A stretch of DNA of 64,000 bases, from assembly GCA_004369045.1 (NCBI GenBank), contig ML213506.1, forward strand, positions 496,001-560,000. Reading direction: 5' to 3'. Shown in pieces: positions 1 through 64,000 of the stretch. The notes under the pieces are model-generated. The model had not been told where the DNA came from. It worked only from the letters and a program-made list of their open reading frames with translations, and did not search any database. The stretch's first letter is position 1. Each line of letters begins with the position of its first letter. The translations under genes were made by a program, and so were the position numbers. This DNA comes from Heliocybe sulcata (lineage: Eukaryota > Basidiomycota > Agaricomycetes > Gloeophyllales > Gloeophyllaceae).

Positions 1-1175
1 TGCCATTCGAAGACCTTGAGGTCCTTCTCAATGGTTCTCGGCTTCGGATTCGGGAAGTCCATGATCTTCTGGAAGAACGCCTGGCAGGACTTCTTCCCCT
101 TGCCCGTTGTGATCGGCTTGAGGCCCTCGAGGTTCCTTCGGATGCGGTTCTTCTCCTCGACCCTGAACACAGTGCCTACGATCCGTTCGAGAAGGTAGAT
201 GATGTCGACGGACGTGATGTAGCAGACGCCGCTCTCGGTACGTTGGATGCATGACACGACGATGTCGCGCTCGTCGTACTCGGACTGCTTGATACGCTCG
301 CAGGAGACCTTCAGTATGTGGTCGTGGCGCTCGACGTGGAATCGAACGAGGCGGCGGCCAACCTTCTTCTCGTCGTCCTGCCAGTCAACAGCCATGGTGT
401 CGAGAGGGGTTACGGTCTCGAGGACCGCCTTCTTGACGACGCAGTGCGCGACGGCTGCTGGCCGGGTGCGCATAAGGGACTGCGTCCTTGAAGTGCTGGT
501 GTGCGTTGAGGTGGCACGTCCACGGCGGCGAGTGGGAGCCTTGTCGGACAGCGGCGCAGACGACTGCACGTTCACCACTGAGGGATCAATGGCTGTGCGT
601 GCATTCTCGTCGTTGTAAGGCAGTCGCTTCGTCTGAGACGTCGCATCAGTCGCTGCCACGGCAGAACTGTCATCGAGGTCTATGACTAGATGTCAGATTT
701 ATGACAGCGGTGAAGATGCTGTACACTCACTTTGGTCTCCGTAAGCAAATATTCCCACTACGACAGTGTCCAGGACCTGGTCATTGAGGGTCAGAGCCTG
801 GACTAGGACGACGACGCGCTCCGCGGGAGGTTGGAGCTCGGGAACCACTGCAGTTAGTTCGTAACTCAGGGTCCCGACTTGCTTGCACTTGGTCCGGACA
901 GGCTTCGTGCCGAATACCAGCCGCAAGCAGATCTCCTCCGTAACGTCCCGGGTGTATTGGACACGGGCGAGCATCGCGCTTCCAGGAAGGCCGAACTTCG
1001 GCGCGTAGTCAAAGACTTGTATGGAGCTGTTAGGGTAGTCGACCGGGGCGAGAGGGAGAGGGTACTGTTCATAGGGAAGAAGCGAAGGCGCGATGTAGCT
1101 CGACCCAGGCTGAACTCGCAGGGTAACGTCCGCCATCGCTGCTGTAGGGTTGGCGCTTGTACGATAAGGTGGCAT
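1..1175 (-). CDS. medA: Medusa-type developmental transcription regulator (DUF7082), 3' end outside window
   Basis: Two exons are visible: 1175-731, an intron with GTGAGT donor (730-686), then 685 running off the left edge. The start is MPPYRTSANP; a second Met lies 13 codons in. The N-terminal part carries IQVFDYAPKFGLPGSAMLAR, the kind of Ig/TIG-like opening I associate with fungal Medusa regulators. After a low-complexity Thr/Ser/Arg linker, exon 2 continues with RRLVRFHVERHDHILKVSC, then IVVSCIQRTESGVCYITSVD, and ends in the window at a basic stretch with FFQKIMDFPNPKPR, which looks like the DUF7082 core. In Aspergillus MedA and Ustilago Med1 this family controls conidiation, mating or virulence gene expression in the nucleus. 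The family call rests on remembered motifs, not an alignment. The C-terminus, usually Ser/Pro/Gln-rich, is not in the window. Confidence 0.72.
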
Positions 1176-2903
1176 GGTAGAACTAGCAGTGAGGAGTTGG
1201 GAGCGGAGTAGTTGCGGGTAGGCGTAAGTTGGTAGTGGAATCGAAGGGCAGGGCAGCGGTTATAAAGCAGGGAATAATGCCACAGGAACGCGGAGGTCTA
1301 TCCAAAAGCGGTGAAGATCCGAGAGCAGAGGAGTCCAGACAAAGCGCAGAATGCAAAGAGCACGGAAGGCCGAAGAGGCACAGGGTATAAGACGAAGGGG
1401 ATATATGTGGCAGAGGGGCGAAGGTACGATAGAAGTGTCGTAGCTGAACAAGGGATGGTCAGCCTTATTCCTGTGGCTGACAGCGTGAACAAGGCTCTGT
1501 TAGCCACCTACAAATGATCGGGGGGACGAGCCACGCAGCAGTTCGAATTAGAACTGAGCTATAAATGCTATGGTTCCGTCTGTAGAATGGATCGTTAGCC
1601 ACTCGTATGTGTGGTACAAGTGCTATGAGTCGTGTCCGGTGATCTAATGGGCGTCGATCGGGGCCGCTGCTAAGTGTATGCCGGAGGTGGGAGGGGCTGG
1701 CGACTAGATTGAATGCCAAACCTGTCCGCCTATATGATCGTCAAAAATAACAGATCTGGATTGTCCCCTGTCCGACGAGCGGCTGACAAAAACAGGGCAG
1801 CGGGCAGAAGTGGGCGCGCTTCTCTGCTCCTGGTATGGCGACAATAGGAGATCGAGATCGAAGCTTCAGGGAGGCTGCGTGGCCTATTGGCCCGCCTAGC
1901 CCCGCTGCCTACTGATATCTGGGGATGCAAAAAAATCAGATAATAAATTTATCGCCGAATAGCGAGTTACAGTCGCCATATGCCGGTATCCTGTAGGCGA
2001 GGTTCGGCTTCTATCGCACGGTCAGTAGCCTCGTGTTTCGAAGCGCAAGCTTGAAAAGTGAAAGACCGGAGATAATTGATCGATGGTTTCGAGCGGATGT
2101 CCAGTACTGTCACAATTTCCGTCATAGGCAGTCTTGAATGAGGCTTGTGACGGGCCTGGCCGCTTGTATTCACGAAAATTAGAGCCGGTTCTAGCTGATC
2201 TCCTCATCTCTATAGGGACCCAAAAGGATTAGAATAATTCATATCCGCAGAGGATCAGCCATCAGGCCACGCTTACAGGTCAGCTCGCAACGCCTGATAT
2301 TGGGGTGACGACTCGATTCCATACAGAAAGCGACATGGAACACGGGCGTAATAACACCGAGTGGCCAGAGCCACAGTGACTTTGTGGGTCCCTTCGTGGC
2401 TGCTTCTCAGCGTTCTCAGTGTTCGTGGCCGGCCAGACTCCTGGGTGCGGGCGCTACCATACTATACGTGGTAAGTAGAGGGCTATGATCTCTTCAGAAG
2501 TTAAGTGGCACAAGAAGTGTAGATCCCGCGTCGTACTGGATACGGTCGGCCGGTACCAGGAGACCGGCTCAGAGAAGTCGGCACTTTAGCGCTTTAGCAC
2601 CAATGTCGCATAGTTCGTACTGAACTCCTAAGAAGCATATGCCGGTCCCCAGACGCGACAGTCTTTATCTCAGTGCCACTTTCTCCCTACCGCAAGCGAG
2701 CAACAATAAAGCTATAGCCCCGTATGACTACGGACGAACGGGCGGATCATATTCGTCTGCCACTTCCCTTCCACATATTAGTTAGATACAGCAGAGTAAG
2801 GAAGCGGGTGGTGGACACCGCACCGCCGGTCGCCCAACGAGCGGATAGAGGCATGATTGCCGAATTCATTCACTCGAGCCAATCACAAGGCAAGATATGC
2901 GGG
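1176..2903. other. 1.7-kb intergenic region between the Medusa gene start and the MED27 3' end
   Basis: No open frame here has coding character; the longest are under 90 codons with no family motif. It is the upstream region of the Medusa-type gene, and a long promoter would fit a developmental regulator. A stretch near 2450-2590 faintly recalls 5S rRNA (GAAGTTAAGTGGC, then GGTACCAGGAGACC) but is too diverged to call. No convincing TATA box or terminator was identified. Confidence 0.5.
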
Positions 2904-4088
2904 TCAGCTCTGGAGGCAGGTGACGTGCCTGGGCTGCCAGTTTGTACCCCCTTTTCCAGCCTCCGATCCCAAGGCAGATTCAATCCACAGCCGGGCGACA
3001 GGGGGCACGTGTCCCTCGGCGGAAAGCACACGCTCGCACGAGGCACACTGCTGTGTAAACAGCCCCTCGTACGAAACCAGCAGGCCCTGCGTCCATAGCA
3101 TTCTCAGTGGCCGACATAGGGGCAGGATCATTCAGTCGCGCAGAGAACAACTCACCATAACGGTTTGGAAGCACACCGTCGGGTGCGATTGTAGCATCCT
3201 GGCAATATGCTGCGACAGCTTCTGATACGCCACATACTCAGACTGCGAATGCGGTGATTTCTGAAGTAAGAAATGATTTAGCGCCGGCGAATATGCCTGG
3301 ATTGCGATGTGGCCAAGCGACCCACATCAGGCCCGAAAGCAAGACAGTATCATAGGCATAGTAATCGAGATCTACGGTACGCACCTTCTCCCGGGGACCA
3401 AACGCTGTGACGGTCTCGACCGCCAACACACGCGTATCGGGATCATGGGCCGCGGTGACATACGCTGTCAGGACGTCCCGTATCGTGAACCGGACGATCG
3501 CGGGGTTGCCGATTTTCTGTATCTTGTTCCCGGTGGGTGTCCAGATGTGCAGCTTGCAGTGCGTGTGCTCGGGGGTGCGGTTGAAGTCGCGGATGTAGGA
3601 GGCGAGGTCGTCGACTTTGAGGGGCGTGGTTTCGTGCTCGAGGACGGGGAAAAGGAAGGTAGACTTTGGTTGGAAAGAGTGGTATGGCTGTGGCGATTCC
3701 GGAGAAGGGGCACGCCTACACGCTACGTTTAAGCACCTACATCCTCTCGAGAAAGAGCACGATATTCAGCGTACCGACGCTTCCGGTTCTCTCGCCTCCA
3801 GCTCATCGTCAGCTCGCTCTTGTCCGCCTTCTCACTCTCACCCGCCGCCTTCAACGCCTCCTGCACTTTCTCACTCTTCACAAACTCTCCCACCTCCTTC
3901 AGCGTTTCAACCTTCCTCTCTAATGGCTCATGAAAGCTGGGTACCTGCAGCCCAATCGTGGGCGGCGGTCTCAGCAGCGAGGGGAACACCTGTCCGACGC
4001 GAATAGCTTGCAGGCGATTGTGCAGGTCTCTGAGGCTCTGCAGCTTCTCTTCCAATGCGGCTAGAGCAGGAGAAGTCTCAGCAGCCAT
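2904..4088 (-). CDS. MED27: Mediator complex subunit 27 (Med27)
   Basis: Four exons (4088-3741, 3687-3385, 3296-3156, 3086-2904) join in frame to 324 aa with clean GT-AG introns. The N-terminus is a helical/coiled segment (LAALEEKLQSLRDLHNRLQA), as expected for a tail-module Mediator subunit. The middle has FPVLEHETTPLKVDDLASYI and HCKLHIWTPTGNKI. The last exon has the Med27 C-terminal signature: an aromatic helix (LLVSYEGLFTQQ) followed by a CxxC pair (CASCERVLS) and PPVARLWI, matching the human arrangement YIKLFxxPCxxCGKFL...PPTWRxF. Med27 helps anchor the Mediator tail and relays activator signals to RNA polymerase II in the nucleus. The start was chosen because no in-frame Met or coding sequence lies upstream. 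The call depends mainly on the C-terminal motif. Confidence 0.85.
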
Positions 4089-4364
4089 TATGTTGCGGTT
4101 GTGTTCTAACTTCTAGCAAACGATTAATGCGCGATTGATGGCGATAGACAGGGAAACAAAGGAAAGGCTTGCGGGGAAGTGGCTAAGCGAGGCGTCGCAT
4201 AGGCACGTGAAATGAGTCACGTCGTTACATCGTCACAACAAGGATATTGACGATTTTATCTCTCGAGTGTAACTAAGCATGGAGGGTACGAAACAAGTAG
4301 CATACCCAGTATATGATCTGCACCTCCGCAAATCATGCTCTCTGAGGGAGGGTCGACGCAGCAA

Positions 4365-5122
4365 TCAGTCATCAGACCAGATTCCCATTCCCAACATTCC
4401 GCCCCAGCCACGTTCATCTCCAGTCGTCACTTCACCCACAAGAACATGCAGAACAGCCCCGCCAGTTGCAGGACCTCCTTTCACGAAAAAAGCGTACTTC
4501 TTGTCCAGCGCAGACAGCAAAGAGCTCAGCTTCGACAGATATGGCTCTGGCGGCGAGGGCTGGAGGCTGGAAAGCAAACCAGCCGGTGTCAAGGTAATCT
4601 GACCAATGTAATCCGAAGATATCAGAGAGGAGAGATATTAACTCAGCGTCGAAGGGACAATAAGAGCTGCCAGATAGGAGCACGTACCGTAGTGGCGGGG
4701 TCGTCAGCACGGTCGATAAAACCTTCGAGACCGAGGGCGCTGAGAACCCCGAGTGCATTGTCTGCATACGGGCCTTCACCGAGCCAGATCGCGATATCAC
4801 CGTACTCGTCAGTTTCGCTCCCCTGACCAGCAAGGAGACTGCCGCAGCAAAGCTCATTTGCTGCTTCATGGGCAGTCAAAGTGAGATCCCGGAGGCGGTC
4901 TTGGACCTGTGCTGAGGGTGGCGAAGCGGTTGCAGGTGTTATAATCAAGTGGGATGGAATGAGAGAAACAGCTGCATTAGATGCTGCCCCGGAGGAGTAG
5001 AGTTTCGAGAGCGTATTTGCGACTGAAGCCGCGGAGACATCAGGGAGACCAGACGCAGATGACAAGGTCGGCTGGAGGTTTCCGTTCAGCTGTGCATTGT
5101 CGATGCGCAGCATAGTAGACAT
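4365..5122 (-). CDS. Conserved-looking hypothetical protein, 222 aa
   Basis: Two exons (5122-4688 and 4598-4365) joined by an 89-nt intron (GTACGT donor, TTGGTCAG acceptor) give 222 aa. The sequence is mixed alpha/beta in character with hydrophobic runs (AAVSLIPSHLIITPAT, IAIWLGEGPYADNALGVLS) and a Gly/Trp-rich end (ERGWGGMLGMGIWSDD). There is no signal peptide and no membrane segment. I do not recognise the family. The balanced composition, a splice that preserves frame, and absence of low-complexity sequence argue that it is a real gene. It is divergently oriented to the LETM1 gene across a 439-bp shared upstream region and is tandem with MED27. Confidence 0.65.
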
Positions 5123-5561
5123 GGTGTGGTTGAAGCTTTCAACTCCTACTTGAGCAGTAGCTTGATACAGCTAGGCGTTCGTGTAACGTGCATACCGTGG
5201 AGCGCTCGGTCTTAGAATTACAGTCCGACGGTTTGCCACAGAGAAATTTCGTATCGCCAGCGAGCTGCGCACTCTTCCAATTCCTGCGCCCTTAAGAACG
5301 TATCCGAGAGACATACGAAGTTACCATGAGTAATTGGACCCGGGTACCAAGAAGTCTCAGAAAGACCGCGCAAAGACCGGGCGGAGACCCAAGTGGAACT
5401 CAGAAATATGTACTTCCGGCGGTGCGCGTCCCGCCGGCCACACTTGCTTGTAAGTTAACTCCTGGACCTGTCCCTCCTGTTGTCTCTCTTTCTTCCGTGT
5501 CTCTGTAACGACTAATTGAACGAACCCCTGATAGTGATAGAAATTACTGGTACTCGCTTGC
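5123..5561. promoter_or_regulatory. Shared divergent upstream region
   Basis: This 439-bp stretch separates the starts of the minus-strand hypothetical gene and the plus-strand LETM1 gene, so both promoters must lie here. I see no long open frame and no canonical TATA box. The role is inferred from gene orientation only. Confidence 0.45.
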
Positions 5562-7115
5562 ATGATCCGTGCATTCGCGAGGAATGGCTTGGTCGAGAGG
5601 TCAGTCAGAGGAGTTAGTGCTGCTATTCTTAAATTGAGAGAAAAGATGATATACAGGTCGATAACCGCCTCCCAGCGTTCCTCTGCAATTAGGAGGCCTC
5701 TGGGGGCACCGTTGCGCTATAGTATATACGGGCAATCATGTGCCTCGGATCCAGCCTTTCTCCTCTCGTTCGCCCGCTCGGTGTCTACCACATCGTCTTC
5801 GACCGAGAAACCGTCCACGTCCTCAGCCGAGTCAATCCAGCTTCAAAATTCTAAGCAAGCACCCCGCAAGCCGAAAGTGGACTTGAAACCCGCACCGGTC
5901 AAGCCGACGAAGCTCCCCGCATCTCCTCCCGCCCCTGCCGCCGCTCCTCCCGCCTCCGTCTCAGACAAGGCTGTCGCCAAAACCAAAGACGCCTCATCCG
6001 CAGTCCTCAGCGCCGCCCAGCTCGCGCTCAAGAAAGCTGATGAAGCCAAGTCGCGCGACATCGCTGAGGCCACCAAGCATGGCATCCTCGCGCCCCCGCC
6101 CGAGGGCGCAGGCACCATCCGCAGGGGCATCCATCAGATATGGGAACTCACGGTACATCCGCCGTCTTCATAAGAGCCGTTATGACACGTTCTAATGTGC
6201 AGTCTAGAAATTTTACGGGAGAGGGATCAAGATGGTCGTAAAGAACTCGCAGAGGGCGAAGGAGATGCAGAAGAGGGTCAAAGAGGGCGGGCATCCGCTG
6301 TCGAGATGGGAGACGCGGTTTATCCAGACGTACAGGCAGGACTTGAAGCGGTACGCCCTGATCCTCTCACTTTCCGCGTCATCGTCTAACGCTCATGCTT
6401 TTCACCTCCCGGTTTACCTCGACAACCCAGGCTCATCCCATTCCTCATCATCGTCCTCATCATCGAGGAAATCGTCCCCCTCATCGCTATCTACGCACCT
6501 GGCATGTTGCCCTCCACATGCATCCTCCCCTCGCAGCACCAGCGTATCCAGGAGAAGCGGAGAGAGCGTCTAACAGCTGCTGTAGACGCCAACACCGACC
6601 TCCTCCGCAGAATCGAGCAGCAGGCCAATGACAGCGGCGTCGTCCCCCTCCCTCAATTGGACGCGTATGCCACATCCGTGTTATCCACGTGAGTCCCATT
6701 GTGACGATTGCATACTAAGTAAATTTCATGCAAACGGCCTTTGTGCGCCAGGATTCTGAATGCTTCATCGATGATCTCACTTCACGCGATACGTCGGTGG
6801 AGAATATCCAACAAGCTTAACGAGATCTCCAAAGACGACAAACTGCTCATCCGGGAGGAGTACGGCAAGCGTCTGACGAGTGAAGAGGTCACACAAGCGC
6901 TCGAGGAGCGGGGCATGTACGTATTCTGCAACGTTTTACTCCTATCACCAATGACGCTCCTTCTTCACAGCGTCGTGGCGAACCTGAAGCCGGCAGACCA
7001 AGCCCGCCTATTGACTTGGTGGCTTAAGAGCACCGCCGATACGGACGAGACGGACACCGTCAGCCGGCGCGTGGCCCTGGTCGCACTGGCTGGCCTCCAG
7101 AAGACAGGGTCATAG
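5562..7115 (+). CDS. LETM1-domain mitochondrial inner-membrane protein (Mdm38-like)
   Basis: Six exons (5562-5599, 5657-6152, 6208-6350, 6431-6688, 6752-6916, 6971-7115) give 414 aa. The N-terminus is Arg/Ser-rich and acid-poor, like a mitochondrial presequence, followed by a Pro/Ala/Lys linker. The LETM1 region begins IWELTKFYGRGIKMVV and runs through LSRWETRFIQTYRQDLKR into the single membrane helix LIPFLIIVLIIEEIVPLIAI, then MLPSTCILPSQHQ. The matrix ribosome-binding part follows (LNEISKDDKLLIREEYGKRL, LTSEEVTQALEERG, LLTWWL). Yeast Mdm38 and human LETM1 act in mitochondrial K+/H+ homeostasis and ribosome binding at the inner membrane. The protein is shorter than yeast Mdm38 and lacks a long C-terminal coiled coil, so it may be a LETM1 paralogue. 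The first intron (57 nt) is frame-neutral, so its removal is likely but not proven. Confidence 0.88.
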
Positions 7116-7163
7116 TACAGTAGAATACATATATTTAGACTAATCTACAACTCCGCTTATCTA

Positions 7164-10100
7164 CTACACGCATGCAGGGATGTCCGCAGATACGAGCTTC
7201 TTCCAAGGCGCCGCTTGGCTCTGCGCAAAGGCGAGCGTCTTCCAGTGGTCGGCGTTCCATGGCGCGAGCATGACACTTTTCTGTGCAATCTTGCGCGCCT
7301 GGGCAATATCACCCTGCTCGTCCAATGCAAGGGCTGCCGCTGCAAGTCTTGACGACTTGCGGAGCTCGTCGATGTTGCCGTGGTTCTGTGCGCCGCCGAG
7401 GATGGCCTGGGCGCTGTGTGCGTCACCTGCTTGCAGAATGAGCGACGCTGTCTGCCTTCTGATATCTTGGCGAGCAGGTTCATGCAGGAGGGCTTGCTGA
7501 GCGGTCGAAAGAGCGCCTGAGATGTCGTTCTGGCAAAACGTCACAATCGTCGTCCAGAACTGTATGCGGCATCTCGCGACTCACCCGTCCCAAATCATGC
7601 TCGACGAGTAACTGGGTCACGTCCCTGGCTGGATCTAGCGCATGCCGTCTGTCCACAGGTAAGGATGTGATCTCTGACAGGGTAGCATCGAGTAATTCAT
7701 CATCATCTGTCAGAATACCCATGCCCGCCAAAGCAGCGATGGCCGCAAGGTTTTCTGAATCATCAGCAATGCTGCAAGACGTTCAGCAGTCGAACATGGT
7801 GACACTGTCTGATCACTGACCATTCGAGGAGACGTGACTTCGCCGTCTCTTGGGATTCAGGAGTATTGGTACCCCACAGTACTTGAGCCAGCAACACAGC
7901 TACTTGTCCCTTGATGGAAATATTTTCAGCGGAAGTCTCCCAAGCTTCGTCAAGGAGCTCCTGAGCCCGGGCAAAGTCGCCGAGTTTGAAGTGCGCAAGG
8001 CCAGCACCGAACTTTGCTTGCACATGCAACATGAGATTGGCGGGTTGTTCGTCATCGGACAACATATTGATGACAGTCGTGAAGGACTCGATGGCGGCTG
8101 TGTACTCATGCGCTGCTAGATATAGACGTCCCAGAGTCGTATTCGCAATGACGAACTGCCGCTCCACAGCAGGATCCTCGGACTCTTCATAGACTTTCTC
8201 TAAGATAGCGATAGCCTGTTCGACTTTCTCGATGCCAAGCTCTATGTGGCCGACATGTTCGCATACGAGAGCCATGAGGTGCAATCCATGGATGTCATCG
8301 GGACGGCGCCGGCAGAACCTGTCCAATACCAAAAATACTGGAAGGAGTACGTCCAGCTGGGATTGCCGCGGCTGCGACGAGGACGACAGCCTTGTGAATG
8401 TCCTCTCCGCATATTCAAGATCCGCCTCAGGCTACAAAATTCTGAGTTATAGCGAACATGCAAACGAGCGTCGTGTTTCACTTACCATATCAGCAGAGAG
8501 CCCCACCGCGTGTTCGAATATGGCTCTTGCTTCCACGTCCTTACCGTACGACAATGCAAGAAGCGCCTGCGCCAGCCAAGCCAGCACATAGTCAGGATCC
8601 AGAGTCTGAGCTCTAGATAACGCCTCTCTGGCTAGTTCTTGGTCTTCGTTATGGAGGTATAACAACCCCAAATTTGTCCATGTCGCAACGTCCTGGGCAT
8701 ACGTCAGCACAGGACAATAATTGTAAGGGCCATCTTACCTTGGAGTTAACTTCCAAAGCTCTTATATACGCGTGCTGTGCTATCTTCGGCTGATGAACAA
8801 AGTGCATATTGCCCAAAACGTTCCAGTAGTTGTCATTTTCCGGCTCAAGCCGCAACGCCTCTTTGACGCTCGATATCGCTCTCTGCTGCGCCCTTTCCGC
8901 CAGCTGTGGCTTCGGGGTCTTCCGCGAAAGAGAGTACGCAGATATACCCAGGTCGAACCAAGCACTGGCGGCAGCCCCTTCAGTCAGGCTCAAAGATATG
9001 CGGTGGTTGTATGCTGCAATCGACAACCTCAGGGCAGAGGCTCCATCGGGCGTTTCGTTGACTTCAATCGGAAACGATATGATGTCGGTCAGACGCCCGC
9101 CGAAGTCCGTAGAGACTAATGCAGTCACACGATCAAAGAGGTCGTGCGCCCGAGAAGAATCAACATAGGAAGGTATCTCTGATAAATGGAAGAGAGCATC
9201 TCCAACGACCTTCCAGGCCACACCATGGCTATTGGAGCCAATAGACAGAGCCTGCAGAGACTGTTCAATTGCGGACAGGAACGACGACTCCGATCTCCCA
9301 ATGAACCCTGCCGAAGATTGCGCCAAGCCATGGTCAAGATATGTCTGCCCAAGAGAGAGAATAACGCCGAGCTCCGATGGCAGCTCTTGCAAGATAGCCT
9401 CGAACGATTGGATCGCTTCTTCATACTGCGCAGCCTGCTGCTGCACGTCTGCGATGAGATACGAGCAGATCCAGTTGTCAGGCTTCAACTCATGTGCGCG
9501 ACCGAGGGCCTTGAGAGCCGCAACATGTCTGCCTGCCTTGCTATAAGCTTCTCCCAGACGTAGCCAAGAGAGCTCATCCGCCTCATCAGCTCTAAGAGCG
9601 ACTTGCAGACTCTGGATAGCCTGACTATAGTTACGCCGGTTCTAGAATCGTCTGTCAGCGTGCAATTCTGGTTGTCGGTACCGCAGTGTATTATCTCACC
9701 AGGTCCACGACACCAAGAGCCTTCCATGCCCAAGCATTCGTAGGCAAATACCTGCCAGCTGCGCTTTGCACTGCACCGTCGACACCTCCCGAAAGACCTC
9801 CTTCCCCTTCAATAGTCCTCCTAGCGACAACTTCCACTAGGTCCCATTCTTGATCCTCAGCGAAACCTTCTGCCAGTCGACGAGCCGCATACGCCTCCCG
9901 AGCATCCAACTCGAAGGCTTTCTGGAAACACTTGGACGCTCTCGTAGGGTCCGGCGGAGAGACAAAGTCCGCATAGTAGATTCCAAGGGAGGTAAACGCG
10001 GGCGCGTACGAAGGCGAGCTCTTTAGAGACGTGATGAACATACGGTACCCTTCTTCTCGGCGATCATCTTAATGCGGCACATGAGCCCACTTTCAGTCTC

Positions 10101-12268
10101 CCTGGACACAGCGAGCCGCTCACCTCCCATTTTCCAGAGGCATCTGCCGAGTCTCCACCAGCACCGGGCTCGATCCTCCTCCTTATTATTCATAGGCTCC
10201 AATATTTCCAGAACCCCTCGGAGAGACGTGGAAGCTTCCTCGAGTTCCCCCGCTTGCACGCGACACCAAGCAGATTCTTCCATAGCACGCACATGTACGT
10301 CGGTGTCGTTCGCCGCAGATGCGACAGCTCTCTCGAAGAACTCGTGGGCGTCAGACCACTTGCCCGCATGCTGGAGGACATATCCTCTACCCATCAGGCA
10401 AGGCACGTTGGTGGCATCTTTAGAGAGCACGTCATCGAGAATAGGTACAGCCCGAGCGTGGTGTTTAGGCGGGAAGAGGTGGACGAGCGACGTAGCGAGG
10501 GCGATGTTGAAGGCCTTTTCTTTCCTGTATACCCGCATGAGTAGGAAGGCAGAGATATGTCCAGGGACGCATACAATAGCATAGTCTTGGCCCTCTCACT
10601 CGCAACTCGTTTGAGTAGAACCAGACCAGATTCAGCCACCTTGATCGCACTTTGATAGTCTTGCTCTTGGAGATACACGTGTGCCATGATGTGGTGAGCA
10701 ACAGTTGAATCGCGCAGTTTCGGGAATGCATCCTGTATGGCATGAGACAAAGACTCCCCCTGCAATAATCCGAGGCAAGACTTACAGCCATCTCTTTGAG
10801 AGCCGCGACTTGAACAGCAGGGCCAGCCTCTGCCTTGCCGCCTTCCGCATGGTCATCATCTTCCTGCTCAGGATCAGGGATGCCCTTATATGCGAACCAA
10901 GCCCGCAGCAGCTCAGATATTACACTCGCAGGGAAGAGACCGATGAAGCGCCAGAAGACGGAGTAATCGTAGCCCTCTGTCCAGACGTAATCAACAAGTC
11001 AACCGAGACGAAGTGAGTGAATGCAGACCTAGTGTCTCGCTATCCATGCCGTCAATGTAGAGCACCCATGCTAGCTCGTCTGGAAGACCTAGCAATACGA
11101 CGCCATTGATTATGCTCTCCACCTCTGCGGCAACCTTGGCTTTCTCGTCGGAATCCGGCAAACAATACAGATATCGTTGCCGGTGGCGGAGCAGCTTGCC
11201 CTCCACCGTTCTGCGTGTCTCGTCCGACGTGTTCGGGTGGTTCAAAATTTCGTTATAGAGTCGTGGCAGCTACGGAGAAAGCTACTTAGCAAGCATAAGT
11301 GGTACTTGGCAGAATATTCAAGCTCACTTGTGAAGCGCTCCACAGTTCACGTCCGATGTCCTTCTTTAGCTGTTCAGGACCGGCAGCGTTCAGACGGGTC
11401 CGGCGTTTGTCGAACTCTCTTATGAATGTCTCTTCTTCTTCCTTCTCCATTATGGACACAATCTCTTCTAGGATTGGCAGGCTATTGTGGATGGCTGACT
11501 GTGCTTCGAAGGTCGTAGTAGCATTAGGATTCGTGGGATCGGGCGGGGGCAGGCTGGACAATAGTGGGTAGAGATGCGAATCCGGTAGGAACAGAGCTAA
11601 TGCTTGTATTATCTGCACGCGTCTTTAGAGACTGCGGTGGGATCAGTGTTAGTACTGACCTGGGCGGGCGTTCCCCCCTTCGAACGACGAAGGTCCAGAT
11701 ACTTCTGTAAACCTTCCGCACATTTCGTCGCATTATTCCTGACGAGCTCATTTCAGATACATTTCATGGCACCAATAGATCAGACGTGCCCTTTTGCATG
11801 CAGTTCTACTATGCGTTGCAAGACTTCCGCGTACTTCTGCCAATTTTGCAGCCGTTCATAGAGCTGCGCGAGACCCTAGTACAAGAGATGTGTAAAGCAT
11901 AGATGCAGCATTCCGTGCTTAGCGCACCTGCAACGCTAATGGTTGTTCCGGCTGTGTTGATACAGCCTTCAAGAACGCCTGCGTATCACGTTAATTGCTC
12001 GACATGCCGAGCGATTTGAAGGGATGGATTACTTGTTCGCTTTCGGGATATTCACCGAGTTCTAATAGAGCTAAGCCAAGGAAGACAGTCCTGGAATACA
12101 AACCGCACTTCGTACATTGCTCGTGGTCCACAGTTACCTCACTCACGCGTGATAGTTCTCTGGTTCAAACCCAAGAACCATGGAAGCATGGGTGCGCGCC
12201 TTCTCCCAATCCTTCTTCCCTATAGCATCCCGTGCTTCTCTCAGCTTGTTCTTAACGATGCTCGCCAT
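7164..12268 (-). CDS. SKI3: Superkiller protein 3, TPR scaffold of the SKI complex
   Basis: A long multi-exon gene with many short introns, starting MASIVKNKLREARDAIGKKD at 12268 and ending near ADIPACV. The N-terminus is the typical Ski3 opening TPR (DWEKARTHASMVLGFEPENY). TPR motifs recur through the whole length, for example WTNLGLLYLHNEDQELAREA, ALSRAQTLDPDYVLAWLAQA, SFEAILQELPSELGVILSLG and SLGIYYADFVSPPDPTRASK. The C-terminal exon has the repeat NADHWKTLAFAQSQAA. I estimate about 1,400 aa, close to yeast Ski3 (1,432). Ski3 holds the Ski2 helicase and Ski8 together and feeds mRNA to the cytoplasmic exosome for 3'-5' decay and non-stop decay. It is divergent with the Ten1-like gene. Individual exon joins were not all verified. 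Confidence 0.85.
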
Positions 12269-12696
12269 ATATGTGAGGTATGGTGTGGCCAGTCGTCTGT
12301 GCCGCGTTGCTTGCCAGTGAATGCCGTAGGTTGCAACTCGATGCAGTTCAGAAGACAAAACGTATGTCTAGGAACGTATCATGCAAGTTTGAGAGCTCAA
12401 ATTGAGGAAGAAAAGTTGGCTGGTTAGAGTCCAAGCAAGCACCTCAGTGGGATCAAAGTGGGATTTGACGCCATCGGAAGAAGCCGATGGACCATACATA
12501 CGTGACAGCAACATATATCACGTGACGGGCATGTGATGTATAATGTCGACGGGCAGATGCAAATATCAAGCTCTACGGTTATCAGATTGGTTCAAACCTA
12601 TCTTATACAGGCTCCCTAGAGTGATAGCGGCGATTACTTTGTTGACCGAGCACTAATCGTCTCACACGTCGAGGAGCAACATCCAAATGGTCATGC
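12269..12696. promoter_or_regulatory. Divergent promoter of SKI3 and the Ten1-like gene, with an E-box
   Basis: The 428-bp gap between two divergent starts carries a perfect 8-bp palindrome TCACGTGA at 12518-12525, an extended E-box of the kind bound by bHLH factors (Cbf1/Pho4/USF class). A half-like CATGTGAT follows about 13 bp on. The binding factor and effect are inferred. Confidence 0.5.
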
Positions 12697-13253
12697 ATGC
12701 CTCCCCAAACGGACTCTGCATTGCCCACTAGACTGCTGGACATCTCAGATGACCTGATTGGCAAAAAACTGCGGGTTGCTGGTCGGTGCGTAATTGAGGA
12801 TAATCTGAGTGGCGTCAATTCGAAGCTTACTGACTCGTGCGCGATCCAGGGTTCTGTCGTACAACTCTGCGAACGGGTGTATCCTCCTCGTAGACGACAA
12901 GGACGCGCTTGTGGTAGACGTTACTGTCTGCATTGATCCGTTCAAGAAGCAGCAGTGGTTACGGGACGGAAAGGAGGCAGTGATGGTGTTTGGCTATCTC
13001 GAGCGATCGGAGGTGCGTCGTATCGACTCGTGCAAGCCGTATGGACTTCGCTAACATTTCAATCCCAATCCAATATCAGACCCCGATAGAGCTACCGCCT
13101 CTTCCGCCGCACGTTCCTGTGTCTTTGAAGGACGTAGACTGCAGGATGCTTCTGCGAGCTGTGCTAGTCGTCGAGGCTCCAGATCTCGATTTGAAGCTGT
13201 GGCATAAGACTATCGAAGAACTGCACAGTGCTGAATCTATTTGGCACGTCTGA
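12697..13253 (+). CDS. Small OB-fold protein, probable CST telomere-capping subunit Ten1
   Basis: Three exons (12697-12785, 12850-13012, 13080-13253) join in phase to 141 aa. The pattern is a single small beta-rich OB-fold: [20 protein letters not shown], then [32 protein letters not shown], and [20 protein letters not shown] followed by a helix. The opening [10 protein letters not shown] and overall size match fungal and animal Ten1 (120-140 aa). With Stn1 and Ctc1/Cdc13, Ten1 binds telomeric ssDNA and helps fill-in synthesis. Other small OB-fold proteins (Rmi2, RPA14-like) share this layout, so the subunit name is a best guess. Its 3' end overlaps the convergent PAH gene by 17 bp. Confidence 0.55.
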
Positions 13254-14089
13254 TACGCCGTTGGGATCTCCGCAAATCATCAGTAACATCTTCTGTGTCT
13301 ACCGACTTGCGCTTCCTCCTCGATGCTCCCCGGTGCTGGGACGATCCAGCCGGATTCGCTCCCCTGCCAGGTGAGCGCGTCTCCGCAGCCGATGTTGCTG
13401 GACGCGAGTCGCCATCAATCACGCCCGTGATCAAGTGATGCAACTCTTCAAACAGGTTGTGATCATCCTTGAAAATCGTTTTGACCTGCGCCATGAAAGC
13501 TTCCAGATTCTGCAGCCCATGTTTGTGCTGGGATATTGCCCAGTAAATAAAACATACCTCATCCCCGACATGGCAGAGCGCGTCCACGAATTGCCTGTAC
13601 GTCTCCGGTTCGTGCGTGAAATGCAGCTTGATCTTCAGAACATAGGCCTTAGCGAGCTCCCACGCCTTCAGGTCTCTAGGTGACGCCTCGGGGCCACCTG
13701 TGGGGTCCGCATGGGGGCAGCGGACACGAATGGCTGTCCCGCTGGGATTGCTCACTGTGAAGGGAAATTCAGCCTGAGAATCTGGGCTGATTTCAATGTC
13801 ATAGCCGTCAGGCAGGAAAGCGTTGAAGCCCTTGATGAGGGTTGGGTAGCCCAGGAATAAGGATAGGACACGGTGAATCGAGCCGGGCGTGTCGATGCTA
13901 GGAGACCATACATCTCAGCCCTCAAAAGGCATAATACTAGACTCACATTCCTCTCTTGAAATCATTCAAAATGTTCAGAAAATGCTGGTACACGTCCGGT
14001 TGGTCATGGAACTCCGTCTTTACTGCCATCACGTAGCTGAGGGCGTCCGTCGCGTCCACCTGCCTGTCTGATTGCAAGTCCACCGACAT
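13237..14089 (-). CDS. Short PAH-domain (Sin3-like) protein
   Basis: Exons 14089-13947, 13897-13558 and 13509-13237 give 251 aa. Two paired amphipathic helix (PAH) units are visible. PAH1 runs from [20 protein letters not shown] through [16 protein letters not shown] to [20 protein letters not shown] and [12 protein letters not shown]2 runs from [20 protein letters not shown] through [14 protein letters not shown] to [19 protein letters not shown]. The [13 protein letters not shown] signature is characteristic of Sin3 PAH. A basic tail ([18 protein letters not shown]) looks like a nuclear localisation signal. Full Sin3 proteins exceed 1,000 aa and have an HDAC-interaction domain; this one ends after PAH2. 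It may be a stand-alone adaptor or competitor of Sin3 corepressor contacts. The 48-nt second intron is frame-neutral and is assumed removed because it interrupts PAH2. Confidence 0.85.
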
Positions 14090-14969
14090 TTTTGGCTTGT
14101 GCAGTTCCGTAGCGAGCACAGAAAGAAGTAAAAAGTCGATTGCAGTGAAGTCGTAACGAACTGACTGCGTGCCTTTTATATTGCTGGAGACATGCCACCG
14201 AAGCAATGCCACTGATTATCGTAGCACAATGCATGAAGTCGCGTGAGGCTAAACGCAAAAGACGGGGAGGCGTCTTCATCTTGCACTGCGTGGAGCATGC
14301 ACCGACTCCTTTGCTTTCTCCCTGCTTATATATGCGGCTTATCTTCCCTTTCATGCATCATGGTCATGAGCGCAGGATGAGGACCCTGACTGCTCCGCTT
14401 CGCTGCAGCCAATGCGCAGGATGCCGGATCGGCGTGATTGCCAAGATGAGATCACCCAGATCTGTCTCCGCCCCGACGAGAGGGCAAACTGGCGTCTACA
14501 ACTCGCCCACAGCTGCGGCCCAAGTCCAGGCTAGGATGCATGGTCTGCTGAAATGACAATAGTAAAATAGAGCAAAATATATAGGCTGATTATCGCAGTG
14601 TATAAGTGGCCCAATGCGCTTAACAACACACAAAGGACTGTCGCAGTGGCTGTGAAAAGCCCGATTAGGCAGGTCCTTCCCGCTTCTGTGGTGGCTTGCG
14701 CTTTGACCTTCAAGTGCTCTATTAAAGGGCCCGCGGCGTGCCCTCCTCCCTTCACTGCCTGCGACATCTTGCCCGCCCCCGCTACTTTTGCCAGCTTGCA
14801 CATTCTATCCACGCGCACACATCTATTCTACGCGCGACATCCTATCGCACACAGTACTAGTGCTACCTCTCCATCGACGCGTTCAGTCCGGCCACGACCG
14901 CCACACCGACTTGCACGCGTTCCAAAACCGCCGCACAGACTATCACACCTCAGAGGAAGGATATCTGAG
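14090..14969. promoter_or_regulatory. Divergent upstream region of the PAH gene and family gene A
   Basis: 880 bp between divergent starts. The part next to gene A (about 14740-14965) is pyrimidine-rich with CCACACCGAC-like tracts, resembling the leaders of the other family members, so it is probably 5' UTR. The gene A frame stays open upstream to a Met at 14598, but that extension is rich in Pro/His/Arg and looks non-coding. Confidence 0.45.
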
Positions 14970-16637
14970 ATGGATTATAGCGGGGTTTACATCAACGGTC
15001 AAGGTATGGTCGCGTATGAGACCTCAAGCGTGCGAGACTCGCTCCCGCCGGTCTTCAGCGACTTGAGCAACGACGCCACTGCCTCATCCATTCTCCCCAT
15101 CCCATCCTTCACTCCATCTGTACCATTTTGGAAGGCTCCTGCTGCCCAAGCAGACCTCCCATCGACATCCTCTTTTCCTTCCACACTATATGGTCCGGCC
15201 ACGGCGCCACACGCTTCTAAGAGCATCTCCAAAGCCGACACCCCGACCGCCGTGGCTGAAGCATTGCTTCTCTTACACTCTCGGTGTACCATTCCGATTA
15301 CTCATTCATCAACATCAACTGCTTCCTCACCCCTGCCAACGTCACTCCCCAACTCCCACACGAGTGGCGCTGCCACAAACGAGCTCGACGCCGAAGTCGA
15401 AGTAACGCCCGGTGTCCGCGCGGATGGCAAGTGGACTAGTAAACATCCAGAGGTTGCGCGTTGGGTTAGGAAGGCCGGACGCCACGGTATAGTTCCTAAC
15501 CTGCTCGAGATCGTGTCCCCTCCTAGGGACTTCAGGGTGTGGGCCCTCGCGGCGCTGGAAGTGGAGCAGCAGCCTAGACACCCTGCTCACTGGGTGCTCT
15601 GGCACAACGATATGAGAGACGTTACAATGGCTGTCATTCTGGAAGAGCTCTGTCGTACGTGGTTTCCGTGCTAACTATATGTCGCCGCTCAGCTGATGCA
15701 TCCTCTTCCAGCCAAAGGCGCCGGATCTCCAGCCTCGACCACGAACCCTAGGATCCACTCCCACCACGCAAACGTCTGGTGTCTCACTCGCGCCTTCATT
15801 GGCAACTACCTCTGGAGGATCCGCCAGTCTATCAGACAGACGCAGGCGGTTCCGAAGGAATGGTGGTACGATGCTGCTGCGGAGGCATTCGACGAGTCCA
15901 ACTTGAAGAAGCGGAAGCGCGACGATGAGAAAGAGGAGGCGGCGAGGAAGAGGGCGAAGATCGAGGCGGACAAGAAGGCTGCGGAGGCGGCGCGCCCCAA
16001 GATCACCCTGAGCCGGTTGAGGCCTAGGACCACTACCGCAAACAACTCTGGGCTGATGCCTGCTAGCGACCGCGTCACTCGCGCTGGTGCCCGCGCTGGT
16101 GCCGTCGCCGTCGTCGTCGTTAGGCCTTCTGAGGAAGCAGATACGATCGCGGCGTCGCGCTCTGAAACTGTTGTTAGCACCGACGTGGGCGGGAGCACCG
16201 TTGTGGAGGTGATGACTCCCGGAAAGGAGGAGACTGATGAGGAGGAGGTAGAGGTTATTAAGACTCCGGATGCTGATGAGGAGGGGGCGTGTGCTTGGCT
16301 TGGGGAGCATACGCTCGAGAAGCCTGTCGCGCAGGAGGCCGTGGTTGAGGAGAAGAAGAAGACGTCCAGGGCCAGAGGCAAGCGTGTTTGCGCTCCTAGG
16401 TGCTCTAACCTCAGGAAGGAAGAAGCCATCGTCGCGCCTGTTGCCTCACTGCAGCCGAATGCCGACAGGGTTCAGACGGCCCCCTCACCTTCTCCGGCCC
16501 CGCAGGCCACCAGCAAGAAATCTGTGGAGCGGACACGGAGGAAGAGCCAGAAGGCTCTCGAGGCCGCCGACGCTGCTGCTGGGGCTCCGCGGCGGAGTGC
16601 CAGGGCCAAGCGCGCCGCTGTCTCTGCCTCCAAGTGA
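14970..16637 (+). CDS. Family gene A: unrecognised basic nuclear-type protein (A-E family)
   Basis: Two exons (14970-15654, 15712-16637; 57-nt phase-1 intron) give 536 aa. The family core follows a variable Ser/Thr/Pro N-terminus: VTPGVRADGKWTSKHPEVAR, then LLEIVSPPRDFRVWALAALE and HWVLWHN. After the intron comes VPKEWW, equivalent to VPDEW in the paralogues, then a long charged region (LKKRKRDDEKEEAARKRAKI), the ARPKITLSRLRPR motif, acidic tracts, and the shared C-terminal motif RRKSQKALEAADAAAGAPRR with a basic end. There is no signal peptide or membrane helix, and the KRKR-rich tail implies nuclear location (inference). It is the most diverged of the five. I do not recognise a named domain, and the function is unknown. 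Confidence 0.82.
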
Positions 16638-17676
16638 TGGGCGTCGTTCACATCTCCCACCTCCTATCATCAGCATCACCCTCAACGCGGATTCATCCCT
16701 TTATCCTTATCCCTGTCCACATCCTATCTTCTCTATTTCTCTCATCTGTCTCACTAGCCCTCTCGCATCCCATCCCCCATTTCTCTCCGGGCCCACTGTA
16801 TCATTATCCATTGTCCGTTCGCGACTCTCACCACGGGACTGTTCCTCTAACCTGTTTGCTGTACTTCATCCTCAGGATACCTCGTGATGTTCGATACCCA
16901 TCTGTATCCTGTATCTTATCCCTATCTGTACATACATTATCTCGGTCTGGGCTTCGTATACGTAGCATTAGTAGGTTGGATTTGTAGAGTAGATTTTTTT
17001 CTCGCCGTTTGTACTCCCTGGTTTCTGATAGCGTAGCGCCAATCCACTGTGTCTCGCAAAACTCGTGTTTATGCTGCGTGGTCGAGAAAGATAGGAAGAA
17101 TTGGAGTCGGACATCATTCCGCCGGAAACGCGTCGCGGCTGACGCGGGTAACATATCACGTGATTTGCACGAGATCGCGTATCGCTGGCACCCCATGACT
17201 CGTTCGCTCTTCTTGCCTGCAACGTCCTCCTTCCTCTCGTCCCGACCTGCCTCCTTGTGCCACACGGATGCTACACAGACTCGGACGTAGCTCCTGACAC
17301 TGCCAGAAGAGTCTTGAAGACTGTTTGCTGTCCTGGTTCATGGGGCGAGCGTCTGAGTACTATTTTCCGCGGCTGCGACGCAAGTTGAGAAAAGGAAGAA
17401 AGCACAGGTATCCATCAATCCCTGAGGTTGGGATGGATGTCAAAGAAAGCGCAACTTCCAAGGCGGAAACAAGTATAGGTCTCTGTGGGCGATGTATTGG
17501 CGGACGGAACCGAAGGTCTCGATCTACAGGAGCCCTCGTTGCTGGAGCATCGGTCTGACAGGTGCGAGCGTTTACTTGTCAGACCAGCAGGATGGTTATA
17601 GGCCGTCTAGGCAGCTATCCAACCTCTGCCCGTTCCCGAAGGTGGATTTTCTGCATCACACTCGTCTCCCTGCACG

Positions 17677-19045
17677 CATATACCCTTCTCAGGCACCAAA
17701 AAGCTTGTTCAGTCTCTCTGCGCTAGGGTCGGATGGTCCAGATATACCGTTACAGCTGCTCGACTGAGACTGCACATCTTCTGGCTACAATTCGTCGTCA
17801 GTGGCCGCAAGTACCGTTGCCTGCCCACCGAGAGCTCCCGCCGTCCTCGTTCCAGGCTAGTGTCTTCACGATTGGAACCTGTACTGTGTCGGATGAGACA
17901 AGCTATATGCTCCTACCGACCAAAGCTGCTTCGCATACATGCGGCGCTCTGGAAGCGTCATCGAGCTTCCAGCCAACGACTATGCAGTGTTCATGCCATG
18001 GAAGGTCGATGTTGCGTATATGGACTGCGCGGTCGAGGATGCCAATCATGGGTCTTCGACGAGATCCACGCATATACTCTGCTGCTCTCCCTAAAGTCCA
18101 TGGCCGCTACACCATCAGTCTTCCCATTCCTGGATGCGTCTACCAGGACAGCCGGTCCGCTGCGAGCGCACGTCTCCTGTCGACACTCCGTCGTTATCGG
18201 CCGCTCGCAACGAGCCTGTCCACTCAACGCTTCCGTCGTTCTCGTCCGGGGCTGGTGTCCTCACAATAGGAACATTTACTGAGTCGGATGTGACAAGCTA
18301 TATGCTCCCATCGAAATTGCTTCGCATACATGCGGCGCTGTAGAATCGTTATCAAACCCTCAGCAAGCGACTACGGGCCGCTTATGCCCTGGAAGGTCGA
18401 TATTACGTATGGACTGCGCGGTCGAGGATGCAAATCATGAGTTTTCGACCGGATACGACCTACCAAATCCTTACTCTCATGCGGGCTCGCATTGGCAGTA
18501 ACTAGAACTGAGCAGGAAAGGCCGTCCACCTCCACCGGGAATGGTGATATACCTCGATGGGGTTCATTCCCTCTGCAAAAAGAAGACGGCTACACATATA
18601 CCCTGCGCTCCCTCCATTGCATGGGCAGTAGACCACTGTAGCCGGGAGTGCGCAACCTTGTTCCCTTTATCTCGGTATGGGGGCATCCATTCGCGGAACT
18701 TCCTTTGTCTAGCGATGACCCTATCCGAAGGTGGATATTTCAAGGTGGGATCATCTTACCCGGTGCGCGTACGCCATGCTGCTCTTCTCCTGTCCAAGCC
18801 AGGACGCATCTCTGCTCTCCCATCGAACCTGTCAACTATAATCCAGTGACTGCATGCTTTGGGTTCGTCTGGCAGGACGGATAGTCAATTGTGGATACGC
18901 ATCTTCTTCCGATGCCGCGTCGTCGGCAACTCTCTGCTCCTCGCCATCCACCCATGGTTCTGTGTTGGCATCGTTTCAGGCTGGTATTTGGACGATGCGA
19001 CCTCTCAGTGCGATGCACACTAGAGAATGCGAATCATGCGTCTCT
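17677..19045 (+). repeat. Three diverged tandem copies of a decayed coding unit
   Basis: Copies open with CACGCATATACCC-like sequence at about 17677, 18066 and 18593, giving spacings of about 390 and 525 bp. Copies 1 and 2 share GACAAGCTATATGCTCC, then GCTTCGCATACATGCGGCGC, then ATGGACTGCGCGGTCGAGGA; in different frames these read like FAYMRR..., MPWKVD... and MDCAVEDANH. Copy 3 retains the CATCGTTTCAGGCTGGT part and a GAGAATGCGAATCATG counterpart. Stops and frame changes interrupt every copy, so this is a degraded tandem duplication of an unknown gene or exon. I cannot name the source family. Confidence 0.55.
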
Positions 19046-22000
19046 GGCGAGAAACGGCCCATCCAATTCTCGTGTCCCATTCATACCGTTGCTTGTTCGT
19101 CTGAACACCGCGCTGCATTCCTTTCGTGGATCGAGAAGCAGTATAGCATTATCGACTTCATTCGAGCTATCGGTGACTGCGGGCATAGCATCCTGGGATC
19201 CATATCCACTCGGCGCTTACGGAAATGGGCAAGCCTTGCTGAGTCTTCCAACGGGAATAAATCGAAAAAGACTCAAGGCAAACAATCCTCTCGCTCGAAC
19301 ATCTCTACAGTGGAATGTAGCCCACGAGTTCCCACCCAAGTATATTCGCTTCACTCCGGCCGACGATTACAGGTCGCTCCAAGTAGCTCCCACTTCTCTG
19401 GACAGGCAGGCCGATATTGGAGTTGCCAGAGACTATGTAGGTGGAATCCGCTGGCCGTCCAGGAATCGCTACACACTCTAGCCTCTTTCGGAGTTTTTCG
19501 AGCTAGCCGAGGACATCCGGCTCCGGAAGAGCCAGCCATACCTGACGGACATTGCAACATTCCCGGTTGTCGAACAAACCGATGAAGTCTACTGAGTTGA
19601 CTTATGTATCTGCACAAGAAGCTGCGTTTTTGCCGGTGGCGTCGGCGGCAGCGATACGCTGATAATGCGTTCCTACGAGGCTCGGGCGCGCGAATATCTG
19701 CACTGAGCGTGAACCATGAGCCATCTGGTTAGAGGCAATCTTAGTGTCTCTTCAACGGGGCTTGCTGCGGCGTATATGGTTTCGTTCGCAAACTTCCATT
19801 CGACGTTCCCTCATGTGCGAGCAATTCTCCAATGGGGAGCGCACGACGGTAAACTCATACGGTCGCAGAGTCACCATCACCGTGACCCGACAAGCAGCGG
19901 CTACTCCTACAAAGCATTTGGATGGTTTCGGGCACGTTAGAAGTGCTGTCAACACCCAATTCTTCCTTACCCGATCATTATCTGCCCACTCGCTCACCGT
20001 GGTCCAGAAAGCGACACTCTAAGATGTCTCATGACTGTCGGCCCTGTGCGAGCCCTCTCGCCGCCCTTTTCCTCCTCGGCCCAGCCATTGCTATCCACAC
20101 TTGAAGTCCTACACGGGACCAGGATGAAGGAAGCTGGTTATTTAGCTACGCTGCGGGATAGTCCCGGTCATATGTGCAACAGACTTCGGGCTCCGGTCTC
20201 ACGGAAGGAAAGAGGCAACAACTTAGCTTTCCGTGCCCTCTTTGTTCGCCAGTAGCTCAAAGCGCCGACGTCTCCCTTCGGTCGCCATTCAAACCAGTGG
20301 TAGGATGCCTCGATGCTTCCTCAGGCACTCGCGAACCATCTGGTGTACGACCGTGGTCCAAATCGGCGGATGGCTACCTCCTTACCTGCAGCGTCTACGG
20401 AACTTGATTCGCACTTAAAGTGGAGCCTACGGCACGAGTTCCATGATAGGCGTGATGCTTTTTGATGCAACACTGGCGTCTCTCTCATCAAATAACCCTA
20501 CAGGATGAACCGATCTCTTTCAATATTGTCCCAATAGGCTGCATTGGCTGTCATTCAATGCATTGCGATGGACTCTACATCAAGCTTCAAGTCCTGCAAT
20601 GGGCCACATCGAGAACGGCAGATGCCGCTACGTCCGGGCAGAGCCTTTCACCGCCACTGCGTGAATCCATGCTGCAGAAACGAGGCAGGCTCTCAACCTT
20701 ATTGCTCGCCCTTTCGCCTCAGATCGCCGATGGAGAAGCGTCCTATTCTCCTTGTCGATTTCGATGAGGCTCTTGTATCGATACCTATCTGGACGTGCGT
20801 CATCTCCGCCATCACATCCCTCTTTCCTCTGTCCTCTGCTGAAGTTTTCTTTACGTCGCGGATAGTCCGATATTGGTCAAGGTAGACCGGCTGGCCATTT
20901 CTCCAGCATCTATCAGCATGCAGCGGATAATCGCATCTGTAATGAATTCATATCGCTTTCATATAAGGAGGTTAGCGCTAATGTCTGCGTGTCTTCTTAC
21001 GTGGAGTAGCATAGTGCGTGCAAGCTAATGGGTGTTCTAGAGACTTCCGCACGTCTTTGTGCCATGCCCGACCGTCTTCGTGACAGCGATCCGGGATTAG
21101 CTCCCGCAATGCAAGTCACTCTTTCCGCCAGCAGATGTCGGAATGTACTCGCTACGAGGTGATCCACAACGTGCGGGAGACTTGCATCGAAGCCAGTACA
21201 GCGAACGGACGCTGGCATGTCAAGGAAGCTTGGCTTTCGGCTTATCCACCGACACGATCGTGGTTGGGCGCAGCTATGGAATCGGACTTGCATCTTCTGG
21301 ACAATTGCGGAGCGGTTCAAGAAGCTTGAGTGTTCTCCCGGTATCCAATTAGGACGCCTAACCGAATGGGATGTTCACATCGCACTGGTACCCTCTGTGC
21401 CAGGGACGATGTGGGTTTTGGAATAGGGGATCGGTAACCGTCTGCGCCACAAGCGACACTGTCCGCGAATATCCATAACCCGGACTCAACCCTGCGTACG
21501 TTTGGCAGTATACTGTACTGGCAACTCGGATACGTCGGTACGTACATATAAATAGACCGGCTACTGCTTCCACCGGCGTACTCGCTCACTAACACCTACC
21601 CCAGGGCAAGCAAGCAGCTTGGCGGAGCAGCTGACCAGCGCAATACAGTCTACCGTCCGACCGGGCGAACTATGCAAGGCTCAGCACTCAAGAAGCAAAG
21701 TTCCCCGAAGCTGTAACTGCGCGAGTCGAACCCGAGGATCTGTATCCATCAATGCGCTACTGTCGGCCATCATTACTGCGTCGGCGCGACCTCTTGGCCT
21801 GCTGTCGGGGAAATCGAGTCAAGCCTAGTCTGGCTTTGAGTTGTGATTCAGATGGCCATGGACGGGGCTGCGTCGGCACTTCCCTGCGGTATGTTCGGCT
21901 CGGCCCTAACGCCCGGGACATTCCCATGACGGAGGTGGCTGCTTTGCGACCGTGACAGGATGTATGGGCCAGTACCGCGCCCGACGGTGGCAGCGCCATC

Positions 22001-23477
22001 CCGACTTGCTCAACCGTGCCTTTTCACTTGTACGGCAGTGAAAGACAACGCTGAAACCGCTGATGTTGAGGCTGTTGCAGAGTTGCAGCCAGGGATTATC
22101 CGGAGCCGCCGCACGTGGACGGGAACAAATGGCAACTCTGGTCCCTGATCGGAAACGATCGGGCCCTTTATGAAACGAGTCGCTAAGATCTTAATGGGAC
22201 GACAGAAAAGGAAGGCGATAAGATTCGCTTTTCGTTTGTTCCCGCCGCCAGTACACTGTTCTTTGCAGTATTTCTGGTGCGCAAGGTATTTCTGTCCTGC
22301 CCATGATTGCCACTTCTCGCGGTAGCTGTCAAGGCTCTGACACGCATCGACGGCCACGCCGTGGTCAGCTGTGGCCGATAACTGCGCGGCTTAGCAGCAG
22401 CGCATGCACATGAGCATGCACATGCGCGGGGCTCTCGCAGTGCGCACGAAGAGCTTCGAGATTTTCTTTGGGACAGCGCGAGGCAGCGGCCGTTTCTGCC
22501 ATGAATCCAAAGCGTAATGATCACAAGCGGGCCGAATGCAGCTATCTGCCGCTCCTCTTCTGGCAACTGTAACCCAGCCAGCCTCCGAGGAGATGTGTAT
22601 CTATGTATGTAACGGCAATCCACGTTGGATTTGGGGCGTAACGCAGGATCGGCCTCAGACCGAATGGATATGCTTCAGTCTACTGGGAAGGCTCGGAGAA
22701 ACCAAGAGAGATGTTGCAGAATTGGAATTGGACGTGCATCCACCGTAAATACGATGGCAGGAGATGGAATCGAGGCCCGAAGCTAATCCACTAGAGTTCT
22801 GTGATGATGTAACGGGTCAGTAAGAATACCCATCCTGTATGCCAATGGGATACCGGTGGGTGCCCGAATGTGCGTCCCCTTACCCGGAGTAGGCCAACGC
22901 TAGTACAAGATAGGGCGACGTCATGCCAGACAGACATGGGAACCGCACAGGGGACGATTTGAAGTCAATAATTGCGAGATCCCGGTTGGGGAACCGGGGT
23001 CATTCTACCAACGACGCCATCCCTATGCATACGGGGTCTGTCCGAGGAATAAATCCGGACCTCGGTTAGCGCCGACACTACAAAGCTGAGATGGATCAGT
23101 AATGAATCGCACAGAAATGCAGGCTATACCCATTACTATGAGTTTCTGTCAGGGGAGAGCAGCTATGTGAATGGCCGCGGGAGCTTGCGGAGCGGGGATG
23201 TTGGCCAGTGTCTGGTCGGGTGGATGGAGCATACGACCCCTTCCATTTCCGGCCGTGTGCAGGCAGATCGATCCGGGCCTGTCGCCGCGCCTGGGCCGCT
23301 GTTCTCGGTGCTATAGAGCAGTGTATTAAGGGCCGCCTATGCCATGTACGACGACGATGAGCAGAGCGACGGCCAGCGAACAAAGCGGTGATGGGGTCGC
23401 AGTGGCAGCATCAATAAATAATAAGGGGATGCGGCAACGGTAGTGAGATCAGAGCGGGGCTGGAGACGCTGTGACCG

Positions 23478-23499
23478 GCGGTGACTGGCCAGTCACCGC
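23478..23499. promoter_or_regulatory. 22-bp perfect palindrome upstream of the 532-aa gene
   Basis: The half-site GCGGTGACTGG is followed directly by its exact reverse complement, with no spacer, 156 bp before the start codon at 23655. A symmetric site of this length suits binding by a homodimeric regulator or a short cruciform. A chance perfect 22-mer palindrome is unlikely. The function is inferred from position only. Confidence 0.4.
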
Positions 23500-23654
23500 T
23501 TGGGCCGGATTACATAAGCGCATTGGGACCCGAGGGAGTGGTAATTAGTCGTGTGGCGGAGTGGGTGATTCCCTCGACCGTTCTTGTTTCCGCCGAATCC
23601 ATCCCTGCCCTCGCGCTCCTCTTTCTCTCCCTACCACCATCATCTGCGCTCCGC

Positions 23655-25417
23655 ATGCCGCCTCACGCATCGTCTTCGTCGTCCGCCTCGACGTCCGCGA
23701 CAAAGTCGCGCAAACGGTGAGCGTCGACAACGCCTCGTGCACATCGTCCTGCCTACTCACCGTCGTTCGCCACAGTAGATTCACCAGGCAGGATCTGCTA
23801 CATGCACTCGAGGTAAGTTGCCACAACGAGGCTCTCTGATGCGTGTGGAGCTCACGTCCTTAACCAGATCCTCGGTCCTTTGTCGACACCGCTCCCGCCG
23901 GAGTTACCGCCGTCGCCACCGGCGTCGAGGGGCAGTAGCCCTGTGCGGGGCACGAAGCGCAAGCAGCCTTCGACGTCGGGGGCGTCGAACGCCACACAGC
24001 CCAAGCGACCTCGAACTTCGACAACTGCGGCTGCCAATCACACGCGGACCATCCGCACCGAGCCAACGGAGGATGGTGAAGTCGGAGAGGAGCGGACGTA
24101 CCAGGTAGCACAGCCGGCTTTCACGTCGACTTTCGTTCCCGTCCGGCGACCTAGGCGGGGGCGTCCTCAAAAGGGCGATGTTCAATGGGACCGTAGACAA
24201 CACATTGTACGGTACTGGGCGCGAGCCCTCAAGTTCTCCGCGGAGACACGCTGGAATTCCACCCACCCCCCGTCCGACCCGCAATACCGGCCCCTCACCC
24301 ATCCTCCTCCGGCCGACTCCTCGTATCATAAGCATGGTGCTACCATCGCGAGGCTCGAAGCTATGGATTCGCTTTTCTGCTTTGCTTACGCCAACTGGTT
24401 ATCGGAGTACCCCAAGAACCAGGCCAACTCTGAATCCTGGCACACGCTGCACCCCTACGCGAATTGGTGCCTTCGTTTATGGGGAAGCCCCGAGACCGCG
24501 GGGGAGAAAGAGATCGCCTTCTTCGGGCTGACGTAAGTACTCGACCGCGCCTATGAATGGACTGGACTTATCCTCTCATCAGATCAATGTTGAGGGGTTT
24601 CATTGAGTCGCGCTGTGCTATCCTGAGCTCCCGAATGTATATCCGAAACACGACGGGAGAACTGGCGGCGAAGGGCTTGGCTGATCTGCAGCATGAACAG
24701 AAGAAGACGAAGGACAAGTTAATCTCGGACGAACTCGCGAAGGATCCATCCTTGCGTGATCTTCCTCCCAAAATGCTCCCTTCGCCGGCCTCCACTGCCC
24801 ATGGCAGCGCCAACTCTACGCCCAACGTTGTCCAAGAGGGCACGCCTATCCGTGCAGCGGAGAGCGCATCCCCATCCACGCACCGGAGCAAGCAGCCAAA
24901 GCGGGAGGGGTTCTCCGACTCTGGAAAGCCCCTGACAAAGGATGCGTTCGAACAGTTTATCCAGGACAAAATGCCGAATGAACTTGCGACGATGCAGAGC
25001 GTTCCCGTGCAGGCGACCTATGCATACATCACCCACGTCAAGACTCAGTCCCACCACTTGGACGAGGCCATCAAGCATGCGGAGGCCTCCCAGCCGAGAC
25101 TCAACCTTCCTGTACTAGCCAAACACTTCCCGACGACATTCGCGCGTGTCATCCAGACGTCGCTCCAGCCGCATGAGGAGTATGAACCCGACTTTGACGA
25201 CGAGGAGGGCGAGCTGTACTGGCCCGGCAACGGCATCACGGGCGAGGGCCTCGGCTGGGTGTGCCTGCTCGGGCGTGCGATGATCAGGGAGTTTGGTAAG
25301 GACTACGGGTACAAGGGCTACCACGGCATGGTGCGGAGGCAGAATTGGCGGCAGGACGGGAACTTGCCCCCGTATCATCCCATCTTCGACATGCCTGAGA
25401 TTCCTGACTTGTGGTGA
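23655..25417 (+). CDS. Unrecognised 532-aa protein
   Basis: Four exons (23655-23716, 23776-23812, 23868-24532, 24583-25417) join in phase, starting MPPHASSSSSASTSATKSRK. The first 130 residues are Ser/Pro/Arg-rich with an NLS-like GTKRKQPS and an AT-hook-like RRPRRGRPQKGD. A globular part follows with aromatic residues (IARLEAMDSLFCFAYANWLS, LHPYANWCLRLWG, RGFIESRCAILSSRMY), then a Lys-rich helix and another disordered linker. The conserved-looking C-terminus has FPTTFARVIQTSL, an acidic DFDDEEGELYWPGNGI segment, GLGWVCLLGRAMIREFGKDY and a Pro/Tyr-rich end. The GRP core suggests possible minor-groove DNA contact. I do not recognise a named family. Clean introns and a long intact frame support a real gene. 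Confidence 0.78.
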
Positions 25418-26852
25418 CCGACTTCGTCCGCGCTCTCTGATATCCTGCACGTTCATTCCGCGGCCGTCTAGGTTCGCTTGCATCGGCGTCTACATCGGAC
25501 TGCTCGTCACTATGCTCCTGTGGCGCTCACCGTCGACGACAATGCTGTCTCGGCGCTTTGTTCGTTACGACGGCCTCTTCGGCTCCGCGTTCGATGACAT
25601 CAAGGGTGTGCCTGCTTGCACCGCCCACGCACGCCACGCGCCCAGCGCGCTCTCAGCCGCCACGCAATACCTTGTACTTGTGCCCTCGCCCTGCCCCTCC
25701 CTTCTCATCATATACGCTATTACCCTTGCTGTCCCTATCTCCCTGCTGGCCTCCCTCGTCACCTTGTATCCTGCTCAACATATAGACCACCCTGGTCCTC
25801 ATCTCCTGGCATTGTCATTTCTTGCATATACACCTTTTAAGGCGGAGCTTGGTCTGTTAATACGGTTTCTCATTCTGGATATCCTTCCCCACATCTACCT
25901 CGGTTTCGTTTACTCGTCTATTTGGCGTCGACACCTGTGCATATACTAATTACATTGTTGATTCCGCTTCTGCTTCGCTAGGGTATACATTATTCTTTGG
26001 ATTGGAGTTCTCCTCTGGATCCGGACGATGGCGGTGATTCCTGTGCTGCCGATGCTGTGTATCGCCTGTTCGCCTGCCGGTTTCAGTAGGTATTTATCTC
26101 GGGTGCATCTGTCGCATCTGTAGAATGCAAAACCAATTCCATCGGGATTTTGCATACCATCTGAGTGCATATGGCCGACATGGATTTCTAATAGATTAAG
26201 AGACATGCTTCCATGGCTGAGTGAGCGGTTTGATGAGAGCGAGATTACTTTGTAATCAAGGGCGGTGTCATCAGTACCACTATGCACATGATGCGTTCAG
26301 TGTGTGCAAGGGACACGGACGGCGGGCGAGAGCGGCGTTTACGCTGTAGTCGGTGCTCTTTGCCGTCCCGCACCTCTGAGTAATGCCCATATAGCTTCCA
26401 AGAGTTATTTATGCCCGCCCAACTCCTTTCCGCGCTGTCAATTTGTCTCGAGGATCCTCTTAGGTTCATTAAGGTTCCCCTCCCGGCTCACTTAGCTGGA
26501 TTTAACAAGAACCGGGCGGCATAAATATGATAGTGCATCATTGACTGTGCCCGAGATGGCCATCGGCAGCAGACCTCGCTCGCGATGGTGGCGGTCGAAT
26601 CATAGAGCGCTGCTTACCTTGCGAAGTCCGAGGGCGGATCGAGGCGGAACGTGCATTTTCTTTTTGCTGTTCAAGGCAGCAGATGTCGAGTCAGGCAGGC
26701 AGAGAAGGTTCGCCATATGCGACATGGATAGCATGGTGCATCATCATAAGGACGAGAGCAGTAGGAGTAAAAGCGAAGAAGACGACAGGACGACCCATGG
26801 GCACCACCGACTCCTTCCCATACCGTGCAACGCAGTAATAAGTAGCAGGCTT
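25418..26852. other. Intergenic region between two convergent genes
   Basis: About 1.4 kb lies between the 532-aa gene and RPS5, which converge. The first 500 bp are CT-rich and probably 3' UTR. No open frame here shows coding character, and I see no RNA gene or repeat. Confidence 0.5.
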
Positions 26853-27772
26853 TCACCGGTTGGACTTGGCGACACGCTCGAGCTCGTCCTTTTTCTGTTA
26901 AAAGCGCAGAAGGGTAAGCATACGCGAATCGGGAATGGGGTAAAGAAAATAGGGTAGTGACGGCCAGGTGATGGGGATATGGAGGCAGAAAGGAAGTGGG
27001 TGTGAAGGGGCAGTGACATACCTTGATGGCGTAGGAGTTGGACGAGCCCTTGGCGGCGTTGATAAGCTCGTCAGCAAGGCACTCAGAGACGGACTTGACG
27101 TTACGGAAAGCAGATTCACGTGTCTAAGGGATCATTAAAGGTATACTTAGTACCATAGGCGGCGAAATGGGAGCAATACGTACACCAGTGGTCAGGAGGG
27201 CGACAGCCTGGTTCACTCTCCGTAAGGGAGAGACATCGACGGCCTGACGCCGGACGGTACCTTGCGAGCCGATACGTGTTGAGTCTTCACGGGGGCCGGT
27301 GTTGACGATGGCATCGACCAGGACCTGGATGGGGTTCTGGTCGGTGAGGAGGTGGATGATCTCGAATGCGTGTGCGACGATGCGGACGGCAAGGAGCTTC
27401 TTGCCGTTGTTGCGTCCCTTCATCATCAACCTGACCGCGCAATATTGAGAGCTGCGCTCCCGGACATTCTGGGCAGAGGATGTACGCACGAGTCGACCAA
27501 TCGCTCAACGATGGGCATTTGCGCCTTCTTGAACTGCTTCTTCGCGTAACGGCCGGCGGTGTGGGGGAGGTAGACGGCATGGCGGACTTGGATATAGTCC
27601 GTCAGCGAGATGTCCTTCACCTCAACACTGCAACCCAGTCAACCGTCAGTACATTCCGTCACATCGCATGACGAATAGCAAGTACGCACTCCTGGGTCTC
27701 CCACTTGCCGAACAGCTTAACGTCGGGGCCAAGCTTAGCGACGTCCTTGGGAAGAGTTTGAACTGCGGCCAT
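26853..27772 (-). CDS. RPS5: 40S ribosomal protein S5 (uS7)
   Basis: Five exons (27772-27690, 27627-27490, 27430-27184, 27123-27022, 26894-26853) give 203 aa, the usual length of eukaryotic uS7. It starts [20 protein letters not shown]. Diagnostic segments are [77 protein letters not shown] and the ending [13 protein letters not shown]. The protein sits at the head of the small subunit and lines the mRNA exit channel and E-site tRNA contact. Introns are short (about 60-130 nt), as usual for highly expressed basidiomycete ribosomal genes. I saw no snoRNA in the introns by eye. Confidence 0.98.
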
Positions 27773-27959
27773 TTTGTGGAGGCTTTTGTTGATATAGGCA
27801 GAGTCGCCGCGGTGGTCTTGAGGAGGGCTAGAGGACGAGCGTTAGGGCCTTGAGGAACGTTGCCGATAGCGCACTCACTCTGCGTATCGCTTGTTTGCAT
27901 GTGTTGTGCCCCGCCATCGAACAAGGTTTCCCGGCAACTCCCGCGCTACTGTACAGCTC

Positions 27960-28171
27960 CTCTGCCACACTTGGACGGTGTGGCACCTTGTGGCACTAGT
28001 CGCATTCCATTCTTACGGTCGCGAACGCTCAGCTCAACTCTTCGGTGGCATTGGACAGATGAAGATTCCCTTGAGTCACGAGCCTTGGACCGACACTGCT
28101 ATGACTTGGACAGCTTTCTCTACGTTTTCACGGGCGTGATGGGGGGTCGCTCTGATACTCGGAATGCATAG
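27960..28171 (+). pseudogene. Possible fragment of a fungal FunK1-type kinase-like gene
   Basis: One frame reads APCGTSRIPFLRSRTLSS and then RHCYDLDSFLYVFTGVM. This resembles the end of the FunK1 kinase-like domain, where a GTxPFLSxxxL element is followed by a His-rich step and (D)LDSFLYVL. FunK1 genes are numerous and often broken in agaricomycetes. No N-lobe or catalytic loop could be found upstream, and no splice path gives a whole protein, so I treat it as a relic. The match is short and uncertain. Confidence 0.3.
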
Positions 28172-29340
28172 AGCATATCACTTGAAGATTATCCGAACAA
28201 GTCACGTCTCATCTGCGTTACAAATTATATGCCACGGCATACGCTGGCCGTCCCTCCTCGCTCAGCAGGAAACGCTTGGAAGGTCCTTACTCCTCTTTCT
28301 TCCGACCCGTATGAAGTACTAGGCCACACCTTCATACCGCTCAGAGGACAATCCACCCATTGGCCCAAGCCCTCACTTGTTAATACGAGGGTTAGATCTA
28401 TTTCGACCTCTTGCCTCGGAGAGAATCTGACGGCGTGAGCCTTCGACTGTTCTCCCGCGACAAGTGGTCGCTATGCCTCTGCCTTCTCTATCATGTTTAT
28501 GTCGTTCCATCTTTGTGGTTTATCCACAATGGGACTGCGGCGACCCTCCTGGTGTTGCCCTAGTGAATTTGTTGATGCACCCATGGTCAGTGCCACAAAT
28601 GACGCTGATGGGGATCTCAAATCGCTCCGGCTACAGAATGGTGTTGCAACAGATCCGTCTTTTGTGCCATTCCTCAAGAGGACTTCATTTAGCAGAACTG
28701 CGTAAGTCGGAACGGCCAGACGTGCATTATCATTGACTTCGACAGGACGCTTCTTCATGGGGGGACGCTCGATGGACACTCATTCGCCCAAGGAGCTTCC
28801 CGACCACGTCAAGTTTGAATCTTCCGATCTGTATGTCTTGTGGAAGACACTCATGGCTGGATGTCCATTCGAGAGCGAGGGTCGTCCAGGACTCCATCGA
28901 CATGTACACTCCATCGGGGGCACGAGGGCTGGTCTGGCTCATGATAGGGAGATTGTTTAGTCCATCCGGACGAGTGAAGGGACCGATGGGATGCTTGAGT
29001 AGGGTAGCGGGAAGGTAGAGAAGATAGAGCCACAGAAATTACATGCCTTCCGCCTAGTACCTTGGTATCGCGGCCAGCGTTAATAGTCTCTCGTTGTGGC
29101 GTCCCCTACGCTGATATGCTCCTACTCTCCTCGAAGATATTGATATATTTTATCTAACTGAGACAGTTCGGAAATGTATCGCAGTTCTCTCTGGAGGGTG
29201 CACTACGGCTACATCTATTATCTAGCGCCACTTCGGCGTCGCTGATTGCCCTCGGCTACGTCCGATTCAGATGGTCTCTCCTTATCCCGCTCACACTGAT
29301 CCATAAGCAGCAACAGGACGTTTCTAAGTCCTCCTTCAAC
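28172..29340. other. Gap before the F-box gene; scattered open stretches only
   Basis: No gene model can be supported. Two short plus-strand stretches have protein-like composition (around 28560-28700, ATNDADGDLKSLRLQNGV; around 28790-28860, KELPDHVKFESSDLYVLWKT) and might belong to one decayed gene, but no start or splice path connects them. The last 300 bp are the upstream region of the F-box gene. Confidence 0.4.
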
Positions 29341-31154
29341 ATGTCGAAAAGACCTCTCTCGCCAGCGCCTTTGCCCGTATCGAAATGCCGGCACACGTCC
29401 TCTTCATCCCAAGCCCACACATCACTCACTATAAACTTCGACTCCGCGCTGTACGACGAAGTCATCCTGCAGATCTTTGCCCACCTTTCCTTCGTCGACC
29501 TCTGCGCAATTCAGCGGACGAATAGGAACTGGGCGCGACTCACGCTCGACAACCAGGTACATACCCATCTATAGCAGTCAATGAGAGGATACGTTGAACG
29601 CCGTTGCCATGAGTAGCTGTGGAAGGCGCTGTACTTGGCTGAGTATGGGCGCACCCGACTGAGAGGCGGTCGGGGGTTCATTGCGAGAACGGACGGGAGG
29701 GAGGTGAAGGCTCTCCCTGGGCGGGCGAAGGAGAAGGCGCACGCCCAAGCGGATGATGCGAAGGACTGGAAGTGGATGTTCCGGATAAGCTCGAATTGGC
29801 GCAGAGGTAAGTGCAGTATGACACTGTATTCGCGTGATTCTCAGTCATGGCTTTAGGACGGTGTTCCATTCAACATTTGGATGAAAGCATTGAACGCCCT
29901 TTCCCGCCATCTCTGTCTGGCACATTGGCAGCTGGTGCAATCAAGAGAGGTACTTGTGTTATCCTCGCAGGCAATCTAACGATTACTGCATCTTCCATCC
30001 CGTCTACGACACCCTCCATTCATGTTCTCTCATCGACACAGCAGAGAGCAACACTAGTCGCGGGCTCTTCACAATCAACTGCCGCGACCCATGTCACGAC
30101 CCTTGCTCTTGATCAATCTCCTCCAGGTGGTATATCATCGCAGACATCACGCCTAGTCTGCTTCCTATCTACAGGAGAGTTCTCGGTGTTCCGTCTTCAT
30201 CATAGCAATCCTTCGTCTTCATCTAAGCTCTTCACTTACATCCCCACTCGCCAGCACGCCCGCACCTCCCCTATCATCCAAGCCGTCTACCACCACCCTC
30301 TTCTTGTCACCCTTTCCGAGTCTTTCCACCTATCCATCTATGATCTCTCCGTCGAGGGCAAGGTACGCCTCTGTCAGACCCTGACCTCCTTCACGTCCTA
30401 CCCGCCGAGCTCGCTGGTCCTCTCCACCCCATCTCCCTCGACGTACAAACTCGTTCTTGCATATGCGGTCCACGTGTACCCTTCACACTACAGCGTTGGT
30501 GCAACAGAGCTCATTGTATCTGCTGCGGAGGATATGGCAGTGACGTCCACGCGGACGACCCGAGCGATCGACGTGCCTAATGGGTGGATTGATGAGGAGA
30601 AGCTCAGAACGATGCGTGAGCAGTGGGGACGCAAGGTTGCGAGTGTCGCGGACACGCAGACGGATGGCAAATGGGTGGTTCTCGCTCCTGGGGACTCTAG
30701 TCTCTGGAGGCCGCTGTCGGCTAACGAGAGCAGTTCCAGTGACAGCGATAGCTCGACATTATCTGGAACCAGCTACAGATCGTCTGCCTTCTACTCCGAC
30801 AGCACCCTACAACTGTACCGCCTACACCTCCCGTCCCCTGCGCACGCCTCGGCCTCGCCGCGGCTCACCTTCGTGCGGAGCCTGCACGGCCAAATCGGGC
30901 CTATATCCGCGCTTGCCCTGGCGGACGGGCGGTGTGTGAGTATGGGCGTGAATGGGAGCATCTGGGTGTGGGATTTGGAGGCGGGGACGGGCGCGGAGGT
31001 TGCGGAAGGGGTGGCATTCCTGAATGGGGAGGGTGGGGAGAGTGCGGTGGACCGAAGTGTGATGGTGGGTGCGACGGGGTCGGTGGCGTTTGATGAGAGA
31101 AGGATTGTTAGTGCGGGGGTGGAGGGAGTGCAGGTTAGGCGGTTCGATATCTAG
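29341..31154 (+). CDS. F-box protein with WD40-like repeats
   Basis: Three exons (29341-29556, 29617-29806, 29857-31154) give 567 aa. An F-box lies at about residues 36-80: LYDEVILQIFAHLSFVDLCA, IQRTNRNWARLTLDN, then LWKALYLAEYG across the first intron. The second exon holds a basic helix ending WKWMFRISSNWRR. The C-terminal two-thirds is beta-rich with degenerate WD40 blades; the last are clearest (SLHGQIGPISALALADGRCV, NGSIWVWDLEAG, GSVAFDERRIVSAGVEGVQV). F-box proteins bind Skp1 and give SCF ubiquitin ligases their substrate choice; the propeller would bind the substrate. It resembles fungal F-box/WD40 adaptors, but I cannot assign a specific orthologue. Confidence 0.85.
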
Positions 31155-32316
31155 ATGGACTAGACGGACTTGTGTATTGCGTATCTATTTCTAACTTCCA
31201 ATTTGGTCTATAATGCGTTCCGAAGCGAACAGGCCTGCCAAGTCTCGGTCGACGGAAAAGTTACACGAGAGTTAAAACGTTAAGGCGGAGGATTCGTCTT
31301 CAGCGCAAACTCTCCGTGCTGTATGTAACCATCGTGTCCATCTTGTCACTATAAGCTCACAATCCAGCATGTCTCTTGCCAACGGTAGGTAGCGGTGTAA
31401 ACCGAAACGACAGGACTGCACCAGAATAAACGAACAAAGGTACTCCCTAATAGTCCATAAGCCAGGGTCCAGTCCTCTTACTAGGAGCCTGGCTAGCGGC
31501 TACTGGATCTTCAATTAAACCTCGATGTGTTTCATATCCAGTCTGTCCGAGGCCGACTTGCTGCTGGGGTCAAGCTTCTTTCCGTTGTATCAAAGACCAG
31601 GCAGTCAAACGCAGTTGTATACCAACTCCTACTGTATATCATGTCCCGTCCGGGATCTTTGTATCTGTAGATTTATGGGTCTCGATAGAGATTGCTTCAC
31701 TCGACAAGCGGCGAGGCAAACTGCTGCAACATTGCTGTATGCTCGCAGAGGTCCAAAATGCCATGTGCATTATAAAAGCGATCTCCAGCTCTTGCATACC
31801 ATTTGTTACTTGAGTGAGGCTTGAAAGTGCATCGGAAGGTCTGGACTGGGAGGGTTCTGATAGAGTTTGTGGCAAGAGCTGCTCTCATTCATTTCCCACG
31901 TGTCGTGCTATTATTAGCTTCTGCCACACCGCGTCGCCCTTGCATCCCTGTACACCACCTTGTCCGCTTCAACGGACGTTCTCCAAACGGTACTGTGGTT
32001 TTACATTGATACAAGTTCTCCTACTACCGTCTCTGCGGCACTTCTACCGCTACATACTCTACCGCTACATACTGCTCTGCGACGTACGGGCCACAGACTG
32101 CCTCGTCGTCTCTCTCTCCCATCGCTCGCACATCAATCAACATCCAAATCGCATCACACCCCTACTTCTACATTGCGATAAGTGCATTATACGACCGCCT
32201 GTGCGACATCTGGACACTGCTTTTCGACGCGCGGGCCACATACCACCGAGCCTGCCACAATTATTGCCACACATCGCTTGTGCTTTGCCCATTACCTGAA
32301 CGTAACTTCGATTATT
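31155..32316. other. Intergenic region and 5' leader of family gene B
   Basis: No gene is supported. From about 31930 to 32310 the sequence is pyrimidine-rich (CCACACCGCGTC, CTACCGCTACATAC repeated at 32040-32070), like the leaders of the other A-E genes, and is probably 5' UTR or promoter. Confidence 0.45.
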
Positions 32317-34235
32317 ATGGATCCTGGAACTACTGAAGGCTACCGCATGATGGAGAGCGGGGCGGATGCTTGGGCTGTGGAGGGAGATGCGCGGCGTGGA
32401 TTGCCTGAGTCGAGGGAGATAGGCGCCGAGTACGAAGCTATGGCAACGTCCACTGCACCAGTGAATCCAAGTGGTTCCAAGACAGCAGAGGGAAAGGCAG
32501 CTAGGCACACTGCATTTGACCCTCCGAACGAGGTTTCTCCCGGCGTCCTCTCTGACGGGCGATGGACCGGTGAACACCCTCTGGTCCGTGGTTATATCAA
32601 CGAAGTCACGAGTCAACACGGCTCCTCCTTGAATCCAGACCTGCTGGTGGCTTCCACACTCCCCTTCGACCTCAGAATTTACGCGCTCGTCGCTCTCAGT
32701 GTTCAAGACATGGCGGAGAGTCCAGTGTTCTGGCTGTTATATAATGCGAACCAGAAGGACAGAACGAGGGCTGTTATACAGGATCAGATTCAAAGTGTGT
32801 TCTTGGTTCTCCATTTGCATCCTGATATCGTTGAGTAACGCGAAATCGTCTGGTAGAACGTAGGATCTCGGCCCCGTTCTTTGAGGACGGATGGGACACC
32901 AGAGTAGTCGACCTTCACAAGAACTTTGGACATCTAGTCCCAGACGACCGCTGGCTGCTCGAGCAGGCGAGGCAGAAGGCCAAGGAGACACCACAGGCAG
33001 CCAATACCAAACGCAAACTTCAAGAAATTGAAGAGTCTCGCGGCGAGGCCGGCGCGGGTACTGATGGAGACGCCCCTGCAAGCGGCACAAAGAAGAGGAG
33101 GCGCCGCGCCCCAAAGATCACCATGCCTAAAAAGCGTAAGACTGTTACGAAGACCGAACCACCTTCAGTGGCTCCGGCCCCGAACGACCGCAATACCGAG
33201 GACGATGCGCCGGCAGATGATAACGAGGCGGCTCATGCTCCCATGGTGAAGTCAACCAAGGCTAGCACAAGGACGACTCGAGAGCCCACAAAGCCCACCC
33301 GCGTCAGTGCACGCGTGCAGGCGAAGCAGGCTTTGGTCGCGGTCACCCAGGATGGGGATAAGCCTGCAGGCCCATCTACTGCCCTCGCTGACATGGAAGC
33401 TTTAGCGTTGTTGGCAGGCTTTGCAGACGCAGCCGTCGTCTTTCCAAAGGTAGTGAGTGACTCCGAGTCCGTGGAGCGTACGAAAGCGCTGCCCCAGGAC
33501 AGGGAGCCGCAAACTGGTCGCTCGGCAAAGGCTCGGGTCACGCAGCCGCGTGAACGCAAGGCGAAGTCCGCCGTAAAGACGGACGCAGAGGAGGTTGAGG
33601 GGCAGACGAAGGAGAGTCCCGAGGTGAAGGGCCCGGGGCAAGATATACGTCCACCCGTGTCCGTCGACGAGGAGCAGATGGTCGCTGCGAATGCCCTATT
33701 TGAACTCACCAGCAAGCCCTCACAATATGCCGCACCCGACTCCATGATCGGCCTGCATACACAGAGAAGTGTGGCAAAGGATGTCGCCGTCTTGCCTCCG
33801 TTAACCGATGACTCCGAGGCCGATGGACCTGTCGAGGCGCAGCCCAAGGACGGGGAAGACCAGGCCAAGCGCTCATCAGTGCCCCGGGTTAGGCTGCTGG
33901 TTTCAAGCACGGAAGCATCTGCTCCGAAGACAGATGCAAAGAAGGCCAAGCGACAGGTCAAGCCAGCCCTACCGAAGACGCGCGCCAGGAAGGGTCGAAA
34001 AAGTGACGAAAACCGTGAGGCTCTCATCCTGTCATCAGGGGCAACGAAGAAAGGACTTGTCCTCGAGCCCTCCGATAATGACGGCCCCGTGCCCGTACCG
34101 CAGTCGACCGTTGAGGAGGAGGAAGAGAAGGAGCCATCCTCCGAGTTGCAGACAGTGCCTGCCAAACCCCAGCATGCCGCGCAAGCGCTCAAGAGGCAAA
34201 GCAAGAAGAAGGCGGCGACTGAGAAGTCGAAGTAA
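32317..34235 (+). CDS. Family gene B: unrecognised basic nuclear-type protein (A-E family)
   Basis: Exons 32317-32794 and 32857-34235 (62-nt phase-1 intron) give 618 aa. The N-terminus is acidic with an AWAVEGD motif shared with C and D (YWAVEEE). The core reads EVSPGVLSDGRWTGEHPLVR, LPFDLRIYALVALSV and SPVFWLLYNANQKD. After the intron come APFFEDGWDTRV, GHLVPDDRWLLEQARQKAKE and KKRRRRAPKITMPKKRK. The tail repeats motifs seen in C and D: KPTRVSARVQAKQA, KPALPKTRARKGRKSDEN and NDGPVPVPQ. It ends LKRQSKKKAATEKSK. The protein is disordered and Lys/Arg/Glu-rich outside the core. Function unknown; nuclear location is inferred from basic clusters. Its 3' flank shares a conserved segment with gene D. 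Confidence 0.87.
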
Positions 34236-35699
34236 ACGCGTCTGCCTGGTCTTAGTATGAACCTTCTATGTCTCATTCCATCCAATGTGTATCTTGATTA
34301 TTCATGACCTTGGATCTCGGCACCTCAATTCAGCTACAGTTATCCTTCGAAGATCGGTGTACCTTCATCCTTGTTTCAGCTTCCTATTGTATTAATGGTC
34401 ATGTTTCAGTGCATTGTAGATTGTCTCACTTACTGACGATGGCGGCCGTACCACAATATAAATGTCCAGAAGTGCGGTGTTATAGCCGGAATATAGTAAC
34501 GCGTCGTTAATGAGTGACGTGGACGCGACTGGCGGTGACGGGTTACTCGTCTCAAAGTGCCAAGTCACAGCGTCTTTCACGTGACTGACGGCACTCTGTC
34601 CTTAAAGCTTGAAAGCTCTAACCTTGAAGCTTCGAGGATCGCAACCGCTCATTCGCAACCCACACGCCACCTCTCCGACTACCTCATTGCTTTGACCGCC
34701 TAGTGCCGTTGTGCAAACCACCAGCAGCGCGAATAGTATGCGAGTCATAAGTAATATGAGGTACTGTCTCTTTCTGTATAATAATAATTGCATGCACTTG
34801 GTTAATGGAGAAGCAAAGGGAGAGGCGGAAACATGATTGCTCTCATTTATTTCCTGTAGAGCATACAATAGTAGCAAGTTCCTCAGCTCAGGCCGCCACC
34901 TTTTCATCATTGTACGGATCTCCTAGCAGGCGTTACCTCACTGGTAATATGGTACCAGCTAACCCAGATCCCAACTTGGCTATCTCATGTGCTTGGCTAG
35001 ACTCCTGTAATGTGATAGTGGATATCCGGTGCACGTCTCCGGATTGTACCTGCCATGTATTTCTCTTCTTCTCATCAGCGCGTCGCAGTCTCGCAGAACC
35101 ATGCTGATCCTCGAAGAAGTGAAGACTCGGTTATACGGACCACCTACCTCTGTCCAAAGCGCTACCAACTACTCCGTGATGCTCACGTAAATACATGGAT
35201 AGCAGAGGTCAGAGTACATCAGCCGTGCGCCCCCGCCTCCCTTTATGATGTCCCTGACCGAGCACGTACGCGCAAAATCACGGAGGCATTCTCTTAGACT
35301 AGTACAGAGCCTAAACTAAGATCTCAGAAGTCACTGCATCAGCTGGTCTGCTCGTGTCTTTTCAGACTACAGGAACCTGGGGTTCTGATCTATAATTGCC
35401 CGATAATCAGAGAGCATCCATTTTATTTAGGAACGTCTTCCACTTTAGCAGGGGTACCGCCTTAGCATGGACGAATATATTGAGTCTCCATATACGCTTT
35501 CCTCCCGCCTGGGAGCTTTGTCCTGCAGTTGCAGCTTAGAGATATTAGATGAGGACGACCGCTAATATCTGGTAAGACAATATCGGATGGAAGCGTGAGC
35601 GGGTCCTACCATGCATTGAAGGACAACGTCTACTGAGAGTTCGTGATGGACGTGGCATCGGGGCCCAACTCTGCGTTATGGGCACTACCAGTCCTAGTG
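34236..35699. other. 3' flank of gene B and gap before the duplication
   Basis: This gap holds the element shared with gene D (34369-34432), ACGCGT at 34499-34504 and TCACGTGA at 34577-34584. A minus-strand frame at 34748-34602 would encode a 48-aa peptide with a signal-like start (ILFALLVVCTTALGGQS) and two Cys, which I do not count as a gene. The rest shows nothing recognisable. Confidence 0.45.
34369..34432 (+). promoter_or_regulatory. Conserved 3' flank element, copy in gene B
   Basis: The segment from CCTTGTTTCAGCTT through GTTTCAGTGCATTGTA to TTGTCTCACTTA lies 134-197 nt after the gene B stop. It is matched with few changes at 40540-40464 behind gene D, although the coding regions of B and D have diverged far more. 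It is probably within the 3' UTR and may be an mRNA stability or localisation element (inference). Confidence 0.45.
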
Positions 35700-38155
35700 G
35701 TACCAGGCAAAGCATCCAGTAAATTAAGAGAAAATGACGCTTTGTACTTAGAAAAGTAATGCAAGGCGTAAAAGGCGCTCGAAGAGGATATGTGGCATAC
35801 GCCCTGAATTCCAGCTCCGCCTCAAGTCGGCCACCCCCACCACTTCCCTTTCATCCTTTCCACATCACCTCACAACGCATTGCTCTGCATACTATTCTGT
35901 CCTACATTGCTACAAGTGCACCCTACCACCATCTCTGCTATATTTTTACCACTAGAGGCCACAGTTGCGACGACCAGCCACACCTGCCACGGCTCTTCAA
36001 CCACACACCGCTCGTCGTTTCCTCTCTTAACCGAGTGTCATTGAAAACGAGATGAGCAAGCGAATCGATGAATTTGACTCTCCTATGGAGAACGGGGTGG
36101 GATATTGGGCCGTAGAGGAGGAGTCAGGCAGTCGGTTCCCAGTGTCCGACGCGAGGGACAAAGCGTATGTTCCCGTCGTAAAACCCACCGCCCCAGCCTC
36201 GGCAACCAGCAACGCTATGCCTAGCGGCTCTACCAGACCAACCGGGACCACGACCGGCGTCGTTATCCCAGACTACCCGAAGGAGGTCTCTCCTGGCGTC
36301 CTCGCCGATGGTAGCTGGACGTCCGCACACCCCCTCGTCCAACGGTATATCGGAAGAGTGCGGGACAGATACGGCGCGAGCATCGAAGCCGATCTCCTTG
36401 ACACCTTTCCTCCTCCATCCGATCTTAGAGTCTATGCCCTGGTCGCGCTCCAGGTCGGCAACTTTCCGGAGACCCCGGCATTTTGGATCTTCTGGCACGC
36501 GAAGCAGTGGAAGAAGAGCATTGAGATCATACGCTCTCAGAGCAAGAGTAAGCTCCATTTCCACAGCTTGGTATGTCGTCGTCCTCGATTAACCGTGGCA
36601 TTGTCTGGTAGAGAGGACGATATGGGCCTGGTTCATGGAAGACGGTTGGGACACGAGGGTGCTGGGCATGCACATAAACTGCGGTCACTTGGTCCCTGAC
36701 GATGAGTGGGTTCTCAAAAGTGAGAGGCAAAAGAAGGAGAACGCTCGCAAAGCCGCAGCTGCAAAGCGGAAGCTTGAAGAGGCGGGCGATGCCAGCTCAG
36801 CCCCAGCGAAGAAGAGGCCTCGCAAGGCACCGCGGCTGACGCACATCAAGACGCACAAGCCTGCGAAGAAGGCTGAGCAGCCTGAGCCTGCACCTGCCGC
36901 GGAAGGCGATCACGCCGAAGCTACTAGTCATCCTAACAACAACGGAGTAATTGCCACCCTCGGCGATGAAGCTCCTGCGCCTCCCAAGCTTGCATTGACC
37001 AAGGCTTCCAGGAAGATCGTCAAGGAGAGCGCGAAGCCCACGCGCGTGAGTGCTCGCATCCAGGAGAAGAAGGCTGCTGCCGTCGTTGAAGAGGAGAACG
37101 ATAACCGAGGCGAGCCTGAGCTGCCGCCGGTCGCTGCCGCTGGTACTGGAACCGCAGGAACCGTGGTAAACCCGAGTATCAAGAGGTCATCTAGAGTCAC
37201 TGCTTCCAATACCAAGGTGGCCGTCACTGCGGGTGGCAGCGACGCGTCTGGTACCAATCCGTTGCCTCGGATGACCAAGGAGCCCGAAACCAGGGAGCTT
37301 GCGAATGCGCAGCCCGCGGGCAGGAAGGCACCTGCCGACCGCTCGTCAAAGCCTAGCGTCGTACTGCTGCGGAAGAGCAAGACCGAATCCACGGTGAAGG
37401 CACATGCAGAGAAGGCCCAAGTGCAGCACAAGAAGACGGCAGCCACTGTGGACGACCGCGATGCGACCACTGCTGCTGTTGTAACTGGGGCATCCAAACG
37501 CTTTGGAAAGACTGCAAACGCGAAGCGCGAGGATGGCAAAGCGCCGACGGATCCCTCGTCGAAGGCGAAAGTTACGCTCCTGCTCGGAACCAAGGACGCC
37601 TCCGCCCCGCAGGCAGATGCAGAGCAGGCAAAGCCTGCCCTGCCGAGCACACGGGCCAGGAAGGCTCGGAAGAGTGATGAAAATGCTCAGGTTACCATCT
37701 CCGCTGGGAGCACCAAGAAGGAAGCCGTCCTTCTCCCAGTCGAGAACGGCGGACCCGTACCCATGACGGCTGAGGAGGACGGGAAACCATCCGAGGCGCA
37801 GGCTGTCCCTTCCCGGCCACAGCGTACGCGCCGCCAGAGCCAGAAAGCCCTCGAGAGCGCCGCACAGGCGCCCAAGAGGAGGCAGGGCGGGAAGAGGCTG
37901 GCTGCAGTCGCTGCCTCTGACGAATTGAAGTAAGGTGGATTGGCAGCGTCTCACCTCGTAACGTTTTTCATCCATCCGCCACCCCAATCATTAATGTCGT
38001 TTGTTCTTCTAGGCTAGTCTTCTCTCCATTATACTCCTTTCTTCAAGATGCTGCCACGGTTGTTGTTGCACGTTACCCGTGTGGTGTCCTTGTTTTCGAC
38101 CTTCTGTTCGCGAGTCGGTCTATACGTCTCCTGCTGGGCATAATAATGTACCTTA
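35700..38155 (+). repeat. Left arm of a 2.4-kb inverted duplication (gene C arm)
   Basis: This arm carries gene C with its leader and 3' flank. It matches 43020-40583 in inverted orientation. Identity is near-complete from about 35745 to 37450. It drops clearly upstream (CCAGGCAAAGCATCCAGTAA here against CCAGGGAAAGGCACCCAGTA in the other arm) and in the last third of the coding region and 3' flank, where homology still runs to GGGCATAATAATGTACCTT. The central spacer (38156-40582) holds LSM2 and WDR83. Confidence 0.9.
36052..37933 (+). CDS. Family gene C: unrecognised basic nuclear-type protein (A-E family)
   Basis: Exons 36052-36547 and 36612-37933 (64-nt phase-1 intron) give 605 aa. The N-terminus is MSKRIDEFDSPMENGVGYWA. 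The core reads EVSPGVLADGSWTSAHPLVQ, then RYGASIEADLL, PPSDLRVYALVALQV and PAFWIFWHAKQ. After the intron: WFMEDGWDTRVLGMHI, GHLVPDDEWVLKSERQKKEN, KKRPRKAPRLTHIK. The tail is Ala/Lys/Glu-rich with KPTRVSARIQEKKA and KPALPSTRARKARKSDEN, ending RRQSQKALESAAQAPKRR and DELK. It is the twin of gene D; the two proteins are virtually identical up to about residue 430, then differ at many sites. No known domain was recognised. Confidence 0.9.
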
Positions 38156-38312
38156 GTGAAGGTTAACTAACGGCTGTACGCACTAATAAATTGAACACGG
38201 ATGCTTCATATATATCTTCGTCTTGCAAAGTGTCGGTAGATAGGAGCGTGACTGCCGCAGCCAATTACTCGCGTGCGAGGTTAGGTCCTATTGTATCCCT
38301 CCTTCCCTCACC

Positions 38313-38823
38313 ATGGTGCGCCTCATTCCGCGACTAATGCATGCGCACAAATTCAATAATACCAAAACATAGCTCATATTCTCGGTGTTCAAGACCCTCA
38401 CGGACCAGCGCGTCACTGTCGAGCTCAAGAACGACCTCTCCATCACCGGCACCCTCAAGTCCGTCGACCAGTGCGTGATGTCTCCTTGCAAGCCTCACCT
38501 AGCTGAAACCAGAGGCATACATCGAACAGGTTTTTGAACATCCGCCTGGACGGCATAAAAGTGCTCGACGAGCAGCGCTATCCTCACATGGTGTGTTCCA
38601 TTCATGAGGCTCCGATGAACCCGTGCTCATGGAATATCTTCCAGATGGCCGTGAGGAACTGTTTCATCCGTGGCTCGGTCGTTCGATACGTGCAGATACC
38701 AAAGGAACACGTCGACGTACAGCTCTTGGAGGACGCGACGCGACGAGGTACGTTCCTCGTTCCTTCTTCCATCACATAAACTTATTCTCGCCGCAGAGGC
38801 GGCCAACACGGTCAAGCGGTGAC
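38313..38823 (+). CDS. LSM2: U6 snRNA-associated Sm-like protein LSm2
   Basis: Five exons (38313-38315, 38373-38470, 38530-38590, 38645-38747, 38798-38823) give 96 aa. Exon 1 is only the ATG codon. The product is a classic LSm2: IFSVFKTLTDQRVTVELKND, LSITGTLKSVDQFLNIRLDG (Sm1), YPHMMAVRNCFIRGSVVRYV (Sm2, with the IRG signature) and a short charged tail. LSm2 is part of the LSm2-8 ring that binds the U6 snRNA 3' end in the nucleus and the LSm1-7 ring that promotes decapping in the cytoplasm. The gene lies in the spacer between the inverted arms with WDR83, tail to tail (198 bp apart). Confidence 0.95.
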
Positions 38824-39020
38824 GGACGGAGGGCGGACTCTGGCACGTGTACGTTACACGATGTATATTGGCAGCTTTGTGATGCTATTGCATTCTATAC
38901 TCTGGCATATAGGCTTCATAGGAACAGCGGCCCTGCTGCATAGGACAGATCTTAGCAGGATCTCCTCACCCGACAACTTTTCCTCCACTACCTGGACGGT
39001 GCACAGGACCAGACCCGCCT

Positions 39021-40278
39021 CTACGACTTGCCCGGGTGCCGCCACACCTTCACCGTTCCATCCGCGCTCGCGGTGACCATCTCCCCGGGATCCGTCGGGT
39101 GATGCTCCGTCCACCCAATCACCTTCTCGTGCACCCTCGGCGGAGGATTCGGCCGCAGCACCTGGCCCTACACAGCCCACCCACCCGTTCGTCAACCACA
39201 AACCACCCGGAATGAGCTGCTACACCACTCACATCCAACAAATCCCAAGCCCACACCCTCCCGCCCTCGTCACCCGCCACGACCGTTGCCTCTTCACTTC
39301 CAAACACGGCTCGACAGCGATAGTTCTTCACTTCGTACCCGTCGGCTTTAAACGATTGGAGCATCTTGCCTGTGCCCGCGTCCATCAGTCGGATGGTCGA
39401 GTCGAGCGTCGTGGCGAGGTAGGTGGTGTAATCTGCCGTGGGAACAACGGCGGTTACGGGTTCTACGAAAGAGAGCAAAGTGTAAGAGGCGAGAAAGAGT
39501 ACGAGGGAAGGAAGAGAAACGCACGACCGATGTAATCCGCCCTGAGCTGTCCCTTCCTCAAGTCGTACGTCCTCACATGTCCATCCACCGATCCGGTGAT
39601 GATACTTGTCGGACCGACGTGGATGGTTTGCACCGCGTCCTTCGCTTCCTCAAGGATCTGGATGGGGACGTGAGACTGCGAGCTTGATGAGCATGAGCAG
39701 AGAGGGTGATAGTTTACAAGCCGGAAATGCGTACCGTAAATCCCACAAGCGGACTGTTGCATCGTAAGAACCTGAGGTACCGTAGTTCTGTGAGATGCTG
39801 CTGAAGCAAGAAAGGTGTGACATACCGCTGGCAAGGACCGACGCGTCCGCATTGAAATCGACCGCGTTTACGCGTCCCATATGCCCCGAGAACCTCTTAA
39901 TAGTAACGCCCGTCGTTACATCCCATAGGAAGACAGAGCGATCGCCTCCTGAGCTTGCGAACTTGCTGTTATCATGCGCCCTACCCATCCGAGACTAATC
40001 AGCCCTTCTCTCCCGACTTAAAACCTCACACCGCCCGTCTTGACCCACCGTACTACTTACACCGAAATGGACAACACCTCGTACCCATGGCTTGCATACA
40101 CCTTGATCTCCGTCCCAATGGTGGGGTTCCACAAGCGCACCGTGCGGTCCTGCCCGCCGGTCAGGATGTATTTTGCGGTTCCTTTGGCATATCGCGCAAC
40201 GTGCACTGGACCGCGGTGATTGGAAAGCGTCGTGTGCAGGCTGCGTGCGAGCGGTTGCGGGCCTCGAGAGGGTGCCAT
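39021..40278 (-). CDS. WDR83: WD40 scaffold protein WDR83 (MORG1) homologue
   Basis: A multi-exon gene starting MAPSRGPQPLARSLHTTL at 40278, or 6 nt earlier at MF-MAPS. Blades are clear in order: GPVHVARYAKGTAKYILTGG, QDRTVRLWNPTIGTEIKVYA; DNSKFASSGGDRSVFLWD, VTTGVTIKRFSGHMGRVNAV; SYDATVRLWDLR; TSIITGSVDGHVRTYDLRKG; TTLDSTIRLMDAGTGKMLQS; ATVVAGDEGGRVWAWDLLD; and the last blade HPTDPGEMVTASADGTVKVW. The order, about 310 aa size and GGDRSVFLWDV match human WDR83 (GGDKAVVLWDV), an ERK-scaffold and spliceosome C-complex component. Gene D lies 517 bp upstream on the same strand, so the WDR83 promoter sits inside the 3' flank of D. Confidence 0.88.
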
Positions 40279-40463
40279 GAACAAAATTTAAGGGCAAGAG
40301 TGCCGAGGGATTGGGGGGATTTAGCCACGCACGATCGGTGTCACTGTGTCACGATAGTCAGTCACGGCCACGTGGAGCGCGACTCATTAGTCGCGTTGGG
40401 GCGACCGTCGACACGTCAGTCAGCTTGCCACAGCCTCATATCTCGAATGGTTAAACCACATGA

Positions 40464-40540
40464 TAAGTGAGACAATGTATTGAAGCGTACAATGCACTGA
40501 AAAATGACCAATAATGCACAATAGAAAGCTGAAACAAGGG
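40464..40540 (-). promoter_or_regulatory. Conserved 3' flank element, copy in gene D
   Basis: Read on the minus strand, this is the counterpart of 34369-34432 behind gene B: CCTTGTTTCAGCTTTCTATT, GGTCATTTTTCAGTGCATTG and TTGTCTCACTTA, 255-331 nt after the gene D stop. Gene C, though the twin of D in its coding region, does not show it, so this end of D is closer to B than to C. Confidence 0.45.
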
Positions 40541-40582
40541 TATCGACTCGGATGAAGTGACAACAACAGGGGCTCAAGGAAA

Positions 40583-43020
40583 AGGTACACGCTTATGCCC
40601 AACAGGAGACGCACAGAGGCGCTCTCGAACAGAAGGTTGAAAATAAGTGTCCCAACTCGACAACAATCATGAAACAGCAGCAGCTTGAAGGAGGGAGTAT
40701 GGCGGAGAGAAGACTACACTAGAACAACAAACGACATTGATAGGGGTGGCGGATGGATAGAAAACGTTACAAGGTGAGACAATGTCAATCCACCTCACTT
40801 TAATTCGTCAGCGACTGCAGCGACTCTCTTCCTGCTCTGCCTCCTCTTGGGCACCTGTGCGGCGCTCTCGAGGGCTTTCTGGCTCTGGCGGCGCGTGCGC
40901 TGTGGCCGAGAAGGGACAGGCTGCGTCTCGGATGGTTTCTCTTCCTCCTCAGCCGTCACGGGTACGGGGCCGCCGTTCTCGACTGGGAGAAGGACGGCTT
41001 CCTTCCTGGTGCTCCCAGCGGAGATGGTAACCTGAGCATTTTCATCACTCTTCCGAACCTTCCTGGCCCGTGTCCTCGGCAGGGCAGGCTTTGCCTGCTC
41101 TGCATCTGCCTGCGGGGCGGAGGCGTCCTTGGTTCCGAGCAGGAGCGTAACTTTCGCCTTCGACGAGGGATCCGTCGGCACTTTGCCATCCTCGCGCTTC
41201 GCGTTTGCAGGCTTTCCAAAGCCTTTGGACGCCCCAGGTACAACAGCAGCAGTGGTCGCATCGCGGCCGTCCACAGTGGCTGCCGTCTTCTTGTGCTGCA
41301 CTTGGGCCTTCTCTGCATGTGCCTTCACCGTGGATTCGGTCTTGCTCTTCCGCAGCAGTACGACGCTAGGCTTTGACGAGCGGTCGGCAGGTGCCTTCCT
41401 GCCCGCGGGCTGCGCATTCGCAAGCTCCCTGGTTTCGGGCTCCTTGGTCATCCGAGGCAACGGATTGGTACCAGACGCGTCGCTGCCACCCGCAGTGACG
41501 GCCACCTTGGTATTGGAAGCAGTGACTCTAGATGACCTCTTGATACTCGGGTTTACCACGGTTCCTGCGGTTCCAGTACCAGCGGCAGCGACCGGCGGCA
41601 GCTCAGGCTCGCCTCGGTTATCGTTCTCCTCTTCAACGACGGCAGCAGCCTTCTTCTCCTGGATGCGAGCACTCACGCGCGTGGGCTTCGCGCTCTCCTT
41701 GACGATCTTCCTGGAAGCCTTGGTCAATGCAAGCTTGGGAGGCGCAGGAGCTTCATCGCCGAGGGTGGCAATTACTCCGTTGTTGTTAGGATGACTAGTA
41801 GCTTCGGCGTGATCGCCTTCCGCGGCAGGTGCAGGCTCAGGCTGCTCAGCCTTCTTCGCAGGCTTGTGCGTCTTGATGTGCGTCAGCCGCGGTGCCTTGC
41901 GAGGCCTCTTCTTCGCTGGGGCTGAGCTGGCATCGCCCGCCTCTTCAAGCTTCCGCTTTGCAGCTGCGGCTTTGCGAGCGTTCTCCTTCTTTTGCCTCTC
42001 ACTTTTGAGAACCCACTCATCGTCAGGGACCAAGTGACCGCAGTTTATGTGCATGCCCAGCACCCTCGTGTCCCAACCGTCTTCCATGAACCAGGCCCAT
42101 ATCGTCCTCTCTACCAGACAATGCCACGGTTAATCGAGGACGACGACATACCAAGCTGTGGAAATGGAGCTTACTCTTGGCTCTGAGAGCGTATGATCTC
42201 AATGCTCTTCTTCCACTGCTTCGCGTGCCAGAAGATCCAAAATGCCGGGGTCTCCGGAAAGTTGCCGACCTGGAGCGCGACCAGGGCATAGACTCTAAGA
42301 TCGGATGGAGGAGGAAAGGTGTCAAGGAGATCGGCTTCGATGCTCGCGCCGTATCTGTCCCGCACTCTTCCGATATACCGTTGGACGAGGGGGTGTGCGG
42401 ACGTCCAGCTACCATCGGCGAGGACGCCAGGAGAGACCTCCTTCGGGTAGTCTGGGATAACGACGCCGGTCGTGGTCCCGGTTGGTCTGGTAGAGCCGCT
42501 AGGCATAGCGTTGCTGGTTGCCGAGGCTGGGGCGGTGGGTTTTACGACGGGAACATACGCTTTGTCCCTCGCGTCGGACACTGGGAACCGACTGCCTGAC
42601 TCCTCCTCTACGGCCCAATATCCCACCCCGTTCTCCATAGGATAGTCAAATTCATCGATTCGCTGGCTCATCTCGTTTTCAATAACACTTGGTTAAGAGA
42701 GGAAACGACGAGCGGTGTGTGGTGCCGTGGCAGGTGTGGCTGGTTGTCGCAACTGTGGCCTCTAGTGGTAAAAATATAGCAGAGATGGTGGTAGGGTGCA
42801 CTTGTAGCAATGTAAGGCAGAATAGTATGCAGAGCAATGCGTTGTGAGGTGATGTGGAAAGGATGAAAGGGAAGTGGTGGGGGTGGCCGACTTGAGGCGG
42901 AGCTGGAATTCAGGGCGTATGCCACAAATCCTCTTCGAGCGCTGCTTACGCCTTGCATTACTTTTCTAAGTACACAGTGGCCTTTTGTCTCCCAATATAC
43001 TGGGTGCCTTTCCCTGGCCA
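40583..43020 (-). repeat. Right arm of the inverted duplication (gene D arm)
   Basis: Inverted match of 35700-38155. It includes the leader of D, with one 7-nt gap relative to the C leader (CCACGGCACCACACACC here). The most conserved part is about 42975 down to 41290. The outer flank and the 3' third are clearly more diverged than the centre. Confidence 0.9.
40795..42671 (-). CDS. Family gene D: inverted twin of gene C (A-E family)
   Basis: Exons 42671-42175 and 42106-40795 give 602 aa. It starts MSQRIDEFDYPMENGVGYWA and carries the same core, VPDDEW, basic tail and KALE/APKR-type motif as C, ending KRVAAVADELK. One extra C just before the intron (AGAGCCAAGAG against AGAGCAAGAG in C) changes the donor phase from 1 to 2. 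With the acceptor used in C (intron ending at 42111) the frame would be lost. A second AG four bases on (intron ending at 42107) restores the frame and is the model given here. If the upstream AG dominates, D makes a truncated protein of roughly 200 aa. The second exon is otherwise fully open. Confidence 0.8.
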
Positions 43021-44205
43021 AATCTGCCTTCCGAGTTTCCAGTACAGCGCTAGCTATATCGTTATCGACCCTCTGCGGAAAGGGCACCTTATGTTCAGAA
43101 ATGTATGTCGCGTCTCTGAGCCTGGTCGTGTTTTCCCAGACTAGTCTAGCTCACCAGTTACAGACATCTATAGGATATATACGGAAGCAAATCGGTACAA
43201 ATCCTGATTCAGTCCCTTGGGACTGGAGACGTCGTCGTTAACCAGAGATATTTTATGGTTGAAGAATGGATTTCGACGGGAAGCATTAACAAGACCACGG
43301 CGAGGTGTTCGACTTAGAGGAACATATGTATCATATCTTTCCTGTCAGCTAAATATGAAGCAACTGGGAATATGCATGATGAAACTTCAATCGTCGACTC
43401 TCGATAGCCGATGTCCTTCAGAATTGCTACATGCCAAGGCAGGTCTATTCAGCAGTCTGATCAGTGGACTAGACTTCGTCATCACTTATGGCATACATAA
43501 CCCCATACACACAGTACAAAGATCGCAAACGGGGTGTAAGGTTATCCATTCACGACCAGTCAGAGTTAACTTGTGCTACATTTAAGCCTTAGCGTTTCAA
43601 CGGGGCGTAGGCGTTCTGTAAAGGAGTCAATAACTTATGGCTATTGAACGCTAAGCTAATATATTTCCCAAATCCAAGCGCCGAATGTCGAGTATACGCT
43701 ATCCTTGTGTCTTAGGTCTTAGACAGATCGCAACGCGACCACGTGACTCATCTGCCACACTTGCCGCTGCGCGTCGATAATCCGAGGCGCGTCCTTTCCG
43801 ACCATAACGCTCCTGGTTTTGTAAATAGTACTTTGGAAATATATCCATAGGTTATGCACGCTCGATTTGCTCGTGTACACAGCACAAATTACACAAGTTA
43901 CACGCCAGGACCAGCAAGAGACGTACATCTGCGGTCCGAATTAATTAGGAGACTGAGGTCAGCTACGCCGAAACCCATAGCAGCAACCACAAGTAGTCCC
44001 TTCATCTCGCTAACAAGCTCGCAGAAGTTTGTTATTGACGCCGATATTCATTCGAGGCTTATTGCCTTTACGACCAAGTACGTTCAGTTACTCGTGGAAC
44101 AAATGCATCTACCAAGTCCTACAACCTACAATATAGCCTACAGTTGCACGGACGGGGAGTACTGTACAAGAGAAGCCAATACACTTGAAGGAAAGCCTAA
44201 CCCTG
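43021..44205. other. Gap between gene D and GH17-1
   Basis: No coherent gene. It is upstream of D and downstream of GH17-1. A CCACGTGA E-box lies near 43739. Several AT-rich stretches are present. Nothing else is recognisable. Confidence 0.45.
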
Positions 44206-45665
44206 TCAGCACTGCGTCCTAGGACTGAACGGGAACTTCATGCGCATCGAGTCACTGTAGATTCCGTATCCAGGCTCCATGTAGTCCGAGTATATATGCG
44301 CAAACCAGCCGATACCGCCACCCTCTACAGCTTTGAGGTCTTCGCAGTGCTGATCCAGCAGAACGTAATAGTCCTGGTCGTATATTTTGTCAGGTGTATG
44401 TAAAGACGACGGTCAAGAAAGGGCGCTCACATGTTCATTCTTAACATCAGAGACAGCGTAAGGACTATTTGGTTGCACACCCGGCGATGTTACAGATGGC
44501 CAGCCATTCTACACAAGGCAAGCAAAATCAGAGTGTGGCCTAACGTGATGGCTGGAGACTGACCTCGTCAAAATACATCTTCTTTCCATTGCCGTGTTGA
44601 ATGAACCAATCAAGGTCGTTCTGTACCAGCGGCCAGGCGTTCTTGGCTACTGCCATCTTAGACTCGTAGAGCATAAGGGATGTCAAGGCGAACACTGACC
44701 GGTACTAGCGTTCTGAGAGAAGAACGGCAACATATGGATATTGATGAAATCGACTGCATCCAGTACGTCCTGCGCGCCACCTCGTTCTTGATAGCCGTAT
44801 GCAAGCTCGCTCACGGTCACCGGGATATTCAGGCTACTGAGATTCTGCTTCGCTAGGATAACTTGTTCTGCGAGCTGGTCATGGGGGAGGACGTCATCAT
44901 AGAGGGGTTCCGAGCCAAACTGTACGCCACGGGTTACAAACTTGGCGAGGGGGTTGGAATGCAAGGATGCAAAGAGCGTGTCGCGCCGAGAGATCCAGAT
45001 GTCCGAGCCGTCGAAGCCGAACTGGTGATAGTCAGGGTTGGTAAGTCCGAGCAGACCGAGAAGACTGATACTTACCCAGACGAGCGCATGAACACCGAGG
45101 GAGTTCTCCCAAGCCGCCGCGACAATATCATCGCTGGACGACGCACATTTTGTTAGTTGGCGCAAACCCATGTATAGGCAGAACGGCTCACTAGAAGCCA
45201 TCTCGATCGCAGGCACCATATAAACGGACATATCGAGAGTTGAAGTGGTACCGTATATCTCGGAACTCTTCGATGAGGCGTTCCCGGCTTTGACCTGAGG
45301 AAGGTGGAGTCAGTTACAGGGTATATGGCGGGCACTGACAACCTACAAGCTGTTACTTCGTAACTGAAGCCGACGAAAGCATACTCCGTCGCAGGGTCAC
45401 ACCACCAATTAGTATTGTCAAGTGGCGGCACAAAGAGTTTGGGGAAGCCAATCGCAGGATAACAGAACGGTGCCGGAAAACCTCCAGAGTCCTGACGTTC
45501 TTCAAGATCCCTCTTGCTAGGGATAGGTATCGAAGGAGACGAGATTTCGGAACTATCGTCCCTGAGCGATAGAGCACGGTCGGTAACATTCAGAGGAGCA
45601 CCATAAACCAGGTCGAGTACACAGAGAACAAGAGAGGTACCAAGGGCGTCGAGCGGGAACCTCAT
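44206..45665 (-). CDS. Secreted GH17 beta-1,3-glucanase-type glycosidase, copy 1
   Basis: Seven exons. The first four are 45665-45347, 45294-45192, 45133-45076 and 45021-44700, identical in length to those of copy 2 at 56641. The start MRFPLDALGTSLVLCVLDLV is a signal peptide, chosen over a Met three codons upstream because it matches copy 2. A KRDLEERQ stretch could be a Kex2-type processing site. The GH17 barrel shows IEEFRDIRYHFNSRYVRLYG, WENSLGVHALVWFGFDGSD, RGVQFGSEPLYDD (Glu of GSE as likely proton donor), VTVSELAYGYQ, FINIHMLPFFS, and KKMYFDENGWPS (Glu as likely nucleophile, next to an intron). It ends WFAHIYSDYMEPGYGIYSDS. Such enzymes act on cell-wall beta-1,3-glucan outside the cell. 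Both catalytic Glu are present. Confidence 0.92.
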
Positions 45666-46658
45666 CTTGGACACGAGAGTGGGTAGAACGGGAGGCGCTG
45701 ATCAACAGCGGGCCTCAGCATCCAGCTACTTTAAACGTTCCGTGAAAAGAGAAGGAGAAGGAGCAGACCAAAAGCGAAACAAGAAGGGGAGTCCAGAAAC
45801 AAGGACAGATGACCTATCGCAACCATGACCGATAATATAGCGGGCAATGGTCTGAACCCAAATTCGCCAGAGATGGCTGACCGGCGTTGACAGGCGGGTC
45901 GCTCGAGTGCCTTTGGGAAGATATATCAGGAGGAGAGCGCACTTCCCTTGCTTCTTCTCTCAAGGACCGATAACAGGTCACTCGATATCGAAAATATCGG
46001 CGCTTCTAGGGATACCGCATGATTTGCTCGAGTGCCGGAGCCGACATACATGCAAGAGCTTAGCGCTGCCTGAGCAGCTGTCCTACTTGTTGAGAAACAA
46101 AAGCATCGAGAGCATGCTCAGGTGACGTGCAACAGCGTGGAAGCCGGCATCGTATTCCGGTCGTTCTTTAAGCTCCATCCCCGTCGGCGAGGAAGACAGA
46201 CTTGGCATAGTGCAAGCTGTTCGCAGTCCACGATCCATCCACAGGCATCCATTCCGCGGATGTAACAGGATGGACTGCATAGGGCGTATATGTCGGCGGC
46301 AGGGGATACTGGACTAGGTTTGCTCTCGCGGCGGGTTCCTTCAGATGTTTGGTCTCGCTTGCCACACGTTCTCGCCACTTCGTAGTAGCGCATCGTCTCT
46401 TTGAAATCAAGACAAGTGGTGGCATCTAAAGGATACTTTCTAGAGTATCATCAGCCGCACTTGACTTGCCCATCTGCTGCACCACGAAGGGCAGAGTCCT
46501 ATGGCAGCAGATAGTAACGCCATATCTTCATGCATGCCCGAATTCGCTGTATCCCCGTGCTCTCTCAGAATCTCACACAAACGCCGCATCCAGAACGGTA
46601 AAACGGTACGATTAAGGTATATAATCAAAAATGTCAAACCAACAGAACACAACGTACT
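45666..46658. other. Upstream region of GH17-1 and 3' flank of the gelsolin gene
   Basis: The 80 bp upstream of the GH17-1 start share GCTGAGGCCCGCTGTT with the same position of GH17-2 (GCCGAGGTCTGCTGTT), suggesting a conserved leader or promoter core. A minus-strand open frame at about 46425-46168 has protein-like composition (KSVFLADGDGA) but no start or splice support and may be chance or part of the gelsolin gene's end. Confidence 0.4.
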
Positions 46659-49600
46659 TCATGGTAACATAGAGACGTCGACACCCAAAGGCAGCAGACT
46701 GCGGTCCTGAAGCTTAGCCTTCTCCCAATCAAGCTTCTGGAGCTGTCAATCACGATGTCCGTCAGCTTTAGCTGATGTCTACTTCGATGGATGGCGACAC
46801 ACCTGTTCCTGTGCTTCTGTCACGGTAAGCAGGTGCATATGATCGGGTACCTGACCTTGGTTCTGTTTACATACAGATAGAGCAGAAGTATATAAGATTG
46901 TGGTAGCTTAGAACGCACTAGGTACTCCTCATCCAAGTCTCGGAAACTCAACCGCAAATCCAGTGGTAGCTGCGTAGGCATGACCACCACATGGACCGCT
47001 GGTGTAAATGGCCTCGAGGCCGCCACCCGATTGGATATTTCCTATGTAAGTTAGCAACGAGCGGCCTGGAGACAGTAAACACCATTCACCATAACAGTGG
47101 ACAGCGCCAGTTTGATATCCTCTCGTTTACCTCTTGCCTCGCTGCCAACAAGGACGAAGAACTCCCAGATACAGTCGATAATGTAGACACAGCTGGAGAC
47201 CGCTTCTTCAGCAGTAAATGAAGGTACAAGGTGTATCTTCCACGACCATGGTATGAGAATATATAAAGGGATGTCAGACAGGCTAAGACTTACCGGCTCC
47301 TGTCCATCAGACACGTCAACACGCCATATCCGAGGATCAGTCTTTGCTGACGAAGCCCTCCATCTCCAGTGGTCGGCTTTTGCGTAATCTCGATCGCCCA
47401 ATACCATCCAGAACATTTCGTCGTCGTCACTCTCTCCCTCGACGAGCTCGATGACGCTTTCCGGATCCCCGGAAAGACTTCTAGCATAGTCCACAGCCGC
47501 TTGTCGCTCCTGGGACAATGAACCACATCCGTGCCACACGTAGAAGGTGCCTAGTATCGACAGGCAGTAGCTGAAACCAGAACAAAGATTCCGGATGCTC
47601 TAGGGACCGATCAATCAAAGTGTGCACGAATTGAGAGCAGCAATGCACTGACCAGATCATGTTCATCGATAAAGATGTAACCCCGGTTCCGGCGAACAAG
47701 GTGCATGCAGGTATTCTCCGACGACCAATGCTCGCGCGTCCCCTTACGGCGCATTGTGAATTTGAATCCTCCATTTCATGGATCAGGACATACCTGTCTT
47801 ATGGTCACGCGGCCACCAAGGACACGCACCAGTTCAATAGGCTCGTTGTATTGCTGCACTCGCTCCTACAAGCTGTCAGTGTCGCCCTGTCTCAGCGTAA
47901 CGTTTCAAGCATACCAGGCTAGTCCCATAACGCTTAGCCAGCTCTTGCAGCTTACGCTCTTCTCTTTCCTCCAGTCGAGCCTTCTTACCGCACCAGCCCC
48001 ATACTTTATTCGACACAAGACCACTAGCCTTCGACTTGTGTCGATGGATGATAGCCAGGACTTCCGTGTCGTAGAAAATATGTGAATCTTTCTGGACTGC
48101 TGTCGCCGCGTTACCGAGAATGGTCATGACATCGACTGATATAGAGCTGTCATTCGGATCAGCTTTCGAAGTTGGGCGTTTCTTCTTCAGCAAGGCCGGG
48201 ACATCAACGGAAGGGAGAGGCCTATCAGTGATATCTATGGATTGTCGATCATTAAGCATCACATAATAGATTCCGAGCCCGGACTTACTCAAATGGACAA
48301 GCTCGGGAACACCTTGATGAGCAGCTTCCGGTGCCGCGTACTCCGTTACCTCTGACGGCTGGTTGTCTACCTCTGGTCGAGAAGGCTCTTCCTTCTGTTC
48401 AAGCTCTTTCTCCTCCTGCTCTGGGGGTTCAATAGGCTTGACCTCGGAGTCCTCGTCCTTGATAGTCTTGATCTCCTCAGCCACAAGCGTCGGGCTAGGC
48501 TCGACATTATCCTCAAGTGGAACAGCCTTCCTTGCTAGCGTTCCCTCGGGCGACGGCGCCGGCGTCCGCTCCTCCTCTAAAGGCGGCATCATAATAGCGG
48601 AATACCTGTCATAACTCGTCCTCCGATTTTGCAACGGCGGTACAGGGAGAGGTCGACCAATCCTCGGAATCGGCGCTGGTTTAGGCTCTAGCTCGGGCAA
48701 CCGCTCGGGCTCCGGCTCTAGCTCTGGTTCTGGGGGTGACGGAGAGAGCGGCGCAGGCGACACGGACGACTCCCTGCTGTGCACCTCTTGGAAGGCCTGC
48801 GCAACGTCCATAACTGTCGCTCTATTCCCTGTACTCGGTATACGCGCGTGTTTTGGGCGGGTCGCTACAGGGGTCTTCTCCTCCTTCTGCTGAACAGGTG
48901 GTGAAGATGGGTAAGAAGGAGCGGTGGCTAAACCAGGCAAAGCTTGCCTCCCCACCATACCCTTTGGTTGAGGGGACGTCGGAGGCTGGGGGCTGACGCC
49001 TCTAGCTGGTACAACAGGCTTCACGCCGATGACTGCTCCATTGGTCCAGCGATCTGTAACGCGCCCAGTGCTACTCTCTGACGGTGTAGGTGGTTCCTCC
49101 GCTGCCTCTTTGGGAGTAACAATGCTCGGGCTAGGCGGTGTAGCTGTGAGAGGGGCATCTGGTGCAGGTGCTACCAGTTCCTGAGCAGGCTCTGGAGTCG
49201 GAGTCACATGGATGGGAGGAGCTGCTGCAGGTTGCGTCTTAACCTCTGGCTCTTCAGCTATCGGAGCAGGCGCTTCGATCTTGCTCGGCTTGGCGTCTTT
49301 GCCCTTCCGGCGCATTTTCACTCGGTCTTTCGTCGGCTATAGAGCACGTCAGAACATGCCACCTCTCACATCAACGCAGACAAATCCAAACAAAAACTCG
49401 ATAGAATCATATGTAGTCTAAAGCATAAATGAAGATGCAAGATAATAGGAGCGTGTACAATCTAGAGAGGAAATGCGATTACCAGAATGGACGCACATGA
49501 CTTAATGGCTTGCCCGACGATGCCGCGACAGCCACGCTCCCACCCGTCCGATGATTCTTGACCCGGACACCCATCTCATCAGTCTCGCGCGGTGGCGTCG

Positions 49601-51384
49601 ACGTCGGCCTTGACGTAGGAGGCGCATCGCCAGTCTTGACAGGCTTGATATACGATATCATCGTATTCGACGAGCCAAGCGCCGGGGCGTCGCTCTCTCC
49701 TGCCTTCGCAGCTATATTCGGCAAAGACGGCGCAGACTTGAGTGAACGTCCCGTCGGCATAGGCTTGATGATCTGCGGTTCGCGGGTAGTAGGACCAGTA
49801 GTGTGCGAGCTTACGGTAGGATCAGCAGTAAATGACTTCCGCATGGGCGACGGCTTGGGGGAGACGGATGGCGGCGGGGATGATGCGCCAGTGTTCGACG
49901 CCGCCGGCCATCGGTCGAGCACATTCGACAACCTCCTCCCGCCCGATCCCTTTTCCTGAGGCGGAGGGGTCTTTGGCGGGGGAGAGCCAGTGGTGGCCTG
50001 CGTCAGCTCAGTACTCGCCCTGACAATGCTCTGCACGAAGCCTCGTCCTTTCAGCCTGCTTAAGCTGGGCGTAGGCTGCTTCTCTGGGGGTGGCTTTAAG
50101 AACGCAGGAGAAGGTCTCTGGGACGGGATGACTTGTGGACCATAGGAGGATGGCTTTGGGTCAGGCTGCTTGGGCCGGGCGAGTGATGGAGTGGTTATGG
50201 GTGTCTTGCTGGGCGTTGTAGGCGAAGATGCCGTAGATGCGATGGATGCGATAGACTGAGACGGACTGAATGAACGGGAAGGTGAGATATATGGAGTTGA
50301 GATCGAAGGAGACGGAGAGATAGGCGACTTTGCAGGAGCAGCAGCAGGAGTCACCCTCCCATTAGATGGCGTAGTAGAGCGCCTTTCAGAAACAGGAGAA
50401 TAAGATATTGAACCACGAGCAGGTTCCAGCTGAGGCTCGGATGGAGGAGATGACACCCTCTTCCAAGGTGCGTCGCCAGTGGGCGTGCTGATCGTCCGGT
50501 CCCGCACACGATCCTTCCCGCCAGTCGGTTGCGGCTTCAATGCTTGCTCCTCCAGCTTCTCCACATACCGCCTCGCAACAGAAGGCGTGCTGACTCTCCG
50601 GTCCCTCTGGAAGAGCGGAGGTGATACAGGCTCTTCACGGTGTGCCGGTTCGGGAGACGCAGGTGCAGGCACTCGTCCCTTGCTTGTCATGCCAGGCATA
50701 GCGACCCCGCCTCGGCCAAAGATCGGATGGGGCGTTTTGATATCCTGCAGAGTCTTCTGCTCGAACTGCGTAGGGTCATGTGCGTCCTGCTGAGGGGCAT
50801 GTTTCTTGAGACGAGGGCCTGTCCCACGACCGCCCATGAACTGTGCCAGAGAGATCGCTTGCGGCTTAGGTTGCGAGATGGGGGGTCGATGACTCGCTGG
50901 TGGTGGTGATGCTGCACTCGACGTTTCCTCTACTGATGGAGGACTTGCGCTCGAAGGACCCATGAGCTTCTGCAGAGCATCGTCCTGATGCCTCTGCCTT
51001 TCCGCAACAGGCTTCATGTCCTCTGATATAGGACTTGTAAACCCTGTCCTAAGCGGTGACAATGGTGTCTCAGCTCTAGCTACCCGCCATGTCACCCGAT
51101 CCAAGTCAATTCCGCCATTCATACCATAGTCACTGAATCCACTCGCCTAACTCTGTCCCACTCCCCGCTGCCTTCGGACTTGCATACATCGCACTACGCC
51201 TCTGCCTCGCAAGTCGACTAGCCGCAATCTCTTCCTCCAGCTTCCGCTGCTCCGTTTCCTCGTCCTCGTCGACCTGGCGCTGCAGCGCCTTGATCTTGCT
51301 CGTCCATTGCGCTAGGTCTGTTTCAGGGCCTGCCTTGGGTAGGTCAAAGGATCGTGGCCGGAGTACGCTGCTGGAGGCGTCCAT
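46659..51384 (-). CDS. DUF4045-gelsolin repeat actin-binding protein
   Basis: Large multi-exon gene; the first exons are 51384-51188, 51132-49497 and 49336-47916. The N-terminus has the charged coiled DUF4045 opening (LAQWTSKIKALQRQVDEDEE, TEQRKLEEEIAASRLARQRR), followed by about 900 residues of Pro/Ser/Thr-rich disorder. Gelsolin-type repeats follow: PELVHLSKSGLGIYYVMLND, SHIFYDTEVLAIIHRHKSKA, PIELVRVLGGRVTIRQ, ENTCMHLVRRNRGYIFIDEH, SQERQAAVDYARSLSG, MFWMVLGDRDYAKADHWRWR, VYIIDCIWEFFVLVGSEARG, RPFTPAVHVVVMPTQLPLDL and LLPLGVDVSMLP. DUF4045 plus gelsolin repeats is a known fungal architecture, predicted to bind or sever actin. In relatives I recall, a short segment follows GVDVSMLP. Here a stop comes at once, so the 3' end (46659) may be wrong or truncated. 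Confidence 0.8.
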
Positions 51385-51708
51385 CGTCGGCGTCAACGAC
51401 AAAGGAGGTGTTATCGTTAGTGCACAAATCCGAGCCTCACGGGAAAGTAGCACCTCCACGAGGGGAAAGAAGTCACGTGGCACGGCATACTAGCTGCCAC
51501 AGGTTTCGCTCGCTGTGCACCACGACGGCAAACAATAATACAATGCCATCCAAAATTATGATTATTGATTTATTGCCTGTGCATTCCGGAAAGCAGGTAC
51601 AAAAGTACATAGTGCAATGATCGTCCGTTGAATGATTAATGAGTTACCAGTGCGCTGCGTGATGCTAAGTCGTTGTTCCCATTACAACCCGTGTGATGTA
51701 TCATGAAT
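51385..51708. other. Gap between the gelsolin gene start and the GPI-protein gene end
   Basis: 324 bp; contains the gelsolin gene promoter and the 3' UTR of the GPI-anchored protein gene. No open frame or repeat of note. Confidence 0.4.
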
Positions 51709-52686
51709 TTAGGCGAGCACGACAAACGCAGAGAACACTGCGATCAATGACGTCGCAGCCAGCCCGAGGGCGCCACCGCTAGAGACCAGCGAAGCACGGC
51801 CCATAGCCGCGCTCTTGGACGTAACAGCAGCAGAGGCCGTCGTCGCAATCTCAACGATGCCTGAAGGCGCAGAACCGTCTAGAGAGTACAGTGAGCCTGA
51901 AGTCAGAGGCCATATATAAGAACACGTGCTTACCAAGGAATGACGCGCCACATTGCTGCGACAGCACCGGGCTCGCCTGGCTGACCTGGGCGGGGAACGC
52001 CTTGCTCGCGATGTTATACGCTTGCTTGACGCAGTTCGAGCAAGTCACGTTCGACGGGATATTGTTCAGGGTGGAAGTCCCGTTGGAGGACACCTGCATG
52101 GCGAGTTGCATGATCTTGTTGACCGAGAGCGTTCCCTCAGTGTCTTGAAGATTGGTTAGGAGTTCGGTGGCGCACATCGTGTTGCCGTCGTTTGCACTGT
52201 AGTGACATAGTATAAGACTCAGACATAACTGGGATTCAGAGCTGTACTCACTCCTGCAGGCATGCAATTTGCCTGACTGCCGGGTACGCAAGCTGAATAA
52301 TCGGGGTCACAAGCGACAACGCGCTACTCGACGTCCCCAGCCCATGTGCCTCGAGGTCGCTCTGGCACCCGCTTGTGACATTCGACACCGCGGCAGAAAT
52401 AGCGTCGTTCGTGCACGCCGGCTGAGCGCACATTCCTTGAAGCCAGCTGTTCACCGGGTCGATGACACTCTCATCAGAGTTCGTGGCGAGCGGGATCAAA
52501 GCTTTTGCGTTAAGGCAAGAATATTCGGGGTTCGTGACGAGGGTGGTGATAGTCGAGATACACCCTGAGGAGAGGGACCTTGAAGGAGGTCAATCGTTGA
52601 ACAATGCCGAGAATAAAAACGACTTACTGCGCAGAAACGAGCCCGGCACCCAGGATCACAGAGGTCAGAGCAGCGGTGGTCTTCAT
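51709..52686 (-). CDS. Secreted cysteine-rich GPI-anchored protein (DUF7729-like)
   Basis: Four exons (52686-52628, 52578-52252, 52196-51934, 51878-51709) give 272 aa. A signal peptide (MKTTAALTSVILGAGLVSAQ) leads directly into SLSSGCISTITTLVTNPEYS. The mature part has about ten spaced cysteines in motifs such as WLQGMCAQPACTNDAISAAV, NTMCATELLTN and NVTCSNCVKQAYNIASKAFP, and several N-glycosylation sequons (NVT, NGT). The C-terminus is Ser/Ala-rich and ends in a hydrophobic tail (LAATSLIAVFSAFVVLA), as for GPI attachment. This layout matches an agaricomycete family of cell-wall or surface proteins that I believe is DUF7729; the number is from memory. Its role is unknown; likely wall structure or surface interaction. 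Confidence 0.85.
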
Positions 52687-54642
52687 GGCGAACGTAGCAA
52701 GCACTCAAGAATTGGAAGAAGAAGCGGCGGCGGCGGATAGAACAAGAATTGAGAGCAAATGACAGTGATCCCGCACCGGTCGAGTTATAAGCAAGAACCT
52801 TAGAAAGCGGTGGAATGAAAATGCACAGGTCAGGCGGAGACTCGCAGAGCCAAGTAAGAAGAGAAATGCGGAGTAACACGACGGTGTTATATGCCGTATA
52901 AATAGCCAAGGCGGGTGGCACAGCTTTGATAGCCACCCCGCCTCGCAACGCTCTCGGCAAAGAGTTGTTGTCTATGCATATTCTTTCTATAGAACACCGT
53001 GACGCACTGCACAACAGAAGTCTCGTAATGCTTGTAACTCACTGCTCAGGCCCCCCATTCCGCACCCAAATGCATGCCCATCTGCGCAGTGATCAAGTGG
53101 CTCTTCTCGCACCGGCTTCATCACGAGGATATGTTCCGCGAGTGCCTGCGCGGCGAGGCGAGGCGCTGGCGGCCAGACACCGTTCACAGCTTTCGAAAGG
53201 TCGCATCAACTAAAGCCGTCACTGCCTCGGCTCGACAGGTTAGGCAGGGTCCATGATGCATCCATGGTCAGTACTCAGTACCAGTTACGCCAAGCTGCAA
53301 GGCATGCCATCAGGCCAGGCTGCAGGAGCCTCGGAAGGCAAGTGCATTGAGCTCGTTATAGCAAGAAGACCCCGAACGACACCATGTTGCAATCTCTTCT
53401 GGGGAGCTGTCTCTTCCCTAGCTTTGCATGAAACAAGCTCTACCAATTGTCAGCAACCGGCTATCATTGCACGAATGACTATCGACGAGGCTGTACGACA
53501 ACTGCGATTATGACTCCGTAGGGTGATCCAGGTCCTGTCCCTGTGGCGCCTTGTGCAGCGCTCTCGCGCGCCAGTACTTGCTCGCTTTCTCCGACGGTTT
53601 CCAGGCATCTGCGGACGTCTCCCGACGGCTCTGTTGATGCTTATGCGTCGCGGAGTTGAGATCACCAGGGGCAGGATCTGCTGAACATCTTTGGAAGGAC
53701 AGCCTCCACCGTCCGACGTCCTTCTTGAAGATGAGAGCTGGTTTGTGCCACTCATTCTTACTCAAGCGCCCTGTCACCTCTACTGCGATATGTGGTCTGA
53801 GAGAGAAGCAGCACTTCATCAGCCTCATATAACAAACCATGCATTCGAAAGTGAGTGGAAATCTTTGTTCTCCTTCTCTCTCCTGCCGCCCGCCTTGACT
53901 GCGGTCGCCGCCTGATATATTCACACAGCGGGTCCGACTCCCTATGATGTCAGGTGTCGACAGAGCCATATGGACGCTCTTCTCTATGTGCGAAGAAGAG
54001 AAAGCTGTTCACCAACTCTGACAAAGGTGATAGTGCTGACAGAAACCCTTAGTATTTGATCCTGTGACGGCTGGCCCGGGAAAGGTGTGCAAATGTCAGG
54101 ATCTCTGATTCTGCCTCTGGAATGCAGAGTTTTCTGATGTTTCAGGACTTTTCCGACGTCTTTTGTGTACGCGCAGGATACGTGACGCCGACGGTGCCTA
54201 TCCAACCGGCCTACGCTCGGGCCCGCGGGACTGAACGCAGCCTGCGTTCAGACATGACTTCGGTGTAGCTAAAAGTATTAAATAGGTGAGTCTGCTGTGC
54301 GTACTGTATGTATGACCTGGAAGAGTTGTGGTATAGCTTATTGGGGAGGAATGCCCTAGAGTTTACTCTTCGACCACGACTAGAGACTCGCACGACTGCA
54401 TTTCATTATGGTCAGCTATAAGGAAGTATTAGCTAGATAGTAAGCTCTAGGCTGGTCCGTAATAGTTTTGGATACTGATATGTTAATAAGCATCTTCTAT
54501 AATTATGTACGCGTAGGCATATAAGTCTGTTCAGCGAGCTCGTGCGCGCCACAGCCACCCTCGGCGTCTGCCGACTACGGGTGCCGTTATCTCATCGTCT
54601 CAAAAGCGAATCCCGGATCTCTTTGCTCTCTTTGCTACCGAA
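52687..54642. other. 2-kb gap between the GPI-protein gene and ADE8
   Basis: This is the shared upstream region of two divergent genes. A minus-strand frame at 53969-53508 (153 codons) has no homology I recognise and a composition like random GC-rich frames, so it is not called. A TATA-like TATTAAATAGG lies near 54275. Nothing else is supportable. Confidence 0.4.
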
Positions 54643-55607
54643 ATGTCTTCGAACGTTCTTGCTGTAACAACAGAAATTGATGAAGCCGACAGACGGATAG
54701 TCGTTCTTATATCCGGCTCAGGTAAGCTCGCTTATTGTTGTCCTTCGATTGCCCGTAGTCAAAATTTCAGGACCATCTCCGGTTACCCTTGCGCAGGGAC
54801 TAACTTGCAAGCCCTGATCGACGCACGGAATACCCCTCGTTTACCACACACCCGAATAACGCTTGTCCTCTCAAATCGAAAGGCGGCCTATGGTTTGACG
54901 AGAGCTGCAGAGGCCGACCCACCTATTCCCACCGCGTACCTCGCCCTCCAACCTTTCCTGAAAGCGAACCCAGGCAAGACGCGAGATGATTACGATGCCG
55001 AGGTCGCTCGCATAGTTATACGAGAGAAGCCCGATCTGGTCGTCCTCGCGGGATGGATGCACGTCCTTGGTGAAGGTTTCCTCGACATCGTGAGCGCACA
55101 GCGCGCACTCGACGGGGAATCAAAGCCTGAAAAGCCGATCCCTGTGATCAACCTCCACCCTGCCCTACCTGGCGCTTTTGAGGGTACTCACGCAATTGAG
55201 CGGACGTTTGAGGCATTCCAGAAAGGCGAGATAGATAAGGCTGGCGTGATGGTGCACCGGGTGATCAAGGAGGTGGACCGCGGTGAGCCGATCCTTGTGC
55301 GGGAGGTCCAGATTCGCAAGGGTGAGCCCATCGAGGCGTTTGAGGACAGATTGCATAGGACGGAGTGGGAAATTATTGTCGATGCGACGAAGAAGGTCTT
55401 GGACGAGATCAAGCCTGTCAAGGTGGGTGATTCTACGCTACACCTCGCCATCGTACTGATATACCGGAAGCCATCGTAATACATTTCGTCTAGGTGTATC
55501 GTCCAAATATCGATGTATTTGATTATAGAGAAGTGCGATTTATCCCTAGAGAGTTCAATGCCGCCTCTCGTGGTGCCGGCACCCCTCGACTCCCATCGTC
55601 TTCATAG
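54643..55607 (+). CDS. ADE8: Phosphoribosylglycinamide formyltransferase (GAR transformylase)
   Basis: Exon 1 (54643-54721) and exon 2 (from 54797) join across GSG|TNLQ, giving the substrate-loop signature VVLISGSGTNLQALID. Further signatures are PDLVVLAGWMHVLGEGFL, PVINLHPALPGAFEGTHAIE (catalytic His of the IHPALP motif) and AGVMVHRVIKEVDRGEPILV. This monofunctional enzyme transfers a formyl group from 10-formyl-THF to GAR in purine synthesis; animals use a trifunctional fusion instead. Two 3' ends are possible. Reading through gives a stop at 55477-55479 (253 aa). Splicing an intron 55423-55493 (GTGGGT donor, CTAG acceptor) adds VYRPNIDVFDYREVRFIPRE and more, ending at 55607 (272 aa). The core ends before either, so both should be active. 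Confidence 0.95.
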
Positions 55608-56640
55608 AAGAAGCAATCACTTTCGCCCTGAGCTCTGTTACGATATCACATATCCGCAGGAGGAGCCCGTTGATCGCTGCCTTGCTAGGCTGGACTCCCA
55701 TAACCTAGACAAGATGCAGCTCGTTGGCAGCGTCTGATCCAACTGATACGTTTCGTCTAATCACCTCGTATTGCTGTGAAAGGAAGTCAGGGCCACATAT
55801 TATATGCATCTGCTCCTGCGGCGGAAGCGCAGGACCAGGTTCGTCTCTGCTTAAATATCCGTCAGCAGGACATTGACGCACATTGTGTCTGACAGCGGCG
55901 GTAGTCCAACTCAGAGCAAGGTAAGCGGCAGGCCCGCGATCTGCTCCGTTTGGCCGTTGGACATCAGCAAACTCTATTGGATTGTTATCGATATTCATCG
56001 TGATGTTATGGCATTAGGAAGCCCAAACTCCCGTCAAAGCACACAGTCGCCACTTTCAGGCCAAGAGAATCTCGGCTCCGGACATTAGAAGGTTACCGAT
56101 ATATATGTGCCGTACTGACGACCCTTACCTTGTCTTGCTTTCTTTACAGGCCGGCGTCTTCAGAGTCTATGCCGCCACCAGACATAAGCGACATCGATGT
56201 GCTGCTATTCTTCACGACCCTGACACTGTCGCTATCCTGGCCTAGTCTGTATGGCATCTGCGCGAGCTTCATCGCTCCTCAGTCCTTGCAGGGAAGGCCG
56301 CTGTACCGATGAAGCTACGATACGCTCTCATGCCTTCGCCACGAACTGAATGGTGTCAGTTCATGGGAGTGGAAGCAAGATAAGTCGATTCTTGATGTGA
56401 TATACCGTCCAAGAGGTGCTGTAAAACCCCTTCGCCACCACGGCCAGCTATCTTTGGGCGCGTTCTTGCTCGGGGTACGGTATTTATGGCTCATGCCTTC
56501 ATTGAGTCACATGTTCATTATTCCATGGCCCTTTCACTTCACTATAACCTGCTTCTATATGATTGTCTGGAGTACTTATAGCAGACGCCGAGGTCTGCTG
56601 TTAGCCAGGTCTCCCAGCCTCCCTCCTGGCGATTCACAAG
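55608..56640. other. Gap before GH17-2
   Basis: No supportable gene. The last 70 bp (GCCGAGGTCTGCTGTT, then CT-rich sequence) parallel the upstream region of GH17-1, with ACTTATAGCAG near 56574-56584 as a possible TATA-type element. Remaining frames are short and lack motifs. Confidence 0.45.
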
Positions 56641-58095
56641 ATGCGGCTCTCACTCCGGGTCCCCGGTCTGTCTCTCGTCGTCCTTGCACTTGACTTGGTC
56701 TCTGCATTCCCTCTCGACTTCCCCAATCATGCTCTATCTCTCAGGGACAGCGTCTCCGACCTGTCATCTGACTTAGGTTTCATGTCCAGCAATCGGGGTC
56801 TCGAAGAAAGACAGGACTCTGGAGGACAGCCGGCACCGAACTGTTACCCTGCGCTTGGATTCCCCATGCCTTCCGCGCCGCCGGAGGACAATACCCAGTG
56901 GTGGTGTGATCCCACGACTGAGTACGCTTTCATGGGGTTCAGTTATGAAATCACCGATTGTAAGTGACCGACTCAATATGGTACGACGTTCGCTGTACCC
57001 AGCTCTTCCCAGGTCAAAGCCTACAGCAGCTTATCGAAGAGTTCAGAGATATACGGTACCACTTTAACTCTCGATACATTCGTCTGTATGGTTTCTGCGA
57101 TAACGAGGGCTACTAGTAAGTGTACTGCACCCGATGTAGATTGGACTGACAGGGTACAATCCACAGTGATGACGTTGTATCTGCGGCTTGGGAGAACTCT
57201 CTGGGTGTTCACGCCCTCATCTGGGTAAGCACTCAGTTGCCCTTCTCTCCATTCGCTAGGCTTATTGGCCTCGATCATGATTTAGTTCGGATTTGACGGC
57301 TCAGACATCTGGATGACGCGGCGCGATACACTCTTTGCCGCCCTTCACTCTAATCCTCTTGCTAAGTTCGTGACCCGTGGGGTGCAATTCGGCTCGGAGC
57401 CCCTCTACGACAACGTCCTTCCTCCCGACCAACTCACGGAGCAGGTCATCTTGGCAAAGCAGAACCTCAGCAGTCTGAACATTCCGGTCACGGTATCTGA
57501 GCTGGCTTATGGTTACCAAGAACGCGGGGGTGGCCAGGATGTACTGGACGCAATTGACTACATCAACATCCACATGCTGCCCTTCTTCTCGGCGAATGCT
57601 ACTACAGGTCAGCCTCCGTGCTGATGTGTTCTGATACGTTCTGATTCGATTCGTTTTAGCGAATAATGCGTGGCCGCTGGTGCTCACTGACCTTGACTGG
57701 TTCGTTGAACACGGCGACGGCAAGAAGATGTACTTTGACGAGGTGGGTATCTTGTAGCTGCTTGATCTTCTTTTCTTGAGCTCGTATTTGATTTAGAACG
57801 GCTGGCTGTCTTCCGCAACCCTTCCGAGCCAACAGCCCACTAGTCCTTACGCCGTCGCCAACGTCCAGAACGAATACGTACGTTTTCTCTCTATCCTGCG
57901 GTGTATCCATCTTACAGCTATCACCAGGATTACTACGTCCTCCTTGATGAGCACTGCGAATATTTGAAAGCCGTAGAGGGAGGTGGAATCGGCTGGTTTG
58001 CCCACATCTACTCGGACTATATGGAGCCTGGATACGGGATCTACAACAGCTCTATGCAGCAGAAGTTCCCTTTCCATCCTAGGACGGAATGCTAA
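56641..58095 (+). CDS. Secreted GH17 beta-1,3-glucanase-type glycosidase, copy 2
   Basis: Seven exons (56641-56959, 57013-57115, 57167-57224, 57286-57607, 57660-57742, 57797-57877, 57928-58095) give 377 aa. The signal peptide is MRLSLRVPGLSLVVLALDLV. A possible dibasic-free processing region (NRGLEERQ) precedes the catalytic part. GH17 landmarks are EEFRDIRYHFNSRYIRLYGF, RGVQFGSEPLYDN (proton donor Glu), NIPVTVSELAYGYQERGGGQ, YINIHMLPFFSANATT and KKMYFDENGW (nucleophile Glu), ending WFAHIYSDYMEPGYGIYNSS. Exon lengths match copy 1 for exons 1-4, so the two arose by duplication. The protein is predicted to act on beta-1,3-glucan in the wall. Family gene E follows 631 bp downstream on the same strand. 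Confidence 0.93.
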
Positions 58096-58726
58096 CGCCC
58101 TAGGTATCCGGTTGGCTCACATTTGCTGAGGAACATATGCTTCCGCTGTGTTGTACAATATCACTATCTGGGATACCTGTGTTGTGGAAGGCGTTGCTTA
58201 CTGCGAAGACGACTCTGCACTATCGAATGCTCCCATGTATAGCATCTTCATTGAGCGAGAGAATAAATGCCCTTACCACTTGTTCTGTAGATTTAGCGTT
58301 GCCGTACGGCTCTACATCTCCTTCCATCTGACATTTCCTTCTAGTGGCGTCCCAGGTTTCCAGTGACACGCGTCCAGACAAGTTTAGATTCACATCGATG
58401 ACTGACCCGAGCGCGAGCCACAAGCCAGGCGATTGTGGCTTGATGTGATTACTACTTTGGGGGCCTATTCCCACGGGATGCGCCTCTTCTAGATGCGCAT
58501 TTGCCACTCTGCTCCCTTCACCGCTACCTCAACCACCCCCACCCACCACTCTGCTTATCACTTTCCACTCTTCTATCGGTGTATACACTCTCGTGTTGCA
58601 CACGCCCAGGTCGACTTTCCCAGACGTCAACACTGCATTGCTCGGCACAGTGCCGCGCACGAGCCACACCGACTGCCACAAGTGATAAACGCACTCTACC
58701 CAGCGAAGACGAAAGCACCTCTCCCA
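58096..58726. other. Gap between GH17-2 and gene E, with a pyrimidine-rich leader
   Basis: From about 58500 to 58720 the sequence is C/T/A-rich (CCACCCCCACCCACCAC), like the leader of gene C (CCACCCCCACCACTTCCC), and is probably the 5' UTR of gene E. A short open stretch near 58150-58280 (YNITIWDTCVVEGVAYCEDD) has no splice support. Confidence 0.45.
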
Positions 58727-60420
58727 ATGGACTCATCTACCAAAGAGAGCTCGACGGCTAAGGCCATCATCGAGCCGTGGGGCCCCGACGTTCCGGAGGA
58801 CGAGTTTCCCGAGTCCTATGAAAGGACGTGGTTCCCGGAGGAGCCACATCCACAGTCTGACAGTCTGGTCGCGTCTGACAGGGCGCAATGTTCTTACAAG
58901 CCAAGACGCTTTGGGTACAGGACGTCCTATAATAATCAAAGAGTCAGAACGGCTCAATCCGACAATCCTGTGCCGAGCCACACCGAACAAGAACCCGTTA
59001 TGGAGGAGAAGGACGTCGGCGTCCTTCTAGATGGACGACTAACGCTGAATTATCCTCCTGTTCTCAAATATATTGAGGAAGTCCAGTTGAAATATGGCTT
59101 TGATTTGCCCGCCGATTTGTTGGAGACTTGTCTCCCGCCCGAGGACCCGAGGGTCTACGCTCTGATAGCGGTGTGGATGAAGAGTGAACCCGTGTGGCCG
59201 ATCTGGTGGGTATTTTTTAATGCTGCCAGGAAGGACGAGACGAGGAGAATTATAGAGGCTCAAGTCCGCGGTACGTCCTTGTCCCTGGGTTAATCTGCGC
59301 TACTAACCTCAGGATTCTTGTAGAGCGGACTATTAGCTCTGGGACTTTACCTGATGACTGGGATTCCACGCTGGTTGAGTACCATATGATAGGGCGACAC
59401 AGGGTTCCTGATGAATGGCTTGTGGATGAAGCAAAGCGTGCCAACGTCCGGGAGCGTAATAGGCAGTCCAAGCGCAAGCTGAAGGATGTTGAGAGCCGTG
59501 AGGGAGACGCCGCTCCTACGGATGCAGCTGTGAAGGCCATATCCAAGCCTCAAGCAAAGAAGAGGAAGACTGTTGGGAGAGGATCTATCAAGAAGCAACG
59601 CGAACCTCTGAAGAAGAGCCCACTTGCGGAGGAAATTGTATCAGAGGACGTGGTAGAGGATCTTCTGGCGTGCGACGACAAGATTGTCAGCACTGTGGGT
59701 GAAGAGCATGCTGCTAGTAGTGCTCACGCGCAATCCGCTGGGGCTACGGCGGCGACAGCAGAGTCTGGTCGGCTTGATACGTGCAGCCGAGCGGAAGATG
59801 CTCCATCCTTCAAGTCCGAATTCCAGCAAGCTGATGCTGCGGAAAACAAGCCTGGTGATGGCATCGTACTCGCAGAGCCGCCCCAGGCTCTCCAGGTTGA
59901 CAGGCCGTCGGTTGCGGCCACCGCAGAGTCCAGTACCGCCTTCAGCGCCTCGGGGACCAAAACCACTGCTGTGGCTTCCAAGTCGCGCCATGTGTTGAGG
60001 AAGACACGGCTGAGGCCCGTCGAGGAGGTGGGTGAAGTTGACAAAGGGGATGCGGTGAAAGCGTGGTTATCCGGTTCCAAGGATGCGAAGGAGCCCGAGA
60101 CCGAGCGTGTAGCAAAGGCGGTGACAGGAAAGGGGGAGGATGAGGAGAAGTCTCAAGATGTCTCCATTATGCAAGACGTGGACAGGAACCTGCAACGTTC
60201 AAAGCTCACTGGTCAAACTCCGGCCAACACCCGGACAGATGGGCTCGTCGAGGAGGGCAGTGAATCCAAGGCACCTGCTGTCGCTCCTCCTGCTGACGAA
60301 ACCAAACCAGTCAGGAAGCGTAGAAGTAGTGTAAAGGCGCTTGAAGCAGCTGAAGGAGCTGTGGAGGCTCCGAAGAGGAAGTCCGTCAGAAAGAAGGCGG
60401 CGACTGCTTCATCCGAATGA
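58727..60420 (+). CDS. Family gene E: unrecognised basic nuclear-type protein (A-E family)
   Basis: Exons 58727-59270 and 59324-60420 (53-nt phase-1 intron with CTAAC branch-like site) give 546 aa. The core reads EKDVGVLLDGRLTLNYPPVL, KYGFDLPADLLETCLPPEDP, RVYALIAVWMKSEPVWPIWW and VFFNAARKDETRRII. After the intron come SGTLPDDWDSTLVEYHMIGR and HRVPDEWLVDEAKRANVRER, then KRKLKD and a long Lys/Glu/Ala tail with KPQAKKRKTVGRGSIKKQRE, ending RRSSVKALEAAEGAVEAPKR and KKAATASSE. The DGRWT motif is changed to DGRLT and HP to YP. It keeps the KALE/APKR end. Function unknown; the relation to GH17-2 next door may be just shared duplication history. Confidence 0.86.
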
Positions 60421-61476
60421 ATGTAGTGGATTCTCTACCTTCGGTTGCAATTGCTATGCTTAGGCCTATTCAGAATGTGAAATGATGTTTGATTCATTGA
60501 TAATGTGTTTGATTAGTGCAGTGGTCTGTATCATTGATTGTTTCGCGGCAGATCCGTACCTTATATATTTTCGTATCTGAAGTCCGCATTCTTGTTATAT
60601 AGAGGAAAATATATACGACTTCCCTTGTTTCATCATGCCGGAATTTGAAAGGACCCCGAGGTTGGGAAGTTGGGACGCGTCAGACGCGACGCCACAGACG
60701 CGACAAAAGCAGTCACATGATCGTGGCTAGACGTGTGACCTACATCCGGCGCGCGTGACTCTGTTACCTTCGCCATAAAAGCTCCATGAACTATCTAGTA
60801 CTGTGTATGCAGACAGCCTTGGTGGTCCTGACTAGAGACTAGCTAGTACAGGCGTACACTGGTGAAGACTCTTGGCGTCCTATTACTCGGTCCTGCGATG
60901 GTCTTCTGAGAATCTCTCGCGTTTCCTGCTCCGTAACGGACATGTTCTTGCAGCGATGTTCGTCACCATGCAAGCCATACCGGTGCAGCCATTGATCCAT
61001 ATTAGGAGCGACTCCCAGCTGGTCATTAATCATTGACCTGGTCTGCATGGCTTCTTGCCCAGTTGATCTGCAAGTTGGCATACTCTTGTTCTGCGATATC
61101 GTCTATGTGTTCTAGGTATATGGAACACTGTATAGCCAGATATATAGCAGCGCACACTGAACGATGATACGAGCTGACTGGAACATTCCATGAACCGACG
61201 CGAGTGCGTTCCCAGCTACAATTCACGCACAATTCACAGCGCTGGTTCACGCCACGCCACGGATCAATACAACCTTCACGGCGCCGACGGGCGTGAATGG
61301 GCGATCTGCAAATCGGGATCTACCATCAGCTTCTCCAAGTGTCGTCGTCCATCTGAGGAAATTCTACTACCCTCACCGGGTTGTGGCGTGCACATCCCCC
61401 TAATGGCAATATCCTATAAAATACGACTGCCCAGACACGTACCCATACCGTCCGGCGACGACGACGACGACAACCC
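60421..61476. other. 3' flank of gene E and gap before the RRM-like gene
   Basis: No gene. At 60675-60710 lie ACGCGT and two further AGACGCGAC words, followed by TCACATGA near 60713: the same kind of motif cluster as behind genes A, B and D. The rest shows nothing recognisable. Confidence 0.45.
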
Positions 61477-62949
61477 ATGGATACGACACGCAGTACGCCC
61501 TCGGAATGGGTGAACCGCTTCGTGGACATCGACTGCAACAGCTCCATACAAGAAATCCGCGAACTCTTCTCTCAATGCGGCGAAATGTACTTGCATTTCT
61601 CTGCACCCTTCTCCTTATTGACCCTCTGAATAGATACGGCATATACCCTTGGAAAAGCGACAAGAGCCCGCAACAACATTACTTTGTCGAATTTTCACAG
61701 AGCGCCAGCGTTGCCAACGCCCGCGCACTGGGAAAGCTGCATCATCACCTCAGTGTACACGCCTTGTCTATGGTGCCCCAGCTCGTTGACCGGTGCCGCT
61801 CAGTTGCTCCCCGTTCCTCCACTCAAGAGTCTCCCGAGGTGTCGTTTGCCTCTCCGAGGCCATCGTCGCCAATGTCGTCACGAGAATCGTCGGTTGGTCC
61901 TCCTAGGAAGCGTACCAGAAGAAGCGGTGTGAAGCATAAGATCAGAGCGGCCCCCGGACTCGCACCTGCAGCGGGACTCTCAAGAATGGATAGCTCGCCT
62001 CCGCCCTTTTCTTCCAATGCGCACAAGGTTGAGACTAGCTTCAGGATTGAGCCTCGAAGGCCCGAGAACGACAAGGAGAATGACGCGCATAGGACACGAC
62101 GAAGACCATCTCTCCCTGCGCATCCGCTCATCAGCCCATCCATCCCTATCCGACTATCTCATGCGTCATTTTCCTCGTCAGGCGCGCATATAACCGTCTT
62201 CTTCAACGGGGAGCGCGTCAGACTTGACGTGGCGACGCTCAGCAGCGACCCTCATCCCGTCGTCACGCTGCTCAAGACGGCCCAGTGCGGACGGGAAACC
62301 TGGATGATGGTAGGCGGGCATTATCGGATGCAAGGGAACCCCGCGGCCGCGCTTGCCGTCACCACGGCCATGGTCGACGGTGCGTATTTGCATTACCTCT
62401 TATATCAACAAGCTAACAACCCTGCTTGATTATCAAGTCCTGACGTCTTCCGGGGTACCGGAGTACGAACTGAAACCCGCGTACCTGATGCTCTCGGGAT
62501 GTCACCGCGACTTGGCGAAGCAGGCTCGGGCAGGGTCGGACGAAGCTGCGGAGCAGTTCTCGCAGTCGGTGCGGTGGCTGCAGAGGGTCTACGGGCGGGA
62601 CGCGCCGCCGCTCGACCCGCCTTCCATTTGCCCGCCTCTCCCTGCCAAACCCTCCCCTCCCTCGAATACCGGCCACATTCGCATTCTGGAGCGGGAGATC
62701 GCGTGCCTGCGCGCGAGGCTGGAGGGGGCGAGGAAGATGGAGGGTGTGGTGGAGAGGAAGGATAGGGAGTTGGAGGAGATGCGGGCGCAGGTGGAGGTGG
62801 CGAGGAGGATGGAGGGGGTGGCGATGGAGAGGGTGAGGAGGGAGGTGGAGGCGAGGGAGAGGGCGGAGGAGAGGGCGGAGGAGGGGGGCGTGGTTAGAGA
62901 GGTTGTGGAGGTTTTGAGGAGGGCCGCGAGGGGGGAGGGGGTGGTTTAG
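61477..62949 (+). CDS. Possible RRM protein with C-terminal coiled coil
   Basis: Exons 61477-61586, 61634-62379 and 62438-62949 give 455 aa, starting MDTTRSTPSEWVNRFVDIDC. Residues about 13-80 look like a single RNA-recognition motif split by intron 1: a first strand (FVDIDC), helix (SIQEIRELFSQCGEI), then HYFVEFSQSASVANARALGK. The RNP aromatic positions are only partly kept. A disordered Ser/Pro/Arg section follows with RKRTRRSGVKHKIR (NLS-like) and a KEN-like DKENDAH. A small globular part comes next (ITVFFNGERVRLDVATL, ETWMMVGGHYRMQGNPAAAL, YLMLSGCHRDLAKQ). The end is a long heptad-like Arg/Glu coiled coil. I do not recognise the family as a whole; the RRM assignment is tentative. Confidence 0.65.
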
Positions 62950-63240
62950 GTGGTCGTGTTCTCTGGATTCAAGGTATTATCTCAGCATCAAGCATATCAA
63001 GACATTCAAGCAGCATGTTATACCCTCATCGCAATCGTCGCCGGCCGTGTACACGTGTTCAGCATCTTTTCTCTCGTCATGTCAAGATACCTCGTTCATG
63101 GACGGTTCTCGTTAAGTCCCGTATATTACTTAGTGCTGTAGATGAAGTGTAATAAGGATATATAATAAAGCAATAAGGTATGAATACAAGCTGATAGCAT
63201 ACAGTACGCAAGACATCCGCGCCCTTCCGTGCCGTGAGGA

Positions 63241-64000
63241 TTAACCGTACCATTTGTCGCCGATTTTGGTCTCTGCTTTTGGGCGGGTGGGGATCATGGT
63301 CTCAGTGATGTTGAACACTTCGATTGCGCGCTGCGAGGCGAGCGAGGGTAAGCAAGGGGAGCAGGGAGGGAAAGGGAGGTGCTTGCCTGCCATGTGGCCA
63401 TGTCGAATTCCATGACGAGCTGTCTCTTCTTCAGACCCTCTTTGTAGTCGTCTTCTGTTGGCGGTTCGCAGAGCACTATGCACATTGTATTAGTCAACGC
63501 GCTGGGTTTACAGATGCGAACGACGTACGGATTGTGGGCTCGCCGGTCTCGGTGTCCAGCGCGCACTTGCCGTCGCGGATGAGGAAGGAGAGGTAGAAGA
63601 GGTTCTCGACGGATTGGCCAAAGTCGGTGGGGTTGACGATGAAGCGGAAGAGGTTAATGGCGGATTCTTGTTGTTCGAGGAGGCGCTCGATCTGGGGAGG
63701 GAGGTGGTGGTGAGGGGATGTGCGAGGAGGGAGGGGAGGGACGTACGGCGACGACGTTCTTGGTGGTCTCATTCTCGGAGCGGGTGATGTCTTCTTCGTT
63801 GATCTGTTGGGGCTTCGCCCTGTCCTCTTCGTTCTTCTCGAGCTTGGCGCGTTTGGAGATGTTGCGTTTCTTGGCTTCTATGGATAGCGGGCCGAGCCTG
63901 GCGCCCCGTCAATACCCTCGTTAATAGGAGCGACTTGGGGCTTGGGGTATGTAGCGCACATAAAGTCCATCGCGGGCACCCGCCGGCTCTTCTGGAGCGC
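63241..64000 (-). CDS. NSE4: SMC5-SMC6 complex subunit Nse4, 3' part
   Basis: Five exons are visible, the 5' part lying beyond the right edge: (64000)-63960, 63897-63747, 63691-63529, 63475-63387, 63330-63241. The joined product reads KSRRVPAMDFMLGPLSIEAK, KRNISKRAKLEKNEED, ENETTKNVVAIERLLEQQES, FIVNPTDFGQSVENLFYLSF, LIRDGKCALDTETGEP, EPPTEDDYKEGLKKRQLVME, then FDMATWQ and AIEVFNIT. The NPTDFGQSVENLFYLSFL(I/V)RDG block is the Nse4 C-terminal winged-helix domain that binds the Smc5 head; with Nse1 and Nse3 it bridges the SMC5/6 heads for DNA repair. The last intron appears to use a GC donor (CAG|GCAAGC) with a normal AG acceptor. It converges with the RRM-like gene (291 bp gap). Confidence 0.93.

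Follow-up and report, generated by a model that had tools for sequence, protein, structure and literature searches.

Five homologous genes at a single locus

The window, the whole 64,000-nucleotide stretch of Heliocybe sulcata DNA analysed here (C4:496001-560000), contains five homologous genes, A-E, within 46 kb (Table 1; positions count from the first letter of the window). Protein searches across the whole genome (31.6 Mb), with single sequences and with a consensus, recovered five copies, every one of them inside the window, and the local amplification proposed in the initial annotation is thereby supported. Queried against the whole genome, the core of C retrieved B (E = 2.5e-21), A (8.7e-16) and E (1.9e-14); the cores of E and A led to the same five genes, the weakest pair being A/E at about 4e-7. 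A possible sixth member (C19:205967-206191; E = 0.08 for the consensus query, 0.5 bits for the family profile) was rejected as a chance match; it sits inside a 1320-aa open reading frame that we take to resemble a UBR-type ubiquitin ligase.

Table 1. Genes, repeat arms and associated features in the window.
Feature	Position	Strand	Remarks
Gene A	14970..16637	+	exon 1 14970-15654; phase-1 donor 15655; exon 2 from 15712 or 15733 to 16637
Gene B	32317..34235	+	exons 32317-32794, 32857-34235; 618 aa; without KALExA
Left arm (C and flanks)	35703..38154	+	95.3% identical to right arm over 2462 aligned columns
Gene C	36052..37933	+	exons 36052-36547, 36612-37933; 605 aa; inside left arm of inverted repeat
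Putative conversion tract	C 36081..37454; D 42642-41268	+ (C)	1374 bp, 0 substitutions, one 1-bp indel
Spacer	38155..40581	.	LSM-domain exon and WD40-repeat gene between arms
LSM-domain exon	38394-38471	+	in spacer
WD40-repeat gene	pieces between 40278 and 39024	-	in spacer
Right arm (D and flanks)	40582..43017	-	inverted repeat partner
Gene D	40795..42671	-	near-identical inverted copy of C; 1-bp insertion at 42180 beside splice donor
Gene E	58727..60420	+	exons 58727-59270, 59324-60420; 546 aa

The family may have grown at this locus by segmental duplication and inversion. A transposon origin was rejected in view of the single locus, the common intron and the lack of any transposon match to Pfam in the open reading frames scanned. 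A further pair of genes, upstream of D and E (45669-44205 and 56637-58096), is 69.6% identical at the DNA level. Co-duplication of D and E with this pair is possible; it stays unproven because the C/E and D/E cores, at about 40-43% amino-acid identity, are more diverged than the upstream pair.

A shared core coded across a phase-1 intron

In B, C and E a phase-1 intron is predicted at the same aligned place (62, 64 and 53 nt, respectively). The donor of A occupies the family position, but its acceptor is ambiguous, the later one giving a product of 529 aa, and the usual splice of D is out of frame; the common intron described earlier stands in full for three genes. Gene E would code for 624 aa if read from the upstream in-frame ATG at 58493.

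Alignment of the exon-1 cores of A, B, C and E reveals 19 invariant positions in 94 columns. The core had been put at about 90 residues, which is too short: in B, C, D and E it runs about 55 residues into exon 2 and comprises about 145 residues in total, coded across the one intron. Family queries did not find this second half in exon 2 of A, where only VPKEWW is recognisably homologous to the other copies at the start of the exon. The homology of all five genes was confirmed, but several of the motifs said to unite them hold only loosely, or one copy lacks them. The string GVLxDGxWT occurs verbatim in B, C and D, with GVRADGKWT in A and GVLLDGRLT in E; VPDEW is literal in E only, the equivalents being VPDDEW in C and D, VPDDRW in B and VPKEW in A. 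The APKIT-like motif and KALExA are each present in four of the five genes, the former being absent from E and the latter from B.

Known domains and relatives

Four core sequences compared with Pfam (E<=5) gave best scores of 14.6, 13.7 and 12.3 bits, where the cut-offs are 26.5-27, and none for A; both exons of all five genes (E<=1) reached at most 15.3 bits against a cut-off of 27. In PDB, the exon-1 profile matched designed ankyrin repeats best (E = 0.44, taken as chance), and a profile of the spliced core returned 0 matches at E<=10. The statement that the family carries no named domain thus holds against both databases, and neither search yielded a known DNA- or chromatin-binding domain in A-E. 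A possible bZIP likeness in the basic residues that come after VPxxW was discarded, as they do not lead into a leucine zipper and have no match in Pfam.

Scans of prokaryote and viral contigs gave no confirmed relative. The motif strings had no match in a literature search, and the family was absent among the matches listed for palindromes or conversion in basidiomycetes, lineage-specific mushroom families and fungal interlocus conversion. Many fungal genes are without Pfam matches, and it is nearly an even call whether A-E simply belong to an ordinary, widespread family of mushroom-type fungi for which no Pfam model exists, with nothing special to the lineage. We found no counter-evidence to this explanation, and the negative prokaryote and viral scans would be expected either way.

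Constraint on the core and divergence of the tails

Between B and C, the 89 codons of the exon-1 core differ 30, 26 and 58 times at first, second and third positions, respectively (dN 0.44; dS 3.1, near-saturated). Because of this third-position excess, we regard the core as shown, at the level of its codons, to evolve as constrained coding sequence. In the B-C tail, dN is 0.52 and dS 1.19. The fast divergence ascribed to the tails applies towards A and E, where identity is 22-26%, but not to B versus C (41% in the tail, 48% in the exon-1 core). At third positions B and C are more alike in the late tail (identity 0.42-0.57) than in the core (0.28-0.45), which is suggestive, and only suggestive, of an older B/C conversion.

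The differences between the C and D tails appear near neutral, with little recent constraint (dN 0.019 and dS 0.024 by NG86; 0.021 and 0.019 by YN00). They agree with a reading in which birth-and-death evolution has left the disturbed D, and A with its aberrant second exon, as pseudogenes in decay; so does the exon 2 start of A, which is without recognised homology. Furthermore, the extra base at 42180 puts the usual splice of D out of frame and would result in a truncated, frame-shifted product of 194 aa. Against such decay, the exon-2 frame is open for 320-466 codons from stop to stop in every copy, and the sole C/D gap in the coding part of the tail is 6 nt long and in frame. A tandem acceptor 4 nt downstream could moreover rescue D with an open frame of 602 aa, although in the gene model only. 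On this evidence we consider pseudogene decay of D and A rather unlikely.

A substitution-free tract shared by inverted arms

Genes C and D lie in an inverted repeat with 2.4-kb arms, a feature that the initial annotation did not mention. C and D are diverged duplicates that nevertheless share a tract of 1374 bp free of substitutions, which takes in the 64-bp intron. Immediately 3' of it, 25 substitutions fall in the next 478 bp (37455-37932; 5%), and in the 3' flank at 38000-38099 the arms are about 30% different.

We infer a recent gene-conversion tract in C/D, unless the assembly is wrong. Ectopic conversion between the inverted arms would homogenise C and D, and D would have gained its 1-bp insertion after homogenisation. 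Both the identity and the insertion could instead be artefacts of consensus errors in long reads or of collapsed repeats, and the only difference within the tract, a 1-bp indel, is a typical long-read error. However, the diverged edges show that there are two copies, although local over-polishing is still compatible with them. A very recent inverted duplication predicts uniform identity, whereas at the 3' end 700 bp suffice for identity to drop from 100%, first to about 95% and then to about 70%. Under uniform divergence, a 1374-bp run has a calculated chance of about 2e-14, and none of 200,000 simulations produced one; this test used 27 substitutions over 1900 positions and is conservative, as the arms differ by 29. 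Assembly or polishing error, or a very recent inverted duplication, is thus an improbable source of the identity in the middle of the arms. The conversion between copies that had been proposed for the family is supported for this one pair only, C/D.

Inverted pairs of duplicated genes whose likeness is actively maintained are described for C. elegans, C. briggsae and C. remanei (PMC1803023). Like these pairs, C and D are two homologous genes in inverted orientation with near-identical arms; unlike them, C and D have two unrelated genes between their arms, in a spacer of 2.4 kb, and the arms are identical in part only. Arm-to-arm conversion likewise keeps inverted copies alike in the palindromes of mammalian sex chromosomes (PMC3723533, PMC8981503), in contrast to which the C/D arms measure 2.4 kb and no linkage to mating genes was found.

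Charge, tails and a possible nuclear role

The tail of A-E is long, of low complexity and of mixed to basic charge. Order-promoting residues make up 33-37% of the cores versus 14-17% of the tails, and from conservation and composition only, the core is probably folded and the tail disordered. The description of the products as basic nuclear, possibly chromatin-associated proteins agrees with the whole-protein pI of A (9.0), B (8.3), C (9.8) and D (9.7), but E is acidic (5.6, or 6.7 from the upstream ATG), the N-termini of all five are acidic (pI 4.5-4.7) and the basic clusters mostly match composition. The strongest basic 9-mer clearly exceeds composition in B only, where 40 of 2000 shuffles reached it; the corresponding numbers are 1103 for A, 460 for C, 535 for D and 260 for E. 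A K[KR]x[KR] site occurs at most 65 residues after VPxxW in all five proteins, and composition-preserving shuffles give one in 17-23% of cases per gene. Together, these features are a weak indication of a nuclear, chromatin-associated, basic character.

Mating loci and possible genetic conflict

Paired homeodomain matches at C1:910506 and C1:912075 likely mark the homeodomain mating locus, and STE3 matches are located on C11 and C16. A genome domain search revealed no linkage of the A-E cluster to this pair or to the STE3 genes; on C4 itself, two single homeodomain matches lie outside the window, at 642111 (82 kb past its end) and 900787 (341 kb). Neither exon of A-E has a homeodomain or STE3 match in Pfam (E<=1). 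The earlier hint at mating-type-like selection consequently finds no support from linkage.

Copies amplified locally and converted among themselves, with tails that diverge towards A and E, might also be expected if A-E were under genetic conflict, whether through spore killing, incompatibility (nuclear or somatic) or a mating function, with copy number and conversion serving that conflict. A fungal precedent is given by the wtf meiotic drivers of Schizosaccharomyces pombe, a multicopy killer family for which the papers mention gene conversion (PMC11497594, PMC9562144). The likeness is that of a fungal multicopy family with putative gene conversion; A-E differ in occupying one locus. Yet ordinary duplicates are expected to show the same features, the B-C core is under purifying rather than diversifying change and the cluster is apart from the C1 homeodomain pair and the STE3 genes, which makes conflict very unlikely. 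We give next to no credence to the further idea of a fast-evolving nuclear family in conflict, over nuclear recognition or spore killing, with the core as its new domain and the C/D pair as a cassette for conversion by which the active copy is renewed, hitch-hiking on housekeeping-type LSM-domain and WD40 neighbours that cannot be lost, the indispensability of which is assumed.

Discussion

On the basis of these results, we favour, at somewhat better than even chances, the reading of A-E as a locally duplicated family of protein-coding genes, with D possibly just broken, a constrained core and C and D homogenised by conversion. A nuclear adaptor is a tentative proposal, if the most likely function for A-E. 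The folded core would then engage a protein partner, and the tail, disordered and often of positive charge, may promote import into the nucleus and make weak contacts with nucleic acid or with further proteins.

A-E form a clean five-gene family with no named domain at one locus and represent a tidy but fairly ordinary case of local duplication plus copy-to-copy correction. As the evidence stands, they are one among many uncharacterised fungal families. The putative C/D conversion tract can be dated and sampled again across strains, and the family would matter if its core folded in a new way or took part in the recognition of one nucleus by another.

A gene family confined to one locus

We searched the whole genome (31.63 Mb, 51 contigs) with the 85-residue core of gene C and obtained five places, all in the window (C4:496001-560000), with E-values of 2.5e-21 for B, 8.7e-16 for A and 1.9e-14 for E. 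The E and A cores returned the identical set of five, bearing out the five-gene family proposed by the initial annotation. The exon-2 start of C retrieved four places (C, D, B and E) and gave no match to exon 2 of gene A in the genome search. With a 145-residue consensus, ten matches were found, namely exon 1 of A-E, exon 2 of B, C, D and E, and a weak match on contig C19; all these counts derive from single-sequence or consensus queries, which a very diverged sixth member could escape. The C19 match was rejected as a sixth copy. When A, B, C and E are aligned over exon 1, 19 of 94 columns are invariant, and a phase-1 intron occupies one aligned place in B, C and E. Genes A-E thus form a genuine, unnamed family confined to one locus, in a window whose gene content is eukaryotic and fungus-like, with short introns. 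Together with STE3-type receptor genes on other contigs, these traits point to a fungal genome.

The family genes encode protein. Between the exon-1 cores of B and C (89 codons), differences at codon positions 1, 2 and 3 number 30, 26 and 58, with dN 0.44 and a near-saturated dS of 3.1; for pairs other than B-C and C-D, dS of this core was saturated and not computable. Over 348 aligned codons of the B and C tails, whose alignment is less certain than that of the core, dN is 0.52 and dS 1.19.

Coordinates of the family genes, the inverted arms and the genes between them
Feature	Position	Strand	Remark
Gene A	14970-16637	+	rebuilt from DNA
Gene B	32317-34235	+	rebuilt from DNA
Gene C	36052-37933	+	rebuilt from DNA
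Gene D	42671-40795	minus	rebuilt from DNA
Gene E	58727-60420	+	rebuilt from DNA
Left arm (C and flanks)	35703-38154		inverted repeat with right arm
Right arm (D and flanks)	40582-43017		inverted repeat with left arm
LSM-matching exon piece	38394-38471	+	Pfam 1.2e-6, above cut-off
WD40-repeat gene	between 40278 and 39024	minus	first piece WD40 4.4e-5, 24.3 bits versus cut-off 27

A substitution-free tract between C and D

The C and D arms are 95.3% identical over 2462 columns. Across 35990-37940, the two copies differ by 29 substitutions and 13 gap positions; none of the substitutions falls within 36081-37454 (1374 bp), 25 lie in the 478 bp that follow (37455-37932), and farther 3', at 38000-38099, the flanks differ by about 30%. 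Under uniform divergence, such a run has a probability of about 2e-14 and was reached in 0 of 200,000 simulations, which were slightly conservative (27 substitutions over 1900 positions). As identity in the tract extends through the intron and every synonymous position, selection on the protein cannot explain it, and gene conversion between the arms is therefore the natural reading of this one good tract. The alternative is that the identity stems from an over-polished assembly. Within the putative conversion tract, D differs from C at a single point, 42180, where it carries an additional base immediately ahead of the splice donor. Splicing to the usual acceptor shortens the D protein to 194 aa; in a modelled alternative, a tandem acceptor lying 4 nt further downstream would leave a frame of 602 aa open.

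Neighbouring genes

The arms enclose a 2.4-kb spacer. When 38300-38800 was translated with stops as X, its LSM match weakened to 0.23, as an intron would explain. A duplicated gene pair, which we presume resembles a secreted glycoside hydrolase, lies upstream of D (45669-44205, minus) and of E (56637-58096, plus) in opposite orientation, with 69.6% DNA identity over 1491 columns. The scanned pieces gave no Pfam match (44686-45309 at E<=5, four ORFs at E<=0.5), and the pieces tried had no PDB match. Adjoining gene A, an ORF at 13240-13914 (-) contains one PAH motif (PF02671, E=1.3e-9) and has a basic C-terminus. Two degenerate tandem copies at 17819-18410, 391-395 bp apart and 75-79% identical, had no convincing Pfam match and are possibly a decayed or intron-rich gene. 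At 61404-62949 (+), long ORFs of 341 and 211 aa overlap each other; neither matched Pfam at E<=0.01, and both lie in a stretch of high GC skew (0.168 in 62001-64000).

Mating loci

Homeobox_KN matched at C16:93902 (93902-94009) and C1:910506, and the Homeodomain model gave 11 matches, on contigs C12, C1, C4, C16 and C7. One of these, C1:912075, is 1.5 kb from the C1 Homeobox_KN match; such closely spaced matches are typical of homeodomain mating pairs, and C1:910506-912194 is probably one. Single Homeodomain matches on C4 at 642111 and 900787 lie outside the window, 82 kb and 341 kb past its end. STE3 matches occur on C11, where several cluster at 798177-836776, and on C16, where the receptor match (131927-132934) is about 38 kb from the Homeobox_KN match. 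Judged by contig, with contigs not joined to chromosomes, the five-gene cluster is not at the C1 homeodomain or STE3 loci.

Protein features and function

Several of the motifs initially described as shared are approximate, not literal in all five genes: VPDEW is literal in E only, B lacks KALExA, E lacks the APKIT-like motif, and the DGxWT start is changed in A and E. Likewise, the description as basic proteins fits A-D (pI 9.0, 8.3, 9.8 and 9.7) but not E (5.6), and the N-termini are acidic in all five. When each gene's tail was shuffled 2000 times, its strongest 9-residue basic cluster was equalled in 1103 runs for A, 40 for B, 460 for C, 535 for D and 260 for E. All five genes have a K[KR]x[KR] site within the first 65 tail residues; of 5000 shuffled tails for each gene, 844-1144 had one as well. 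As the five genes are homologues and hence not independent, nuclear import is at most plausible.

Searched against Pfam, four core sequences (E<=5) yielded nothing above cut-off, nor did the two exons of each family gene, A to E (E<=1); the PDB gave no convincing match. Pattern searches produced 29 matches in viral contigs and 37 in prokaryote genomes, none of them confirmed. We infer a folded core followed by a disordered, often basic tail, and tentatively favour a nuclear adaptor as the most likely function. Locally confined, unnamed gene families are common in fungi; an unexpected result from a proteome search or structure would raise the significance of this one.
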